Of a stretch of 64,000 nt of DNA, positions 1-64,000 are shown one piece after another (position 1 is the stretch's first letter; the number at the start of each line of letters is the position of its first letter). Origin of the DNA: Nevskiales bacterium (lineage in GTDB: Bacteria > Pseudomonadota > Gammaproteobacteria > Nevskiales > Nevskiaceae); assembly GCA_028698335.1 (NCBI GenBank), contig JAQVDP010000007.1:1-64000 (forward strand), written 5' to 3'. Below the pieces are notes generated by a model that searched no databases, was not told where the DNA came from, and was given only the letters and a program-made list of their open reading frames with translations. The position numbers and the translations under genes are program-made.

Positions 1-60
1 CGCCAGCAGGCTATCCAGCAACGCAGACGGCACAGCCGCATTCTTCTTCTTTACGGTCAT
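1..60 (-). CDS. IS256-family transposase, N-terminal fragment (runs off left edge)
   Basis: On the minus strand an ATG at 60-58 opens a frame reading MTVKKKNAAVPSALLDSLLA, which resembles the N-terminus of IS256/mutator-type transposases. A strong Shine-Dalgarno sequence (AAGGAG) lies just upstream. The gene continues beyond base 1, so the DDE catalytic core is not visible and intactness cannot be judged. It sits inside the end of the element described at 1-127, which interrupts an IS110-type transposase. The family call rests on about 20 residues plus the terminal repeat, so it is moderate. Confidence 0.6.
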   Translation of the reverse strand, partial: MTVKKKNAAVPSALLDSLLA

Positions 61-127
61 CGCTACTCCTTGGAGCGAGGCAGTCTCCTGCCTCATGACC
101 GTTTACACAAAATCTGGGACACGCCCC
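1..127 (-). mobile_element. End of an IS256-family insertion sequence inserted in an IS110 transposase gene
   Basis: The terminal inverted repeat is visible at about 99-127. On the minus strand it begins GGGGCGTGTCCCAGATTTTG, the style of repeat typical of IS256-like elements, and is followed within about 70 bases by the transposase ATG. At about 127-134 the sequence changes abruptly from IS110 transposase coding sequence to this repeat. The other end and the target duplication lie outside the window. Confidence 0.6.
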
Positions 128-133
128 AGCACC

Positions 134-829
134 CGCTTCAGCCGCGATCAGGCTCGCCGTCACCGGGCCGATCCCCGGAATCTCCAGCAGCCGCTGCGCG
201 GCCTCATCCTGCTTCAGACGATTCGATATCTCCCGGTCGAGGGCATCGATCTGATCCTGCAGATCCCGGTAGCGTTCTGACAGCCGGACCAGCAGGGCCT
301 TGAGCGTCTCCGGCAATTCGAGTTCCGGACGATCAATCAACTCCGGTAGTTTGAGCAGCAGAGCCTTCGAGGGCACCGCGCTCACGCCAAACTCCAGCAG
401 AAAGCCGTGGGCCTGATTCATCATCGCCGTGCGCTCCGACACCCAGCTCTCGCGCAGACGATGTAATACGGATAGACACTGCTGGTCGACCGACTTCGTC
501 GCCACATACCTCATCGCCGGACGACTGCTCGCCTCGCAAATGGCCTCGGCATCCGCGAAGTCGTGCTTATTGGTCTTCACGAACGGCCGAACATACTGCG
601 GCGCGATCAGCTTGGGTTCGTGCCCCATCGCCAACAGCTTGCGAGCAAACCAGTGTGCGCCCGCACAGGCCTCCATCACGACCCGACACGCCGGTAACCG
701 CACCAGATAGGTCAGTAGCTGCGATCGAGTGAACGCCTTGCGCATCACCATCCGGCCCACACGATCCTGTGCATGAACGTGATACGTCCGCTTGCCCAGA
801 TCAATCCCAATTAACGCAATCGCTTCCAT
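134..829 (-). pseudogene. IS110-family transposase, C-terminus cut off by IS256 insertion
   Basis: The frame starts at an ATG at 829 behind GGAG. It encodes the N-terminal DEDD (RuvC-like) domain of IS110 transposases: GIDLGKRTYHVH (first Asp), VMEACAGAHWFARKL (Glu) and TNKHDFADAEAICEA (Asp pair). It then enters the C-terminal transposase domain at LLEIPGIGPVTASLIAAEAG. Homology stops there, at about base 134. The remaining residues come from the inserted IS256 end, so about 230 residues of true transposase remain of a family length nearer 330-400, and the Ser-containing C-terminal half is missing. This copy is presumably inactive unless the rest lies beyond the left edge. The family assignment is firm. 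Confidence 0.85.
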
Positions 830-846
830 GAGTAGTCTCCAAAAGA

Positions 847-879
847 AAACCCCGACAGCTTATTCAGCTGTCGGGGTTT
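847..879 (-). terminator. Perfect 13-bp stem-loop followed by a T-rich run (minus strand)
   Basis: AACCCCGACAGCT and its exact complement AGCTGTCGGGGTT are separated by a short TATTC loop. Read on the minus strand the stem is followed by TTTTCTTTT, as in a rho-independent terminator. It lies between tRNA-Ser and the IS110 ATG, so it would stop read-through from the tRNA into the transposase. It could alternatively be part of the IS110 element's non-coding end. Confidence 0.6.
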
Positions 880-899
880 GTCGGCTGACCATCTCATTA

Positions 900-918
900 A
901 GGCCCCTTGCGGGGCCCT
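900..918 (-). terminator. Stem-loop downstream of tRNA-Ser
   Basis: GGGCCCC GCAA GGGGCC on the minus strand lies about 12 bases past the CCA end of the tRNA. The T-tract is weak (TTAATG), so it may act as a processing signal or weak terminator, with the stronger hairpin at 847-879 as backup. Confidence 0.5.
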
Positions 919-929
919 TCTGTTTGAAT

Positions 930-1022
930 TGGCGGAGAGGGTGGGATTCGAACCCACGTGCCGGAATTACCCGACCATCCGATTTCGAGTCGGCGCCGTT
1001 ATGACCACTTCGGTACCTCTCC
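930..1022 (-). tRNA. serX: tRNA-Ser(CGA)
   Basis: The acceptor stem GGAGAGG/CCTCTCC is complete, with discriminator G and an encoded CCA (930-932). The T-arm loop reads GGTTCGAATCC. The anticodon loop CTCGAAA gives anticodon CGA, which reads UCG. The long variable arm is characteristic of serine tRNAs. Total length is 93 nt including CCA. It is transcribed on the minus strand, away from mltF. The gene symbol is generic. Confidence 0.95.
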
Positions 1023-1043
1023 GTGAAACTCGTTGTGGCGCGA

Positions 1044-1072
1044 ATTGTAGGGGATACGCCGCCCCGCGAAAA
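1044..1072 (-). promoter_or_regulatory. Putative sigma-70 promoter of tRNA-Ser
   Basis: On the minus strand a -10 box TACAAT (1044-1049) is preceded by TTTTCG (1067-1072) with a 17-base spacer. The -10 lies about 20 bases before the mature tRNA 5' end, leaving a short leader. The -35 match is weak, so this is a candidate only. Confidence 0.4.
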
Positions 1073-1186
1073 CTCGGCCATCCGCGAAATCGATTCGTCC
1101 GGCCGTCGTCGACGCTGCTGGGCGATCCGTTGTGCTAGCTTCTCGACTTTGCATCCGAGTCGCCCCGAGCAGGGCGCGAATTCTAA

Positions 1187-2686
1187 ATGAACCGAAGCGC
1201 CACGCCTACCTCTGGTCGACGATCGGTCCGTTTCGCTCTGCGAATCGGCGCTTCGGGGCTATTTCTGGGCGCCATCGTGGTCCTGTCGACCTGCTCGCCC
1301 GAACAGTCCCTGCTCAAGCAGGTGCGGTCGATCGGCACCCTCCGCGTCGCCACGGTCAACAGCCCGACCGCGTACTACATCGCCCCCAGCGGCGAACCGG
1401 CGGGCTTCGAATACGATCTGGCCAAGGGCTTTGCAGACCGGCTCGGCGTCACGCTGGATCTGCTGGTCGCGGCGTCGCCGCCCGAGGCGATGCAGATGGC
1501 CCTCGAGGGCAGCGCCCATCTCGCCGCCGCCGGAATCGCGGTCAATCCCGCCCGCGAAGCGGATGTCCGCTTCAGCCGGCCGCTGCAGGTCGTCGTGCCC
1601 CAGCTGGTCTACCGTGGCGGACGCCGCAAGCCGAAATCGCTGGCGGATCTGGACGGCACCTTGCAGGTCGTCGCCGGCAGTGCCTACGAGCAGCGCCTGA
1701 TCGAGCTGCGTGACAGCGAGATCCCCGATCTGAAATGGGAAGCCTCCGGCGACGCGGAATACGAAGAACTGCTCTACCGGGTGTCCAGCGGCGAGATCGA
1801 CTACACCATCGCCAGCTCCGACCTGGTTTCGATCAACCGGCGGTACTACCCGAACCTGCGCGTCGCCTTCGCCCTCGCCGACTCGCAGGACCTGGCCTGG
1901 GCCTTCCGCTCGGGACAGGACACCAGCCTCTACGACGCCGCCGAACACTATTTCGAAGCCGTCGGCGACGATGAGCTGTCGCGCCTGCGGGATCGCTACT
2001 TCGGGCACATCGAGCAGGTCGGCAGCTACGGTGCACTGACGCTGGCCACCCACCTTGAAACCCGCCTGCCCAAATACCAGGCGGCATTCGAGAGTGCCGG
2101 CCAGGACGTCGGGCTCGACTGGCGCCTGCTGGCCGCGATCGGCTACCAGGAATCCCACTGGGATCCGCGCGCCACCAGTCCGACCGGCGTGCGCGGCATC
2201 ATGCAGCTGACCAACGCCACCGCAGCGCTGCTGAAGATCAAGAACCGGGAGGATCCGGAACAGAGCATCGCCGGTGGCGCCGCCTATTTCCGCATGCTGC
2301 TGGACAAGCTTCCGCCCGAGATCACCGAACCCGACCGCACCTGGCTGACACTGGCGGCATACAACATCGGTTACGGTCATCTGCTCGACGCCCGCGATCT
2401 GACCCGGGAGCAGGGCGCGGACCAGAACCGCTGGCTCGACGTTCGCGAACGCCTGCCCCTGCTGACGCAGCGCAAGTGGTACGCCAAGACCCGCTACGGC
2501 TACGCCCGGGGCCACGAGGCGGTGACCTACGTAGGCAACGTGCGGACCTACTACGACATGCTGGTCTGGATGACCGGCGTCCCGGCCGCGGCACCGGAGC
2601 CGGCAGCGCCGGCGGAAACACCGCCGCCGGCCACCTTACAGCCTCGCGAAAAGGACCCGCTGGACATCGATTCGCCGATCCTGTGA
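1187..2686 (+). CDS. mltF: Membrane-bound lytic murein transglycosylase F
   Basis: This 499-residue protein has the two-domain MltF architecture. An N-terminal hydrophobic segment (about 22-36, ending STC) is followed by a periplasmic solute-binding domain (from RSIGTLRVATVNSPTAYY, about 45-270) and a C-terminal SLT lysozyme-like domain. The catalytic glutamate is E322 in AIGYQESHWDP, followed by the GVRGIMQLTNAT motif. It cleaves the MurNAc-GlcNAc bond of peptidoglycan, leaving 1,6-anhydro ends, at the inner face of the outer membrane. The sequence before the cysteine (LST-C) is a poor lipobox, so lipidation is doubtful. The C-terminal tail is Pro/Ala-rich and probably disordered. It stands alone, convergent with the ferredoxin gene at 2712. 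Confidence 0.95.
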   Translation: MNRSATPTSGRRSVRFALRIGASGLFLGAIVVLSTCSPEQSLLKQVRSIGTLRVATVNSPTAYYIAPSGEPAGFEYDLAKGFADRLGVTLDLLVAASPPEAMQMALEGSAHLAAAGIAVNPAREADVRFSRPLQVVVPQLVYRGGRRKPKSLADLDGTLQVVAGSAYEQRLIELRDSEIPDLKWEASGDAEYEELLYRVSSGEIDYTIASSDLVSINRRYYPNLRVAFALADSQDLAWAFRSGQDTSLYDAAEHYFEAVGDDELSRLRDRYFGHIEQVGSYGALTLATHLETRLPKYQAAFESAGQDVGLDWRLLAAIGYQESHWDPRATSPTGVRGIMQLTNATAALLKIKNREDPEQSIAGGAAYFRMLLDKLPPEITEPDRTWLTLAAYNIGYGHLLDARDLTREQGADQNRWLDVRERLPLLTQRKWYAKTRYGYARGHEAVTYVGNVRTYYDMLVWMTGVPAAAPEPAAPAETPPPATLQPREKDPLDIDSPIL

Positions 2687-2711
2687 TCGCACCTCGCCGG
2701 AGCCCCTTTTT

Positions 2712-3026
2712 TCAGCGGATGCGCAGGCGCTCGACGACCCCTCCGTCCTGCAGGTGGGTCTCGACGATCTCGTCGATGTCCTCTTCGTCCACGTAGGTGT
2801 ACCAGACCGCCTCGGGGTAGACGACCAGGCACGGCCCCTGCTCGCAGCGATCCAGGCATCCGGCCTGATTGACGCGGACCTTTCCGGGACCGTTGAGCCC
2901 GAGCGCCTTGACCCGCTTTTTCGCGTAGTCACGCATCTCGGCCGCACCCTTGTCGGCACAACAGGTGCGTTCGCCCGGGGCACGCTGGTTGCCGCAGAAG
3001 AAGACGTGGTGCCGGTAGTAGCTCAT
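2712..3026 (-). CDS. Thioredoxin-fold (2Fe-2S) ferredoxin
   Basis: This 104-residue protein resembles small Shethna-type or NuoE-like ferredoxins. Candidate cluster ligands are C11, C22/C23, C57 (QAGCLDRC), C61 and C66 (EQGPC). The motif VNQAGCLDRCEQGPCLVVYP is typical of stand-alone (2Fe-2S) ferredoxins of the thioredoxin fold. The electron donor and acceptor cannot be inferred. It lies 10 bases downstream of the DUF481 gene on the same strand and may be co-transcribed with it. Family is confident, partner unknown. Confidence 0.88.
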   Translation of the reverse strand: MSYYRHHVFFCGNQRAPGERTCCADKGAAEMRDYAKKRVKALGLNGPGKVRVNQAGCLDRCEQGPCLVVYPEAVWYTYVDEEDIDEIVETHLQDGGVVERLRIR

Positions 3027-3036
3027 GCCGCGGGTC

Positions 3037-3735
3037 CTATTGGCCGAACGCGTACGAAACGTTGACGGCAGTCGAGGTATCGGTGCGCTCGGTGCCCACC
3101 GGCACCTCGGTGTTGTGACGGACGGTGTACGACAGCGACGCGAACAGATTGCCGATGATCGACAGCTTCAGCTCGCTCACCGACTCGGCATAGGTGTTCG
3201 CATCACCGGACTCGACCTTGACCGCCTGGGTGAACTTGCTGGTCTCGGAAATGAGGCACTGATATTTGCCGGAGAAACGGCCGATCGCCTCGTTGCTGCG
3301 CTCCCGGCTCTGGTCCTGAAGCTGACGCGCACCGGCGCCCAGTTCCAGATCCAGAAGATGCTTCGGCCCTGTCAGCACGTGGCGGCCGTAACCGACCGAT
3401 TCCGAGGTGCGCTCGCGGATGCCGCCGAACAGATCCTTTTCCCAGTCCACGACCGCGAAGATGTAGTCGCGGTCCGTGACCCGCCAGTCGACCTTGTCGG
3501 ATGCCGCATACCGCTCCGCCGTGGTATCGCCCTCGTCGGTGGTATAGACGCCGAGCGCCTGCAGCTCGTTCTTCCAGCTGCTCGCCGTATAGGCCAGCGC
3601 AAACTTGCCGTTGAGCGACTGGGTGCTGGTGTTTCCGGAGGTCGACAGATATCCCAGAGCGGCCTCACCCGACCAGGATGCGTAGCCCGGAACTGAGCAG
3701 ACCAACAGGCAAAGCGCGGCGCAGCGGTGGATCAC
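3037..3735 (-). CDS. DUF481 / YdiY-like outer-membrane protein
   Basis: A GTG start at 3735 is chosen because AGGAGG lies six bases upstream and the product then begins with a clear signal peptide (MIHRCAALCLLVCSVPGYA). An in-frame extension upstream (to 3855) has no signal peptide. The mature part carries the DUF481 pattern: SWSGEAALGYLSTSGNTSTQ, then alternating beta strands, ending in an aromatic-rich SYAFGQ. That is consistent with a small outer-membrane beta-barrel. Members are often called salt-induced outer-membrane proteins, but their function is unproven. Length is 232 residues. Its probable promoter (-10 TATAAT on the minus strand at 3782-3787) lies just upstream of the divergent glcF-like start. 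Confidence 0.8.
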   Translation of the reverse strand: MIHRCAALCLLVCSVPGYASWSGEAALGYLSTSGNTSTQSLNGKFALAYTASSWKNELQALGVYTTDEGDTTAERYAASDKVDWRVTDRDYIFAVVDWEKDLFGGIRERTSESVGYGRHVLTGPKHLLDLELGAGARQLQDQSRERSNEAIGRFSGKYQCLISETSKFTQAVKVESGDANTYAESVSELKLSIIGNLFASLSYTVRHNTEVPVGTERTDTSTAVNVSYAFGQ

Positions 3736-3781
3736 GAAATCCTCCTCATGGAGTCGGCGTTGAAAACGGAATGGGACGGCT

Positions 3782-3787
3782 ATTATA
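3782..3787 (-). promoter_or_regulatory. -10 element TATAAT upstream of the DUF481 gene
   Basis: A consensus TATAAT on the minus strand lies 47 bases upstream of the GTG start, in the short divergent gap with the glcF-like gene. No good -35 box is visible. Confidence 0.35.
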
Positions 3788-3793
3788 GGCGCC

Positions 3794-5119
3794 ATGACCG
3801 CACCGACTGCCGCCGACGGCAGCTTTCCACTCGACCAGGCCGACCTCTGCGTCAAGTGCGGGCTGTGTCTTCCGCACTGCCCGACCTACGGCCAGACCCG
3901 GCACGAGGGCGATTCGCCGCGCGGCCGCATCAGCCTGATGCAGGGCGTCGCCATGGGCGCCCTGGCCGCGACGCCAAATCTGGAAGCCCATCTCGATGGC
4001 TGCCTGGGTTGCCGCGCCTGCGAACGGGTCTGCCCGGCCAAGGTTCCCTACGGCCAGCTGCTCGACGAAGGCCGCGCGATGCTGGCGCGCCGGCACCCGG
4101 CGCGCACACGCACCACCCGCGTGATCGGCGGCCTGCTGTCTTCACCGCTGTGGCGCGGCATGCTCCGGTTCGGGCTCGGGCTCTATCGCGGACTTGGCCT
4201 GCAGCGCCTGTTGCGGCGCCGGGGCTGGCTCGGAACCGGCGCCCTGGGCCGCCTCGAATCGCTGCTGCCCACTCCGGCGCCGCGCCACGCCCCGCCGATC
4301 GAATGCCCGCCAACGCCGGCGAGCGAACTACAGCTGTTCACCGGATGCCTGGGCTCGGCGCTGGAGCCGGAGACGCTGGACGCGATCGAGCGCGTGTTCG
4401 CCGCCCTGGGCCACCGGATCGTGATCCCGCCCGGGCAGACCTGCTGCGGCGCCATCCATCAGCACGGCGGACTTCCGGACCACGCGCGCCGCAACGCGGA
4501 ACGCAACCTCACGGCGTTCGCCACCGGCGCCCCGATCGTCTACGCGGCCAGCGGCTGCGGCGCGACCCTGCTCGACTATGCCCGGCTCGTCCCTGACGAT
4601 GCCCGCGCAACCACGTTCGTCAACCGCCTGGCAGACCCCTGCGCCGCCGCACTCGAACGCTGGGACGAGAGCCTGTCGCCGACCCCGCTGCCGGCCCGCG
4701 TTGCCGTGCATCTGCCCTGCACGCAGCGCAATGTGATCGGAGGCGACGATAGGATCCTGCAGCTCCTGGCAAAGATTCCGCAGATCGAACTGTTCGCGCT
4801 GGACCCGGAGCAACGCTGTTGCGGCGCGGCCGGTACGCACTTCGTCACGCATCCCGGAATGGCGGACCGCCTGCTGGAACCGAAACTGGCGTCAGCCGAA
4901 TCGCTGCAGGCCGACTACATCGTCAGCACCAACATCGGTTGCAGCCTGCACCTGGCGGGCGGCCTGCGCCGCCGCGACGGCCTTACCGCGCCGGAGGTGC
5001 TGCACCCGCTGGCACTGCTGGCACGACAGCTGCCGGCGGCTTCTGCCCGACCGGAGAGACACCGGCCAGCTGCGTCTCCAGGCGCAGCATCATCAACTCC
5101 GCCATTTCGGTCTGAATGA
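3794..5119 (+). CDS. glcF: GlcF-like iron-sulfur oxidoreductase subunit
   Basis: This 441-residue protein has two N-terminal 4Fe-4S motifs (CVKCGLCLPHCP at 19-30 and CLGCRACERVCP near 70-81). Two CCG domains follow, shown by GQTCCGAIHQHGG and QRCCGAAGTH. This is the architecture of the glycolate oxidase iron-sulfur subunit and related lactate or glycerol-3-phosphate oxidase subunits. GlcF normally works with flavoproteins GlcD and GlcE, which are not here, so the substrate is uncertain. The last roughly 28 residues (after LLARQLP) are low-complexity and are encoded antisense to the 3' end of lptE, with a 137-base overlap. That suggests loss of the original stop codon. Confidence 0.82.
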   Translation: MTAPTAADGSFPLDQADLCVKCGLCLPHCPTYGQTRHEGDSPRGRISLMQGVAMGALAATPNLEAHLDGCLGCRACERVCPAKVPYGQLLDEGRAMLARRHPARTRTTRVIGGLLSSPLWRGMLRFGLGLYRGLGLQRLLRRRGWLGTGALGRLESLLPTPAPRHAPPIECPPTPASELQLFTGCLGSALEPETLDAIERVFAALGHRIVIPPGQTCCGAIHQHGGLPDHARRNAERNLTAFATGAPIVYAASGCGATLLDYARLVPDDARATTFVNRLADPCAAALERWDESLSPTPLPARVAVHLPCTQRNVIGGDDRILQLLAKIPQIELFALDPEQRCCGAAGTHFVTHPGMADRLLEPKLASAESLQADYIVSTNIGCSLHLAGGLRRRDGLTAPEVLHPLALLARQLPAASARPERHRPAASPGAASSTPPFRSE

Positions 5120-5555
5120 ACTCGCGCAAACGCGCCTCCTCGGCCTCCTTCGCCAGCACCTGCTCGGGCTGGAAGCTGTAGTCGCGCGTCACCCGCAGGC
5201 GGTCCGGGCCGGCCAGCATCTCCACGCCGGAGAACACCTCGTACTGGACGCTGGTGACCAGCCGGTATTCGAGCGCCTTGCCGTCGATGCCGATCGACAG
5301 CACCTGCCGCGATTCGGTCAGATCCCGGAAGCGGATCACCGTGGTGTCCGCGTCGATGCCGCTGCGCACGGTCGCGCCGCGACGCTGCAGAATCGCGCGC
5401 AGCGATTTCTCCAGCGGTGGCTGCGACACGCGATACGGCGCGATCACCTCGATATAGACGTCCTGCAGCGCCGGGGGCAGCGGCCGGCTGCCGGCCAGGC
5501 GGAACCCGCAACCGGCCAGTGGCAGCAGCAACAGCAGCGCGAGCCAGTTCCGCAT
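4983..5555 (-). CDS. lptE: LPS-assembly lipoprotein LptE
   Basis: The start at 5555 gives a classical lipoprotein signal (MRNWLALLLLLPLAGC, lipid-modified C16). The next residues GFRLAGSRPLPPALQ match the LptE (RlpB) beginning GF.L. The 190-residue length fits the family. LptE plugs the LptD beta-barrel and helps insert LPS into the outer leaflet. The start codon overlaps the stop of a relic of a leuS 3' end (TGATG), the ancestral leuS-lptE arrangement. The C-terminus is Pro/Ala-rich and overlaps the glcF-like 3' end on the other strand. Confidence 0.9.
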   Translation of the reverse strand: MRNWLALLLLLPLAGCGFRLAGSRPLPPALQDVYIEVIAPYRVSQPPLEKSLRAILQRRGATVRSGIDADTTVIRFRDLTESRQVLSIGIDGKALEYRLVTSVQYEVFSGVEMLAGPDRLRVTRDYSFQPEQVLAKEAEEARLREFIQTEMAELMMLRLETQLAGVSPVGQKPPAAVVPAVPAGAAPPAR

Positions 5556-5584
5556 CAGACGACGAAGTTGACGAGCTTGCCGGG
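5555..5584 (-). pseudogene. Relic of a second leuS 3' end, abutting lptE
   Basis: On the minus strand this segment encodes PGKLVNFVV followed by TGA, the same nine residues that end the functional leuS at 5742-5713. The two copies lie 158 bases apart. All five coding differences are at third codon positions and synonymous, so both were once under selection as LeuS C-termini. The segment lies in a 21-codon open frame from an ATG at 5620, whose stop overlaps the lptE ATG (TGATG). Confidence 0.75.
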
Positions 5585-5590
5585 GTGAGC

Positions 5591-5626
5591 CGGAAAAAGA
5601 ATGAATGCCTTGAAGGGCATTCGTTC
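5591..5626 (-). terminator. Rho-independent terminator between leuS and lptE
   Basis: On the minus strand GAACGAATGCC, loop CTTCAA and GGCATTCATTC form an 11-bp stem with one G-T pair, followed directly by TTTTTCC. It would terminate leuS transcription and separate it from lptE. It lies within the roughly 130-base spacer between the two copies of the leuS end. Confidence 0.6.
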
Positions 5627-5712
5627 CCAGCGAACTGGCGGACACGCGATCCGCCCCGGGTTCCGGGCTCGCCCTATTCCACTGCACCAAGCTTGCATAA
5701 AAAATCCGGCCT

Positions 5713-8355
<2,643 letters not shown>

Positions 8356-8438
8356 TTAGCAGCCGCAACCCACCAGCTCCCGCAGCTGTCACATCCGGGG
8401 AAGGGGCCCGTTCGGGCACAGGAAGCCCCGGCCCGGAC

Positions 8439-8485
8439 TGACAAAATTTGTCACTATCAGCCCCACTCGGGTCAGTCATTGTCAC
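8439..8485 (+). promoter_or_regulatory. Candidate PilR activator sites upstream of pilA
   Basis: TGACAAA-A-TTTGTCA (8439-8453) is a perfect 7-bp inverted repeat, and another TTGTCAC follows at 8479-8485. They lie 65-110 bases upstream of the sigma-54 -24 box, the usual place for an NtrC-family activator. Known PilR sites at pilA promoters contain TGTC cores, so PilR binding is a reasonable inference. Confidence 0.5.
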
Positions 8486-8549
8486 CTTGATCAAAGTTAT
8501 CCACAGAACAACCCATTGGTTTCCCTACGTTTCGTTGGGGCTGCTCAGT

Positions 8550-8565
8550 TGGCACACGACCTGCT
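8550..8565 (+). promoter_or_regulatory. Sigma-54 (RpoN) promoter of pilA
   Basis: TGGCACACGACCTGCT matches the -24/-12 consensus TGGCAC-N5-TTGC at all but one position, with GG and GC in correct register. Transcription would start near 8577, giving a leader of about 54 bases before the pilA ATG. RpoN/PilR control of pilA is established in Pseudomonas. Confidence 0.82.
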
Positions 8566-8630
8566 GTAGGAAAAAGCGCACACGGAATATACCGGGCGCT
8601 TTTCACCAACCGCATTCTGGAGACTTCACC

Positions 8631-9056
8631 ATGAACAAGCAGCAAGGCTTCACGCTGATCGAACTGATGATCGTCGTCGCGATCATCGGCATCCTCGCCG
8701 CCATCGCCCTACCGGCGTATCAGGATTACACCGTACGCGCCCGTGTTACCGAAGGTCTGAACTTGGCATCAGCCGTCAAGACTGCGGTCTCCGAGTCAGC
8801 CGCTTCCGGTGTCGCCCTCACCGACATGGATGCACTGACCGACGTCGGAGCCAGCTTCGACGCAACCGACATCGTCGACACAATGACGCTTACCGACGGA
8901 GTAATCACCATTGGTTTCGTTGACGCACAGGTCGGTGGATCAAACCTGTCCATCACCATGACACCGCAAATCGAGTCTAATGGGACGATTACTTGGACCT
9001 GTGCGGCAAATGCCGCTGCTAATAACAAGTATGTCCCTGCGAACTGCCGCGTCTAA
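8631..9056 (+). CDS. pilA: Type IV major pilin
   Basis: This 141-residue prepilin has leader MNKQQG followed by [20 protein letters not shown], the canonical PilD cleavage site (G6/F7), with Glu at mature position 5 and the N-terminal alpha1 helix. Cleavage and N-methylation would be done by PilD, encoded at 15599. The C-terminal Cys pair ([18 protein letters not shown]) forms the disulfide-bounded D-region. It is short, Thr/Asp-rich and has no C-terminal Ser, unlike pilins modified by TfpO. The start is fixed by the leader. It is transcribed from the sigma-54 promoter and followed by its own terminator. Confidence 0.96.
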
Positions 9057-9086
9057 TATTCGGCACGTTTCATAGGGTTCTAAATG

Positions 9087-9113
9087 CGCCGCCTTCTGGC
9101 GGCGTCCTTTTTT
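9087..9113 (+). terminator. Rho-independent terminator of pilA
   Basis: CGCCGCC TTCT GGCGGCG is a perfect 7-bp stem followed by TCC and a run of six T. It lies 30 bases after the pilA stop and just before the next gene, so pilA can be made in large excess over the enzymes downstream. Confidence 0.88.
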
Positions 9114-9129
9114 GGGCGCTCAAAATTCC

Positions 9130-11193
9130 GTGGTGCACACACTACAATTTGCTCTGGTCTCCCTAACGCTCTGGGCCCACTGGGAAGTCCTGTCCCCTAA
9201 ACTGTCAACGTCGTCGAAGCAATCCGAGGGGCTTATCTCTTTCCTACGAGAAGCCTGGAGCGAACACCCTTCCGCCTTTTTGCCCCTGATCGGACAGTTC
9301 CTTTCGATCGCCACACTGTATGGTCTTTTTTTTGCGCTGGTGTTCTGGGCCGGAAGAACCGGAGCGGCACACCGCGTATCAACCACGCTCCGAGCCCAGA
9401 TCACCCGCCTGGCAATGGCATGGGCCGCAATCTGCTGGTTGACGTTGCGCATCAATTCGCATTTCTTCCCGCAATCAATCTGGGCCTGGGTAGCCCAGCC
9501 GGTCATCGACCAGCCGCTGTCAATCACCCTCGACCTGGCGGCGGCCCTGTGGATCGCTTGGCGGATCGGCATAGCCCTGCACCAGCACCTGCGCGCCCAC
9601 AACAAACCCCGGCCAGCAGTCATTGCCTCACTATTCGCGGCATCAACAATCGGCCTCGTCACCTGGCAGCTGCAACACGGTACCTCTGAAGCCCTCGGCG
9701 CCGTAACACCGACATCTCACCGGCCTCCGAACGTCATCATCATTGGACTCGACTCGGTCCGAAATGACATCGCCTTAGACGGTGCATACACCGAGATGCC
9801 AGAGCTTCAAACATTGAGGCGCCGCTCGATGGTGCAAACGAACGTCATCGCGCCACTGGCGCGAACCTATCCTGCGTGGACCACCATTCTCACCGGAAAA
9901 AGTCCAGCCGAACACGGCGCGCGTTTCAATTTGACCTCGCCAGATCAGGTCGACACCACCAGCAGCATTGGACACAACTTCAGGAACGCCGGATACCGCA
10001 CCATCTATGCCACCGACGAAACACGCTTCAGCAATATCGGAAAAGATTTCGGGTTTGACGAAGTCGTGGCGCCCGCTCCCGGGCTCGCCGATTTTGTGCT
10101 TGGCTCTTTCGCTGATACCCCCTTGGTCAACCTCGCGATCCAACTACCGGGCGCAGAGTGGATGCTGCCGTCGCTGGTCGGCAACCGTGCATTTGCCGAA
10201 GCCTATCGGCCACGACGATTTCTCTCCCTGCTGAGATCCAAGCTGCAGGATGGGGCGCCCGAAGCGCCCGTGTTCCTTGCCGTACATTTATGCCTAGCGC
10301 ACTGGCCATATGCCAGCACGGATACCTCCGTATCAAGTGAACCCAATACCGGAACCGCCCGCGCACGCTATCGGTCGGCACTCACCGAAGTGGATCATCA
10401 ACTCGGCGAGTTGCAGAGAATGCTGCACGAGCTCGATATCTGGAACGACGAAACCTTGGTGGTTGTTCTTAGTGATCACGGCGAGTCGTTCGGCATCAAT
10501 CCCACTCCCACTGTGCAGAGCAACCATCCTGGACTGCCAAGTCCTGGCTTCCCGATCGGAGGGCACGGTGGCTCGCTACTCGACCCCGCGCAGTGGAAGA
10601 CGTTTGCGATGTTCCATGGCCACTCGCAGCTGGGAAATATCCCGGCGGGCGAATCGGATCAGCTCTTGTCTCAAGCGGACTTGCCCCCCGCAATCCTTGC
10701 TCTGTCAGGCCTGAGCCCCCCGGAAACCAATCCTCTCAATACGCTGAGGGGGCGCAACATGATCCCTAGCCTCCCCCACGAACGTGTCGCTGTCGGAATC
10801 GAGACCGGCTTTCGCGGCCGCGGGCTCGACCCGACAAATCCGGACTTGTCGGTCGCGCTCGGGATCGGCCTCAGCTCATATCTACTCCGCAAAGACGGGC
10901 GCCTCGAAATGAGCCCCGCAACATTCGATATCGCGATGCAAGACAAAGACTTCGGAGTCACGGATGGCAAGCAGGTGCTGGTGCGGGTCGAGCGTGGACA
11001 GGGCTCAATTTTGGTACACGCCGATTTTGAAGAACATGTCTGGAGCATATATCCCGTACACCCTGAAGACGGAGCAGGCTCGACGCCCCCGCCACCCCTG
11101 CTCGACGCAGCATGCGAGGACAAGGAACTTCGCATCAGAATTGCCGCATGGTGCAACAGTTCGCCCCTGAAGGATTCAGGGCATCACCTGTGA
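9130..11193 (+). CDS. Membrane-anchored alkaline-phosphatase/sulfatase-superfamily enzyme, possible pilin-modifying transferase
   Basis: About 687 residues from a GTG at 9130 (TTG at 9112 or GTG at 9133 are alternatives; no ribosome site decides). The first roughly 200 residues hold about four membrane segments. A periplasmic catalytic domain follows: NVIIIGLDSVRND (metal-binding Asp), RTYPAWTTILTGKSP with Thr (about 246) in the nucleophile position, and VVLSDHGESFG. A Thr nucleophile and N-terminal membrane helices resemble phosphoethanolamine-type transferases more than soluble sulfatases. Its place between pilA and an O-antigen-ligase-like gene suggests modification of pilin or of its glycan. 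That is inference. GC is visibly lower than in the flanking genes. Confidence 0.7.
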   Translation: MVHTLQFALVSLTLWAHWEVLSPKLSTSSKQSEGLISFLREAWSEHPSAFLPLIGQFLSIATLYGLFFALVFWAGRTGAAHRVSTTLRAQITRLAMAWAAICWLTLRINSHFFPQSIWAWVAQPVIDQPLSITLDLAAALWIAWRIGIALHQHLRAHNKPRPAVIASLFAASTIGLVTWQLQHGTSEALGAVTPTSHRPPNVIIIGLDSVRNDIALDGAYTEMPELQTLRRRSMVQTNVIAPLARTYPAWTTILTGKSPAEHGARFNLTSPDQVDTTSSIGHNFRNAGYRTIYATDETRFSNIGKDFGFDEVVAPAPGLADFVLGSFADTPLVNLAIQLPGAEWMLPSLVGNRAFAEAYRPRRFLSLLRSKLQDGAPEAPVFLAVHLCLAHWPYASTDTSVSSEPNTGTARARYRSALTEVDHQLGELQRMLHELDIWNDETLVVVLSDHGESFGINPTPTVQSNHPGLPSPGFPIGGHGGSLLDPAQWKTFAMFHGHSQLGNIPAGESDQLLSQADLPPAILALSGLSPPETNPLNTLRGRNMIPSLPHERVAVGIETGFRGRGLDPTNPDLSVALGIGLSSYLLRKDGRLEMSPATFDIAMQDKDFGVTDGKQVLVRVERGQGSILVHADFEEHVWSIYPVHPEDGAGSTPPPPLLDAACEDKELRIRIAAWCNSSPLKDSGHHL

Positions 11194-12470
11194 TCGGGCG
11201 CCCGGCACGGATTCGGCTCGACATTCTGCGGACACGGCTTGCAACTGTTGTCCTGCTGACAGGCATCGTCGCCTCAGTCGGCGTCACCAGCCTCCCCATG
11301 CAGTTGCGCCAGCCTCCATACGTCATATTGCTGCCACTGCTGTTCTCGCTCCTGATGGCGCCCGAGGCTTTTCGCGAAGTCCGCGCGCTATGGAAGATCC
11401 CCCTGTTCCGCTATGGCGTCTGGTCGGCGCTGATTCTGTTTGTCGGCTGGAAACTGTTCATCGGCCAAGTCTGGCACCTCCATCGAACATGGCTATATAT
11501 CGCCGTTCTCTTGCTTGGGCTGGCGGCTGCCGGATGGCTGAGACAGGATCCCGAACACCGTTGGCTAAAAATTGCGTATACGAAAATTGCCACGGTTGCG
11601 GCCGCAATCACATGGATATGCATCGACGGATTTACCGTTGACAGATCCGCGCTTGGAGCGCTGTGGAAGGACCTTCCCGTCTATTTTCACGTCCGCCACG
11701 CCAATATGGAGGTGTTCACGGCGACGGCGCTCATTGTTGGGATCTGGAAATACAGCGGCGCCACGAGCCGTGCTCTTTTCGCGACAGCCTTGGCGCTGTT
11801 CGGATATTTCAGCGCATGGACAGGGGGGCGTGGAGAAATTCTCTCAATCGCCGTTTTTTCGGTTTGCCTGCTCACCGCCCTGAATATTCGCTCCCTGCCA
11901 ATGCGATGGCTCGCCATGCCGGCCGCAGCATTCGCCAGCGGGGTGTTGATGGCGGCGCTCTCAGGTCATGGGCACGGAATTGAGCGCTGGTTCGCGCGGA
12001 CGATGCAGGATTCAGTCGACGAAATGTCTTCGGGAAGGTTGACGATCTGGACCCTGTGCATCGAACGCGTCAGTGCGAACTGGGACACCCTCTGGTTCGG
12101 CTTCGGGCCGGATGCCTATGCACGAGCCGGCATGAACCATGCCCTTGAAGCGCTGACAGGCCGGCCGAATTTTACGGCGCAGCCGCATAACACTCTCGTC
12201 CTGTGGCTCCTGGAATTCGGCGTCGTCGGCACAGTGCCCCTCGCGGCTTGGAGCCTCCACTGGCTCACTTGCGCCACGCAAACCCTGAAGGAAACACGAG
12301 CCACGCCTCAGGACGCTGCCATCGCAGGATTGTTGATCGCAACGTATTTCTACTCTTTGTTCGATGGCCAGTTTTATTACGATTTTCAGCTCTGCATCAT
12401 CGCTCTGGCAATCGCGTACCTGGGGCAAATCCGCCGGCGTATCAGCAGCACCGCCGGAAACACTGGATGA
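11190..12470 (+). CDS. O-antigen ligase / Wzy-like membrane protein, possible pilin oligosaccharyltransferase
   Basis: About 426 residues from a GTG at 11190 that overlaps the previous stop (GTGA); an in-frame ATG at 11148 is the alternative. About ten hydrophobic segments are visible. A periplasmic loop near residues 265-345 contains RLTIWTLCIERV, WFGFGPDAY and AQPHNTLVLWLLEFG, the His-containing signature of the Wzy_C/WaaL ligase family. Members transfer lipid-linked glycans to lipid A or, when linked to pilin genes (PglL, PilO/TfpO), to pilin. The neighbours make a pilin role plausible but the sequence does not prove it. GC is low like the preceding gene, with which it is translationally coupled. 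Confidence 0.72.
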   Translation: MIGRPARIRLDILRTRLATVVLLTGIVASVGVTSLPMQLRQPPYVILLPLLFSLLMAPEAFREVRALWKIPLFRYGVWSALILFVGWKLFIGQVWHLHRTWLYIAVLLLGLAAAGWLRQDPEHRWLKIAYTKIATVAAAITWICIDGFTVDRSALGALWKDLPVYFHVRHANMEVFTATALIVGIWKYSGATSRALFATALALFGYFSAWTGGRGEILSIAVFSVCLLTALNIRSLPMRWLAMPAAAFASGVLMAALSGHGHGIERWFARTMQDSVDEMSSGRLTIWTLCIERVSANWDTLWFGFGPDAYARAGMNHALEALTGRPNFTAQPHNTLVLWLLEFGVVGTVPLAAWSLHWLTCATQTLKETRATPQDAAIAGLLIATYFYSLFDGQFYYDFQLCIIALAIAYLGQIRRRISSTAGNTG

Positions 12471-12603
12471 CCCCGTGTTCAGATCCGACTCGCAGTGCCG
12501 ATATTTGCCCAGGAGCGCCCCGTTCCCGGCAAATGCCGGCACAACAGCGCTGGATCCGCGGTTATGCTAATAATCAGCGTCATATTGAGATTGAGCCGCT
12601 AGC

Positions 12604-14343
12604 ATGGCATTGAGCCCTTCGAACCAACAAAGCCAGGCATTCCTCGGCGGTCTTGCGCGTCGTCTGGTCGCCGACAAGCTGCTGACTGAGGAATCGGCAC
12701 GCGAGGTGCAGCAAAAGGCGCTCAAGAGCGGGCGCGCTTTGGTTTCGGTACTCGTCGAATCCAAGCTGGCCCGCCCCGCCGCCATTGCCGAATCGGCCAG
12801 CCTCGAGTTCGGCATCCCCCTGCTGGACCTGTCCGCAGCCGACATCGACCCAGCAGTCGCGCGCGAAGTCAGCGAAAAAGTCCTGCGCAAGACCAACGCA
12901 CTACCCCTGTTCAAGCGCGGCAAGAAGATCTACGTCGCGGTTTCGGACCCGACCAACCTGCAGGCCCTGGACGAGATCAAGTTCGCGACCGGGCAGCAGA
13001 CCGAGGCGATCCTGGTCGAGGACGACAAGCTCGCAAAGGCCATCGACGCGGCGGTACAAGTCGCCGAATCCCAGCAGATGGACCTCGGCGACGCCGACCT
13101 TGAGAACCTCGATATCGTCGAGGGCGGCGAGTCCGAAGCGGCTGGGCTCGACGTCACCCGCGCCGATGCCGAAGACGCGCCGATCATCCGCTATGTCAAC
13201 AAGATCCTGGTGGACGCGATTCATCAGGGCTGCTCGGACATCCACTTCGAGCCCTACGAAAAGACCTACCGGATCCGCTACCGAAGGGACGGCGAGCTCA
13301 AGACGATCGCCACCCCCCCCGTTTCTCAAGGTGGGCGCCTGGCAGCCCGCGTCAAGGTCATGTCCCGCCTGGATCTCGCCGAACGCCGTATCCCCCAGGA
13401 CGGCCGCATCAAGCTGAATCTCTCCAAGACCAAGGCGATCGATTTTCGCGTCAGCACCTGCCCGACCCTGTTTGGCGAAAAGATCGTCTGCCGCATTCTG
13501 GATCCGTCCAGCGCGCAGCTCGGCATCGATGCACTCGGCTACGAGCCGGAGCAGAAAGCCGCCTACATGCATGCCCTCGAGCAACCGCAGGGCATGATCC
13601 TAGTCACCGGCCCGACCGGGTCGGGCAAGACGGTGTCGCTGTACACCGGCCTGAATATTCTCAATACCGAGGATATCAACATCTCGACCGCGGAGGACCC
13701 GGCCGAAATCAACTTGCCTGGCATCAATCAGGTCAACGTCAACCCGAGGGTGGGCCTGACCTTCGCCGCCGCACTGCGCTCGTTCCTGCGTCAGGATCCG
13801 GACGTGATCATGGTCGGCGAAATCCGCGATCTCGAGACGGCCGAAATTGCCATTAAAGCGGCTCAAACCGGCCACTTGGTCCTCTCGACCCTCCACACCA
13901 ACGACGCACCCCAGACAATCGTGCGCCTGATGAACATGGGCGTTCCCGCGTACAACATCGCATCGACCCTGACGCTGATCATTGCCCAGCGCTTGGCGCG
14001 TCGTTTGTGCAGCTCGTGCAAGAAGGTTGCCAACATCCCGCGTGCGGAATTGATCAAGCAGGGTTTCACGGAAGCGGAAATCGATGCTCCCGGCTTCGAA
14101 GTCCACGAGGCGGTCGGCTGTGATCAGTGCGACAGTGGCTACAAGGGGCGAACGGGCGTCTATCAGGTGATGCCTTTTTCAGATGCCATGGGACGCATCA
14201 TCATGGAAGGCGGAAGCGCGATGGAGATCGCCGATCAATCGCTCAAGGAAGGCATCAAGGACCTGCGGCAATCGGCATTGGCCAAGGTCCGTGCGGGCAT
14301 CATCGATCTGGCGCAGGCCAATGCCTGTACCATGGGCGACTAG
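12604..14343 (+). CDS. pilB: Type IV pilus assembly ATPase PilB
   Basis: This 579-residue protein has the N-terminal GspE/MshEN domain (about 10-160). The hexameric secretion ATPase core follows, with Walker A GPTGSGKT near 336-343, an Asp box (TAEDPAEI), Walker B (DVIMVGEIRD) and a His box (GHLVLSTLHTND). A tetracysteine zinc motif (CSSCKK...CDQCDSGYKG) is present near the C-terminus. It powers pilus extension at the inner membrane. The ATG follows a weak purine-rich stretch. It lies 19 bases upstream of pilC in a pilBCD operon. Confidence 0.97.
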   Translation: MALSPSNQQSQAFLGGLARRLVADKLLTEESAREVQQKALKSGRALVSVLVESKLARPAAIAESASLEFGIPLLDLSAADIDPAVAREVSEKVLRKTNALPLFKRGKKIYVAVSDPTNLQALDEIKFATGQQTEAILVEDDKLAKAIDAAVQVAESQQMDLGDADLENLDIVEGGESEAAGLDVTRADAEDAPIIRYVNKILVDAIHQGCSDIHFEPYEKTYRIRYRRDGELKTIATPPVSQGGRLAARVKVMSRLDLAERRIPQDGRIKLNLSKTKAIDFRVSTCPTLFGEKIVCRILDPSSAQLGIDALGYEPEQKAAYMHALEQPQGMILVTGPTGSGKTVSLYTGLNILNTEDINISTAEDPAEINLPGINQVNVNPRVGLTFAAALRSFLRQDPDVIMVGEIRDLETAEIAIKAAQTGHLVLSTLHTNDAPQTIVRLMNMGVPAYNIASTLTLIIAQRLARRLCSSCKKVANIPRAELIKQGFTEAEIDAPGFEVHEAVGCDQCDSGYKGRTGVYQVMPFSDAMGRIIMEGGSAMEIADQSLKEGIKDLRQSALAKVRAGIIDLAQANACTMGD

Positions 14344-14362
14344 GAACTGACGGATTACGACG

Positions 14363-15583
14363 ATGGCTCAGGCGGCTGCTGTCAAGGAATTCACTTTCAA
14401 GTGGGAAGGTACGGATCGCAAGGGCAATCGCATCAAGGGCGAGACACAGGGCCCCTCCGACACGTTCGTCAAACTGCAGCTGCGTAAACAGGGCATCAAT
14501 CCGATTGCGGTTCGCAAGCAATCGTCCCTGTTCGGGCCTCGGAAGCGCAAGATCACGTCAGGGGATGTTGCGATCTTTCTCCGCCAGATGTCGACGATGA
14601 TGTCGGCAGGCGTACCGCTCGTGCAGTCCCTGGAAATCGTCGGCCGCGGCCACGAGAATCCAAGCATGGGCGAGATGATCATGGCGGTTAAAAGCCATAT
14701 CGAGGGTGGCAGTTCCTTTGCGGAGAGCCTGGCAAAGTTCCCTCTACACTTCGACGACTTGGTGATCAATCTGGTCGATGCCGGCGAAAAGTCCGGAACC
14801 TTGGAGACGCTACTCGACAAGGTGGCGACCTACAAGGAAAAGACCGAGGCCATCAAGAAGAAGGTCAAGAAGGCGCTCACGTATCCAACCGCGGTCATCG
14901 TCGTCGCCTTCATTGTGACGGGCATCCTGCTCTACTTCGTGGTCCCGCAGTTCCAGGATCTGTTCCAGGGCTTTGGCGCGGACCTGCCCGCATTTACGCA
15001 GATGGTTATCAACCTGTCTCAATTCGTACAGGACAAGTGGTGGCTGATCCTCCTGATCATAGGGGGATCAGCATTCGCATTCATCGAAGCCAAAAAAAGG
15101 TCGGCCGCCTTTCGCCGCATGCTCGACCGAGTCATGCTGAAAATCCCGGTCGTGGGAGACATTCTCTACAAATCGGCGGTCGCGCGTTATGCACGGACCC
15201 TCTCCACGATGTTCGCCGCCGGCGTCCCCTTGGTCGAAGCAATGGGGCCTGTGGCTAAGGCGGCCGGCAACGTCATCTTCGAAGAAGCAATCCTGATCAT
15301 GCGCGATCAGGTTTCGACCGGCCAGCAGCTGCAGCTCTCGATGCAGTTGACCAACCTGTTCCCGAACATGGCCACGCAGATGGTCGCGATCGGCGAGGAA
15401 TCCGGTTCGCTCGACGCGATGTGCGCCAAGGTCGCCGACTTCTACGAAGCAGAGGTGGACAATCTGGTCGATGCTCTGTCCAGCCTGCTCGAACCGTTGA
15501 TCATGGTCGTACTCGGCACTCTGGTCGGCGGGCTCGTCGTTGCCATGTACTTGCCGATCTTCAAGCTCGGAACCGCTATCTAG
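14363..15583 (+). CDS. pilC: Type IV pilus inner-membrane platform protein PilC
   Basis: This 406-residue protein has two T2SSF domains (about 70-195 and 275-398). FLRQMSTMMSAGVPLVQSLE and YARTLSTMFAAGVPLVEAM are the conserved starts of the repeats. Three membrane segments lie near 170-195, 220-240 and 375-400. It forms the platform turned by PilB that moves pilins into the fibre. It sits between pilB and pilD with short gaps. Confidence 0.96.
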   Translation: MAQAAAVKEFTFKWEGTDRKGNRIKGETQGPSDTFVKLQLRKQGINPIAVRKQSSLFGPRKRKITSGDVAIFLRQMSTMMSAGVPLVQSLEIVGRGHENPSMGEMIMAVKSHIEGGSSFAESLAKFPLHFDDLVINLVDAGEKSGTLETLLDKVATYKEKTEAIKKKVKKALTYPTAVIVVAFIVTGILLYFVVPQFQDLFQGFGADLPAFTQMVINLSQFVQDKWWLILLIIGGSAFAFIEAKKRSAAFRRMLDRVMLKIPVVGDILYKSAVARYARTLSTMFAAGVPLVEAMGPVAKAAGNVIFEEAILIMRDQVSTGQQLQLSMQLTNLFPNMATQMVAIGEESGSLDAMCAKVADFYEAEVDNLVDALSSLLEPLIMVVLGTLVGGLVVAMYLPIFKLGTAI

Positions 15584-15598
15584 GCTTCATCTAACTAA

Positions 15599-16468
15599 AT
15601 GCCCCTAATTGATGGGCTGCGCGACAGCCCCCCATTTCTCGTTTCCGCTGTCACCATCCTGAGTCTACTGGTCGGCAGCTTTCTCAATGTCGTCATCCTG
15701 CGACTGCCGAGAATGCTGGAGCGGGACTGGCAACGGGAAGCGCGCGAGATTCTGTCTCTGCCCGCCGAACCGGCCGAGAAGTTCTCGATCGTCTTTCCGG
15801 CTTCCCACTGTCCGTCATGCTCGGCGCCGATCAAGCCGTGGCACAACATTCCGCTCCTGGGCTGGCTGATGTTGCGTGGGCACTGCGCCGCCTGCAAAGC
15901 ACCGATTTCCGTGCAATACCCTCTGGTCGAGGCGGCCAGCGGCGTCATGGCGGGACTGTGTGCGTGGCACTTCGGCTGGGGGCCGCAGCTGGCGGGCGCG
16001 TTGGCGCTGACCTGGACGCTGCTCGCGCTTGCAGTCATCGACCTCAGAACCCAGTTGCTCCCCGACAATCTCACGCTTCCGCTGATGTGGCTCGGCCTGG
16101 GCGTCAATCTCTATGGCGTATTCGTCCCGATCGAAACCGCCGTGATCGGCGCGATGATCGGCTACCTGAGCCTGTGGTCGATCTTCCATCTGTTCCGCCT
16201 GGTCACCGGCAAGGAAGGCATGGGCTATGGCGACTTCAAGCTGCTCGCCGCCATCGGCGCCTGGCTCGGCTGGCAGGCACTCCCGATGGTCATTCTGTTG
16301 TCGTCGCTGGTGGGCGCCGTCGTCGGGATCGGCCTGATCGCATTCAGGCGCCACGATCGCCAGATCCCGATCCCCTTCGGCCCCTATCTGGCGGCCGCCG
16401 GCTGGCTGGCTTTGCTTTATGGGGACAGCATCAAGGAAGGGTATTTCCGGATGTCCGGGCTCGGGTGA
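15599..16468 (+). CDS. pilD: Prepilin peptidase / N-methyltransferase PilD
   Basis: A 289-residue polytopic membrane enzyme. The N-terminal cytoplasmic zinc-binding loop has C71-x2-C74 and C96-x2-C99, typical of the bifunctional enzyme that also methylates Phe1. The catalytic aspartates lie in VIDLRTQLLPD and the GMGYGDFKLLAAIG motif (GxGD). It cleaves PilA and pseudopilins at the Gly/Phe junction. The ATG start leaves 15 bases after pilC. coaE follows after 2 bases, the usual pilD-coaE arrangement. Confidence 0.96.
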   Translation: MPLIDGLRDSPPFLVSAVTILSLLVGSFLNVVILRLPRMLERDWQREAREILSLPAEPAEKFSIVFPASHCPSCSAPIKPWHNIPLLGWLMLRGHCAACKAPISVQYPLVEAASGVMAGLCAWHFGWGPQLAGALALTWTLLALAVIDLRTQLLPDNLTLPLMWLGLGVNLYGVFVPIETAVIGAMIGYLSLWSIFHLFRLVTGKEGMGYGDFKLLAAIGAWLGWQALPMVILLSSLVGAVVGIGLIAFRRHDRQIPIPFGPYLAAAGWLALLYGDSIKEGYFRMSGLG

Positions 16469-16470
16469 CG

Positions 16471-17139
16471 ATGGCGCATGCTCTCACCATTGGCCTGACG
16501 GGCGGAATCGCCAGCGGCAAATCGACCGTTCAGGAGATGTTCGTCGAACTGGGCGTTCCAGTCCTGGACGCGGATCAGGTGGCCAGGGACGTCGTCGCGC
16601 CGGGCTCGGAAACCCTGCAGGAAATCGCCCGGACCTTTGGTGCGCAGATGCTGCTGGCGGACGGCTCACTCGACCGGCGCCGGATGCGGGAGCATGTGTT
16701 CGCGGACGACGCGGCCCGGCAACGCCTGGAAGGCATCACCCACCCTGAGATCCGCCAACGAATGCAGGCGTGGCGAGACCGGCAGACCGCACCCTATTGC
16801 ATCCTCAGCGTCGCCATCCTGGTCGAGGGCGGCATGCGCAGCCTGGTCGATCGCGTCTTGGTCGTGGATGTTCCGGAGGCCGTGCAGGAGCAGCGTCTTC
16901 AGACCCGCGACAACGTCGATCAGGTGCTGGCTCGACGGATGCTGGCAGCGCAGGCGTCCCGCTCGGAGCGCCTCGCCGCCGCCAACGACATCCTCGTCAA
17001 CGTCATTCCCCTTGCGCAGCTGCGCGGCTGCGTCCGACGTTTGCACGAACACTACCTGCAACTCGCCCGCGACAGCGACCCCGACGGCCCCGGCCTGCGT
17101 TTGCCCGAGTCTGAGACATCGTTCACAATGGCCTTTTAA
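16471..17139 (+). CDS. coaE: Dephospho-CoA kinase
   Basis: This 222-residue product has the P-loop TGGIASGKST near residues 9-18, then LGVPVLDADQVARDVV (CoA-binding) and the LID region RLQTRDNVDQVLARRM. It phosphorylates the 3'-OH of dephospho-CoA, the last step of CoA synthesis. It is the third gene of the common gammaproteobacterial pilD-coaE-zapD-yacG string. The C-terminal 20 residues are acidic and non-conserved. Confidence 0.96.
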   Translation: MAHALTIGLTGGIASGKSTVQEMFVELGVPVLDADQVARDVVAPGSETLQEIARTFGAQMLLADGSLDRRRMREHVFADDAARQRLEGITHPEIRQRMQAWRDRQTAPYCILSVAILVEGGMRSLVDRVLVVDVPEAVQEQRLQTRDNVDQVLARRMLAAQASRSERLAAANDILVNVIPLAQLRGCVRRLHEHYLQLARDSDPDGPGLRLPESETSFTMAF

Positions 17140-17158
17140 CTGCGAGCATGCATCGCCG

Positions 17159-17935
17159 GTGTCACAGGCAGGAGATTTCGTTGTATTCGAGCAGCCTCTG
17201 ACGGAGAGGGTCCGGACGTTCCTGCGCCTGGAATTCCTGTTCGCGCAGCATGCCCATCACCGTCAGAACCCCTCCGAATTCGGCGTCCGCGCCACTCTCG
17301 ACACCCTGCTCAACATCCTTGTCGTCCTGTCGCGTTCCGATCTGAAGAACGACATCCTCAAGGAGCTCTCGGATCAGCACGCACAACTGACGAGGCTGGC
17401 AGCGCGTCCCGGAATCGACCAGCAACGTCTCGACGGGGTTCTGGCCGAGATCACCGCCGCCCACAACGGACTGCAGGAACTGGCGACCCAGTTCGCCGGC
17501 TCGGCCTTGCGGGAAAGCGACTTCCTCACGGGCATTCTGAATCGCTCCGGCATTCCCGGCGGCACCTGCGGATTCGATCTCCCGCACTACCATTTCTGGC
17601 TCTCACAACCCCCCGAGCGGGTCAAGCGCGACCTCGACGCCTGGTACACCGACGTGCGCCCGTTCGAAATCGCGGTCAATCTGTATCTGAATCTGCTGCG
17701 CGCAAGCGTGTCCCCCAAGGATGAAACCGCGCCGTCCGGTATGTATGTCGTCACCCCACCCGGACCCTGCCAGCTGATCCGCGTGCTGCTCGCTGCGGAC
17801 GGGGGCGTCTACCCCGAGATCAGCGCCGGGAAACATCGCTGCACCGTCCGCTTCATGGACGCGCGGGATATCGATGCGCGCGCGCATCAGGCCATGAGCA
17901 ACATCGCCTTCAAGATCCAGTTCTGCGCGCTGTGA
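17159..17935 (+). CDS. zapD: Cell division protein ZapD
   Basis: About 258 residues from a GTG at 17159, chosen because it is the first start just ahead of the conserved FEQPLTERVRTFLRLEFLF. No strong ribosome site is present, so a start a few codons away is possible. The all-helical ZapD (YacF/DUF1342) body and the C-terminal beta part (GTCGFDLPHYHFWL, QLIRVLLA) are visible. ZapD cross-links FtsZ filaments in the cytoplasm. The stop overlaps the yacG GTG by four bases. Confidence 0.92.
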   Translation: MSQAGDFVVFEQPLTERVRTFLRLEFLFAQHAHHRQNPSEFGVRATLDTLLNILVVLSRSDLKNDILKELSDQHAQLTRLAARPGIDQQRLDGVLAEITAAHNGLQELATQFAGSALRESDFLTGILNRSGIPGGTCGFDLPHYHFWLSQPPERVKRDLDAWYTDVRPFEIAVNLYLNLLRASVSPKDETAPSGMYVVTPPGPCQLIRVLLAADGGVYPEISAGKHRCTVRFMDARDIDARAHQAMSNIAFKIQFCAL

Positions 17936-18147
17936 ACCCGAGTGATTCCACCCCGACCCGCGTCCGCATCGCGGCATGCCCGCAGTGCGGACAATCGACA
18001 AGGCTCGACGCCAGCAACCGCTGGAGACCGTTCTGCTCCGAACGTTGCCGCATGATCGACCTCGGCGCGTGGTTCAGCGAAAAGCGGGGCATTCCAGACG
18101 AGGACTCGACGCCGCCGCCGGACTTCGACGACCCGGGCTACCAATAG
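17932..18147 (+). CDS. yacG: DNA gyrase inhibitor YacG (zinc-binding)
   Basis: A 71-residue protein starting at GTG 17932, overlapping the zapD stop (GTGA). Zinc ligands are C16-x2-C19 and C35-x3-C39, followed by MIDLGAWFSEKRGIP, the YacG signature. In E. coli YacG binds GyrB and inhibits gyrase. The 3' end overlaps the convergent MutT-family gene by 10 bases. Confidence 0.93.
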   Translation: MNPSDSTPTRVRIAACPQCGQSTRLDASNRWRPFCSERCRMIDLGAWFSEKRGIPDEDSTPPPDFDDPGYQ

Positions 18148-19064
18148 GCCGTGATTCCGGCAATGCCCTGCGCATAGGCCGCGAACGCGTCGCCAAGTGT
18201 TTTGAGATCCAGGCCACCGATTGCGTAAACCGGCAAGCCGGCGCCCCTCGCCAGGGACGCAAACCGGTCCCAGCCCATGCCATCCACGCCCGGATGCGAG
18301 CGCGTCGGCAACACGCTACCCAATACCGCGCCATCGAACCCCAACGCCCTGGCCAACGCCAGTTCCGCGTCGTCGTGGACCGAAGCCATGCGCGGGCAGT
18401 CCGGAGCCTTCTGCAATGCGCGCAATGTCCGGCCCGACGCGTGCCAACCCCATGCGCCGAGCTCCGTTACCCAACCCGGCTCGCGGTCCAGCAGCACACG
18501 CAGCCGCAACGGGGCCGCACGCGCAATGACCCGGCTGGCCAGCTCACGATACGCGCGGTCGCTGACGCCGGGCAGCCGCAGCCGCAGCAGGGCCTCGATC
18601 GGCAGGCCGTCCAATCCGTCGACGATGTCGGATGCCGATGCATCGGCGGGCGTGAATACATAGTGCTCGGGCAGGCACAACGCCTGCACGATGGGCCCAT
18701 CGGCCCCGAGCAGCGGATACGTCTGCAACTGATCAGGCCGACACCAGGCCAGTGCCTGTCCCTCGCGCCCATGCGGATCGCCATCCCAGGCCGTGATCTT
18801 CCACACGTCCAGCTCGACGAGGCGATCGCTGTAGTCGTGACGCAGCGCGATCAGCGGACGGGCCACCGTGACCCGGACCCCGAGCTCTTCACTCAGTTCG
18901 CGAACCAGTGCGTCACGTGCGCCTTCGCCCGGCTCGATCTTGCCGCCAGGGAATTCCCACTCACCGGCAGCGATCTTGCCCGGCGGACGTTGCGCAATCA
19001 GCACCTCACCGTCCGGACGCTGCAAAGCACCGCAGGCCACCCGTATCCGCGGCACGTCGGTCAT
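18138..19064 (-). CDS. mutT: MutT Nudix hydrolase fused to a thiamine-phosphate-synthase-like domain
   Basis: This 308-residue protein begins at ATG 19064 (an in-frame TTG at 19103 would add 13 residues). The N-terminal half is a MutT-type Nudix domain with box GGKIEPGEGARDALVRELSE, ending EELGV. It should hydrolyse 8-oxo-dGTP. The C-terminal half (about 130-308) resembles ThiE: RLRLPGVSDRAYRELASRVI, then FDGAVLGSVLPTRSHPG and GLPVYAIGGLDLKTLGDA. This fusion is widespread in gammaproteobacteria, and the role of the ThiE-like half is unresolved. It lies downstream of argJ on the same strand. Confidence 0.92.
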   Translation of the reverse strand: MTDVPRIRVACGALQRPDGEVLIAQRPPGKIAAGEWEFPGGKIEPGEGARDALVRELSEELGVRVTVARPLIALRHDYSDRLVELDVWKITAWDGDPHGREGQALAWCRPDQLQTYPLLGADGPIVQALCLPEHYVFTPADASASDIVDGLDGLPIEALLRLRLPGVSDRAYRELASRVIARAAPLRLRVLLDREPGWVTELGAWGWHASGRTLRALQKAPDCPRMASVHDDAELALARALGFDGAVLGSVLPTRSHPGVDGMGWDRFASLARGAGLPVYAIGGLDLKTLGDAFAAYAQGIAGITAYW

Positions 19065-19109
19065 GCCTGTGCTCGAGTCACCGTCCGGCGACACCGCCAC
19101 CAACCGGAC

Positions 19110-20330
19110 TCAGGTCCGATATTCGGCATTGATCTTGACGTAGTCGTATCCGAGATCGCAGGTCCAGACCCGGATGGCTTCACGCCCCCTCCCCAACCGA
19201 ATCCGGATGACATACTCGGAGCGCGCGAAGACCGCGGCCCCGCGGCTTTCCTCGTAGGCCGGATCGGGCTCCCCGTTGCGAATGAGCGCGACTTCGTCGA
19301 TGTCGATCGACAGACCGGCCAGATCCAGATCGGCGATCCCGCATCGTCCCACTGCAGCCAGAATCCGGCCCCAGTTTGCATCGCCCGCAAACGCGGCGGT
19401 CTTGAACAGCGGCGAATGCGCCAGCGCATACGCAGCCAGCCGGGCCTCGTGTTCGCTGCCCGCTTCCGAGACGTCGATGGTGATCAGCCGCGTCGCGCCT
19501 TCGCCATCCCGGATCACCGCCTGCGCAAGTTCGATACACACCTCGGCGACCGCATCGGCAATCACCGCGTAGTCCGGATGTGACGGCCCTACGTCGGTCT
19601 TACCTGCGGCACCGGTGGCGAACAGCACGACGCTGTCATTGGTGGAAGTGTCGCCATCAACCGTGATGCAATTGAAGGAGCGCCCCACGGCGTCGCGCAG
19701 GCAACGATCGGTTGCCTCCGCGGTCAGGCGGGCGTCGGTGCCGACGAACCCGAGCAGGGTTGCCATATCCGGGCAGATCATCCCCGCCCCCTTGGCGATG
19801 CCGGTCACGGTGACCACGCCCTGGGACGTCGCGACCTGACGCGAGCATCCCTTCATGACCGTATCCGTCGTCATGATCGCAGTGGCAGCCGCCATCCAGC
19901 CGTCCGTCTTCAGCCCGGCATGCAATGCCGGGACCGTATCCAGCATCCGCTGCAGCGGCAGGGGCTGGCCGATCACGCCGGTCGAGAACGGCAAGACCTG
20001 CGTCGGCGCGCAACCGATCGATTCGGCCACGGCCCGAACCGTTGCCTCCGCAGCCTGGCGACCCGCCTGACCGGTGCCGGCATTGGCATTGCCGGAGTTC
20101 ACCAGCAGACCGCGAATGCCTGCGTCGGCCGCCAGCGCCTCCCGACACAAGGTGACGGGGGCCGCGCAGAAAGCGTTACGCGTGAACACGCCGGCAACCT
20201 GTGTCCCCTCTACGAACTCGAACATCACCATGTCCGATCGTCCCGGCCGCTTGATCCCCGCACAGGCGTCACCGATGCGGACCCCCGCGATCGGAAGCAA
20301 TGACTCTGGAGCTTTCAGGTTGACGGCCAT
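19110..20330 (-). CDS. argJ: Bifunctional ornithine acetyltransferase / N-acetylglutamate synthase
   Basis: 406 residues from ATG 20330, chosen because MAVNLKAPESLLPIAGVRIG matches the family start. The proenzyme cleaves itself before Thr191 in GMICPDMATLLGF, and that Thr becomes the nucleophile. It transfers acetyl from N-acetylornithine to glutamate, and also from acetyl-CoA when bifunctional, in arginine synthesis. argG lies at 60356 in the same window, not linked. It lies just downstream of the secA terminator, so it probably has its own promoter or depends on read-through. Confidence 0.96.
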   Translation of the reverse strand: MAVNLKAPESLLPIAGVRIGDACAGIKRPGRSDMVMFEFVEGTQVAGVFTRNAFCAAPVTLCREALAADAGIRGLLVNSGNANAGTGQAGRQAAEATVRAVAESIGCAPTQVLPFSTGVIGQPLPLQRMLDTVPALHAGLKTDGWMAAATAIMTTDTVMKGCSRQVATSQGVVTVTGIAKGAGMICPDMATLLGFVGTDARLTAEATDRCLRDAVGRSFNCITVDGDTSTNDSVVLFATGAAGKTDVGPSHPDYAVIADAVAEVCIELAQAVIRDGEGATRLITIDVSEAGSEHEARLAAYALAHSPLFKTAAFAGDANWGRILAAVGRCGIADLDLAGLSIDIDEVALIRNGEPDPAYEESRGAAVFARSEYVIRIRLGRGREAIRVWTCDLGYDYVKINAEYRT

Positions 20331-20360
20331 GGTGTCCTCGACAGACCAAACAAACAACGA

Positions 20361-20381
20361 CGCCCGCCGATCAGGCGGGCG
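20361..20381 (-). terminator. Terminator of secA
   Basis: CGCCCGCC TGATC GGCGGGCG is an 8-bp stem on the minus strand, followed by TCGTTGTTTGTTT. It lies about 70 bases past the secA stop and about 30 before the argJ start. Confidence 0.7.
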
Positions 20382-20449
20382 CTCGCTTGCATTTTATCGG
20401 CAGTGATACCGAGTGGCGATGCCACCGGGCTCACCGCATGCCAGCAGGC

Positions 20450-23224
<2,775 letters not shown>

Positions 23225-23368
23225 AGGTACCGTTGGTGATCCGCGCCTCTGCGAGCGCGGGTGGGTCGAATGAGGTCCGTCGCGTGCCGCGTATTATGCC
23301 TTTGTTGGGACGCTCAAACCCGATTCAAGTTCAATTCGGGAATTAGGGACCGATTCGCCACCAGCCAT

Positions 23369-24301
23369 TCAGCGTGCCGCGCGAATGTACTGTTCCGGAT
23401 TGACCAGCACGCCGTTATAGAGCACCTCGAAGTGCACGTGGGGACCGGTCGAACGCCCGGTCGACCCCATCTTGGCGATGGCCTGCCCCTTGGCGACCTT
23501 GTCGCCCGGCTTGACCAGGATCTCGCTGTTGTGGCCGTAACGCGTGGCGTAGCCGTTGCCGTGGTTGATCTCGACCAGATTGCCGTAGCCGTCGTGGGGC
23601 CCGGCTTCGGCCACGATTCCGGCCGCCACTGCAAGCACGTCTGATCCTGATTTGCCGGCGAAATCGATGCCCATATGCCGCGTCAGACGGCCGCTGAACG
23701 GATCGGTGCGCACCCCGAACAGCGAGCTGATCCAGCCGCTGCTGATCGGCCAGCCCGAGGGCCGCACCTCTTTCTGCAGGCGGCTCGCCAGCAACAGATC
23801 CTCGAGCACGCGCAGCTGACGCTCGCGGTCCGACAGCTGCTGCTCGAATTCATCCAGCGACGAGAGCACCCCATCCAGGCTGCCCTCGGAGAGCAACGCG
23901 GATTCGGGTCCGCCCACCGGGGGATCCTGCTCGAAGTTGAACTCGCCCTGGTCGAGCCCGGCGATCTCGGTCAGACGCTGCCCCGCCGCATCGAGGCGCA
24001 GCACGTGCGCCTGCAAACGGGCCACCCGCCGCGCCAGCGCGGTGGCATTCTGTTCGATCTCGGCACGCGCTTCCTTGATCGCGGAACGCTGCGCCTCCGC
24101 CTCCTGCGCCCAGCCGGCGACCAGCCCTTCCGGCAGCGAGGTATCGGGAGCGGTCGAGAAATCCAGGCGGCCAAGCGAAAACGCCGCCGTCACCAGCAGG
24201 GCGACGAGCAGGACCACGGGCAGCAGCAGGTAGGCATGCCGCAGGTCTAGCGGTATCTTCCACGTGCGTCCACGCTTGTGGCTGACGACGATAATATCCA
24301 T
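23369..24301 (-). CDS. M23-family peptidoglycan endopeptidase (LytM domain)
   Basis: A 310-residue protein with one N-terminal membrane segment (LLLPVVLLVALLVTAAFSLG, about 25-44) and a coiled-coil periplasmic region rich in Arg/Glu/Gln (about 65-175). The C-terminal M23 domain has zinc ligands RHMGIDFAG (His, Asp) and GPHVHFEVLYNG (HxH). All ligands are present, so it is probably active, cutting peptide cross-links. M23 proteins next to secA are common in gammaproteobacteria. The start lies only 9 bases from the divergent dciA start. Confidence 0.92.
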   Translation of the reverse strand: MDIIVVSHKRGRTWKIPLDLRHAYLLLPVVLLVALLVTAAFSLGRLDFSTAPDTSLPEGLVAGWAQEAEAQRSAIKEARAEIEQNATALARRVARLQAHVLRLDAAGQRLTEIAGLDQGEFNFEQDPPVGGPESALLSEGSLDGVLSSLDEFEQQLSDRERQLRVLEDLLLASRLQKEVRPSGWPISSGWISSLFGVRTDPFSGRLTRHMGIDFAGKSGSDVLAVAAGIVAEAGPHDGYGNLVEINHGNGYATRYGHNSEILVKPGDKVAKGQAIAKMGSTGRSTGPHVHFEVLYNGVLVNPEQYIRAAR

Positions 24302-24310
24302 CTAGCTTCT

Positions 24311-24622
24311 ATGCACCCCGATCACCGCAGTCCCAAGCCTCTTCACCAGACCCTCATGCGCAATCCGCACGGGCTTGGCGGCATCCTCGAGCGCGCGCGC
24401 AGACTCGCCGACGTCAATCGTGCACTGCACGAATGGTGCCACGAGCCCTGGATGCAGCACGTCCGCGTCGCGAACATCCGGGGCGACACGCTCGTCCTGT
24501 ATTCCACATCTGCCGCTGCGCTGGTCCCGCTCCGCAACCGGAGCCGGTCACTGCTCTCTTGGCTTAACGGCCGCTATACCCTTTCCTTGACCCGCACCGA
24601 AATGAGGGTCCGTCCCCAATAG
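24311..24622 (+). CDS. dciA: DciA-like DUF721 protein
   Basis: A 103-residue protein from ATG 24311 (an earlier in-frame ATG at 24278 lies inside the divergent gene). The DUF721 pattern is visible: an N-terminal helix region (LHQTLMRNPHGLGGILERAR), then the KH-like fold VRVANIRGDTLVLYSTSAAA. DciA loads the replicative helicase DnaB in bacteria lacking DnaC. Its place between lpxC and secA is conserved in the class. It is convergent with lpxC. Confidence 0.82.
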   Translation: MHPDHRSPKPLHQTLMRNPHGLGGILERARRLADVNRALHEWCHEPWMQHVRVANIRGDTLVLYSTSAAALVPLRNRSRSLLSWLNGRYTLSLTRTEMRVRPQ

Positions 24623-24708
24623 CGTCCGTCAGCTCGGGATTGTACCGGCGCGCGCCATCATGGCGCAAGGCAAGTCGCTGATCCTACGGGTTTTCCCCTA
24701 TACGGAAA

Positions 24709-24730
24709 TGATCCGGAAACCCCCGGATCA
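24709..24730 (-). terminator. Hairpin overlapping the lpxC stop codon
   Basis: TGATCCGG GGGTTT CCGGATCA is a perfect 8-bp stem whose first bases are the lpxC TGA. Only TTTCC follows, so termination is plausible but weak. Confidence 0.45.
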
Positions 24731-25648
24731 GACCGCCTGCAGGCTCCCGCGAACGAACGAGATCGGTGCGGGGTTGCGCGCCTCGTCGAAGGTGACGATC
24801 TCGTAGGACGCGGCGTCATCGAGCACCGCGCGAACCAGCTTGTTGTTCAGCGCATGCCCCGACTTGTAGGCCGTATAGGCCCCGATCACCGCGTGACCGA
24901 GCAGATAGAGGTCACCGATGGCATCGAGGATCTTGTGCCGGACGAACTCGTCGTCGTAGCGCAGACCGTCCTGGTTGACCACGCGGTACTCATCCAGGGC
25001 GACGACGTTGTCCAGACTGGCGCCAAGACCGAGATTGGCGGCGCGCAGGGTGTCCAGTTCGCGCATGAACCCGAAGGTGCGGGCGCGGCAGACCTCGGAC
25101 ACGTACGAAGCCGTGGAGAACTCGACCACGCGCTGCTGCGCCGACGCACGCAGCGCCGGATGCTGGAAGTCGATCGAGAACGCCAGACGATAGCCGTCAT
25201 GCGGCTCGAAACGCGCCCACTTGTCGCCGTCCTGTACCTGCACCGGCTGACGGATGCGGATGAAGCGCTTCGGCGCGTCCTGCTCGTGCAGGCCCGCCGA
25301 CTGCAGCAGGAACACGAACGGCCCAGAACTGCCGTCGAGAATCGGCAGCTCCGGCGACGACAGTTCGACAATGCAATTGTCGATGCCGAGACCTGCGAAT
25401 GCCGACATCAGGTGCTCGATGGTCATGACCTTGTCGCCGCGGTCGCTGACCAGCGTGCTGCACATCACCGCCTCGCGCAGCAACTGTGCCTGGGCGGGAA
25501 TCTCGGGCGCCTGCGGCAGGTCGGTCCGGCGGAACACGATCCCGGTATCCGGCCCCGCGGGGAGCAGCGACATGTAGACCTTCCGGCCGGAATGCAGCCC
25601 GATGCCGCTGGCACGGACGGCTTGCTTAAGCGTGCGTTGACGGACCAT
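24728..25648 (-). CDS. lpxC: UDP-3-O-acyl-N-acetylglucosamine deacetylase
   Basis: 306 residues from ATG 25648 ([20 protein letters not shown], the conserved LpxC start). Visible are the GIGLHSG motif, [17 protein letters not shown] with the first zinc His, and [20 protein letters not shown] with the HKILD zinc ligands. A catalytic His lies in the GHALNN segment. It catalyses the committed step of lipid A synthesis in the cytoplasm. It closes the dcw cluster after ftsZ, in the usual place. Confidence 0.97.
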
Positions 25649-25711
25649 CTCGCCTCGAGTCAATAGAAAAGGGCGCAGCGCGTCATCCACGCCGCGCCCA
25701 TTGGACACGGA

Positions 25712-25720
25712 ATTTTAGCA
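25712..25720 (-). promoter_or_regulatory. Extended -10 promoter of lpxC
   Basis: TGCTAAAAT on the minus strand (extended -10, TGn-TAAAAT) lies about 64 bases before the lpxC ATG. No clear -35 is seen, which fits extended -10 promoters. Confidence 0.45.
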
Positions 25721-25821
25721 CGGGTTTCCCGCAACCGGCGCCCAGCGGCTTTGGCGGCGTGGGCACGCGCCGGATTCGGCTCTGCGCCCGGACCGCCGGC
25801 CACCGGTAGCGGGGCCGATCT

Positions 25822-27039
25822 TCAGTCGGCTTGATTTCGCAGGAAGGCCGGAATGTTGATGATGTCCTCATCCAGCAGCGGGAACGAACCGCCGCCTCCG
25901 GCCGCAACCTGCCGCTGCTGGCGATGCACGGCAGGAATATCCAGATTGTGGGCGCCCATCGACGCGGGCATCGTCGGCAGCGGCATGTCCGCGCGCGGCA
26001 TGAACTGGGCCACCTTCGGATTGACCGGAGCCGTGGCCGGCATCGGCGCCGCCTGATGCTGCTTGACTCCCGGCAGCCCGGTCGCGACCACGGTCACCCG
26101 CAGCACGCCGTCCAGATTGGGACTCATCGACATGCCGCACTTGGCATCGGCCTCGTCGGAGGCGATCTCGGCAACGCGCGAGTTGATGTACTCGAGCTCC
26201 TCCATCGTCAGCGACTCATCGCAGGTCACGTTGACCAGCAGCCCGCGCGCGCCGTGCAACTCGATATCGTCGAGCAACGGGCTGGACAAGGCCATCTCGA
26301 CCGCCTTTTCGGCGCGCGCCTCACCGCTTGCCTCGCCGATGCCCATCATCGACATGCCGCGATTGGTCATGACGGTGCGCACGTCGGCGAAGTCGACGTT
26401 GACCAGGCCCGGCCGCGTGATCAGGTCCGAGATACCCTGGACCGCGTTCTGCAGCACGTCGTTGGCCGACTTGAAACAGTTCAGGACGGTGATCTTGGTG
26501 CCCAGAACCAAGCCGAGCTTCTCGTTCGGGATCATGATCAGCGAGTCGGTGTTCTGGCGCAGCTCGTCGACGCCCTTGAGCGCAACCGCCATGCGCTTCT
26601 TGCCCTCGTGCGCGAACGGCTTGGTCACGACGGCAACGGTGAGAATGCCCAGCTCCTTCGCAACCTCGGCGATCACCGGCGCCGCGCCGGTACCGGTGCC
26701 ACCCCCCATGCCCGCAGTGACGAACAGCAGGTCGGTGCCCTCGATCAGTTCGCGGATGCGGTCACGATCCTCCTCGGCAGCCTGGCGGCCGACCTCGGGG
26801 TTCGACCCCGCACCGAGCCCGCGCGTGATCTCCGCACCGAGCTGCAGCTGATTGGTCGGCACGCAACGCTCGAGATGATCGCGATCCGTGTTTGCGCAAA
26901 TGAAGTCGACGCCCTCGATGCCGGCCTGCGCCATCTGGTTGACGGTGTTGCAGCCGCCACCACCGACGCCCACCACCCGAATGACGGCGCGCTTCCGTTG
27001 GCCATCCTCCAGCTCAAAGATTTCGCGTGTCTGTGCCAT
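25822..27039 (-). CDS. ftsZ: Cell division GTPase FtsZ
   Basis: 405 residues. The tubulin-type GTP-binding region is seen as VVGVGGGGCNTVNQM and the signature GGGTGTGAAPV. The T7 loop region reads LVNVDFADVRTVM. The variable Pro/Ala/Met linker (about 320-385) leads to the conserved C-terminal peptide INIPAFLRNQAD, which binds FtsA and ZipA. FtsZ forms the cytokinetic ring. It has a strong separate promoter in the ftsA-ftsZ gap, unlike the tightly overlapped upstream genes. Confidence 0.98.
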   Translation of the reverse strand: MAQTREIFELEDGQRKRAVIRVVGVGGGGCNTVNQMAQAGIEGVDFICANTDRDHLERCVPTNQLQLGAEITRGLGAGSNPEVGRQAAEEDRDRIRELIEGTDLLFVTAGMGGGTGTGAAPVIAEVAKELGILTVAVVTKPFAHEGKKRMAVALKGVDELRQNTDSLIMIPNEKLGLVLGTKITVLNCFKSANDVLQNAVQGISDLITRPGLVNVDFADVRTVMTNRGMSMMGIGEASGEARAEKAVEMALSSPLLDDIELHGARGLLVNVTCDESLTMEELEYINSRVAEIASDEADAKCGMSMSPNLDGVLRVTVVATGLPGVKQHQAAPMPATAPVNPKVAQFMPRADMPLPTMPASMGAHNLDIPAVHRQQRQVAAGGGGSFPLLDEDIINIPAFLRNQAD

Positions 27040-27158
27040 GTCCGTGCTCCTGCGCTTGCGCGCTGATTAGTTCGTTTACCGATTCACCCGTACGTCCGTC
27101 GCGGCCGCCGTGCCGGCCTCGCGGTCGTTTTTATCTATCTAATTTTCAGCCATTTTAC

Positions 27159-27185
27159 ATTATAAAAAAACTGTGCCAATGTCAA
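27159..27185 (-). promoter_or_regulatory. Strong AT-rich promoter of ftsZ
   Basis: Perfect TTGACA (27180-27185) and TATAAT (27159-27164) are separated by an unusually short 15-base spacer. The bases upstream (27186-27222) are almost all A/T and include the 16-bp palindrome GTTTTTAATTAAAAAC, resembling an UP element. It lies in the 211-base ftsA-ftsZ gap. Confidence 0.65.
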
Positions 27186-27250
27186 TAATAAAGTTGATGA
27201 AAGTTTTTAATTAAAAACACTCTTTCGTTGCGCTCGAGCTACCGCAACGT

Positions 27251-28480
27251 TCAGAAACTGCCCCGGAACCATTCGCCGACCCGCTGCGCGAGATAGGACA
27301 ACCCCTGCGTCGGCGCGCGGGCGGCCTGCGGCCGGTACTGATGCCCGTAGAGCAGCAGTCCCACCGCGGTGCTGTAGGCCGGATTGCGGGTCACATCCTT
27401 GAGGCCCTCGACGTTGTGCGGCACACCCAGGCGGACCGGCAGCTCGAAGACCTCCTCGGCCAGCTCGATCACGCCCGGCATCTGCGCGGCACCTCCGGTC
27501 AGCACCACGCCGCCCGCGATCAGGTCGTACCACTCGGAGCGGTGCAGCTCACGGCGGATGAAGCGGAACAGCTCCTCGTAGCGCGGCTTGATCACCTCTG
27601 CCAGCGTCAGCCGCGACAGGCGCCGTGACGGCTGGTCACCGACCCCCTTGACCTCGATTTCGTCGTCTCCGGTCGAGTACTGCGGCAGCGCGACGCCGTA
27701 CTGCACCTTCAGCTCCTCGGCGTACGGCGCGGGCGTACGGAACGCCACGCTGATGTCGTTGGTGACCTGATTGCCGGCGATCGGCAGCACTGCGGTGTGA
27801 CGGATCGTGCCGCCCTTGAACACCGCGATGTCGGAAGTCCCGCCGCCGATGTCGACCATGCAGACACCAAGATCGCGCTCGTCCGGCAGCAGCGTCGCGT
27901 AGCTGGATGCCAGGTGCTGCAGAATGAGCTTGTCGACCTTCAGACCGCAGGACTCGACACACTTGTAGATGTTCTGCGCCGCGGATATCGAGCCGGTGAC
28001 AACATGCACCTTGGCTTCCAGGCGCACACCGTGCATGCCGATCGGATCATGGATGCCCTCGCGCCCGTCGACGACAAACTCCTGCGGAATGACGTGCAGG
28101 ATCTTCTGGTCGGCGGGGATCGCGATCGCCCGCGCCGCGTCGATGACGCTGTCGACGTCGCGCTCGGTCACGCTGCCGGCCTTCACCGGCGCGACACCGG
28201 TCGAATTCAGACTGCGGATATGGGTGCCCGAAATGCCGACGAAGATCGACTGCGCGCGGCAGTTGGCCATGTGCTCGGCATTCTCGATCGCCCGCTTGAT
28301 TGCCTGCGTCGTCGCCTCGATGTTGACGACATCGCCCCGGTTCATGCCGCGGGACGCGCTCTCGCCGCGCCCGACGATCTCGACGTGCCCCTCGGGCATC
28401 ATCTGCCCGACCACGGCCACGCACTTGGACGTCCCGACATCCAGTCCCACCAGCAGGCTGCGCTCTTCACGTCGTGCCAT
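27251..28480 (-). CDS. ftsA: Cell division protein FtsA
   Basis: 409 residues from ATG 28480, behind AGGGAG. It has the actin-like fold: VGLDVGTSKCVAVVG (phosphate 1), VCMVDIGGGTSDIAVF (phosphate 2) and GGVVLTGGAAQMPG (adenosine), with the SHS2 (1C) domain in between. The C-terminal amphipathic helix is visible as LSYLAQRVGEWFRGSF. It tethers FtsZ to the membrane. It follows ftsQ by two bases. Confidence 0.98.
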   Translation of the reverse strand: MARREERSLLVGLDVGTSKCVAVVGQMMPEGHVEIVGRGESASRGMNRGDVVNIEATTQAIKRAIENAEHMANCRAQSIFVGISGTHIRSLNSTGVAPVKAGSVTERDVDSVIDAARAIAIPADQKILHVIPQEFVVDGREGIHDPIGMHGVRLEAKVHVVTGSISAAQNIYKCVESCGLKVDKLILQHLASSYATLLPDERDLGVCMVDIGGGTSDIAVFKGGTIRHTAVLPIAGNQVTNDISVAFRTPAPYAEELKVQYGVALPQYSTGDDEIEVKGVGDQPSRRLSRLTLAEVIKPRYEELFRFIRRELHRSEWYDLIAGGVVLTGGAAQMPGVIELAEEVFELPVRLGVPHNVEGLKDVTRNPAYSTAVGLLLYGHQYRPQAARAPTQGLSYLAQRVGEWFRGSF

Positions 28481-28482
28481 GC

Positions 28483-29250
28483 TCAACTCCCTTTCCTGGT
28501 CGTGGGCGGCTCGCGCCAGCCCACCGAAAAACCGTTCGTGTAACGAAGATCGATGTAACGGACCTGGCCGAGTCGCTCGCCCAGCGCACGCAGTGCCGGC
28601 CCCTTCAACACCGCCACTCCCTCCCCGGGATCGCGCCGTCCGAAGCGCAGTTCGATGCCGTCGACCGTCGTCGCGGTCCAGTCACCGCGCGGATCCTGCG
28701 CCAGGCCGGCCAGCGCGAATGGCGTCGACGCCAGCGGCGCCTCGAGTCGCGCAAAGGTCTGCTCGACGGTCTGCGCCGCACCCTCCGGCCCGGACAGCCG
28801 CGGCAGATCCGGGGGCAGCTCGCGCTGCTCCGGCGCGAAGATCTCGCCGCGTTCGTCGAGCAGCTGATCCTGGTTCCAGTGCGCCACCGGCTGGCGTTCC
28901 CACAAACGGATCCGGACCGTGCTCGGCCAGCTGCGTTCGACACTGGCCCGCGCCACCCAGCTCAGCGCCACGACGGCGTCATGGACGGCGCCAAGATCGA
29001 CGTCGGCGAACTGCGTCCCGCCGAGCAGCGGCCGCACGACCTGCTCGACGTCGCCGACACTCAGGCGCTGCATCCGCCCCTCGATCTGCAGTTGCGAGAC
29101 GCTGCGCTCGCCGGTGATCTGGAAGATCGCCCAGCCGCTGGCCACGATCGTCAGGACCGCCGCGAGTCCCAGCGAGAACCGACCCAGGCGCGAGTCCTGC
29201 ATCCCTTCGTCGTCTTCGAACGCGTTCATGGTCATGGCTGCGGCCGTCAT
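28483..29250 (-). CDS. ftsQ: Cell division protein FtsQ
   Basis: 255 residues from ATG 29250, overlapping the ddlB stop (ATGA). A single membrane segment (about 28-45, LGLAAVLTIVASGWAIFQI) is followed by a POTRA domain (VSQLQIEGRMQRLSVGDVEQ) and the FtsQ beta domain (VRIRLWERQPVAHWN, EIFAPEQ). It recruits FtsB/FtsL and FtsW/FtsI to the septum. Confidence 0.96.
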   Translation of the reverse strand: MTAAAMTMNAFEDDEGMQDSRLGRFSLGLAAVLTIVASGWAIFQITGERSVSQLQIEGRMQRLSVGDVEQVVRPLLGGTQFADVDLGAVHDAVVALSWVARASVERSWPSTVRIRLWERQPVAHWNQDQLLDERGEIFAPEQRELPPDLPRLSGPEGAAQTVEQTFARLEAPLASTPFALAGLAQDPRGDWTATTVDGIELRFGRRDPGEGVAVLKGPALRALGERLGQVRYIDLRYTNGFSVGWREPPTTRKGS

Positions 29251-30203
29251 GCCGTGCTCCCACCGTCCGCGGCGGCAAGCGTGGTTTCGAGAATCGCCCA
29301 GCACAGCTGCGGGTACTCCATTCCGCGCTGGCGCGCGGCCATCGGCACAAGGCTGTGCGAGGTCATGCCCGGCACCAGATTGGCCTCGATCAGCCACGGA
29401 CGGCCGTCGGCATCGAGCATGAAGTCGATCCGGCCCCAACCGCTCGCGCCGATCGCGTCGAACGCCTCGAGACAGGTCCGCCGGAGACCGGCCTCGTGCT
29501 CGGCATCGAGTCCCGCCGGGCAGAAATAGCGGGTCGCGTCGGACAGATACTTCGCGTCGTAGTCGTAGAATTCGCCTGCCGGCTCGATCCGGACCAGCGG
29601 CAGGGCCTCGCCGTCCAGCACCGCGCAGGTGTATTCGCCGCCGGCGATGAAGCGCTCCGCCATCACCACCCGACCGCGTCCGCCGCCGGCGCCCGCGTAG
29701 GCCTCGGCCAGACCGGACGCCGCCTTGACCTTGCTGACCCCGACGCTGGACCCCTCGTCGGCCGGCTTGACGATCAGCGGATATCCGAGCCGCAGCGCGG
29801 CTTCCTCGAGCGCCTCCAGCGAACGGACATGGACGTAGTCCGGCGTCGGAAGCTGTTCGGCCTGCCACAGCCGCTTGGTGCGCAACTTGTCCATGGCCAG
29901 CGCAGTCGCCAGCACACCGCTGCCGGTGTATGCGACCCCCTGCAGTTCCAGAGCGGCCTGCACCGTACCGTCTTCTCCGCCAGTGCCGTGCATCACGTTG
30001 AAGGCGCGATCGAAGCCGCGCGATCCGAGTGTCAGGATCGTCTCCCGGTCGGCATCGACGGCATGCGCGTCCACTCCGAGCGACCGCAGCGCGTCGGTCA
30101 CTCCCTGCCCGGACCACAGGGACACCTGGCGCTCGGACGACCAGCCGCCCATCAACACCGCGACGCGGCCAAACTCCTTCGGGTTCGTCACGATCCGTCT
30201 CAT
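29247..30203 (-). CDS. ddlB: D-alanine-D-alanine ligase
   Basis: A 318-residue ATP-grasp enzyme. FGRVAVLMGGWSSERQVSL is the Ddl N-terminus, FNVMHGTGGEDGTVQAALE the substrate motif, and PLIVKPADEGSSVGVSKV and GRIDFMLDADGRPWLIEANL the ATP and Mg sites. It makes the D-Ala-D-Ala dipeptide used by MurF. The ATG at 30203 has its own ribosome site (GGAGG) and overlaps by ATGA the stop of a 58-codon frame holding a duplicate of its own first 21 codons. murB therefore no longer touches ddlB directly. Confidence 0.97.
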   Translation of the reverse strand: MRRIVTNPKEFGRVAVLMGGWSSERQVSLWSGQGVTDALRSLGVDAHAVDADRETILTLGSRGFDRAFNVMHGTGGEDGTVQAALELQGVAYTGSGVLATALAMDKLRTKRLWQAEQLPTPDYVHVRSLEALEEAALRLGYPLIVKPADEGSSVGVSKVKAASGLAEAYAGAGGGRGRVVMAERFIAGGEYTCAVLDGEALPLVRIEPAGEFYDYDAKYLSDATRYFCPAGLDAEHEAGLRRTCLEAFDAIGASGWGRIDFMLDADGRPWLIEANLVPGMTSHSLVPMAARQRGMEYPQLCWAILETTLAAADGGSTA

Positions 30204-30376
30204 GCACCCCTCCGATCGGCTGGTCGAGCATCAATCGGACGTCCGGCCCTCGGGCCAAGCCCTCGGGCGTTCGCCGTGCCCGCGAGCCACGCTCGCGAAG
30301 CAGCACGACTCACCCAGCCACCCATCAGCACCGCGACGCGGCCGAAGTCCGTCGGATCGCCTGTACGCCTACGCAT
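30200..30376 (-). pseudogene. Relic of a second ddlB 5' end in a 58-codon frame between murB and ddlB
   Basis: The frame starts at an ATG (30376) that overlaps the murB TAG. Its first 21 codons read like ddlB: 15 of 21 residues match, including FGRVAVLMGGW. In that 33-base block (30314-30346 against 30141-30173) 30 bases match and the three differences are synonymous. After residue 21 homology to Ddl ends, and the frame runs through a palindromic GC-rich spacer. It stops in TGA overlapping the real ddlB ATG (ATGA). It is probably translated as a coupling leader but has no Ddl activity. Confidence 0.8.
30272..30297 (-). repeat. REP-like palindrome in the murB-ddlB spacer
   Basis: CGCGAGC GTG GCTCGCG (30281-30297, minus strand) is a perfect 7-bp stem with a 3-base loop. 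It is followed by GGCACGGCG, the layout of REP-type intergenic repeats. A related string (CGCGAGCG...CGGGCACGGCG) recurs at 57868-57890 beside the third gene-end duplication. Confidence 0.45.
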
Positions 30377-31277
30377 GACCGGCCTCCCCGACGATCCGCA
30401 CTTCCGGCTCCAGGCGCACGCCGGTGCGCGCCTCCACGGTGTCGCGGATGTGCTGGATCAGCTGCTCGATATCGGCGGCGCGGGCGCCCGCCTCCGCGAT
30501 GATGAAGTTGGCATGCTGGGGCGATACCTGCGCCCCGCCCAGCTTCATGCCCTTGAGGTCACAGCTCTCGATCAGGCGCGCCGCGTGATCGCCGGGCGGA
30601 TTGCGGAACGTACTGCCGGCGCTGGGTTTGCCGACCGGCTGGGTTGCCTTGCGTCGCGCCAGGGAGTCCCGCGTCTGCCGCGCATGCTCGCCGTCGATGT
30701 CCGGCTCCACCCGGAAGCGCGCCGCCAGCATGCCGAGCACGCCATCCGGCAGCTCGACATGCCGATAGCCGTAGCGCACGGCCGCGGCGGCGATCCAGCG
30801 ACTGCCGCCATCACGCATCAGCACCTCGGCCTCGATCACCCGGGGCCAGGTCTCCCCTCCCCAGGCGCCGGCGTTCATCGCCAGTGCGCCACCGACCGTG
30901 CCGGGAATCCCCGCCATGAATCCAAGCCCCGCCAGGGCATGCTGCTGCGCGAACTTGGCCAGCCGCGCGCAGTGCACGCCGGCCTCGGCATAGAGCACCC
31001 CGTCCTGTTCCAGACGCAGCGCATCGACCGCGCCGTGGAGGGCGATGACCGTTCCCGGCCAGCCGCCGTCGCGCACCAGCAGATTGCTGCCGAGTCCCAG
31101 CCACAGCACCGGCTCGGCCGGCGGCAAGGCCTGCACGAACGCGATCAGGTCGGCGCGGTCCGCCGGCTCGAAGTAGCGCCGCGCGGCACCGCCGACGCGC
31201 CACGAAGTATGTCGCGCCATCGGCTCGTTCTCGAGCACGCGCCCCCGCACCGCCCGGGATTCGGCCGCCGCCATCAT
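30369..31277 (-). CDS. murB: UDP-N-acetylenolpyruvoylglucosamine reductase
   Basis: 302 residues. It has an FAD-binding N-terminus ([34 protein letters not shown]), [21 protein letters not shown], and the catalytic Ser in [25 protein letters not shown] and [15 protein letters not shown] follow, as in the compact MurB type. It reduces enolpyruvyl-UDP-GlcNAc to UDP-MurNAc with NADPH. The start overlaps the murC stop by four bases. The stop overlaps the relic ddlB ATG. Confidence 0.96.
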
Positions 31278-32704
31278 GCGCCGTCTCCGTAGCGCGACAG
31301 CAGCAGCCCGGGCAGGGAGCCGACATCGCCGGCGCCAAGCGTCAGGATCAGATCGCCGTCGGCGACCACGCGGGACAGCGCGTCGGGCATGTCGCCGATA
31401 CCACCACCGACGACGACCGGCTCGACCTTGCCGCGCGCACGGATGCCGCGGGCCAGCGCGCGCGCGTCCGCGCCGTCGAGCGGCACCTCACCGGCGGCAT
31501 AGACTTCGCTCAGGAACAGCACGTCGGCGTCGGCCAGCACGGCACAGAAGTCGTCGAACAGATCGCGCGTGCGGCTGTAGCGATGGGGCTGGAACACCAC
31601 GACCAGACGCCGCTGCGGATGCGCCGCACGCATCGCCTCAAAGGTCGCCGCGATCTCGCGCGGATGATGGCCGTAGTCGTCCACCAGCAACGCCGACCGG
31701 TCACCGAAGTGCAGTGCGCCGTGCGACTCGCAGCGACGACCGATCCCCTGGAACCGGCTCAGCGCCGCCTGGATCGCCGCGACATCGACCTCCAGCTCCC
31801 GGGCGATCGCGATCGCGGCGAGCGCGTTCTGGACGTTGTGGCGCCCGGGCAGATTCAAATGGAAGGCCTCGCGGAATCCGTCGGCCGTGCAGGCAACGAA
31901 GTGGGCGCCGCCACCTTCCGGCCTGACGTCGACGGCGCGCAGATCGGCATCCTCGGCAAAGCCGTAGGTGAGCACCGGGCGACCGAGTTCGGGCAGCGTC
32001 TCGCGCACGATCGGATCGTCGATGCAGGCGACGACAAGACCGTAGAACGGCAGCCGGTGCAGGAATTCGACGAAGGTGGCCCGCAGCCGGCGGAAATCGT
32101 TGCCGTAGGTCTCGAGATGGTCGGCATCGATGTTGGTGACGGCCGCCATCATCGGCATCAGATGCAGAAACGACGCGTCGCTCTCGTCGGCTTCGGCCAC
32201 CAGGTAGGCGCCGTCGCCGAGCCGCGCGTTGGCGCCGGCCGATTTCAGCTTGCCGCCGATGACATAGGTCGGATCGAGTCCGCCTTCGGCCAGAACGCTG
32301 GCGACGAGACTGGTCGTCGTGGTCTTGCCGTGCGTTCCCGCGATGGCGATGCCATAGCGGAAGCGCATCAGCTCGGCCAGCATCTCCGCGCGGCGTACCA
32401 CCGGGATGCGGTGTTCGTTGGCGTAGACCAGCTCGGGGTTGTCGCCCTTGACCGCGGTCGAGACCACCACCACGTCGGCACCGGCCGCGTTTTCGGCGCG
32501 ATGGCCGAATGCAATCTGCGCCCCGAGCGCACTCAGACGCTGGGTGGCCGGCCCGTCGCGCAGGTCGGTTCCGCTGACGGTGTAGCCGAGGTTGAGCAGG
32601 ACCTCGGCGATCCCGGCCATGCCGGAGCCGCCGATCCCGAGCATGTGGATGCGCTGCACCCGTCGCATCGGCCGGGTCATCAGGGCGCGGATATTGTCGC
32701 TCAT
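31274..32704 (-). CDS. murC: UDP-N-acetylmuramate-L-alanine ligase
   Basis: 476 residues from ATG 32704 (ATGA overlap with the murG stop). The N-terminal Rossmann domain is [19 protein letters not shown]. The ATP site is [16 protein letters not shown]. The Mur ligase core has [12 protein letters not shown] and [11 protein letters not shown], and the C-terminal domain [19 protein letters not shown]. It adds the first residue, L-Ala, to UDP-MurNAc. Confidence 0.97.
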
Positions 32705-33768
32705 GACTTGTCTCCAGCGGCTGCGCGGATGCATTCCGCGGCGATGCATTGCGTCGCGTCCACCCACGCGGCCGCGCGCGCGCACTCGGCCATCCGCTGC
32801 AACCGGGGCCGGTCTCCCAGCAACTCGCCCAGCAGCGACGCCAGGCGCTGGGGATCCAGCTCGGCTTCCTGCACCAGAACCGCGCCACCGGCGGCGACGA
32901 CGTACTCGCCGTTGCGGGTCTGGTGATCGTCGACGGCATATGGAAACGGCACCAGCACACTGGCGTTGCCGGCCGCGGTCAGCTCCGCGATCGTCGACGC
33001 TCCGGCCCGGCACACCACCAGATCGGCCCACGCCATCGCCGCCGGCATGTCGTCGATGAACGCCAGCACGTCGCCCGCGACGCCGGCCCCGCGGTAGCAG
33101 GCCTGAGCCACTTCCAGCGTGCGTCCGGCCTGATGGCGGACCTCGGGACGCAGCGCCTCGGGCATCAGCGCCAACGCCGCCGGCACGCGTTCGTTGAGCG
33201 CCTTGGCACCCTGGCTGCCACCGACGACCAGCAGGCGCGCGGGCCCCTCGTGTGCCATCCGCTGCGCCGGCGCCGGCAGCTCCGCAAAACCGCCGCGTAC
33301 CGGATTGCCGACTGTCCTGCCACGGACGAAGGTGCCCGGGAACGCCTGCAGCACCACCGTGGCGATCCGGCTGAGCAAGCGGTTGGTCATGCCCGCGGCC
33401 GCGTTCTGTTCGTGGATCACCAGCGGCACGCGGCGCAGCCACGCGGCAAGCCCGCCCGGGCCTGCGGCAAAGCCGCCCATCCCGAGCACCGCCTGCGGCC
33501 GCTCGCGCCGCAACACGCCGAGCGCCTGGGTCAGCGCGCGCATCAGCACCAGCGGCGCAGTCAGCAACTTGCCGACACCCTTGCCACGCAAGCCGCCGAC
33601 ACGCACATACTCGATTGCGAAACCGTGCTGCGGCACGACCCGGGCCTCGAAGCTGTCGGGCGTCCCCATCCACACAATCTGATGCCCGGCGTCGCGCAGG
33701 TGCTGCGCAATCGCCAGCGCTGGATAGACATGTCCGCCGGTGCCGCCGGCCATGATCAGGAATTTCAT
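32701..33768 (-). CDS. murG: Lipid II-forming GlcNAc transferase MurG
   Basis: 355 residues, GT28 family: the N-terminal [19 protein letters not shown] loop, G-loop [26 protein letters not shown], and the UDP-GlcNAc site [19 protein letters not shown]. It attaches GlcNAc to lipid I at the inner face of the membrane. Start and stop overlap ftsW and murC by four bases each (ATGA). Confidence 0.97.
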
Positions 33769-34946
33769 CGGCCGTCCTCCGCGGGCGTCAGCCCGAACAC
33801 GGCGGCCCGGTTCTCGTAGTCGACCCGCAGCAACAGACCGAGCATCGCGCAGACGGTGAGCAGCGAGGACCCGCCATAGCTGATCAGCGGCAGGGTCAGT
33901 CCCTTCGTCGGCAGCAGGCCCATGTTGACGGCCATGTTGATCAGCGACTGCAACGCGATCCAGCCGCTCAGACCGTAGCTGAGGTAGGCCTGGAACAGGC
34001 GTCCGCCGGCCTCCGCGCGCCGGCCGATCGAGAAGCCGCGCGCGACGATGACCCCGAACAGCAGCAGCAGCGCGGCGATGCCCAGCAAGCCGAGTTCCTC
34101 GGCGATGATCGCGAAGATGAAGTCGGTGTGCATTTCCGGCAGGTACAGCAGCTTCTGCACGCTGTTGCCGAGCCCGACGCCGGTCCAGTCGCCGCGACCG
34201 ACCGCGATCAGCGACTGCGCCAGCTGCCAGCCTCCGTTCTCGACGTCGGCCCACGGATTGGTGAAATTGAGCAGGCGCTGCATGCGATATGGCGCGGCCA
34301 CCGCGATCAGGCCGAGCCCGGCGCCCGCGACCGCGACCAGGCCAACGTAGTAGCTGACCCGCGCGCCGCCCAGGAACAGCATCAGGAACACGACGCCCAT
34401 CAGGATCGCGGTCGCGCCGAAATCCGGTTCGAGCAACAACAGACCGCTGGGCAGCAGGATCGCGAGCAATGGCATCAGCAAGCCCTTGAGGCTGTGCTGC
34501 AATGCCGCCTGGCGGCGCGCGATGTACCCGGCGACGAACATGATCAACGCCAGGCGCACCGGCTCGGACGCCTGCAGGCGGAACAGTTTCAGGTCGATCC
34601 AACGGCGCGCGGCATTGACGGTCACACCGATCCCCGGCACCAGCACGATCACCAGCAGGAACAGGGCAAAGACGTAGAGCCAGCGACTGCTGCTGAACCA
34701 CTGGCGCATCGGCACGCAGTACAGCGTCGCACCCACCAGCACCCCCAGGCCGCAGAACAGCAGCTGGCGGTAGAAGAAATAGAACGGATCGCCGGTGACC
34801 TTGTCGGCCTGGGCGACCGATGCCGACGCCACCATCACCAGGCCCCAGGCCAGCAACGCGAACGCGGCGGTGCACAGCCAGGCGTCGAGGCCCAGGCGCG
34901 CCTGCGGCAATGGCATGCGCAGCGGATGGGTGATCGCCAGACTCAT
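33765..34946 (-). CDS. ftsW: Lipid II polymerase / division SEDS protein FtsW
   Basis: A 393-residue SEDS protein with about ten membrane segments. Signatures are [37 protein letters not shown] and the C-terminal [19 protein letters not shown]. With FtsI it polymerises septal peptidoglycan. It lies between murD and murG with four-base overlaps on both sides. Confidence 0.97.
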
Positions 34947-36283
34947 GCCGCGACTCCCGCATGCATGAGCACGGCTTCACGGAAACGTTCACCGCGATCG
35001 ACATAGCTGCGGAACTGATCGAAGCTCGCGCAGGCCGGCGACAGCAGCACCTGGTCACCAGCCCTGGCGATCGCGCGGGCGCGATCCAGCGCGGCCCCCA
35101 TATCGGCAACGCGGTAAACCGGCAGCGCGCCGGCCACCGCCTCGGCGATGCGCTCGGCATCCTCGCCGAACAGCACCGCGGCACGTCCCTTCCGCGCCAG
35201 GACCGGGCGCAGTTCGGCGAAGGACTGCCCCTTGCCCTGGCCGCCGCCAAGCCAGACGATCGGCGCCGGCAAGCCGTCCAGCGCCGCGAGCGTCGAGCCG
35301 ACGTTGGTGCCCTTCGAGTCGTTGAAGTAGCGCACGCCGGCCTGCTCGGCGACGAATTCACAGCGGTGCGGCAGACCGCGGAAGGCCTGCAGCGCAGCGA
35401 CGCTGGCATCGCGGGGGATGCCCGCCGCGTCCGCCAGCGCCAGTGCCGCCAGGGCATTGGCGACGTTGTGGGTGCCGTAGATCTGCATCGCCGCAACCGC
35501 CATCACCGCCTGCCCGCCATGGGCCAGCCAGGCCTCGCCGTCCCGCTCGATCACGCCGTAGTGTCCGGGGCCCGGAACATCCAGCCCGAAGCTGACCGCC
35601 TGCGGCGGCGCCAGCGCCGCGACTGCGGCGTCATTGCGATTGAAGACGGGATGTACGCAGCCCTTGAAGATGCCGGCCTTGATCGCGGCGTACTGCGCCA
35701 TGCTGCGATGACGATCCAGATGATCCTGCGACAGGTTGAGGATTGCCGCCGCACGGCACCGCAGGCTCGACGTCGTCTCGAGCTGGAAGCTCGACAATTC
35801 GAGTACGTAGAGTTCGGTTGCCGGGTCGAGCAGGTCCAGCGCCGGCGTCCCGAGATTGCCGCCGACCCCGACACGCATACCCGCGGCGCGGGCCATCTCG
35901 CCAACCAGCGTGGTCACCGTCGACTTGCCGTTGGACCCGGTGATCCCGAGCACCGGCGCCGTCGCCACCTGCGCGAACAGCTCGACATCGCCGACCACCG
36001 GGACGCCCGCTGCCTGCAGGCTGCGGACGAAGGGCACGTCCGGCGCGATGCCGGGCGACAGCACCGCCAGATCGAACCGGTCCAGCGGCTCCGGCACCGA
36101 CAGCGCGCCCAGGTGGAAGTCGACCGCTCCGAAGCTCGCCCGCAGCGCCGCGATTCCCGCCGGCTCGGCACGCGAATCGGTCGCGGTGACGGCGGCTCCC
36201 TCGCCCGCCAGATAGCGCAACGCCGAGACCCCGGAGACTCCGAGGCCGACGACGAGGATGCGCTGTCCGGCGTGACGTGACAT
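34943..36283 (-). CDS. murD: UDP-MurNAc-L-Ala-D-glutamate ligase
   Basis: 446 residues from ATG 36283, sharing one base with the mraY stop (TGATG). It has the Rossmann-like N-terminus ILVVGLGVSGVSALRYLAG, ATP loop GITGSNGKSTVTTLVGE, LELSSFQLETT, LNLSQDHLDRH and the C-terminal RYFNDSKGTNVGSTLAAL. It adds D-Glu to UDP-MurNAc-L-Ala. Confidence 0.97.
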   Translation of the reverse strand: MSRHAGQRILVVGLGVSGVSALRYLAGEGAAVTATDSRAEPAGIAALRASFGAVDFHLGALSVPEPLDRFDLAVLSPGIAPDVPFVRSLQAAGVPVVGDVELFAQVATAPVLGITGSNGKSTVTTLVGEMARAAGMRVGVGGNLGTPALDLLDPATELYVLELSSFQLETTSSLRCRAAAILNLSQDHLDRHRSMAQYAAIKAGIFKGCVHPVFNRNDAAVAALAPPQAVSFGLDVPGPGHYGVIERDGEAWLAHGGQAVMAVAAMQIYGTHNVANALAALALADAAGIPRDASVAALQAFRGLPHRCEFVAEQAGVRYFNDSKGTNVGSTLAALDGLPAPIVWLGGGQGKGQSFAELRPVLARKGRAAVLFGEDAERIAEAVAGALPVYRVADMGAALDRARAIARAGDQVLLSPACASFDQFRSYVDRGERFREAVLMHAGVAA

Positions 36284-37368
36284 CAGCGCACCTTCAGCGA
36301 CGCCAGCCCGACCAGCACCAGGATCAGCGTGATGATCCAGAAGCGCACGATGATCTTCGGCTCGGGCCAGCCCTTGAGTTCGTAGTGATGGTGCAGCGGC
36401 GCCATGCGGAAGATGCGCTTGCCGCCACTCCACTTGAAGTACAGCACCTGCAGCGCCACCGACAGCGTCTCGGCGACGAACACGCCGCCCATGATCGCCA
36501 GCACGATCTCCTGACGCACCAGCACGGCGACAACACCGAGTGCCGCGCCCAGTGCCAGCGCACCGACGTCGCCCATGAAAACCTGGGCCGGATAGGCGTT
36601 GAACCACAGGAAGCCGAGACCGGCGCCGGCGATCGCGGTGCAGAAGATCGCGATCTCGCCCACCCCGGCGATATAGGGAATGCCGAGGTAGGACGCGAAC
36701 TTGAAGTTGCCGCTGGCGTAGGCAAACACCGCCAGCGCCGCGGCAACCAGCAGCGTCGGCATGATCGCCAGGCCGTCCAGCCCGTCGGTCAGGTTGACCG
36801 CGTTGCTCGAGCCGACGATGACCAGATACGCCCACGGGATGAAGAAGATCCCGAGCGACAGCGACAGATCCTTCACGAACGGAAAGATCAGCGTGGTCTC
36901 GACCGGCGTCTGCGCCGTCCCGTAGATCAGCGCCGACACCCCGAAGCCCGCGAGCGAGAGCCAGAAATACTTGCGCCGCGCCGGCAGGCCTTTCGGATCC
37001 TTGTGCTTGATCTTGATGTAGTCGTCGGCAAAGCCGACCAGGCCGAAGGCCACGGTCACCAGCAGTGCGAACCAGATGAAGCGGTTCGACAGGTTCGCCC
37101 ACAGCAGCGTGGTGACGGTGATCGCGCTGAGGATCAGCACACCGCCCATCGTGGGCGTGCCGGTCTTCTTCAAATGACTGGCGGGGCCGTCGTCACGCAC
37201 CGGCTGCCCGAACTTGAAGCGGTACAGACGTTCGATCAGCGCGGGACCGAACGCGAACGAGAACACCAGCGCGGTCAGGATCGCCAGCACGCTGCGCAGG
37301 GTCAGGTAGGTGAAGACATTGAATCCGCTGACGTGCTGCTTCAACAGCTCGGCAAGATGGTAGAGCAT
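36283..37368 (-). CDS. mraY: Phospho-MurNAc-pentapeptide translocase MraY
   Basis: A 361-residue membrane protein with ten predicted segments. Catalytic features are [17 protein letters not shown] and [17 protein letters not shown] (Asp pair), then [16 protein letters not shown] and the [11 protein letters not shown] loop near the C-terminus. It makes lipid I from undecaprenyl phosphate. TGATG overlaps are seen on both sides. Confidence 0.97.
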
Positions 37369-38750
37369 CAGTGCGCCTCCCCCGACGATGCGGCCGGACC
37401 GGCATCGGCCGGCGCGTCCACCAGTGCCGCGACGACACGGTCCATCGCGGACGCCCGCGATCCCTTGATCAACACCACGGTCTTTTCATCCATCTCGTTA
37501 CGCAGCGCCGCAACCAGCGCATCCACCGACTCGAAATGCGCGCCGCCCCGCCCGAAGGCCGCAGCTGCGTGTGCCGCCATCGGGCCCAGTGCGAACACAC
37601 GGTCAATTCCCAGCGAACGCGCGGCCACACCGGCCTGCGCATGCAGCTCGTCCGACTCCGGGCCGAGCTCCGCCATGTCGCCCAGCACCAGCCAGCGCCG
37701 GCCGTCGAGTCCGGCGAGCAACTCCAGCCCGGCGCGCAGCGAGGTGGGGTTGGCGTTGTAGCTGTCGTCGAGGACGCGGGCACCCTCGGCCGTCCGCAGC
37801 CACGTCACGCGGCCGCGCGGCGCACGGACCTGCTCCAGGCCCCGCGCGATATCGTCAACGTCGAGTCCGAGCGCCACGCCGCAGGCGGCCGCGGCCAGCG
37901 CATTCATCACGTTGTGGTTGCCGGGCAGCGGCAGCTGCACGGGTGCGTGACCGGTCGGCGTCTCGAGGACGAAGCGGGTGCCGGAGGCGTCCGCGAGCGG
38001 CTGCGGATCGACCGCGCGCACGTCGGCGCTGCTGGACAGGCCGAAGCTCAGGACCGATGCGCGCCTCGCCATCTCCCGCCACTGCGGCGCGTAGCGATCG
38101 TCGGCATTGATCACGGCGACACCGCCGTCCAGCGCCGCAAACAGTTCGCCCTTGCCCCGCGCCACACCGTCGCGCGAACCGAATCCGTCGAGGTGGGCGT
38201 CACCGGCCTGGGTCACGACGCCGACATCCGGCGCGGCCAGCCGCGCCAGCAGGGCGATTTCGCCGAGATGGTTGGCCCCCATTTCGACCACGGCCGTGCG
38301 GTGCTGCGCGCGCAGCGACAGCAGCGTCAGCGGCACGCCGATGTGATTGTTCAGATTACCCTGGGTCGCCAGCACCGGGCCGCGCGTCGCCGCCACCGCG
38401 GCGATCAGCTGCTTGGTCGTGGTCTTGCCATTGCTGCCGGTGACGGCGATCACCGGGATCTGAAAGCGGCGGCGCCAGTCGGCCGCCATCTGCTGCAGAC
38501 CCAGCAGCGTGTCGCCCACCCGGACCTGCGGCAGATCGACGTCCACCCACCGCTCGACCAGCGCGGCGACGGCGCCGGCAGCCTTGGCCTTCGCCACGAA
38601 TCCATGCCCGTCGAAACGATCGCCGCGCAGCGCGACGAACAGGTCGCCCGGCTCGACGCGGCGGCTGTCGATCTCGACGCGCGTGCAGCGCGGATCGTCT
38701 CCGCGGCGTTCGGCGGACAGGACGCGGGCCAGTTCGGTCAGGGCCATCAT
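37368..38750 (-). CDS. murF: UDP-MurNAc-tripeptide-D-Ala-D-Ala ligase
   Basis: 460 residues from ATG 38750, overlapping the murE stop (ATGA); the next codon is also ATG. ATP loop [46 protein letters not shown] and the C-terminal [19 protein letters not shown] define MurF. It adds the dipeptide made by DdlB. Confidence 0.96.
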
Positions 38751-40267
38751 GCGACGGCCTCCCCGGCCACCGGAGCGGCATCCGGCGGCGCGATCCCCAG
38801 GCACTCCGCGACGAAGTGACGATCACTGAAGTCGCGGACTTCGGCGCCGTAGGTCTGCGTCCGTTCGTGGCCCTTGCCGGCCACGAGGACGATGTCGCCA
38901 CCGTCGGCGTCGCTGATCGCGGTGCGGATCGCCGCCGCTCGGTCGTGCTCGATCCGGATCCGTCCGCGCTGCGCCGGATCGATTCCCGCGACAATCTCGG
39001 CGACGATCGCCTCCGGCGCTTCGCTGCGCGGATTGTCATCCGTCACGATCACCGCATCGGCGGCGGCCGCCGCCGCGCGCCCCATCAGCGGCCGCTTGCC
39101 GCGGTCGCGATCGCCGCCGCAGCCGAACACGCAGACCAGCCGCTGCCGCGTATGCGCACGCAGCGCCTGCAGCACCTGCGCCAGGGCCTCCGGCGTATGC
39201 GCGTAGTCGACGACGACCAGCGGTGCACCCTCCCGCCCACGGAAACCCTCGATGCGCCCGGGCACCGTATGCAGCCGGCCCAGGACCTCGACAGCCCGAT
39301 CCAGCACAACGCCCCGCGACAACAGTACCGCGAGCACCGCCATCAGGTTGTAGGCGTTGAAGCGACCCAGCAGACGGCTGGCGATGCGGGCGTCGCCCCA
39401 GGACGTGTGCACGTCGAAATCGATGCCGTCGATGTCGCAGCGCAGGTTCCGGGCGATCACCGAACGACGCCGCGGCGACGGATCCCCGCCGATGCCGTAC
39501 TCGACGACGTCGACCGCCAGCTCGTCGGCCCAGCGCGCGCCGGCGGCGTCATCGCGATTGAGTACGGCCACCTTCAGCCCGTCGCGCTCGAACAGCCTGC
39601 GCTTGGCCGCCGTGTAGTGCTCGACGGTGCCGTGATAGTCCAGGTGGTCGCGAGTGATGTTGGTCAGCACCGCCGTTTCGAAAACCACCCCCGAAACGCG
39701 ATCCTGGTCCAGCGCGTGCGACGACACCTCCATCGCGCAGGCGCCGACGCCGTCCGCGCGCTGCGCGGCGAGCTGACGCTGCAGCTGCACCGGGTCCGGG
39801 GTCGTGTGTGTGTTCGGCGACAGCGCGTCGATGCGGCCGATTCCCAGGGTGCCGACGTAGGCGCAGGGCTCTGCGAGGCGCTCCAGCGCCTGCGCCAGCA
39901 GATACGCCGTCGAGGTCTTGCCATCGGTCCCGGTGATGCCGACGCAATACATCGTTCGGCTCGGTTCGCCGTAGAAGCGCGCCGCGATCTCGCCGACCCG
40001 ACGCGACAGCGCCGGCACGGCGACTTCGGGAAGATCGGTTGCCGGCGCGGTCCAACCCGATGCCGGCTCCCAGGCGACTGCGGCGGCACCGCGCTCGATC
40101 GCCTGCTCCAGGTGCGCGAGTCCGTGCGTTCCCCGTCCGTGGCAGGCCACGAAAAGATCGCCGGCGGCGACGCGGCGCGAGTCCATCGCGATCCCGGTCA
40201 CCGTCGCGTCCGGCACCGGCAGCGCGTAACCGGCGAACAGTTTTTTCAGGGATACGGCGGCGCTCAT
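38747..40267 (-). CDS. murE: UDP-MurNAc-dipeptide:meso-diaminopimelate ligase
   Basis: 506 residues. It has the ATP loop GITGTDGKTSTAYLLAQ, then HTTPDPVQLQRQLA and EVSSHALDQDRV with the usual Lys/His environment. The substrate motif DNPR in VIVTDDNPRSEAPEAI marks meso-diaminopimelate rather than lysine as the added residue, fixing the Gram-negative peptidoglycan type. It overlaps ftsI by four bases. Confidence 0.96.
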   Translation of the reverse strand: MSAAVSLKKLFAGYALPVPDATVTGIAMDSRRVAAGDLFVACHGRGTHGLAHLEQAIERGAAAVAWEPASGWTAPATDLPEVAVPALSRRVGEIAARFYGEPSRTMYCVGITGTDGKTSTAYLLAQALERLAEPCAYVGTLGIGRIDALSPNTHTTPDPVQLQRQLAAQRADGVGACAMEVSSHALDQDRVSGVVFETAVLTNITRDHLDYHGTVEHYTAAKRRLFERDGLKVAVLNRDDAAGARWADELAVDVVEYGIGGDPSPRRRSVIARNLRCDIDGIDFDVHTSWGDARIASRLLGRFNAYNLMAVLAVLLSRGVVLDRAVEVLGRLHTVPGRIEGFRGREGAPLVVVDYAHTPEALAQVLQALRAHTRQRLVCVFGCGGDRDRGKRPLMGRAAAAAADAVIVTDDNPRSEAPEAIVAEIVAGIDPAQRGRIRIEHDRAAAIRTAISDADGGDIVLVAGKGHERTQTYGAEVRDFSDRHFVAECLGIAPPDAAPVAGEAVA

Positions 40268-42021
40268 GACCGACGCCCCCGATCCACGCCCGTTCCGGGC
40301 AGCGCGACGGTCTGCTCACGGACCGGACCCGGCCGCTGGTCGCCGTCGTCCGGCGCGATCTGCAGCAGGCGCGCGGCGCCCTGCATCACCTTCGAAAACA
40401 CCGGTGCCGCGACGAGACCGCCGTAGTAGGCCTCCGCCTTGGGCTCGTCGATGATCACCAGCCCGACGAGGCGTGGGCGCTGCGCCGGCAGCATGCCGAT
40501 GAAGATGGCCTGATGGCGCTTGCGGTCGTAGCCGCCGGTATCCGCGATCTTGCGCACGGTTCCGGTCTTGCCGGCGACCCGGTACCCCGGCACCGCGGCG
40601 CGGCGCGCGGTACCGTCCGGCGCCACCACCGCCTCGAGCATCTGCCGCACCGCCCGCGCCGTCGACGCCGAAACCGCCCGCTGCGGCGGCAATGCCTGCC
40701 CGCCCCGGACCAGCCGGATCTGCGGCATCAGGCCGTCGTTGGCCAACGCGGCGTAGGCGCGAACCAGATGCAGCGCGGTCAGCGAGAATCCGTAGCCGTA
40801 GGACGCCGTCGCCGTCGCGATCTGACCCCAGTCGGCGTAGTTGCGGAGCACCGGACTGGCCTCGCCCGGGAACCCGGTGTACACCGGCTCGCCGAAACCG
40901 AAACGCTGGTAGCCGGCCCATACCGACTCGGCACCGAGCGTCATGCCGACCTTGGCCGCGCCGACGTTGCTCGACTTGCTCAGCAGATGCGTCAGATCGA
41001 TCACGCCCTGCGGATGCACGTCGCGCACGGTCAGCGCGCCGACCTTGAAGGTGCCGGGCGTGGTGTCGATCTGGCTCGACGGCTGGAAGATCCCCAGCTC
41101 CAGGGCCTGCGCGATCAGCAACGGCTTGACCGTCGATCCCGGCTCGAAGGCATCGACCACGGCGCGGTTGCGCGTGCCCCGGGACACCCGCTCCTTCAGG
41201 TTGTTCGGATTGAACCCCGGCTGCGCCGCGATCGCCAGCACCTCGCCGGTGGCGGTATCGGCCACGACGATCATGCCGCCCCGCGCATCGTTCCTGGCGA
41301 CCGCATCCTTGAGTTCGCGGTACGCGAGGTACTGGATCCGCAGATCGATGGTCAGCTCGACATCACCGCCGGGCTGGGCTTCCTGGTATTCGAGGTTGTC
41401 CTCGACGACGCGGCCGGCACGGTCGCGGATGACGCGACGCTCGCCGACATGACCGGCCAGCACGCTCTCCTGAGCACGCTCGATGCCCTCCAGACCATTG
41501 CCGTCGCGTCCGCAGAAGCCCACCAGCTGGCTGGTGACCTCACCGGCGGGGTAATACCGCGCGTACGACGGCTCGGAGAACACACCCGGCGCCCCCAGCG
41601 AGAGGATGCGCTTGGCCTCGCCGGGTGACAGTGGGTCGGACACATAGACGAAGCTGCGATTCTGGCGGGCCTTGAGATAGCGCTCGAACTCGGACGACCG
41701 CCGCCCCAGCAGCTTCGCCACCGCCGACACATGCCCCGGCGACCCGAGCAGCGCGGACGGCACGACCCAGATCGTTTCCACCGGCGCCGACAGCGCCAGC
41801 GGCTCGCCGCGCCGGTCGACGATCGCGCCGCGATGTGCCGGAATCTCGACCGTGCGAATGTGGCGCTTGTCGCCCTCCTTGATCAGGAAGTCGCGCTCGA
41901 CGATCTGCAACTGGAATGCGCGCCCCAGCACCACGACGGCACCGAGCGCCAGGACGCCGAGCACCAGGATCCGGCGCCAGCCGCGAACCGGCTCGGCCGA
42001 GGGATTGACGATCGCGGTCAT
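40264..42021 (-). CDS. ftsI: Septal transpeptidase FtsI (PBP3)
   Basis: 585 residues from ATG 42021. One N-terminal membrane segment (about 17-37) and a PBP dimerisation domain (IPAHRGAIVDRRGEPLA) precede the transpeptidase. The active-site motifs are FEPGSTVKPLL (SxxK), LSKSSNVGAAK (SxN) and VAGKTGTVRK (KTG). It cross-links septal peptidoglycan and is a beta-lactam target. Start and stop overlap ftsL and murE by ATGA. Confidence 0.97.
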   Translation of the reverse strand: MTAIVNPSAEPVRGWRRILVLGVLALGAVVVLGRAFQLQIVERDFLIKEGDKRHIRTVEIPAHRGAIVDRRGEPLALSAPVETIWVVPSALLGSPGHVSAVAKLLGRRSSEFERYLKARQNRSFVYVSDPLSPGEAKRILSLGAPGVFSEPSYARYYPAGEVTSQLVGFCGRDGNGLEGIERAQESVLAGHVGERRVIRDRAGRVVEDNLEYQEAQPGGDVELTIDLRIQYLAYRELKDAVARNDARGGMIVVADTATGEVLAIAAQPGFNPNNLKERVSRGTRNRAVVDAFEPGSTVKPLLIAQALELGIFQPSSQIDTTPGTFKVGALTVRDVHPQGVIDLTHLLSKSSNVGAAKVGMTLGAESVWAGYQRFGFGEPVYTGFPGEASPVLRNYADWGQIATATASYGYGFSLTALHLVRAYAALANDGLMPQIRLVRGGQALPPQRAVSASTARAVRQMLEAVVAPDGTARRAAVPGYRVAGKTGTVRKIADTGGYDRKRHQAIFIGMLPAQRPRLVGLVIIDEPKAEAYYGGLVAAPVFSKVMQGAARLLQIAPDDGDQRPGPVREQTVALPGTGVDRGRRS

Positions 42022-42290
42022 GGCTGCGCGTCCACGATGACGTAGTCGTCGGGCTCGACCATGCCGAGCTGCTCGCGCGCGATCTTCTCGACGCGGTTGT
42101 TGTGTGCCAGCGTCGCCTCTTCGAGCTGCAGCTGCGCCCATTCCATCTGCAGCCGCTCGTGTTCGGCGCGCAGACCGTCGAGTTCACCGACCAGGGCGCG
42201 GTTCTCGTGCTTGGTCCGCACCACGACCAGCGCCGACGCGAACACCGCGACGGCGAGCATCAGCGGCAGCAGCAGTTGCCCACGCCTCAC
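42018..42290 (-). CDS. ftsL: Cell division protein FtsL
   Basis: A 90-residue bitopic protein from GTG 42290 (GTGA overlap with the rsmH stop). A short cytoplasmic MRRGQ tail, a membrane segment ([19 protein letters not shown]) and a periplasmic leucine-zipper-like coiled coil (about 25-75) are seen. It forms a complex with FtsB and FtsQ and activates FtsWI. It was identified mainly by place, size and topology, since FtsL sequences diverge quickly. Confidence 0.9.
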
Positions 42291-43222
42291 GGCAGCTTCT
42301 CCGCGATGCGCAGCACCGCGCTGCGCGCGCGCGGATTGACCGCACGCTCCTCGTCGGACGGAAACTGCTTGCCGCACAGCCGCACGCTCGGGGTCTCGCA
42401 ACGCGCCCAGTCGCGCAGCGTGCGCTTGACGATCCGGTCCTCGAGCGAATGGAAGCTGATGACGACCAGCCGCCCGCCCGGGGCCAGCACGTCGACGGCC
42501 TGCTCGAGGCCGGCATGCAGGACTTCGAGTTCCCGATTGATGTGGATGCGGATCGCCTGGAAGCTGCGCGTGGCGGGATGGATGCTGCGGCTGCGCGGTC
42601 CCGGCACCGCGGCGATCAGGGCGGCAAGCTGCGCGGTCGTGGTCAGCGGCGTCTCCTGGCGTTGCGCAACGATCCGGCGCGCGATGCGGCGGCTGTTGCG
42701 CTCGTCGCCGTAGCGCCACAGCACGTCGGCGATCTCCTGCTCGTCGGCATGCGCCAGCCATTGCGCCGCTGACTCACCGGCACCCGGATTCATCCGCATG
42801 TCGAGCGGACCGTCCTTGCCGAAGCTGAAGCCACGCGTGGCATCGTCGAGCTGCGGCGACGACACGCCGAGGTCCATCAGCACGCCGTCGACCCGCCCGG
42901 CGATGCCGGCCTGCCCGGCGACGGCCGCGAGCTGTGCGAAATTGCTCTGGTGGATATGGAAGTTGGCAAAGCCGGCGAAGTCGCGCTGCGCGTGCGCGAC
43001 CGCCTCGGGATCCTGATCCAGCGCGTGCAACTCGCCATCGCCGCCCAGCGCCTCGAGAATCGCGCGGCTGTGCCCGCCGCGCCCGAAGGTGCAGTCAACG
43101 TAGGTCCCGCCGCCACGGACGGCGAGACCGGCGAGCGCTTCTGCGAGCATCACCGGCCGGTGAAGTTCCATCGCGGACTCAGCCTCGATGAAGCCGGGCG
43201 AAGCTGCGCGCTCGAATGTCAC
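42287..43222 (-). CDS. rsmH: 16S rRNA (cytosine-1402-N4) methyltransferase
   Basis: RsmH (MraW) has the SAM-binding motif [32 protein letters not shown], the helical insert, and [20 protein letters not shown]. The GTG at 43222 has GAGGTG seven bases upstream and closes the gap to mraZ. An ATG at 43171 ([13 protein letters not shown]), nearer the conserved start, is an equally likely alternative and would give 294 rather than 311 residues. It modifies the ribosomal P site. Confidence 0.95.
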
Positions 43223-43231
43223 CGGCGCACC

Positions 43232-43672
43232 TCACCGCTTCAACGTCCGGAAGGCGTCTTCGAGCGCGACCGCCAGCTCTGAGCCCTCGCCGAAGCGGGC
43301 CTCCCAGACGTCCTGCGGCCATACGTCGAATCGCGAATCCTGCCCCATCAGCATGACGGCACCGTCGATGTTCACGCGCTTGCGCAGCATCGGCGGCAAC
43401 AACACCCGGCCCTGCTTGTCCATTTCGGTTTCGACGGCGAAGCCGACGAACCACTGCTTGAGCAGTTCGGCCTGACGCCGGTCTTCCATCTGCTGGATCT
43501 GCTGGACGACGTCCTCGAAGACCGGCCGCGGATAAATCTCAAGACAGGGATTGGGTCCCTTGGTGATGACAAGCTGCGCGCCGCACTGATCGGCGAGCAA
43601 CTGGCGAAAGCGGGCCGGGATCGCCAAGCGACCCTTGTCGTCCACCATCAGTTGATGTGTGCCCGCGAACAT
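43232..43672 (-). CDS. mraZ: Transcriptional regulator MraZ
   Basis: 146 residues from ATG 43672 (MFAGTHQLMVDDKGRLAIPA). Two SpoVT/AbrB-like halves each carry the DKGR-type motif (VDDKGRLAIPARFR and MDKQGRVLLPPMLR). MraZ represses its own dcw promoter as a ring-shaped oligomer. Its predicted operator of three repeats lies 20-45 bases upstream of the start codon. An upstream in-frame GTG (43717) would sit inside the operator and is rejected. Confidence 0.96.
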   Translation of the reverse strand: MFAGTHQLMVDDKGRLAIPARFRQLLADQCGAQLVITKGPNPCLEIYPRPVFEDVVQQIQQMEDRRQAELLKQWFVGFAVETEMDKQGRVLLPPMLRKRVNIDGAVMLMGQDSRFDVWPQDVWEARFGEGSELAVALEDAFRTLKR

Positions 43673-43691
43673 GATGCTTTCGGAGAAAACT

Positions 43692-43717
43692 CCCCACTTG
43701 CCCCCACAATCCACCAC
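43692..43717 (-). promoter_or_regulatory. MraZ operator: three 10-bp-spaced repeats
   Basis: On the minus strand GTGGTG (43712-43717), GTGGGG (43702-43707) and GTGGGG (43692-43697) recur exactly every 10 bases with 4-base spacers. This matches the known MraZ box GTGG(G/T)G repeats. They lie just downstream of the -10 box, so binding would block transcription, consistent with autorepression. Confidence 0.88.
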
Positions 43718-43725
43718 TAAAGTGC

Positions 43726-43754
43726 ACTATACGCCTCCGGGGTAGCCGTCGCAA
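43726..43754 (-). promoter_or_regulatory. Main promoter of the dcw cluster (Pmra)
   Basis: -35 TTGCGA (43749-43754), a 17-base spacer and -10 TATAGT (43726-43731) on the minus strand. The predicted start lies at the first MraZ repeat. A second possible promoter (TTGACT, about 17 bases, TCATAA) lies further upstream around 43796-43825. Confidence 0.75.
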
Positions 43755-44013
43755 GCCACGAAACGAACAAAAATTCCAGAAAAACAGTGGCTTATGACTG
43801 GACGCTGAACGCACAGTCAATTCCCAAATAAAACAAAGGATTACAGCCAACACTTAAAGTGAGCAACAAATGACCGCGCCGGCGCCGCCCACCGTCTCGG
43901 TCGGGATTGAGATTTTGAGCGTGATTAAGATTTGTTATTTTATTTTTTATCACATCATGCCGTCACCCATCCCGCGCCGGGGCCGCTCCGGCGGGGGACG
44001 ATGGGGAGAAAAG
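43755..44013. other. AT-rich intergenic region between mraZ and rnpB
   Basis: This stretch has no convincing gene. It holds the upstream part of the dcw promoter region and an AT-rich patch (about 43905-43955) of A/T runs. A GC palindrome CGCCGG...CCGGCG (about 43974-43998) may be a weak rnpB terminator, since no T-run follows it. The AT content contrasts sharply with the genes on both sides. Confidence 0.5.
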
Positions 44014-44399
44014 TGGGGAGTCGGCCTGTAAGCCGGGTTCTGTGCGGACGCTTGCGCGCCCCGACAACCATTCCTCTTGGCGCCGCGTCACCGCGACGCT
44101 CCAGCGACCTACCCGGAAGGCACGCGGGCCACGCGTCGTACGTCTCGCGACGCACTCCTTCCCTATTTGGTCTTGCTCCGAGTGGGGTTTGCCGTGCCGC
44201 TCCCGTTGCCGGTCGCGCGGTGCGCTCTTACCGCACCGTTTCACCCTTGCCAGCCCCTTACGGGACTTCGGCGGTCTGCTCTCTGTTGCACTTTCCGTCG
44301 GCTCGCGCCGCCCAGGCGTTACCTGGCACTCTGCCCTGCGGAGCCCGGACTTTCCTCCACCGCGCAAGGCGCGACAGCGGTTGTCTGGCCGACTCCCGC
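44014..44399 (-). ncRNA. rnpB: RNase P RNA, bacterial type A
   Basis: The catalytic RNA that matures tRNA 5' ends is seen on the minus strand. P1 pairs GGGAGTCGGCC (44387-44397) with GGCCGACTCCC (44016-44026). Conserved cores are GAGGAAAGTCCGGGCTCC near the 5' end, GAGTGCCAGGTAACGCCTGG, CAACAGAGAGCA, GGTAAGAGCGCACCG and ACAGAACCCGGCTTACAGG at the 3' end. Length of about 386 nt fits the type A class. Exact ends are set by P1 and are good to a few bases. Confidence 0.96.
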
Positions 44400-44403
44400 G
44401 CGC

Positions 44404-44409
44404 ATTATC
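44404..44409 (-). promoter_or_regulatory. -10 element of rnpB
   Basis: GATAAT on the minus strand lies 6-8 bases upstream of the predicted rnpB 5' end. The -35 region is GC-rich and does not match well. Confidence 0.4.
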
Positions 44410-44478
44410 CGCCATCGGCCGCCGGAACGGCAGTCCGATAGAATCCGGCCCTCCATTCATTCGAGCGACGAACCCCTC

Positions 44479-44910
44479 ATGCCCGCACAGGAAGTCCGGT
44501 TGCACGCCCACATCAATGCGCCCGTCGAACGGGTTTTCGCGTTCTTCGCCGATCACGAGAAGTTCGCGACGCTGTTCGGCGGCAGTTGCCGCCGCGTCCG
44601 CGACGGCGAAGGCGATCCCAACGGCCTGCACTCGGTGCGCCGCATGGGCCCGGGGCCGCTGGCCTTCGACGAAACCATCACCGAATTCGTCCCCAACGAG
44701 CGCATCGCCTACCAGATCAGCCGCGGCGGCCCGCTGAAGAACCACCTCGGCGTGATCCGGTTCAGCGCCACCGGCGATGCGACCGATGTCGACTATGTGA
44801 TCCGTTTCGACGGCAAGCTGCCCGGCGTCGGCCCGCTGGTCGCCAAGGCGCTGTCACTGGCCTGGCACCGCAGCTCGCCGCGAGCCCTGGCCGCGCTGGA
44901 ACGCGCCTGA
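44479..44910 (+). CDS. SRPBCC-fold (polyketide-cyclase/START-like) protein
   Basis: A 143-residue protein with the pattern of the SRPBCC superfamily: VRLHAHINAPVERVFAFFAD at the N-terminus, GLHSVRRMGPGPLAFDETITEF in the middle and a C-terminal long helix (VGPLVAKALSLAWHRSSPRA). These proteins bind hydrophobic ligands in a deep cavity, and the ligand cannot be predicted. It lies 12 bases upstream of the BtuF-like gene and may be co-transcribed with it. Confidence 0.8.
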   Translation: MPAQEVRLHAHINAPVERVFAFFADHEKFATLFGGSCRRVRDGEGDPNGLHSVRRMGPGPLAFDETITEFVPNERIAYQISRGGPLKNHLGVIRFSATGDATDVDYVIRFDGKLPGVGPLVAKALSLAWHRSSPRALAALERA

Positions 44911-44922
44911 TCCCGACCGGCG

Positions 44923-45690
44923 ATGCGCATCGTCTCGCACACCTGCTCGAATACCGAGATCGTCTGCGCGCTGGGCTGCGCCGACCGCATCGTCGCGATC
45001 GATGCCGACTCGGACCATCCGCCGCAGGTCGTCGATGCCCTGCCCAAGCTCGGCCGGGATCTGGATCTTGATGTCGACGCGGTGCGGGCGCTGCGCCCCG
45101 ATCTGGTCCTGACCTCGTTGACCGTCCCCGGTCACGAGCGCGTCGTCGAGGCGCTCGACGCCGCGGGCCTGACGACCCTGGTCATCGACCCGACCCACCT
45201 GGACGGGGTCTTCGACAGCATCCGCACGATCGCCGCCGCGCTGGACGTCCCCGCCCGCGGCGACGCACTGGTGCACGAGATGGACGCGGCGATGCCACCG
45301 GTCCCGGTGCGCGCCGACGCGCCGTCGATCCTGGTCGAATGGTGGCCAAAGCCGGTCATCGGCGCGGCCCGACGCTCCTGGGTTCACGACCTGATCGAAC
45401 GCGCCGGCGGCCGCAATGCGCTGGCGGACGTGGACACGCCGACGCAGTCCTGCGATCCGGCGCAGGCCCCGGGGTTCGAAGTCGACGCCGTGGCGATGTC
45501 CTGGTGCGGTGTGCGGGCCGAGAAATATCGCGCCGACGTGGTGCTCCAGCGCCCTGGCTGGCAGCACACCGCGGCAATCCGCAACGGCCGCGTGCACGCG
45601 ATCAGCGAGGCGTATCTGGGCCGCCCCGGACCGCGTCTGGTCGAGGGCTACCGGGCGCTGCGCCGGATCGTGACCGCCACGGCCGGCTAG
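44923..45690 (+). CDS. BtuF-like cobalamin-binding protein without signal peptide
   Basis: A 255-residue protein of the type III periplasmic-binding (helical backbone metal receptor) fold. Evidence: MRIVSHTCSNTEIVCALGCADRIVAID, LRPDLVLTSL, and the long helix region DSIRTIAAALDVPARGDALV. BtuF and siderophore-binding proteins share this fold. Unlike true periplasmic receptors it begins directly at the mature fold with no signal peptide, and no transporter gene is next to it. It may therefore be a cytoplasmic cobamide-binding variant. It is convergent with hisD. Confidence 0.78.
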   Translation: MRIVSHTCSNTEIVCALGCADRIVAIDADSDHPPQVVDALPKLGRDLDLDVDAVRALRPDLVLTSLTVPGHERVVEALDAAGLTTLVIDPTHLDGVFDSIRTIAAALDVPARGDALVHEMDAAMPPVPVRADAPSILVEWWPKPVIGAARRSWVHDLIERAGGRNALADVDTPTQSCDPAQAPGFEVDAVAMSWCGVRAEKYRADVVLQRPGWQHTAAIRNGRVHAISEAYLGRPGPRLVEGYRALRRIVTATAG

Positions 45691-45702
45691 GCCCGCCCCT
45701 GC

Positions 45703-46998
45703 TCAGCCGCGATCGCGCGCGGACTGGGCGTGGGCCTGCAGCCCCTCGGCATCGGCGATGCAACCGGCGATGCGCGCCAGCGGCCGCGCACCGTCGGGCG
45801 TGCACTCGATCAGACTGCTGCGCTTCTGGAATTCGTAGACGCCCAGCGGATTGGAGAACCGCGCCGCCCGCGACGTCGGCAGGACGTGGTTGGGGCCCGC
45901 GCAGTAGTCGCCGAAGGCTTCCGGCGTGTGGCGCCCGATGAAGATCGCGCCGGCGTGGCGGATTCTCGGCAGCAGCGCCCGCGGTTGCTCGACCGCCAGT
46001 TCCAGATGCTCCGGCGCGATGCGATTCGACACCTCGCACGCGGTTTCCAGATCCGGCACCGCGATCAGCGCGCCGCGACTGCGCATCGAGATCTCCACGG
46101 TCTGCGCCCGCGGCAGCCCGGCGATGCGCTCGTTCATTGCCGCGGCGACCCGGTCGAGCAGCGCGACATCCGGCGAGATCAGAATCGCCTCGGAGTCCTC
46201 GCCATGCTCGGCCTGGGAAAACAGATCCATCGCCAGCCAGCGCGGATCGCTATCACCGTCGCTGATGATGACGATCTCCGAAGGACCGGCGATGGAGTCG
46301 ATCCCGACCCTGCCGAACACCGCGCGCTTGGCCGCCGCCACATAGGCATTGCCCGGGCCGACGATCTTGTCGACCGCGGGGATCGTCGCGGTGCCGTAGG
46401 CCAGCGCCGCCACCGCCTGCGCGCCACCGACCGTGAACACGCGATCGACTTCGGCCAGATGCGCCGCCGCGAGCACCACGGGGTTGAGTTCGCCGCCCGG
46501 TGCGGGCACCACCATGACGATCTCGCCGACACCCGCAACCCGCGCCGGAATCGCGTTCATCAACACCGACGACGGGTATGCAGCCTTGCCGCCGGGCACG
46601 TAGATCCCGACCCGATCCAGCGGCGTCACCTGCTGGCCGAGACGGTTGCCGAGCCCGTCGGTGAATTCGAAACCGCTGAGCTTCTGATGCTCGGCGTAGG
46701 CGCGGATGCGCACGGCGGCCTGCTCGAGCGCGTCACGCAGGTCCGGATCGAGCGCCTGCCAGGCCCGGGCCCGCGCCTCGGCATCGATCTCGAGCGCCGC
46801 GGCGGCGCCGACCTGACGCCGGTCGAAACGATTGGTCAGCTCGATCAGCGCCTCGTCGCCGCGCGCGCGGATCGCCGCGACGATCGTGTCGACGGCCGCG
46901 ACCACCTCGGCACCGGTTTCCGGCGCCCGATCGAGCAGCGCGTCGAGCTGCCGGTCGAAATCCGCCGCGCCGGCGTCGAGCCGCTGCACCTCGATCAT
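45703..46998 (-). CDS. hisD: Histidinol dehydrogenase
   Basis: 431 residues from ATG 46998, overlapping the hisG stop (ATGA). Family motifs: [49 protein letters not shown] (catalytic environment), [15 protein letters not shown] with the zinc His, [12 protein letters not shown], and the C-terminal [14 protein letters not shown]. It oxidises histidinol to histidine in two NAD steps. hisC, which follows hisD in many relatives, is absent here. Confidence 0.97.
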
Positions 46999-47621
46999 TT
47001 CACCACCTCGGCGAACTGCGCGAGCAGATCGGTGATCGCCGCGCTCTTCATCTTCATCGCCGCCTTGTTGACCACCAAGCGGGAACTGACCTGGCAGATC
47101 GTCTCCAGCTCGACCAGGCCGTTCGCGCGCAGGGTGCCGCCGGTGGCGACCAGATCGACGATCAGGTCGGCGAGGCCCACCAGCGGCGCCAGCTCCATCG
47201 AGCCGTACAGCTTGATCATCTCGACCTGCTCGCCCTTCTCGGCGAAGTGGCGACGGGTGATCTCGGGATACTTGGTCGCCACCCGGAGCCGCCGCACGCC
47301 GTCCGGGCGCGGGCCGTCCTTCTTGGCGGCGACCGACAGCCGGCACTGGGCGATGCCCAGGTCCAGCGGCTCGTACAACGCCGAACCGCCGTGTTCCAGC
47401 AGCACGTCCTTGCCGACGATGCCCATGTCGGCCGCACCGTACTCGACATAGGTCGGGACGTCGGCGGGGCGGATGATCAGCAGCGAGACGCCCTTGCGAC
47501 GGGACGGCACGCGCAGCAACCGATCGATGTCACCGGCGGGCTCCAGGCCCATGCGGCCGAGCAGCGGCAGGCTTTCTTCGAGAATGCGCCCTTTCGACAG
47601 GGCGATGGTCAGGTCGGTCAT
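46995..47621 (-). CDS. hisG: ATP phosphoribosyltransferase, short form
   Basis: 208 residues from ATG 47621 ([20 protein letters not shown]). It has the catalytic domain ([37 protein letters not shown]) but lacks the C-terminal regulatory domain of the roughly 300-residue long form. Short HisG is active only with the regulatory partner HisZ, not seen in this window. It catalyses the first step of histidine synthesis. It is coupled to hisD. Confidence 0.96.
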
Positions 47622-47709
47622 CGGGGGCAACGCTAGTCAATCCGGGGTCGCGGATTGTACCGAGGCTGGGCGACGACCGCTGGGAAGCCGGACCGGGCGC
47701 CGCTGTGCC

Positions 47710-48468
47710 TCAGCGCTTGCGCGGCAGCAGACGCAGGTAGATCGCCTTCGAGCGTCCGTCGGCCAGCTTGCGCGCCTCGACCTCGAACAGACCGACCGCG
47801 CTGACCAGCTCGCCGAGCTTCTGGTAGCCGTAGTTGCGGGGATCGAAGTCCGGTGCCTGCTGCGAGATGTTGCTGCCGATCGCACCGAGCTGCGCCCAGC
47901 CCTCGTCATCGCTGGCCGCGTCGAGGGCCTCGCGCAGCAGCTTCACCAGCTTGGTGTCGCGCTTGAGCGCCGCACCGTCCTTCTTGCGCTTGGCGGTGCC
48001 GCCCTCCTCGGCCTGCTCGCGCAGCACGTCGAGATAGACGAACTTGTCACAGGCCGAAACCAGCGACTGCGGGGTCTTGCGCTCACCGAAACCGTAGACG
48101 GTGAGGCCGGCCTCACGGATTCTCGAAGCCAGGCGGGTGAAGTCGCTGTCGCTGGAAACCAGGCAGAACCCGTCGAAGCGATTGGTGTACAGCAGATCCA
48201 TCGCATCGATGATCATCGCGCTGTCGGTCGCGTTCTTGCCGGTGGTATACCCGAACTGCTGGATCGGCTGGATCGCGTGCTGCACCAGCACGTCCTTCCA
48301 TCCGCGGAGGTTCGGCTGGGTCCAGTCGCCGTAGATGCGCTTGACGCTGGCCACGCCGTATTTGGCGATCTCGGCCAGCAGCGCCTCGGCCAGCGCCGGC
48401 TGGGTGTTGTCGGCGTCGATCAGGACCGCAAGCTTGGGCGCGGTATCGGGGGCGTTGGAAGTGGTCAC
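47710..48468 (-). CDS. NYN-domain nuclease-like protein with C-terminal OST-HTH/LOTUS domain
   Basis: 252 residues. The N-terminal NYN (PIN-like, LabA/DUF88) domain shows KLAVLIDADNTQPALAEALL, KNATDSAMIIDAMDLLY and FCLVSSDSDFTRLASRIREA, with the acidic residues expected for metal-dependent RNase activity. A Lys/Arg-rich linker (about 155-170) leads to a LOTUS-like module (GWAQLGAIGSNISQQAPDF, then YQKLGELVSAVG), a fold that binds RNA or protein partners. Substrate is unknown. It lies between murA and hisG, which are adjacent in many relatives. Confidence 0.85.
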   Translation of the reverse strand: MTTSNAPDTAPKLAVLIDADNTQPALAEALLAEIAKYGVASVKRIYGDWTQPNLRGWKDVLVQHAIQPIQQFGYTTGKNATDSAMIIDAMDLLYTNRFDGFCLVSSDSDFTRLASRIREAGLTVYGFGERKTPQSLVSACDKFVYLDVLREQAEEGGTAKRKKDGAALKRDTKLVKLLREALDAASDDEGWAQLGAIGSNISQQAPDFDPRNYGYQKLGELVSAVGLFEVEARKLADGRSKAIYLRLLPRKR

Positions 48469-48521
48469 GGTAAATCCCCGGTCGGGAACGGATCGGCGCC
48501 CACTCTATCGCGTACGCGGCT

Positions 48522-50789
<2,268 letters not shown>

Positions 50790-50793
<4 letters not shown>

Positions 50794-51722
50794 GCGGAGG
50801 CTCCCGCGGGCGCGGCCGAGCGACCGGTCAGCTCGATGAAAATGTCCTCGAGATCCGGCTCGCGGGTGTGGACATCATCGATATCGACGCCGGCGTCGCG
50901 CAGCGCCATGAACACCGCACTGATCGGATGCCTGCCGCTTTCGAGCTTGAGTTCCAGGGTACCCTCCTGCTCGGCGGCCACCAGCGGGCGCAACGCCTCG
51001 GGCAGCTGCGCGCCCTCCGGCAGGCGCAGGCGCAGAAACCGGAACGGGTGGCGTGCCAGCAGTTCGCGGGTGGTGTCGATCACCTGCAGCGCCCCCTTGT
51101 CGAGGATCGCGATGCGCTCGCACAGCTCCTGCGCTTCCTCGAGATAGTGCGTGGTCAGGACCACCGTCGTGCCGGCGCGGTGCAGCTCGGTCATGAACGA
51201 CCACAGGGTCCGCCGCAGTTCGACGTCGACACCGGCAGTCGGTTCGTCGAGGATCACCACCTGCGGCCGGTGCACCAGCGCCTGCGCGATCAACACCCGG
51301 CGTTTCATGCCGCCGGACAGCGCCCGCATCGAACTGCCGGACTTGCCGGCGAGGTCGAGACGATCGAGCATCTCGTCGATCCAGGGCCAGACCTCGCGCC
51401 CGCAGCCGTAGTAGCCGGCCTGAATCCGGAGCATGTCGCGGACCGTAAAGAAGGGATCGAACACCAGCTCCTGGGGAACGACGCCCAGCTGGCGCCGCGC
51501 CTGCCGGAACTGGCGGACGGTGTCGTAGCCCATGACGCTGATCCGGCCCGCGTTCATCTGGACCAGACCGGCAATGATGCTGATGAGAGTGGATTTACCG
51601 GCGCCGTTGGGACCCAGCAGGCCAAAAAACTCGCCCTGGCGGATCTCGAAATCGATTCCGCGCAGTGCAGTGACCGGGCCATAGGTTTTGCGGACGCCGG
51701 CGATCTCGATGGCCGGTTGCAT
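50790..51722 (-). CDS. ABC transporter ATPase (YadG-like)
   Basis: 310 residues from ATG 51722. Walker [19 protein letters not shown]-loop VPQELVFDPFFTVRD, signature LSGGMKRRVLIAQAL, Walker B QVVILDEPTAGVDVE and H-loop LTTHYLEEAQELCE are all present. The C-terminal domain (about 215-300) is typical of drug/polysaccharide-type ABC-2 exporters. A -10 TATAAT lies on the minus strand at 51732-51737. Confidence 0.93.
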
Positions 51723-51731
51723 AGGGGCGGA

Positions 51732-51737
51732 ATTATA
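51732..51737 (-). promoter_or_regulatory. -10 element of the ABC-ibaG-murA transcript
   Basis: Consensus TATAAT lies 10 bases upstream of the ATPase ATG on the minus strand. A TTGCCG lies 15 bases further up. The transcript would be nearly leaderless. Confidence 0.35.
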
Positions 51738-51794
51738 GGCGCTTTCGCCGCCCGGCAACGGCACACAGCTTTCGAACGACGGAGGGACCGGAAC

Positions 51795-53258
51795 ATGACG
51801 ACTGGCTGCACGGTGGTTTGGATGCGCCGCGACCTACGCCTGACCGACAACCCTGCGCTGCAGGCCGCGCTGCAGCGCGGCGGCGCCATCGTACCGCTGC
51901 ATATCGACGATCCGACCGCTGCGCGGCCCGCGGGCGCGGCCAGCCGCTGGTGGCTGCATCACAGCCTGGCCGCACTGAGCGACGATCTGGCCATGAGAGG
52001 CTCGGCGCTGCTGGTCCGGCGCGGCCCGCCCCTGAGCGTCCTGCGGCAGGTCGTGACCGAATGCGCGGCGACCGCGGTGTACTGGAATCGCCTCTACGAA
52101 CCGGAGGCGGTCGAGCGGGACGGACCGATCAAGGCCGCCCTGCGGGCGGACGGCATCGAGGCCCGGAGCTTCGGTGCGGCGCTGTGGGCCGAACCCTGGA
52201 CCCTGCAAACCGGCGGCGGAAAACCGTTCAAGGTGTTTTCGCCGTTCTGGCGCACCCTGTCGCAGCAACTGCCGCAGGCACCGGTCGTGCCGGCGCCCGA
52301 TCGGGTGCCATCCCCACCGCGATGGCCCGCAGGACTCGCACTGGACGCGCTGGAGCTGCGCCCGCGGATCGCCTGGGACTCCGGACTCGCGCAGCACTGG
52401 CAGCCCGGCGAAGCCAGCGCCCTGCGGCGCCTGGAGGCCTTCGTCGACGCGGGGCTGGACGGCTACCACCACAACCGCGATCAGCCGGGCATCGACGGCG
52501 TTTCGCGCCTGTCACCGCACCTGCATTTCGGCGAAGTCGGCCCCCGTCAGGTGCTGGCCGCGGTGCGCCGACGGTATCCGACGGCCCCGCCCGAACTGGA
52601 ACCGCGCGGGTGCCGCGACGGTGAACACTTCCTGCGCGAACTCGGCTGGCGCGAATTCGCGCACCATTTGCTGTATCACTTCCCGCAGACCCCGGATCGC
52701 CCCCTGTACGCGCGCTTCGACGCCTTCCCCTGGCGCACACCCGCCGACTCCGCGGCGGATCTCGACGCCTGGCGGCACGGCCGCACCGGCATCCCGATCG
52801 TCGACGCCGGCATGCGCGAGCTGTGGCGCACCGGCTGGATGCACAACCGCGTGCGCATGATCGTGGCGTCGCTGCTGACCAAGAACCTCCTGATCCCCTG
52901 GCAGGAAGGGGCCGCATGGTTCTGGGACACACTGGTCGACGCCGACCTCGCCAACAACACTCTGGGCTGGCAATGGACCGCCGGCTGCGGCGCCGACGCC
53001 GCACCCTATTTCCGGGTCTTCAATCCGGTGCTGCAGTCCCGCAAGTTCGACCCGGACGGCAGCTACCTGCGCCGCTGGCTGCCCGAACTCGCCGATCTGC
53101 CGGATCGCGAACTCCACGAGCCGTGGCTGGGCGCAGCGGCGGCCGCGCGCGGCTACCCGGCGCCAATCGTCGATCTGCGCGCCAGCCGCCAGCGCGCACT
53201 GGCCGCATACGAGGCGGTGCGCGCCGGGGCGCCCGTGCAGGACGAGGCCAGCGACTGA
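51795..53258 (+). CDS. phrB: Deoxyribodipyrimidine photolyase (class I)
   Basis: 487 residues. The N-terminal antenna-cofactor domain begins VVWMRRDLRLTDNPALQAAL. The FAD domain has SRLSPHLHFGEVGPRQVLA, FLRELGWREFAHHLLYHFP, TGIPIVDAGMRELWRTGWMH (thymine-dimer site), and the C-terminal VDADLANNTLGWQWTAGCGAD with the Asn contacting FAD N5. It repairs UV-induced cyclobutane dimers using blue light. It is divergent from the ABC operon. Confidence 0.95.
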   Translation: MTTGCTVVWMRRDLRLTDNPALQAALQRGGAIVPLHIDDPTAARPAGAASRWWLHHSLAALSDDLAMRGSALLVRRGPPLSVLRQVVTECAATAVYWNRLYEPEAVERDGPIKAALRADGIEARSFGAALWAEPWTLQTGGGKPFKVFSPFWRTLSQQLPQAPVVPAPDRVPSPPRWPAGLALDALELRPRIAWDSGLAQHWQPGEASALRRLEAFVDAGLDGYHHNRDQPGIDGVSRLSPHLHFGEVGPRQVLAAVRRRYPTAPPELEPRGCRDGEHFLRELGWREFAHHLLYHFPQTPDRPLYARFDAFPWRTPADSAADLDAWRHGRTGIPIVDAGMRELWRTGWMHNRVRMIVASLLTKNLLIPWQEGAAWFWDTLVDADLANNTLGWQWTAGCGADAAPYFRVFNPVLQSRKFDPDGSYLRRWLPELADLPDRELHEPWLGAAAAARGYPAPIVDLRASRQRALAAYEAVRAGAPVQDEASD

Positions 53259-53320
53259 GACGGCGCGGCATCTGCCCGCCTGCGCTACCATCCCGGTCCT
53301 CACTTCGAGAACACCCCTTC

Positions 53321-54316
53321 ATGCTGCTCTCAATGCTCGCCGTCGTGGTCGGTCTGGCGCTGCTCGTCTGGTCGGCGGATCGATTCGTCCTTGGCGCCGC
53401 CGGGCTCGCACGCGCCGCCGGCCTCTCCCCGCTGATCATCGGCATGACGGTGGTCGGCTTCGGCACCTCGAGCCCGGAGCTGGCGGTATCGGCGCTGGCG
53501 TCATGGCAGGGCAACAGCGGCCTGGCGGTCGGCAACGCGGTGGGCTCGAACATCGCCAACGTCGGCCTGATCCTGGGCATCTGCGCACTGATCCAGCCGC
53601 TGTCGGTGCAGTCCGGCATTCTGCGGCGCGAGCTGCCGATGGCCACCGCCGCATCGCTGCTGCTCCTGCTGCTGGTGATCGACGGCACGCTCGGCCGCGT
53701 CGACGGTGCAATCCTGGCGGCGGGCCTGGTCGCCTTCCTCGCCTGGAGCATCCGCTCGGCACGACGCGGCGGTGACGACGCGCTTGCCACCGAGCTGGCC
53801 GGGGAGATGCCGCCACCGGTCCCGGCCGGACGCTCGATCCTGTGGATCGCGGTCGGTCTGGTGTTCCTGGTCGGCTCGTCGCAACTGCTGATCTGGGGCG
53901 CGGTCAACATCGCGCAGGCAATGGGGGTGTCCGATCTGGTGATCGGTCTGACCATCGTCGCCATCGGCACCAGCCTGCCGGAACTGGCCGCGAGCGTCGC
54001 CGGGCTGCTGAAGAAGGAGGACGACATCGCCATCGGCAACATCCTGGGATCGAATCTGTTCAACATCCTGGCGATTCTGCTGGCGCCCGCCCTGATCGAT
54101 CCGGGTCCGATCCCCGACCCGCTGCTGCTGTGGCGCGACATCCCGATCATGATCGGCCTGATGCTGATGCTGTGGGCCACGGCCTACGGCCTGCGCGGCA
54201 AGCCGCTGCGCCTGGAACGCATCGACGGCGCCCTGCTGCTGTCGGTCTACGTCGGCTACACGCTTATACTTCTGTATTCCGCCGTTTCCGAATCGCCATG
54301 GACGCCGACAAACTGA
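53321..54316 (+). CDS. yrbG: Calcium/sodium antiporter YrbG
   Basis: 331 residues with ten membrane segments and two inverted alpha-repeats: MTVVGFGTSSPELAVSALAS with NAVGSNIANVGLILG in the first, and TIVAIGTSLPELAASVAGLL with NILGSNLFNILAILL in the second. These are the ion-binding GTSxPE and GSN motifs of the Ca2+/cation exchangers. It overlaps kdsD by 19 bases, the conserved yrbG-kdsD order. Confidence 0.95.
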   Translation: MLLSMLAVVVGLALLVWSADRFVLGAAGLARAAGLSPLIIGMTVVGFGTSSPELAVSALASWQGNSGLAVGNAVGSNIANVGLILGICALIQPLSVQSGILRRELPMATAASLLLLLLVIDGTLGRVDGAILAAGLVAFLAWSIRSARRGGDDALATELAGEMPPPVPAGRSILWIAVGLVFLVGSSQLLIWGAVNIAQAMGVSDLVIGLTIVAIGTSLPELAASVAGLLKKEDDIAIGNILGSNLFNILAILLAPALIDPGPIPDPLLLWRDIPIMIGLMLMLWATAYGLRGKPLRLERIDGALLLSVYVGYTLILLYSAVSESPWTPTN

Positions 54317-55269
54317 TCGCCCTGGGCCGCCGCGCCCTGGAAATCGAGCGCGACGCGCTCGCCGCCCTGCTCGACCGCGTCGACGACCGTTTCGTCGAAG
54401 CATGCCGCACCATGCTCGCCTGTCAGGGTCGGATCGTCGTCACCGGCATGGGCAAGTCCGGTCACATCGGCGGTAAGCTCGCGGCAACGCTGGCATCGAC
54501 GGGCACCCCGGCATTCTTCGTCCATCCCGGCGAGGCCAGCCACGGCGACCTGGGCATGATCACCCGCCAGGATGTCGTCGTCGCGATCTCCTATTCGGGC
54601 GAGACCGCCGAGATCGTCACCCTGCTGCCACTGCTCAAGCGCATGCAGGCGCCCCTGATCGCGATGACCGGCAAGCCCGGATCGACGCTGGCGCAGGCGG
54701 CCGAGGTCCATATCGACGTGTCGGTCGAGGCCGAGGCCTGCCCGCTGAACCTCGCCCCGACGGCCAGCACCACCGCAACCCTGGCAATGGGTGACGCGCT
54801 GGCGGTCGCGCTGCTCGAGGCCCGCGGCTTCACCCCGGAAGATTTCGCGATGTCCCATCCCGGCGGCTCGCTGGGACGCCGGCTGCTGCTGAAGATCAGC
54901 GACGTCATGCACCAGGGCGAACGCCTGCCGACGGTCGCGCCCGACTGCATGCTGACCGAGGCACTGCTGGAAATGACCCGCAAGGGCCTGGGCATGACCG
55001 CCGTGGTCGACGACCAGCGCCACGTTCTCGGCGTGTTCACCGACGGTGACCTGCGCCGCATCCTCGACCACAACGTCGATGTCCGCAGCGCCCACATCTC
55101 AGAGGTCATGACCGCCGGCGGCAAATCGATCCGCAGCGACCAGCTTGCCGCCGAAGCCGTCGCGCTGATGGAGAAACACAAGATCACCGCGCTGCTGGTC
55201 AAGGACGCGGACGACCGCCTGATCGGCATCGTGCACATGCACGATCTGCTGCGGGCCGGTGTCGTCTGA
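54298..55269 (+). CDS. kdsD: Arabinose-5-phosphate isomerase
   Basis: 323 residues. The N-terminal SIS domain (about 35-185) contains RIVVTGMGKSGHIGGKLAA, VVVAISYSGETAEIVTLL and NLAPTASTTATLAMGDALA. Two CBS domains follow (about 205-323, ISDVMHQGERLP and ISEVMTAGGKSIR). It converts ribulose-5-phosphate to arabinose-5-phosphate for Kdo synthesis. TGATG overlap with kdsC. Confidence 0.96.
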   Translation: MDADKLIALGRRALEIERDALAALLDRVDDRFVEACRTMLACQGRIVVTGMGKSGHIGGKLAATLASTGTPAFFVHPGEASHGDLGMITRQDVVVAISYSGETAEIVTLLPLLKRMQAPLIAMTGKPGSTLAQAAEVHIDVSVEAEACPLNLAPTASTTATLAMGDALAVALLEARGFTPEDFAMSHPGGSLGRRLLLKISDVMHQGERLPTVAPDCMLTEALLEMTRKGLGMTAVVDDQRHVLGVFTDGDLRRILDHNVDVRSAHISEVMTAGGKSIRSDQLAAEAVALMEKHKITALLVKDADDRLIGIVHMHDLLRAGVV

Positions 55270-55781
55270 TGGCGCTCCTGTCCGAAGACGATCTGCTCGC
55301 CCGCGCCGCCCGCATCCGCTGCCTGTTCCTCGACATCGACGGGGTCCTGACCGACGGCAAGCTGTACATCGGACCCGCCGGCGAAGAGATCAAGACCAAT
55401 TTCGTACGCGACGGCTACGGCATCAAGCAGGCGCTCAAACACGGGCTGCACGTCGCGGTGATCAGCGGCCGACCGTCCGAATCGATGCGCGCGCGTCTGT
55501 CCTTTCTCGGCGTCCAGCACATCGCGCTCGACACCGAGGACAAGGAACCCGCCTATGAACGCATCTGCGCCGAGCTCGGCGTCAGCGACGACGAATGCGC
55601 GCACGTTGGCGACGACGTTCCCGATCTGCCGCTGCTCAGGCGCGTCAGTCTGGCGATGACGGTCGCCGATGCCCACCCCAGCGCACTGGCGGCCGCGCAC
55701 TGGGTCAGCCGCTGTACCGGCGGACACGGCGCCGTACGCGAAGCCATCGACCTGATCCTCGCCGCGAGGGGCACACACTGA
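55269..55781 (+). CDS. kdsC: Kdo-8-phosphate phosphatase
   Basis: 170 residues, HAD superfamily subclass C0: nucleophile motif CLFLDIDGVLTDGKLYI, VAVISGRPSESMRARL (motif II) and CAHVGDDVPDLPLLRRV (motif IV). There is no cap domain, so it should act as a tetramer. It releases Kdo from Kdo-8-phosphate. lptC follows after two bases. Confidence 0.96.
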   Translation: MALLSEDDLLARAARIRCLFLDIDGVLTDGKLYIGPAGEEIKTNFVRDGYGIKQALKHGLHVAVISGRPSESMRARLSFLGVQHIALDTEDKEPAYERICAELGVSDDECAHVGDDVPDLPLLRRVSLAMTVADAHPSALAAAHWVSRCTGGHGAVREAIDLILAARGTH

Positions 55782-55783
55782 CA

Positions 55784-56347
55784 ATGCCCCGCAACGCCGT
55801 CCTGTTTCCCACGCTGGCACTGCTGCTGTTCGCCGCGGTATGGCTGACCCTGCGCGGCTTCCGCGACAGCGCGTCGCTGCCGGAGATCGTCGAGATCGAA
55901 CGCCCGCGCTACCACCTCGACGGCGCCAACTGGGTGCGTTACGACGAAACCGGCACTCCGCTGTTCGAAATCCGCGCGATGAGCGTCGACTATTTCGACG
56001 ATGAATCCATGCAGATGCAGAAGGTCAGCGTGCAGCAGCTCGGCGGTGAATCCGGCGCCTGGCAGCTGACATCGACCCGCGGCGAAGTCCCGCCACAGGC
56101 CAGGCGCCTGCTGCTGGAACCCGACGTCACCGTCGTCGGCGATCCGCCCCGACAGCAGGGCCCGGTGACGATGCAGGCGCCTCAGCTCTGGGTCGACTGG
56201 GAGACCCGGCAGCTGACCACCGCGTCATCGGTTGCCGTGCAGGCGCCGGGTCGTTCGCTGACGGCCGTCGGCATGAATGCCGACTGGACCGGCCGGCGCA
56301 TTGAATTCGAGAATCAGGTCAATGTCCGACATGCCGCCCCGCGCTAG
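55784..56347 (+). CDS. lptC: LPS export protein LptC
   Basis: 187 residues with one N-terminal membrane anchor (LFPTLALLLFAAVWLTL, about 7-23) and a periplasmic beta-jellyroll. Y-H-L-D-G-A-N-W and QLTSTRGEVPPQ lie at the usual places, with WVDWETRQLTTASSV near the C-terminus. It relays LPS from LptBFG to LptA. It overlaps lptA by 26 bases. Confidence 0.92.
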   Translation: MPRNAVLFPTLALLLFAAVWLTLRGFRDSASLPEIVEIERPRYHLDGANWVRYDETGTPLFEIRAMSVDYFDDESMQMQKVSVQQLGGESGAWQLTSTRGEVPPQARRLLLEPDVTVVGDPPRQQGPVTMQAPQLWVDWETRQLTTASSVAVQAPGRSLTAVGMNADWTGRRIEFENQVNVRHAAPR

Positions 56348-56989
56348 CGCCGCCCATCCGAATGCCGCCCGGCACCCGCGCCGGCCGCATCCGCCGCGCC
56401 TGCTGCTGGCAGCTCTGCTGGCGGTGAACGCCGCATCCGTCCTGGCCCAGGACGACGCAACCGGGACGACTCCGACCGAGACCCCCTCCACGCTCGAGCA
56501 ACTGCGTCCGACCGGACCGGTCACCCTGCGGGCCGACAACGCCGAGTGGGTCGAGGGCGGCGCGATGGAGTACCGCGGCAACGTGTCACTCAGATCCGAC
56601 AACCTCAAGCTGCTGGGGTCCCGCATGACGGTCACCCAGGAGAACGACGGACAGTTCCGTGCCCGCATCGTCGGCGCGCCGGCCACACTGGACCACGCTG
56701 CCGTTGCCGGCGCCGGCGATGCCGCGTCCCAGGCCGTGTCGGCGCAGGCCGGTGAGATCGACTATGACTCGCGCAGCGGCATCATCCACCTCAGCGGCGG
56801 CGCAAAACTGACCCGCGGCAGCGACGAGGTCACCGGGCAGACGATCGACTACGCCGTCGCCGAACGCCGGATTCGCGCCAGCGGCGGCGGCGATTCGGGT
56901 CAGGTTCGCATCGTCATCCAGCCGCCGTCCGCACCGCCCGCGGAGCCCACCCCCGCGCCGGAATCCGCCGTCCAGCCGGAGCAGCGCCG

Positions 56990-56993
<4 letters not shown>
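56322..56993 (+). CDS. lptA: LPS transport periplasmic protein LptA
   Basis: 223 residues from ATG 56322 (56331 is also possible). A long Arg/Pro-rich n-region precedes the signal helix ([17 protein letters not shown]). The OstA/LptA beta-jellyroll follows: [36 protein letters not shown] and [15 protein letters not shown]. The C-terminus is Pro-rich. It forms the bridge that carries LPS across the periplasm. It overlaps lptB by four bases. Confidence 0.92.
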
Positions 56994-57721
<728 letters not shown>

Positions 57722-57770
57722 GCACGTTGCCGCGACGTTGAGCCCCGCTCTGGCGGCGGCACCGAAACCC

Positions 57771-57816
57771 GATCACCTCGTCGGCGAAGCGGTCAAGCCG
57801 TTCGCACTGCATGAAG
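57771..57816 (-). pseudogene. Duplicate of the 3' coding end of the neighbouring hydrolase
   Basis: This 46-base segment matches 57919-57964 (inside the hydrolase gene) at 44 of 46 positions. On the minus strand it encodes FMQCERLDRFADEVIGF, against FMQCERPDRFADEVIGF in the gene. The copies lie 148 bases apart, and similarity continues weakly beyond the 3' edge. The only two mismatches are adjacent and change Pro to Leu. No start or stop makes it a gene. Confidence 0.85.
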
Positions 57817-57841
57817 GACCGGCGCGAGCAGCGCGCAGGGG

Positions 57842-57890
57842 CCCCACGCAGTGGGGATGCAAGCGGCCGCGAGCGACGGCGGGCACGGCG
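57842..57890 (+). repeat. Palindromic spacer between the two hydrolase ends
   Basis: CCCCAC GCA GTGGGG (57842-57856) forms a 6-bp stem with a 3-base loop. It is followed by CGCGAGCGACGG and CGGGCACGGCG (57868-57890), a string that also occurs in the murB-ddlB spacer on the other strand. It may be a REP-like element and could act as a terminator for the hydrolase. Confidence 0.45.
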
Positions 57891-57891
57891 C

Positions 57892-58806
57892 CTACAGCGG
57901 GTGCCGGCGCAGGAATCCGATCACCTCGTCGGCGAAGCGGTCGGGCCGTTCGCACTGCATGAAGTGCCCCGCTCCTTTCATGCAGACCAGATCCAGCCCC
58001 GCGCCGTAGCAGTAGGCCTGATCCTCGAACATCTCCGGACCGATGCAGCCGTCCTCGGTGCCGTAGATGACCTTGGCCGGCACCGGCAACGGCGTACGAA
58101 TCGTCCGCCAGCTGTCCCCCTGCATCAGCGTCCGCGGCAATGCGCGGTAGTAGCCGAGCGCCGCGGCGCAGTGGTCCGGACGTCCCAGGGTCTCATGCAG
58201 GGGCACCATGTCATCGTCGGTATAGCGCCATCCGGGCGACCATTCGCGGATCAGCCAGTCGAGCCAGGCAAAGTCGTCCCGAACGATGCGTCGCTCGGGG
58301 CCCCTCCGCCACTGGAAGTAGCCGATGTACCAGGATCGTCGCAGCTGTTTGAGCGACGGGCGCAGCAGGAAACGCCGCAGATGCGGAATCGCCGCCGTGA
58401 CCACGGCGCCGATGCGCTCCGGGAACATGGTCGCGGCGAAATAGGTGGTCGCCGCACCCCAGTCATGTCCGACCAGATGCGCACGCTCGGCGCCGAGCGC
58501 CTCGATCAGCCCCGGAACGTCGCGGGCGATCGCCGGGAGCCGATAGTCGCCGTCCGGCGCCAGCCCGGTCGGATAGTAGCCCCGCATGAACGGAGCAACC
58601 GCCCGATACCCCGCCGCCGCCAGGCGCTCGAGGACCGGGACGAAGCTGTATGCGGTATCGGGAAAGCCGTGCAGGCACAGCACCAGCGGGCCGCTGCCGC
58701 GCTCCAGATAGGCGAAGTCGATGTCGCCGACCCTGACCATCGCCGGCTTGCTGTCATATCCCTGGTCCATCTTCCCCATCGATTCCGTCGCTCCTGCTGC
58801 GTCCAT
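57892..58806 (-). CDS. Alpha/beta hydrolase, epoxide-hydrolase/haloalkane-dehalogenase type
   Basis: 304 residues from ATG 58806, behind AGGTGG. The oxyanion motif LCLHGFPDTAYSF is followed by the nucleophile elbow VGHDWGAATTY with D115, not Ser, as nucleophile. That places it with epoxide hydrolases and haloalkane dehalogenases. The charge-relay His is in KGAGHFMQCERPDRF near the C-terminus. Substrate is not predictable. It is convergent with lptB and divergent from mscS. Its last codons are duplicated 148 bases downstream. Confidence 0.85.
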   Translation of the reverse strand: MDAAGATESMGKMDQGYDSKPAMVRVGDIDFAYLERGSGPLVLCLHGFPDTAYSFVPVLERLAAAGYRAVAPFMRGYYPTGLAPDGDYRLPAIARDVPGLIEALGAERAHLVGHDWGAATTYFAATMFPERIGAVVTAAIPHLRRFLLRPSLKQLRRSWYIGYFQWRRGPERRIVRDDFAWLDWLIREWSPGWRYTDDDMVPLHETLGRPDHCAAALGYYRALPRTLMQGDSWRTIRTPLPVPAKVIYGTEDGCIGPEMFEDQAYCYGAGLDLVCMKGAGHFMQCERPDRFADEVIGFLRRHPL

Positions 58807-58856
58807 GACCCCACCTGCTTCGTTATGATGACCTCTTATCAGATAAGGAGAATGCA

Positions 58857-59702
58857 ATGGACCTGACCTTCGATCGGGTTGGCGACGTCGACGCGCTGGC
58901 GGCGCTGGCGCTGCCGCTGGCCATCAAGCTGGTGTCGGCACTCGCGGTTTTCTTCATCGGCAAGTGGCTGGCGGGTCTGTTGGTCCGCCTGATGAAATCC
59001 GCGATGCATCGCGGCAAGGTCGACGACACCCTGGGCGGCTTTCTCGGCAACGTGACGTACGGCCTGGCGATCGCCGTCGTCGTCATCGCGGCACTGGGTC
59101 AGCTCGGCGTCGAGACCACGTCCGCGGCGGCGATACTCGGCGGCGCGGCGCTGGCCATCGGTCTGTCGCTGCAAGGTCAGCTGTCGTCGTTCGCCGCCGG
59201 GGTCATGATCATCCTGTTCCGCCCCTTCAAGAACGGCGACTTCGTCGAGGTCGGCGGCACGATGGGCACGGTGATGGAGATCAAGATCATCTATACGGTT
59301 CTCAAGACACCGGACAATCAGGTCGTCGTCGTCCCCAACGCCAATATCACGACGCAGACGATCACCAACTACAGCCAGATGCCGACGCGGCGGATCGATC
59401 TGACGGTCGGCATCGACTACGCCTCGGACCTGCTCGCCGCCAAGAAGATCCTCGAGCGCGTGCTCGGCGAGGAATCGCGGATCCTGGCCGACCCCGCGCC
59501 GACCGTCCAGGTCAAGGAACTGGCCGACAGCTCGGTCAATTTCGCGGTCCGGGCCTGGGTCAACAGCGGCGACTGGTGGCTGACCCGCTGCGACCTGACC
59601 GAGCGGATCAAGCTCGAACTCGACGCCGGCGGCATCGAAATCCCGTTCCCGCAGATGACCGTGCATCTGCCGTCATCGGCCAATCCATCCGCGGCGGCCT
59701 GA
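58857..59702 (+). CDS. mscS: Small-conductance mechanosensitive channel (MscS)
   Basis: 281 residues, the standard MscS size. Three membrane helices are seen (about 18-40, 60-85, 90-115), with the pore-lining TM3 Gly/Ala pattern GAALAIGLSLQGQLSSFAAG. The beta domain FRPFKNGDFVEVGGTMGTVM and the VVVPNANITTQTITNYS segment follow, then the C-terminal alpha/beta domain. It releases solutes on hypo-osmotic shock. AAGGAG lies five bases before the ATG. Confidence 0.95.
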   Translation: MDLTFDRVGDVDALAALALPLAIKLVSALAVFFIGKWLAGLLVRLMKSAMHRGKVDDTLGGFLGNVTYGLAIAVVVIAALGQLGVETTSAAAILGGAALAIGLSLQGQLSSFAAGVMIILFRPFKNGDFVEVGGTMGTVMEIKIIYTVLKTPDNQVVVVPNANITTQTITNYSQMPTRRIDLTVGIDYASDLLAAKKILERVLGEESRILADPAPTVQVKELADSSVNFAVRAWVNSGDWWLTRCDLTERIKLELDAGGIEIPFPQMTVHLPSSANPSAAA

Positions 59703-59711
59703 CCCCATCGA

Positions 59712-59751
59712 AAAAGCCCCTCCGGACATCGGGTCCGGAGGGGCTTTTTTG
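59712..59751 (+). terminator. Strong bidirectional terminator between mscS and the HiPIP gene
   Basis: AGCCCCTCCGGA, loop CATCGGG and TCCGGAGGGGCT form a 12-bp perfect stem flanked by AAAAA and TTTTTT. It serves both convergent genes. Confidence 0.93.
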
Positions 59752-59767
59752 CGTACAGCCCTTGGCG

Positions 59768-60100
59768 TCAGGCCTTCGGCGCAAACGCGCGACACCAGCC
59801 CGTGGCCGCAACCAGCTTGCCCGGGAACGCGGCGCAGGGCGCGTGCCCGTCCTTGGCCTGGGCGGCCTGATACAGGGCACAGCCATCGCAGACGCTGCCG
59901 GCCTTGTAGGCCGGTTCCTTGGCCGCATCGATCTTCGACGCATCGGCGACATAACCGAGCCCCTGGGCGGCCGGATCGGTTTCCGACAGGATCGCGGCAT
60001 CCTGGGCGCTGGCCTGACCGGCCTGCAGCAGCGGCAGCGCCGCGAAACCGGTGGCAATTCCGCGCAGAACCGCGCGACGGGACAGATGGGATTGAGTCAT
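59768..60100 (-). CDS. High-potential iron-sulfur protein (HiPIP)
   Basis: A 110-residue precursor from ATG 60100. A twin-arginine signal (SRRAVLRGIATGFAALPLL) directs folded export to the periplasm. Cluster ligands C71, C74, C89 and C103 have HiPIP spacing (CxxC...C...C), with aromatic and Gly residues around TGWC. HiPIPs carry electrons to photosynthetic reaction centres or terminal oxidases, often in Chromatiales. No partner gene is adjacent, so the electron route is unknown. Confidence 0.92.
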   Translation of the reverse strand: MTQSHLSRRAVLRGIATGFAALPLLQAGQASAQDAAILSETDPAAQGLGYVADASKIDAAKEPAYKAGSVCDGCALYQAAQAKDGHAPCAAFPGKLVAATGWCRAFAPKA

Positions 60101-60355
60101 GAGTCGACCTCGATCAAGGGGGGATTTGACGCTGCCGCACTCTAGCGGCGCGGACCTGACCGTACGCTGACACATGTCAATGATTCGTGACCGTCGATAC
60201 CGGCGGCATCGTCTGCGGTCGCGGCCCCGTTCCGGGCCCTGGTCCGGGCAGGACCCGAACCCACCCGCCGAAACGAAACCGCCCCCGGCGCCGGAAGGGG
60301 CCGGGGGCGTCGGACACAGCGCCGGTCCGTCGCGGGACAGCCCGCGGGCGAACGG
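60101..60355. other. Intergenic region between argG and the HiPIP gene
   Basis: These 255 bases hold the argG terminator (60279-60310) and, near 60110-60175, the expected promoter zone of the HiPIP gene. No consensus boxes or gene could be recognised. Confidence 0.4.
60279..60310 (-). terminator. Terminator of argG
   Basis: ACGCCCCCGGC, loop CCCTTCCG and GCCGGGGGCGG on the minus strand form a strong stem about 50 bases after the argG stop, followed by TTTCGTTT. Confidence 0.7.
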
Positions 60356-61579
60356 TCAGCTCTGGTCGCGTTTGGCCGAGGTGCGCAGCCGCAGCCCATT
60401 CAGGCGGATGAAACCCTCGGCGTCCTTCTGGTTGTAGGCGCCGCGATCATCCTCGAAGGTCGACAGGGTGGCGTCGAACAGCGAATCGGGAGAACGCCGG
60501 CCGGCGTTGTAGACATTGCCCTTGAACAGCTTGAGCCGCACTTCGCCGTTGACGCGCTGCTGGGTGTCGTCAATCAGCGCCTGCAGGGCGTGCCGCTCCG
60601 GGCTGTACCAATAGCCGTTGTAGATCAGCTTGGCGTAGCGCGGCATGATCTCGTCCTTCAGATGCGCCTGTTCGCGATCCAGGCACAGCGACTCGATCGC
60701 GCGATGCGCCTTGAGCAGCAGGGTGCCGCCCGGCGTTTCGTAGCAGCCGCGCGACTTGATGCCGACGTAACGGTTCTCGACGATATCGAGGCGGCCGATC
60801 CCGTGCTTGCCGGCGAGCTTGTTGAGTGCGTCGAGCACGCCGAACGGCGTCATCGCCTCGCCGTTGACCGATACCGCGTCGCCCTTCTCGAAACCGATGG
60901 TGATGTACTCGGCTTCGTTCGGCGCATCCTCCGGATTCACGGTCAGACGCCAGATGTCGTCCGGCGGGCACCACCACGGATCCTCGAGGCCGCCCCCCTC
61001 GTAGGAGATATGCAGGGCGTTGGCGTCCATCGAGTACGGCGATCCGCCGTCCTTCTTCTTGGCGATCGGAATCCCGTGCTGCTCGGCATAGGCCAGCAGC
61101 TTCTCGCGGGAGTTGAGGTCCCATTCGCGCCACGGGGCGATGACCTTGGCCTGCGGCCACAGCGCATAAGCGCCCAGCTCGAAGCGGACCTGATCGTTGC
61201 CCTTGCCGGTCGCGCCATGCGCAATCGCGTCGCAGCCGGTCTGGCGCGCGATCTCGACCAGGCGCTTGGAGATCAGCGGGCGGGCGATCGAGGTTCCGAG
61301 CAGATACTCACCTTCGTAAACCGCGTTGGCGCGGAACATCGGGAACACGAAATCGCGGACGAACTCCTCGCGCAGGTCGTCGATGAAGATTTCCTTGACG
61401 CCGAACTGCTGCGCCTTGGGGCGCACCGAATCGAGTTCCTCGCCCTGGCCGATATCGGCGGTGAAGGTCACGACCTCGGCCTGATAGACGTCCTGCAACC
61501 ACTTGAGGATGACGGAAGTGTCCAGGCCGCCGGAATAGGCCAGCGCGATCTTGCGGATGGAAGCGCCTTGGGTGCTCAT
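60356..61579 (-). CDS. argG: Argininosuccinate synthase
   Basis: 407 residues, compact class (type 1). The ATP pyrophosphatase loop is [39 protein letters not shown] and the substrate-binding [20 protein letters not shown] and YETPGGTLL are also present. It condenses citrulline and aspartate with ATP. argH is not adjacent and argJ lies far away at 19110. Confidence 0.97.
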
Positions 61580-61621
61580 GGGAATTTCTCGCCGCGGGGG
61601 ATTGCTCAGTTTGGGGGCGCG

Positions 61622-61627
61622 ATTATA
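61622..61627 (-). promoter_or_regulatory. -10 element of argG
   Basis: TATAAT on the minus strand (within CGTATAATCG) lies 43 bases before the argG ATG. A TTGCAG lies 20 bases further upstream, a long spacer, so only the -10 is convincing. Confidence 0.45.
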
Positions 61628-61714
61628 CGGGGCGGCGCCCGGCTTGGCTGCAATGCGTAGTGCGGCGCACCGGCGATTGCGGATACCCTATGCGCTCACG
61701 CGCTTTCCCACGCC

Positions 61715-62368
61715 ATGCAGAACTCCCCTCCCAAGACCAAGGTCGGCCATCGTTTCCGCGGCTTTCTGCCGGTGGTCGTGGACGTCGAAACCGGCGGTTT
61801 CAATGCCCAGACCGACGCGCTGCTGGAAATCGCCGCGGTCATTCTGGGGATCGACGAGGACGGCCGACTGCACCGCCGCGAGACCGTATTCGCGCACGTC
61901 GAGCCTTTCGCCGGCGCGAACATCGAGAAAGCGGCACTCGAGGTCAACGGCATCCGCGTCGACAATCCGCTGCGTCTGGCGCTGCCCGAGCGCGAAGCCC
62001 TCGACCACGTGTTCCGGCCGATCCGCAAGGCCGTCTCCGAAAACGGCTGCAGCCGCGCGATCCTGGTCGGCCACAACGCGCATTTCGATCTGTCCTTCGT
62101 CAACGCCGCGGTCGCCCGCAACAGTTACAAGCGCTGCCCGTTCCACCCGTTCAGCGTGTTCGACACGGCCACCCTCGCCGGCGCGGCGCTGGGGCAGACG
62201 GTGCTGGCCCGGGCGCTGCAGGCCGCCAAGCTGGGCTACGACGCCGAGGCGGCCCATTCGGCGATCTACGACGCCGAGATGACCGCCGATCTGTACTGCC
62301 TGCTGATCAATCGCATCCAGCCGGTGTTCGAGGAATTCCGGGCCGCCGGCGAAGCCGGTTCCGACTGA
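61715..62368 (+). CDS. rnt: RNase T-like DEDDh 3'-5' exonuclease
   Basis: 217 residues with all DEDDh motifs: VVVDVETGGFNAQTDALLE (Exo I), LVGHNAHFDLSFVNAAV (Exo II) and HSAIYDAEMTADLY (Exo III with His and Asp). Length and the VFAHVEPFAGANIEKAALE region match RNase T, which trims tRNA 3' ends and stable RNAs. It follows argG divergently. The next gene starts 7 bases later. Confidence 0.95.
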   Translation: MQNSPPKTKVGHRFRGFLPVVVDVETGGFNAQTDALLEIAAVILGIDEDGRLHRRETVFAHVEPFAGANIEKAALEVNGIRVDNPLRLALPEREALDHVFRPIRKAVSENGCSRAILVGHNAHFDLSFVNAAVARNSYKRCPFHPFSVFDTATLAGAALGQTVLARALQAAKLGYDAEAAHSAIYDAEMTADLYCLLINRIQPVFEEFRAAGEAGSD

Positions 62369-62375
62369 CCCCGCG

Positions 62376-63521
62376 ATGCGCCGACTTCTGAGACTCATTC
62401 TGGTGATCGGCGTCATCATTGCCGCCACCGCCGGGGGGCTGAAGCTGCGATATGGCGGCGGCGGCGCATTCCCCCAGCGCGAGACCGGCGCCCCGCTGCA
62501 GGACGCCTCGGCCCTGCAGCGGGTGGCGGACCTGCCGACGCCGCCGGGCAACATCGCCGTGTCGCCTGCCGGGCGGATCTTCATCACGCTGCACCCCGAG
62601 GCCCGCCCAGACTGGAAGGTCGTCGAACTGGTCAAGGGCGCGATGCGGCCCTGGCCTTCCGCCGCCTTCCAGACCGGACTCGGGGAACCCCGAGCGTTCC
62701 GGGACGTCCTGTCGCTGCGCATCGACCGCCAGAACCGGCTGTGGACCCTCGATACCGGCGTCCATGGCCTGCATCAGCCGCGCCTGCTGGCCTTCGACCT
62801 GGACAGCGGCAAGGTCGTGCACGAATTCGCATTCCCGCGCAGCGTCGCCGGCCTCGGCTCCCATCTCAACGATTTCCAGGTGTCGCCGGACGGCAACTGG
62901 ATCTACATCGCCGATGCGAGCTTCTTCGGCAAGAATCCGGGACTGGTCGTCTACGACGTCGGGGGTCGACGCGCCTGGCGCGCGCTGGAAGGCGATGCGT
63001 CGGTCGAACCCGACTACTTCATTCCCGAGGTCGCGGGGCGGCGCATGGAACTGTTCGGCCTGATCGCGATCCGTCCCGGCGTCGATTCGATCGCACTGGA
63101 CCGGCGCGGCGACTGGCTGTACTTCGCCCCGGTCACCGACGTCAACCTCCACCGCATCCCGAGCGCGCGCCTGCGCGATCCCGCCCTGACCCCCGCCCAG
63201 CGGGCCGCATCCGTCGAGATCTACGCGCCGAAAACCATGTCGGACGGTCTGAGCATCGACGACGCGGACACCATCTACATCTCCGATCCGGAGCACTCCG
63301 CGATCGTCGAGCTGCGCGCCGACGGCTCGCTGCAGACCCTGGTCCGCGCACCGCAACTGCGCTGGCCGGACGGCTTCAGCTTCGGCCCTGACGGCTGGTT
63401 GTACGTGACCTGCTCGAGCCTGCAAAACGTCCTCGGACGGCCACCCTCGTCAATCGCCGAGCACGCCCCCTACCAGGTGTTCCGCATCCGCCCCGGGGGC
63501 TCCGCCGCACCAGGCCACTGA
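62376..63521 (+). CDS. Major-royal-jelly/yellow-family beta-propeller protein
   Basis: 381 residues with an N-terminal signal or anchor (LILVIGVIIAATAGGLKL). The yellow/MRJP propeller pattern follows: IDRQNRLWTLDTGVHG, LHQPRLLAFDLDSGKVVHEF, LNDFQVSPDGNWIYIAD, GVDSIALDRRGDWLYFAPVT and MSDGLSIDDADTIYISDPEH. The family is best known from insects but also occurs in bacteria, where its role is unknown. Lactonase-like ligands are possible. It is probably periplasmic. Confidence 0.85.
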   Translation: MRRLLRLILVIGVIIAATAGGLKLRYGGGGAFPQRETGAPLQDASALQRVADLPTPPGNIAVSPAGRIFITLHPEARPDWKVVELVKGAMRPWPSAAFQTGLGEPRAFRDVLSLRIDRQNRLWTLDTGVHGLHQPRLLAFDLDSGKVVHEFAFPRSVAGLGSHLNDFQVSPDGNWIYIADASFFGKNPGLVVYDVGGRRAWRALEGDASVEPDYFIPEVAGRRMELFGLIAIRPGVDSIALDRRGDWLYFAPVTDVNLHRIPSARLRDPALTPAQRAASVEIYAPKTMSDGLSIDDADTIYISDPEHSAIVELRADGSLQTLVRAPQLRWPDGFSFGPDGWLYVTCSSLQNVLGRPPSSIAEHAPYQVFRIRPGGSAAPGH

Positions 63522-63617
63522 CCCGCAGCAGCACCGTCTTCACGGGGCCACCCCCGCAGCGGCGTTCAGCGTCCGCTCATTTCGATTCGGCATCTTGTTG
63601 CCGGGACACTCCACTAA

Positions 63618-64000
63618 ATGCCTCTGATTCCGATGCCGCCAACCCTGCATCGCTCGCTCATCCTTGCCTGTGCGGCCATGGCCTGGCTGCCGATGGCCGC
63701 GTCCGCCTTCGGCCTGCAGGACGTCGCCAAGCAGGCCCAGGCCCTGGCCGCCGAAGCCTACGAGCCGCCCGACAAGCTTCCCGCGGCACTGGACAGGGAT
63801 CACCTGAGCTACGACCAGTACCGGGACATCCGCTTCCGGCCGGATCATGCCCTGTGGCATGGCACGCGCCTGCCCTTCGAGGTGCAGTTTTTCCACCGCG
63901 GGCTGTACTTTGACCGGCCGATCCGCATCCATGTCGTGACCGCCGACGGCGTGCGCCCGCTGCGCTTCGACGCCGACGACTTCGACTACGGCAAGAACCA
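63618..64000 (+). CDS. Periplasmic glucan biosynthesis protein (OpgG/OpgD family), N-terminal part
   Basis: The gene runs off the right edge, with 127 residues visible. A Sec signal (LHRSLILACAAMAWLPMAASA) precedes the family start FGLQDVAKQAQALAAEAYEP, then YDQYRDIRFRPDHALWHG and FEVQFFHRGLYFDRPI, typical of OpgG/OpgD (MdoG). These periplasmic proteins modify the backbone of osmoregulated glucans. OpgG and OpgD cannot be told apart from this part. The ATG at 63618 is chosen, with 63633 possible. Confidence 0.88.
   Translation, partial: MPLIPMPPTLHRSLILACAAMAWLPMAASAFGLQDVAKQAQALAAEAYEPPDKLPAALDRDHLSYDQYRDIRFRPDHALWHGTRLPFEVQFFHRGLYFDRPIRIHVVTADGVRPLRFDADDFDYGKN

Follow-up and report, generated by a model that had tools for sequence, protein, structure and literature searches.

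Hairpin elements flanked by copies of gene ends in a Nevskiaceae genome and its relatives

Three genes within a 64,000-nucleotide stretch of DNA (the window), taken from a Nevskiaceae genome in the genus of Solimonas terrae, appear to carry one of their ends twice with a short spacer between the two copies. An earlier note had described these gene-end duplications, proposed that they share a design and listed several ways in which they could have arisen, which raises the question of whether they are genuine and what event can copy the end of a gene while leaving the gene whole. When the window was compared with itself, without gaps, at offsets of 60-400 nt, the hydrolase pair came out on top with a score of 42 (46/48 in the core, offset 148). 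The ddlB pair followed with a score of 27 (37/42 in the core, offset 173), and both are outliers against a third-ranked pair with a score of only 15. The leuS pair (offset 158, 21/25, score 13) was joint lowest among the 12 best pairs and by itself is no better than chance level, but it was accepted because the leuS-end duplication recurs with the identical junction, CCGGCTCA followed by CCCCGGCAAGCTCGTCAA, in G003 from the same genus and G012 from another genus. All three duplications were confirmed as genuine and as part of a wider phenomenon. Each site runs from the neighbour through T, the hairpin element and T′ to the rest of the gene, where T′ is part of the intact gene and T is a surplus copy of its terminus:

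5555..5584, minus strand: T at leuS, surplus leuS 3′ end adjoining lptE; reads PGKLVNFVV* with stop TGA
5585..5662, plus strand: E2 at leuS; starts GTGAGCCGG precisely at the T junction; top own-genome match of the held-out model R2 (E = 0.02)
5713..5742, minus strand: T′ at leuS, the real leuS 3′ end; stop TAG
30314..30376, minus strand: T at ddlB, surplus ddlB start whose ATG overlaps the murB stop; from self-comparison and relatives
30237..30313, minus strand: E2 at ddlB; starts GTGAGTCG, junction GGTGGCTGG followed by GTGAG; second own-genome match of R2 (E = 0.045)
30141..30203, minus strand: T′ at ddlB, the intact ddlB start; gene from profile search
57752..57816, minus strand: T at the hydrolase gene, surplus 3′ end adjoining lptB; from self-comparison
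57817..57891, minus strand: E1 at the hydrolase gene; core TCCCCACTGCGTGGGGCCC at 57839-57857
57892..57964, minus strand: T′ at the hydrolase gene, the real alpha/beta hydrolase 3′ end; alignable copy 57900-57964, gene 57892-58857, stop codon 57892-57894

Profile searches named leuS, ddlB, murB and lptB (NCBIfam) and LptE and the alpha/beta hydrolase (Pfam), confirming lptE, murB and lptB as the neighbours. The proposed common design holds for the shared order T-element-T′ but not for the element, as there are two families among the sites, E2 at leuS and ddlB and E1 at the hydrolase gene. Spacers of roughly 100-130 bases, as first described, are found at leuS (128 nt) and ddlB (110 nt), whereas that of the hydrolase gene measures 75-83 nt; all three hold hairpins. 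The two 30-nt copies at leuS are identical apart from five third positions and the stop codon, which is TGA in T and TAG in T′. At ddlB, T starts with ATG and has the murB stop within the next bases (ATGCGTAG); by alignment the same murB/ddlB overlap is present in G012 (ATGCGTAA) without any insertion, and we therefore read T as the native position and the element together with T′ as the addition. Reading the ddlB site as an intron was rejected, the leuS element lying in the opposite orientation relative to its gene so that splicing cannot cover both.

The E2 fold was derived from an alignment of twelve copies, made on sequence alone, and consists of a stem at the GTGAG end around a hairpin, followed by a second hairpin. 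Both sides have changed at 15 of 25 pairs, compared with 6.5 ± 1.8 in shuffled alignments (0/500 reach 15) and with at most 8 double-changed pairs when partners were slid along the sequence; the inner hairpin is the least regular part, with 64.8 % of cells paired. The E2 fold is conserved. In most folded copies (L331, L070, L094) the stem base contains a GA/GA internal loop (GUGAG...CGAAC), a motif known from structured RNAs. A known RNA family was discarded as a candidate, an Rfam scan of 12 loci having returned four weak matches, all below the cut-off and outside the elements.

The spacers do share features, namely the E2 covariance model and the E1 core, against the earlier note's proviso that spacers with nothing in common would speak against a single mechanism. 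We built a held-out E2 model, R2, from eight mtnC and two tRNA-associated copies, with no leuS or ddlB copy among them, and searched 62 sources (1,229,507 bases, the mtnC stretch of the window's genome excluded). Its top two matches in that genome are the leuS (E 0.02) and ddlB (E 0.045) spacers of the window, followed by two at 0.75 and 0.8, and elsewhere it matched leuS of G003 (3.6e-9), ddlB of G006 (4.8e-8) and leuS of G012 (2.4e-5). A first E2 model, partly built from genomes later searched and used with strict filters and no more than 82 scored candidates per genome, which make the counts per genome lower bounds, gave matches in 54 of 58 family genomes, with at least 0-48 in each, a maximum of 48 in G017 and 4 in the window's genome. 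A plain-pattern search had found E2 in 2/58 genomes only and was too strict, and the covariance model was used instead.

Duplication of the terminus was scored in a non-random sample of 90 loci drawn from the best-scoring of about 710 matches and holding 98 matches, 96 of them scored. We compared the 60 nt 5′ of each element with the 170 nt beyond it and used random positions in the same loci as controls. A terminus copy was found at 23/96 elements versus 3/480 random positions at score ≥ 14 and at 22/96 versus 0/480 at score ≥ 16; seven of the 23 are mtnC orthologues or units, which leaves about 17 sites, and 73/96 copies are without T at score ≥ 14. T runs exactly up to the start of E2 in 18/23 cases (19/27 at score ≥ 12). 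The element starts with GTGAG in 71/96 copies and is directly preceded by GG in 86/96 (21/23 with T, 65/73 without T; background 0.088), and since 65 of 73 T-less copies also have the GG it may be part of E2 itself. Duplications are 18 to 60 nt long at score ≥ 14, 60 nt being the width searched. By eye, the far end of T falls on, or within about 10 nt of, a start or stop codon at L371, L353, L359, L364, L394 and L403, and lies further out at L416 (7 nt) and L375 (9 nt). At L416, in G017, a tRNA-Arg gene is interrupted by E2 directly behind the D-loop GG and its 5′ part is rebuilt: the match between T and T′ spans 26 nt, including 7 that precede the tRNA, and the intact tRNA was detected with ARAGORN on the side of T′.

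The E1 core TCCCCRCTGCGYGGGGCCC, allowing at most one mismatch, occurs 30 times in 17/58 family genomes (0-4 per genome), and the reversed control gave no occurrence. We scored 29 of the 30 loci (L288 was excluded; L270 lies at a contig end with no left flank visible) and found a flanking repeat of score ≥ 20 in 16, while among 145 random positions 8 reach 14, one reaches 16 and none reaches 18. These 16 include six that represent one orthologous gene, two pairs that form one array each (L269/L281 and L280/L286) and two loci, L261 and L278 (offsets 300 and 221), at which a gene end is not established. In named genomes the core was identified at 80 loci or more, among them Solimonas terrae and many Betaproteobacteria. 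Seventeen of 81 clusters were excluded as close to a contig end, and 26 of the 64 scored have flanking repeats at score ≥ 14, versus 4/320 positions; 19 of the 26 lie at offsets 105-113. E1 is like E2 in behaviour and extends to Betaproteobacteria, where the repeat often comprises a ribosome-binding site and the ATGA overlap of neighbouring genes, as in Ralstonia sp. A12 with GAGGTGGCAGCATGA on both sides of E1. Because the repeated piece is alike at several different betaproteobacterial loci (about GGAGGYGGCRGCATGA, by eye), it may partly be the element's own end. A phage origin was set aside, with the E1 core present in just 5 viral contigs. In four genomes (L056, L149, L193, L201) E1 copies adjoin an apparent guaA 3′ end (TTACTCCCACTC, by eye), perhaps a preferred E1 site.

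The earlier note proposed a genome-wide scan for such pairs, and further loci were found in the 29 % of the window's genome that was scanned for repeats (1,237,963 of 4,298,632 bases, selected loci then being read by eye). The scan gave 74 direct pairs versus 25 mirror-control pairs, the ten listed mirror pairs all from C26, a count that is weak evidence alone because the 74 include many repeats within coding sequence that keep the frame. The individual loci include relatives of the hydrolase spacer at C33:18879-19034, where three copies of the rsxA 3′ end recur every 111 nt and are separated by a homologous element, the dcd 3′ end present five times at a period of 143/144, and the mtnC start, duplicated over 38/39 nt at offset 138 (all three genes named by NCBIfam profile search). 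A tRNA-Thr 3′ end, the tRNA being confirmed, is duplicated at C32:154428-154950, and a probable second tRNA 3′ end, recognised by eye only, is cut by the contig end at C12:1. With the three of the window these make eight loci.

Relatives provided filled, empty and multiplied versions of the same sites. The mtnC arrangement is present in the window's genome, G001, G003, G005, G006, G007 (where T has decayed), G008 and G010 (two units), an apparent remnant is seen in G002 and G004, and the site is empty in G009 and G015. The ddlB duplication recurs in G006 with a junction identical to the window's, while G008, G009, G012 and G013 have empty ddlB sites and G009 and G015 empty leuS sites. Tandem units were identified at mtnC of G010, dcd and rsxA. 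Two genes evolve in concert: at mtnC (8 genomes) T resembles its own T′ (0.91) more than the T′ of others (0.825; 8/40320 permutations as high), and at a gene ending KVQSKQKNRLRGIPVTVQ (the KVQSK gene, 6 genomes) the values are 0.872 own versus 0.797 cross (2/720 permutations as high). Since T is nearer to its own T′, and the KVQSK-gene junction is identical in 6/6 genomes, these duplications look old and look to have been kept alike by gene conversion.

We place about even confidence in reading these sites as insertions of small, structured, non-coding and non-autonomous elements with long, variable target duplications, and among the origins first listed the best fit is the one in which a small palindromic element makes long duplications of its target. 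Mobilised, as we infer, by an enzyme acting in trans, the element would join through its fixed 5′ end (in E2, GTGAG right after GG). The joining point J would lie within the gene terminus, at a depth of between a few and about twenty codons. The stretch from J to the gene boundary, some 20-65 nt, would be duplicated in the same event as a long variable target-site duplication, giving the product neighbour-T-element-T′-gene in which T′ keeps the gene whole; insertions with an incomplete copy would damage the gene and be expected to be lost. Later recombination between T and T′ could then produce likeness through gene conversion, tandem arrays through slippage or an empty site through deletion, and T would otherwise decay. 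Insertion at J is favoured because the 5′ end is fixed and preceded by GG, T directly adjoins the neighbour and empty sites exist. Its weak point is that T tends to stop at the gene boundary, which free target duplication would not predict. Selection could account for this bias at gene starts, as at mtnC, where the last part of E2 resembles a ribosome-binding site (AGGA- or GGGAG-like) immediately 5′ of T′, together with erosion outside the coding part in old copies. To our knowledge long, variable target duplications are unusual among bacterial transposases. The REP-associated tyrosine transposase that the earlier note proposed to look for had no match in the window's genome (Y1 transposase, PF01797; the same search was positive in 5/14 control genomes), and RAYT mobilisation there was rejected on this ground. 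More tentatively, the elements might form an undescribed class of bacterial hairpin element, found across Gamma- and Betaproteobacteria, for which copying of the gene terminus is part of insertion, leaving the insertion harmless after GG in essential and tRNA genes, by a terminus-restoring chemistry perhaps involving a single-stranded or RNA intermediate and an enzyme.

The gene boundary is better explained by template switching, which we hold to be a serious though less likely rival. The element would already lie at the boundary, and a stall of replication or repair at the base of its hairpin would be followed by re-pairing at the genic GG, the terminus being recopied by slippage or from an element-free sister. 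The 5′ end of E2 is indeed the base of a strong stem, the GG at the junction could serve as microhomology and the boundary of the gene is frequently where T stops. In the pre-core flank of E1 the junction region recurs in inverted form, which is characteristic of template switching, at score ≥ 8 in 36/96 clusters versus 94/1139 cross pairs and at score ≥ 10 in 5/96 versus 5/1139. In a separate comparison of inverted arms gene by gene the signal is clear at rsxA and KVQSK and weak or absent at L268, L269, L281 and L284, high cross values in that comparison coming mostly from orthologues or the same array. The tandem arrays also suit this explanation, as do published REPIN clusters, which repeat together with their flanks (PMC3116915). 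However, the arrays at mtnC of G010, dcd and rsxA have T rather than the element as their outermost unit, and T at ddlB directly joins murB, as in insertion-free relatives. Template switching would require either a template that lacks the element or a second deletion that is precise.

Xenologous replacement, another of the origins first listed, is improbable. A foreign element and gene end would have entered by homology on one side and a join at GG on the other, making T native and T′ foreign, and the leuS copies, with only third-position and stop-codon differences, could be of this kind. However, the junction mostly falls at the element's own end (18/23), where a random illegitimate join would leave foreign sequence, and at mtnC and the KVQSK gene such replacement is unneeded, T and T′ of one genome being closer than cross pairs. 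Chance or assembly artefact is very improbable, for although the leuS pair alone is no outlier and two contigs of the window's genome start inside repeats, the same junctions are present in independent genomes and random positions reach score 14 in 4/320, 8/145 and 3/480 cases and score 18 in 0/320 and 0/145; lone chance repeats were rejected on such controls.

Insertion with target duplication recalls several known systems. MITEs are small, non-coding and dispersed and make a short target duplication of fixed length; some E2 copies likewise have inverted ends (TGAGCCG ... CGGCTCA), but their duplication is tens of nucleotides long and variable and no parent transposon is known. Gene-end displacing elements of fungal mitochondria insert near a gene end, bring a second end that restores the gene and carry an endonuclease reading frame. 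The restored gene end is common to both, whereas the spacers here are too short for such a frame. Site-specific integrative elements differ in that no integrase lies between the end copies here, the spacers of 75-128 nt leaving no room for one.

The nearest known kind is the REP/REPIN repeats, and we place E2 and E1 as a new form among the dispersed palindromic repeats, though they may well turn out to be something more. REP and BIME sequences are described as short extragenic palindromes near stop codons, unevenly distributed across species (PMC3733652, PMC2817692). E2 and E1 are also extragenic palindromes near gene ends (by eye), but no terminal tag of the GTAG and CGTC super-families was recognised in them, by eye only, a single copy is flanked by a gene-terminus copy with a fixed junction, and no Y1 transposase was found in the window's genome. 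Large REP clusters are tandem reiterations that include flanking DNA segments (PMC3733652), a rayt 3′ end has on four occasions been incorporated into the inter-REP segment of a BIME (PMC2817692), and the IS200/IS605 family makes no larger target duplications (PMC2817692). REP copy number is given as usually above 100 per genome (PMC2817692), with families of 20-100 or fewer (PMC3733652), compared with at least 0-48 per genome for E2 and 0-4 for E1. REPINs are dispersed miniature mobile DNA whose ordered clusters are tandem repeats with flanks (PMC3116915); E2 and E1 are dispersed too and their tandem clusters take in flanking DNA, but two inverted REPs and a RAYT were not recognised here and the terminus is duplicated around single copies. 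Among titles and opening lines of abstracts no terminus-duplicating hairpin element is described, and the letters of the E1 core were found in no paper. Short repeats are mostly intergenic, presumably since insertion inside genes does harm, and a repeat that brings its own copy of the gene end could settle in essential genes, in tRNA genes and at operon junctions where genes overlap. It would also leave a base-exact record of its route of entry, and with a long gene-matched duplication, a fixed junction after GG and a conserved fold the insertion mechanism becomes directly testable.

Some further observations concern individual loci. A third type of element (GACTCGCTRCGCTCGCCCTYCGGGCC) lies beside duplicated tRNA 3′ ends at L315 (C32:154428-154950) and L121:1-300. 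At G000:C35:34178-34340, in the window's genome, two copies of a 41-nt palindromic stretch, matching at 37/41 positions, lie 82 nt apart; no gene end was recognised beside them, and they possibly represent another repeat family. Two contigs of this genome, G000:C12:1-300 and G000:C35:1-420 (L121 and L291), start inside direct repeats and other repeat copies lie at contig ends in G023:C82 (L053) and G003:C18 (L411), so that short-read assemblies may be interrupted at repeats of this kind. At L051 (G008:C15), by eye, the element supplies the stop of the functional copy (GTDS*) while the outermost copy keeps VAT*. In Polaromonas (L196 and L206) the E1 core lies within a long hairpin whose outer arms, TTTGATTCGCC and GGCGAATCAAA, apparently take in the adjacent gene's stop codon.
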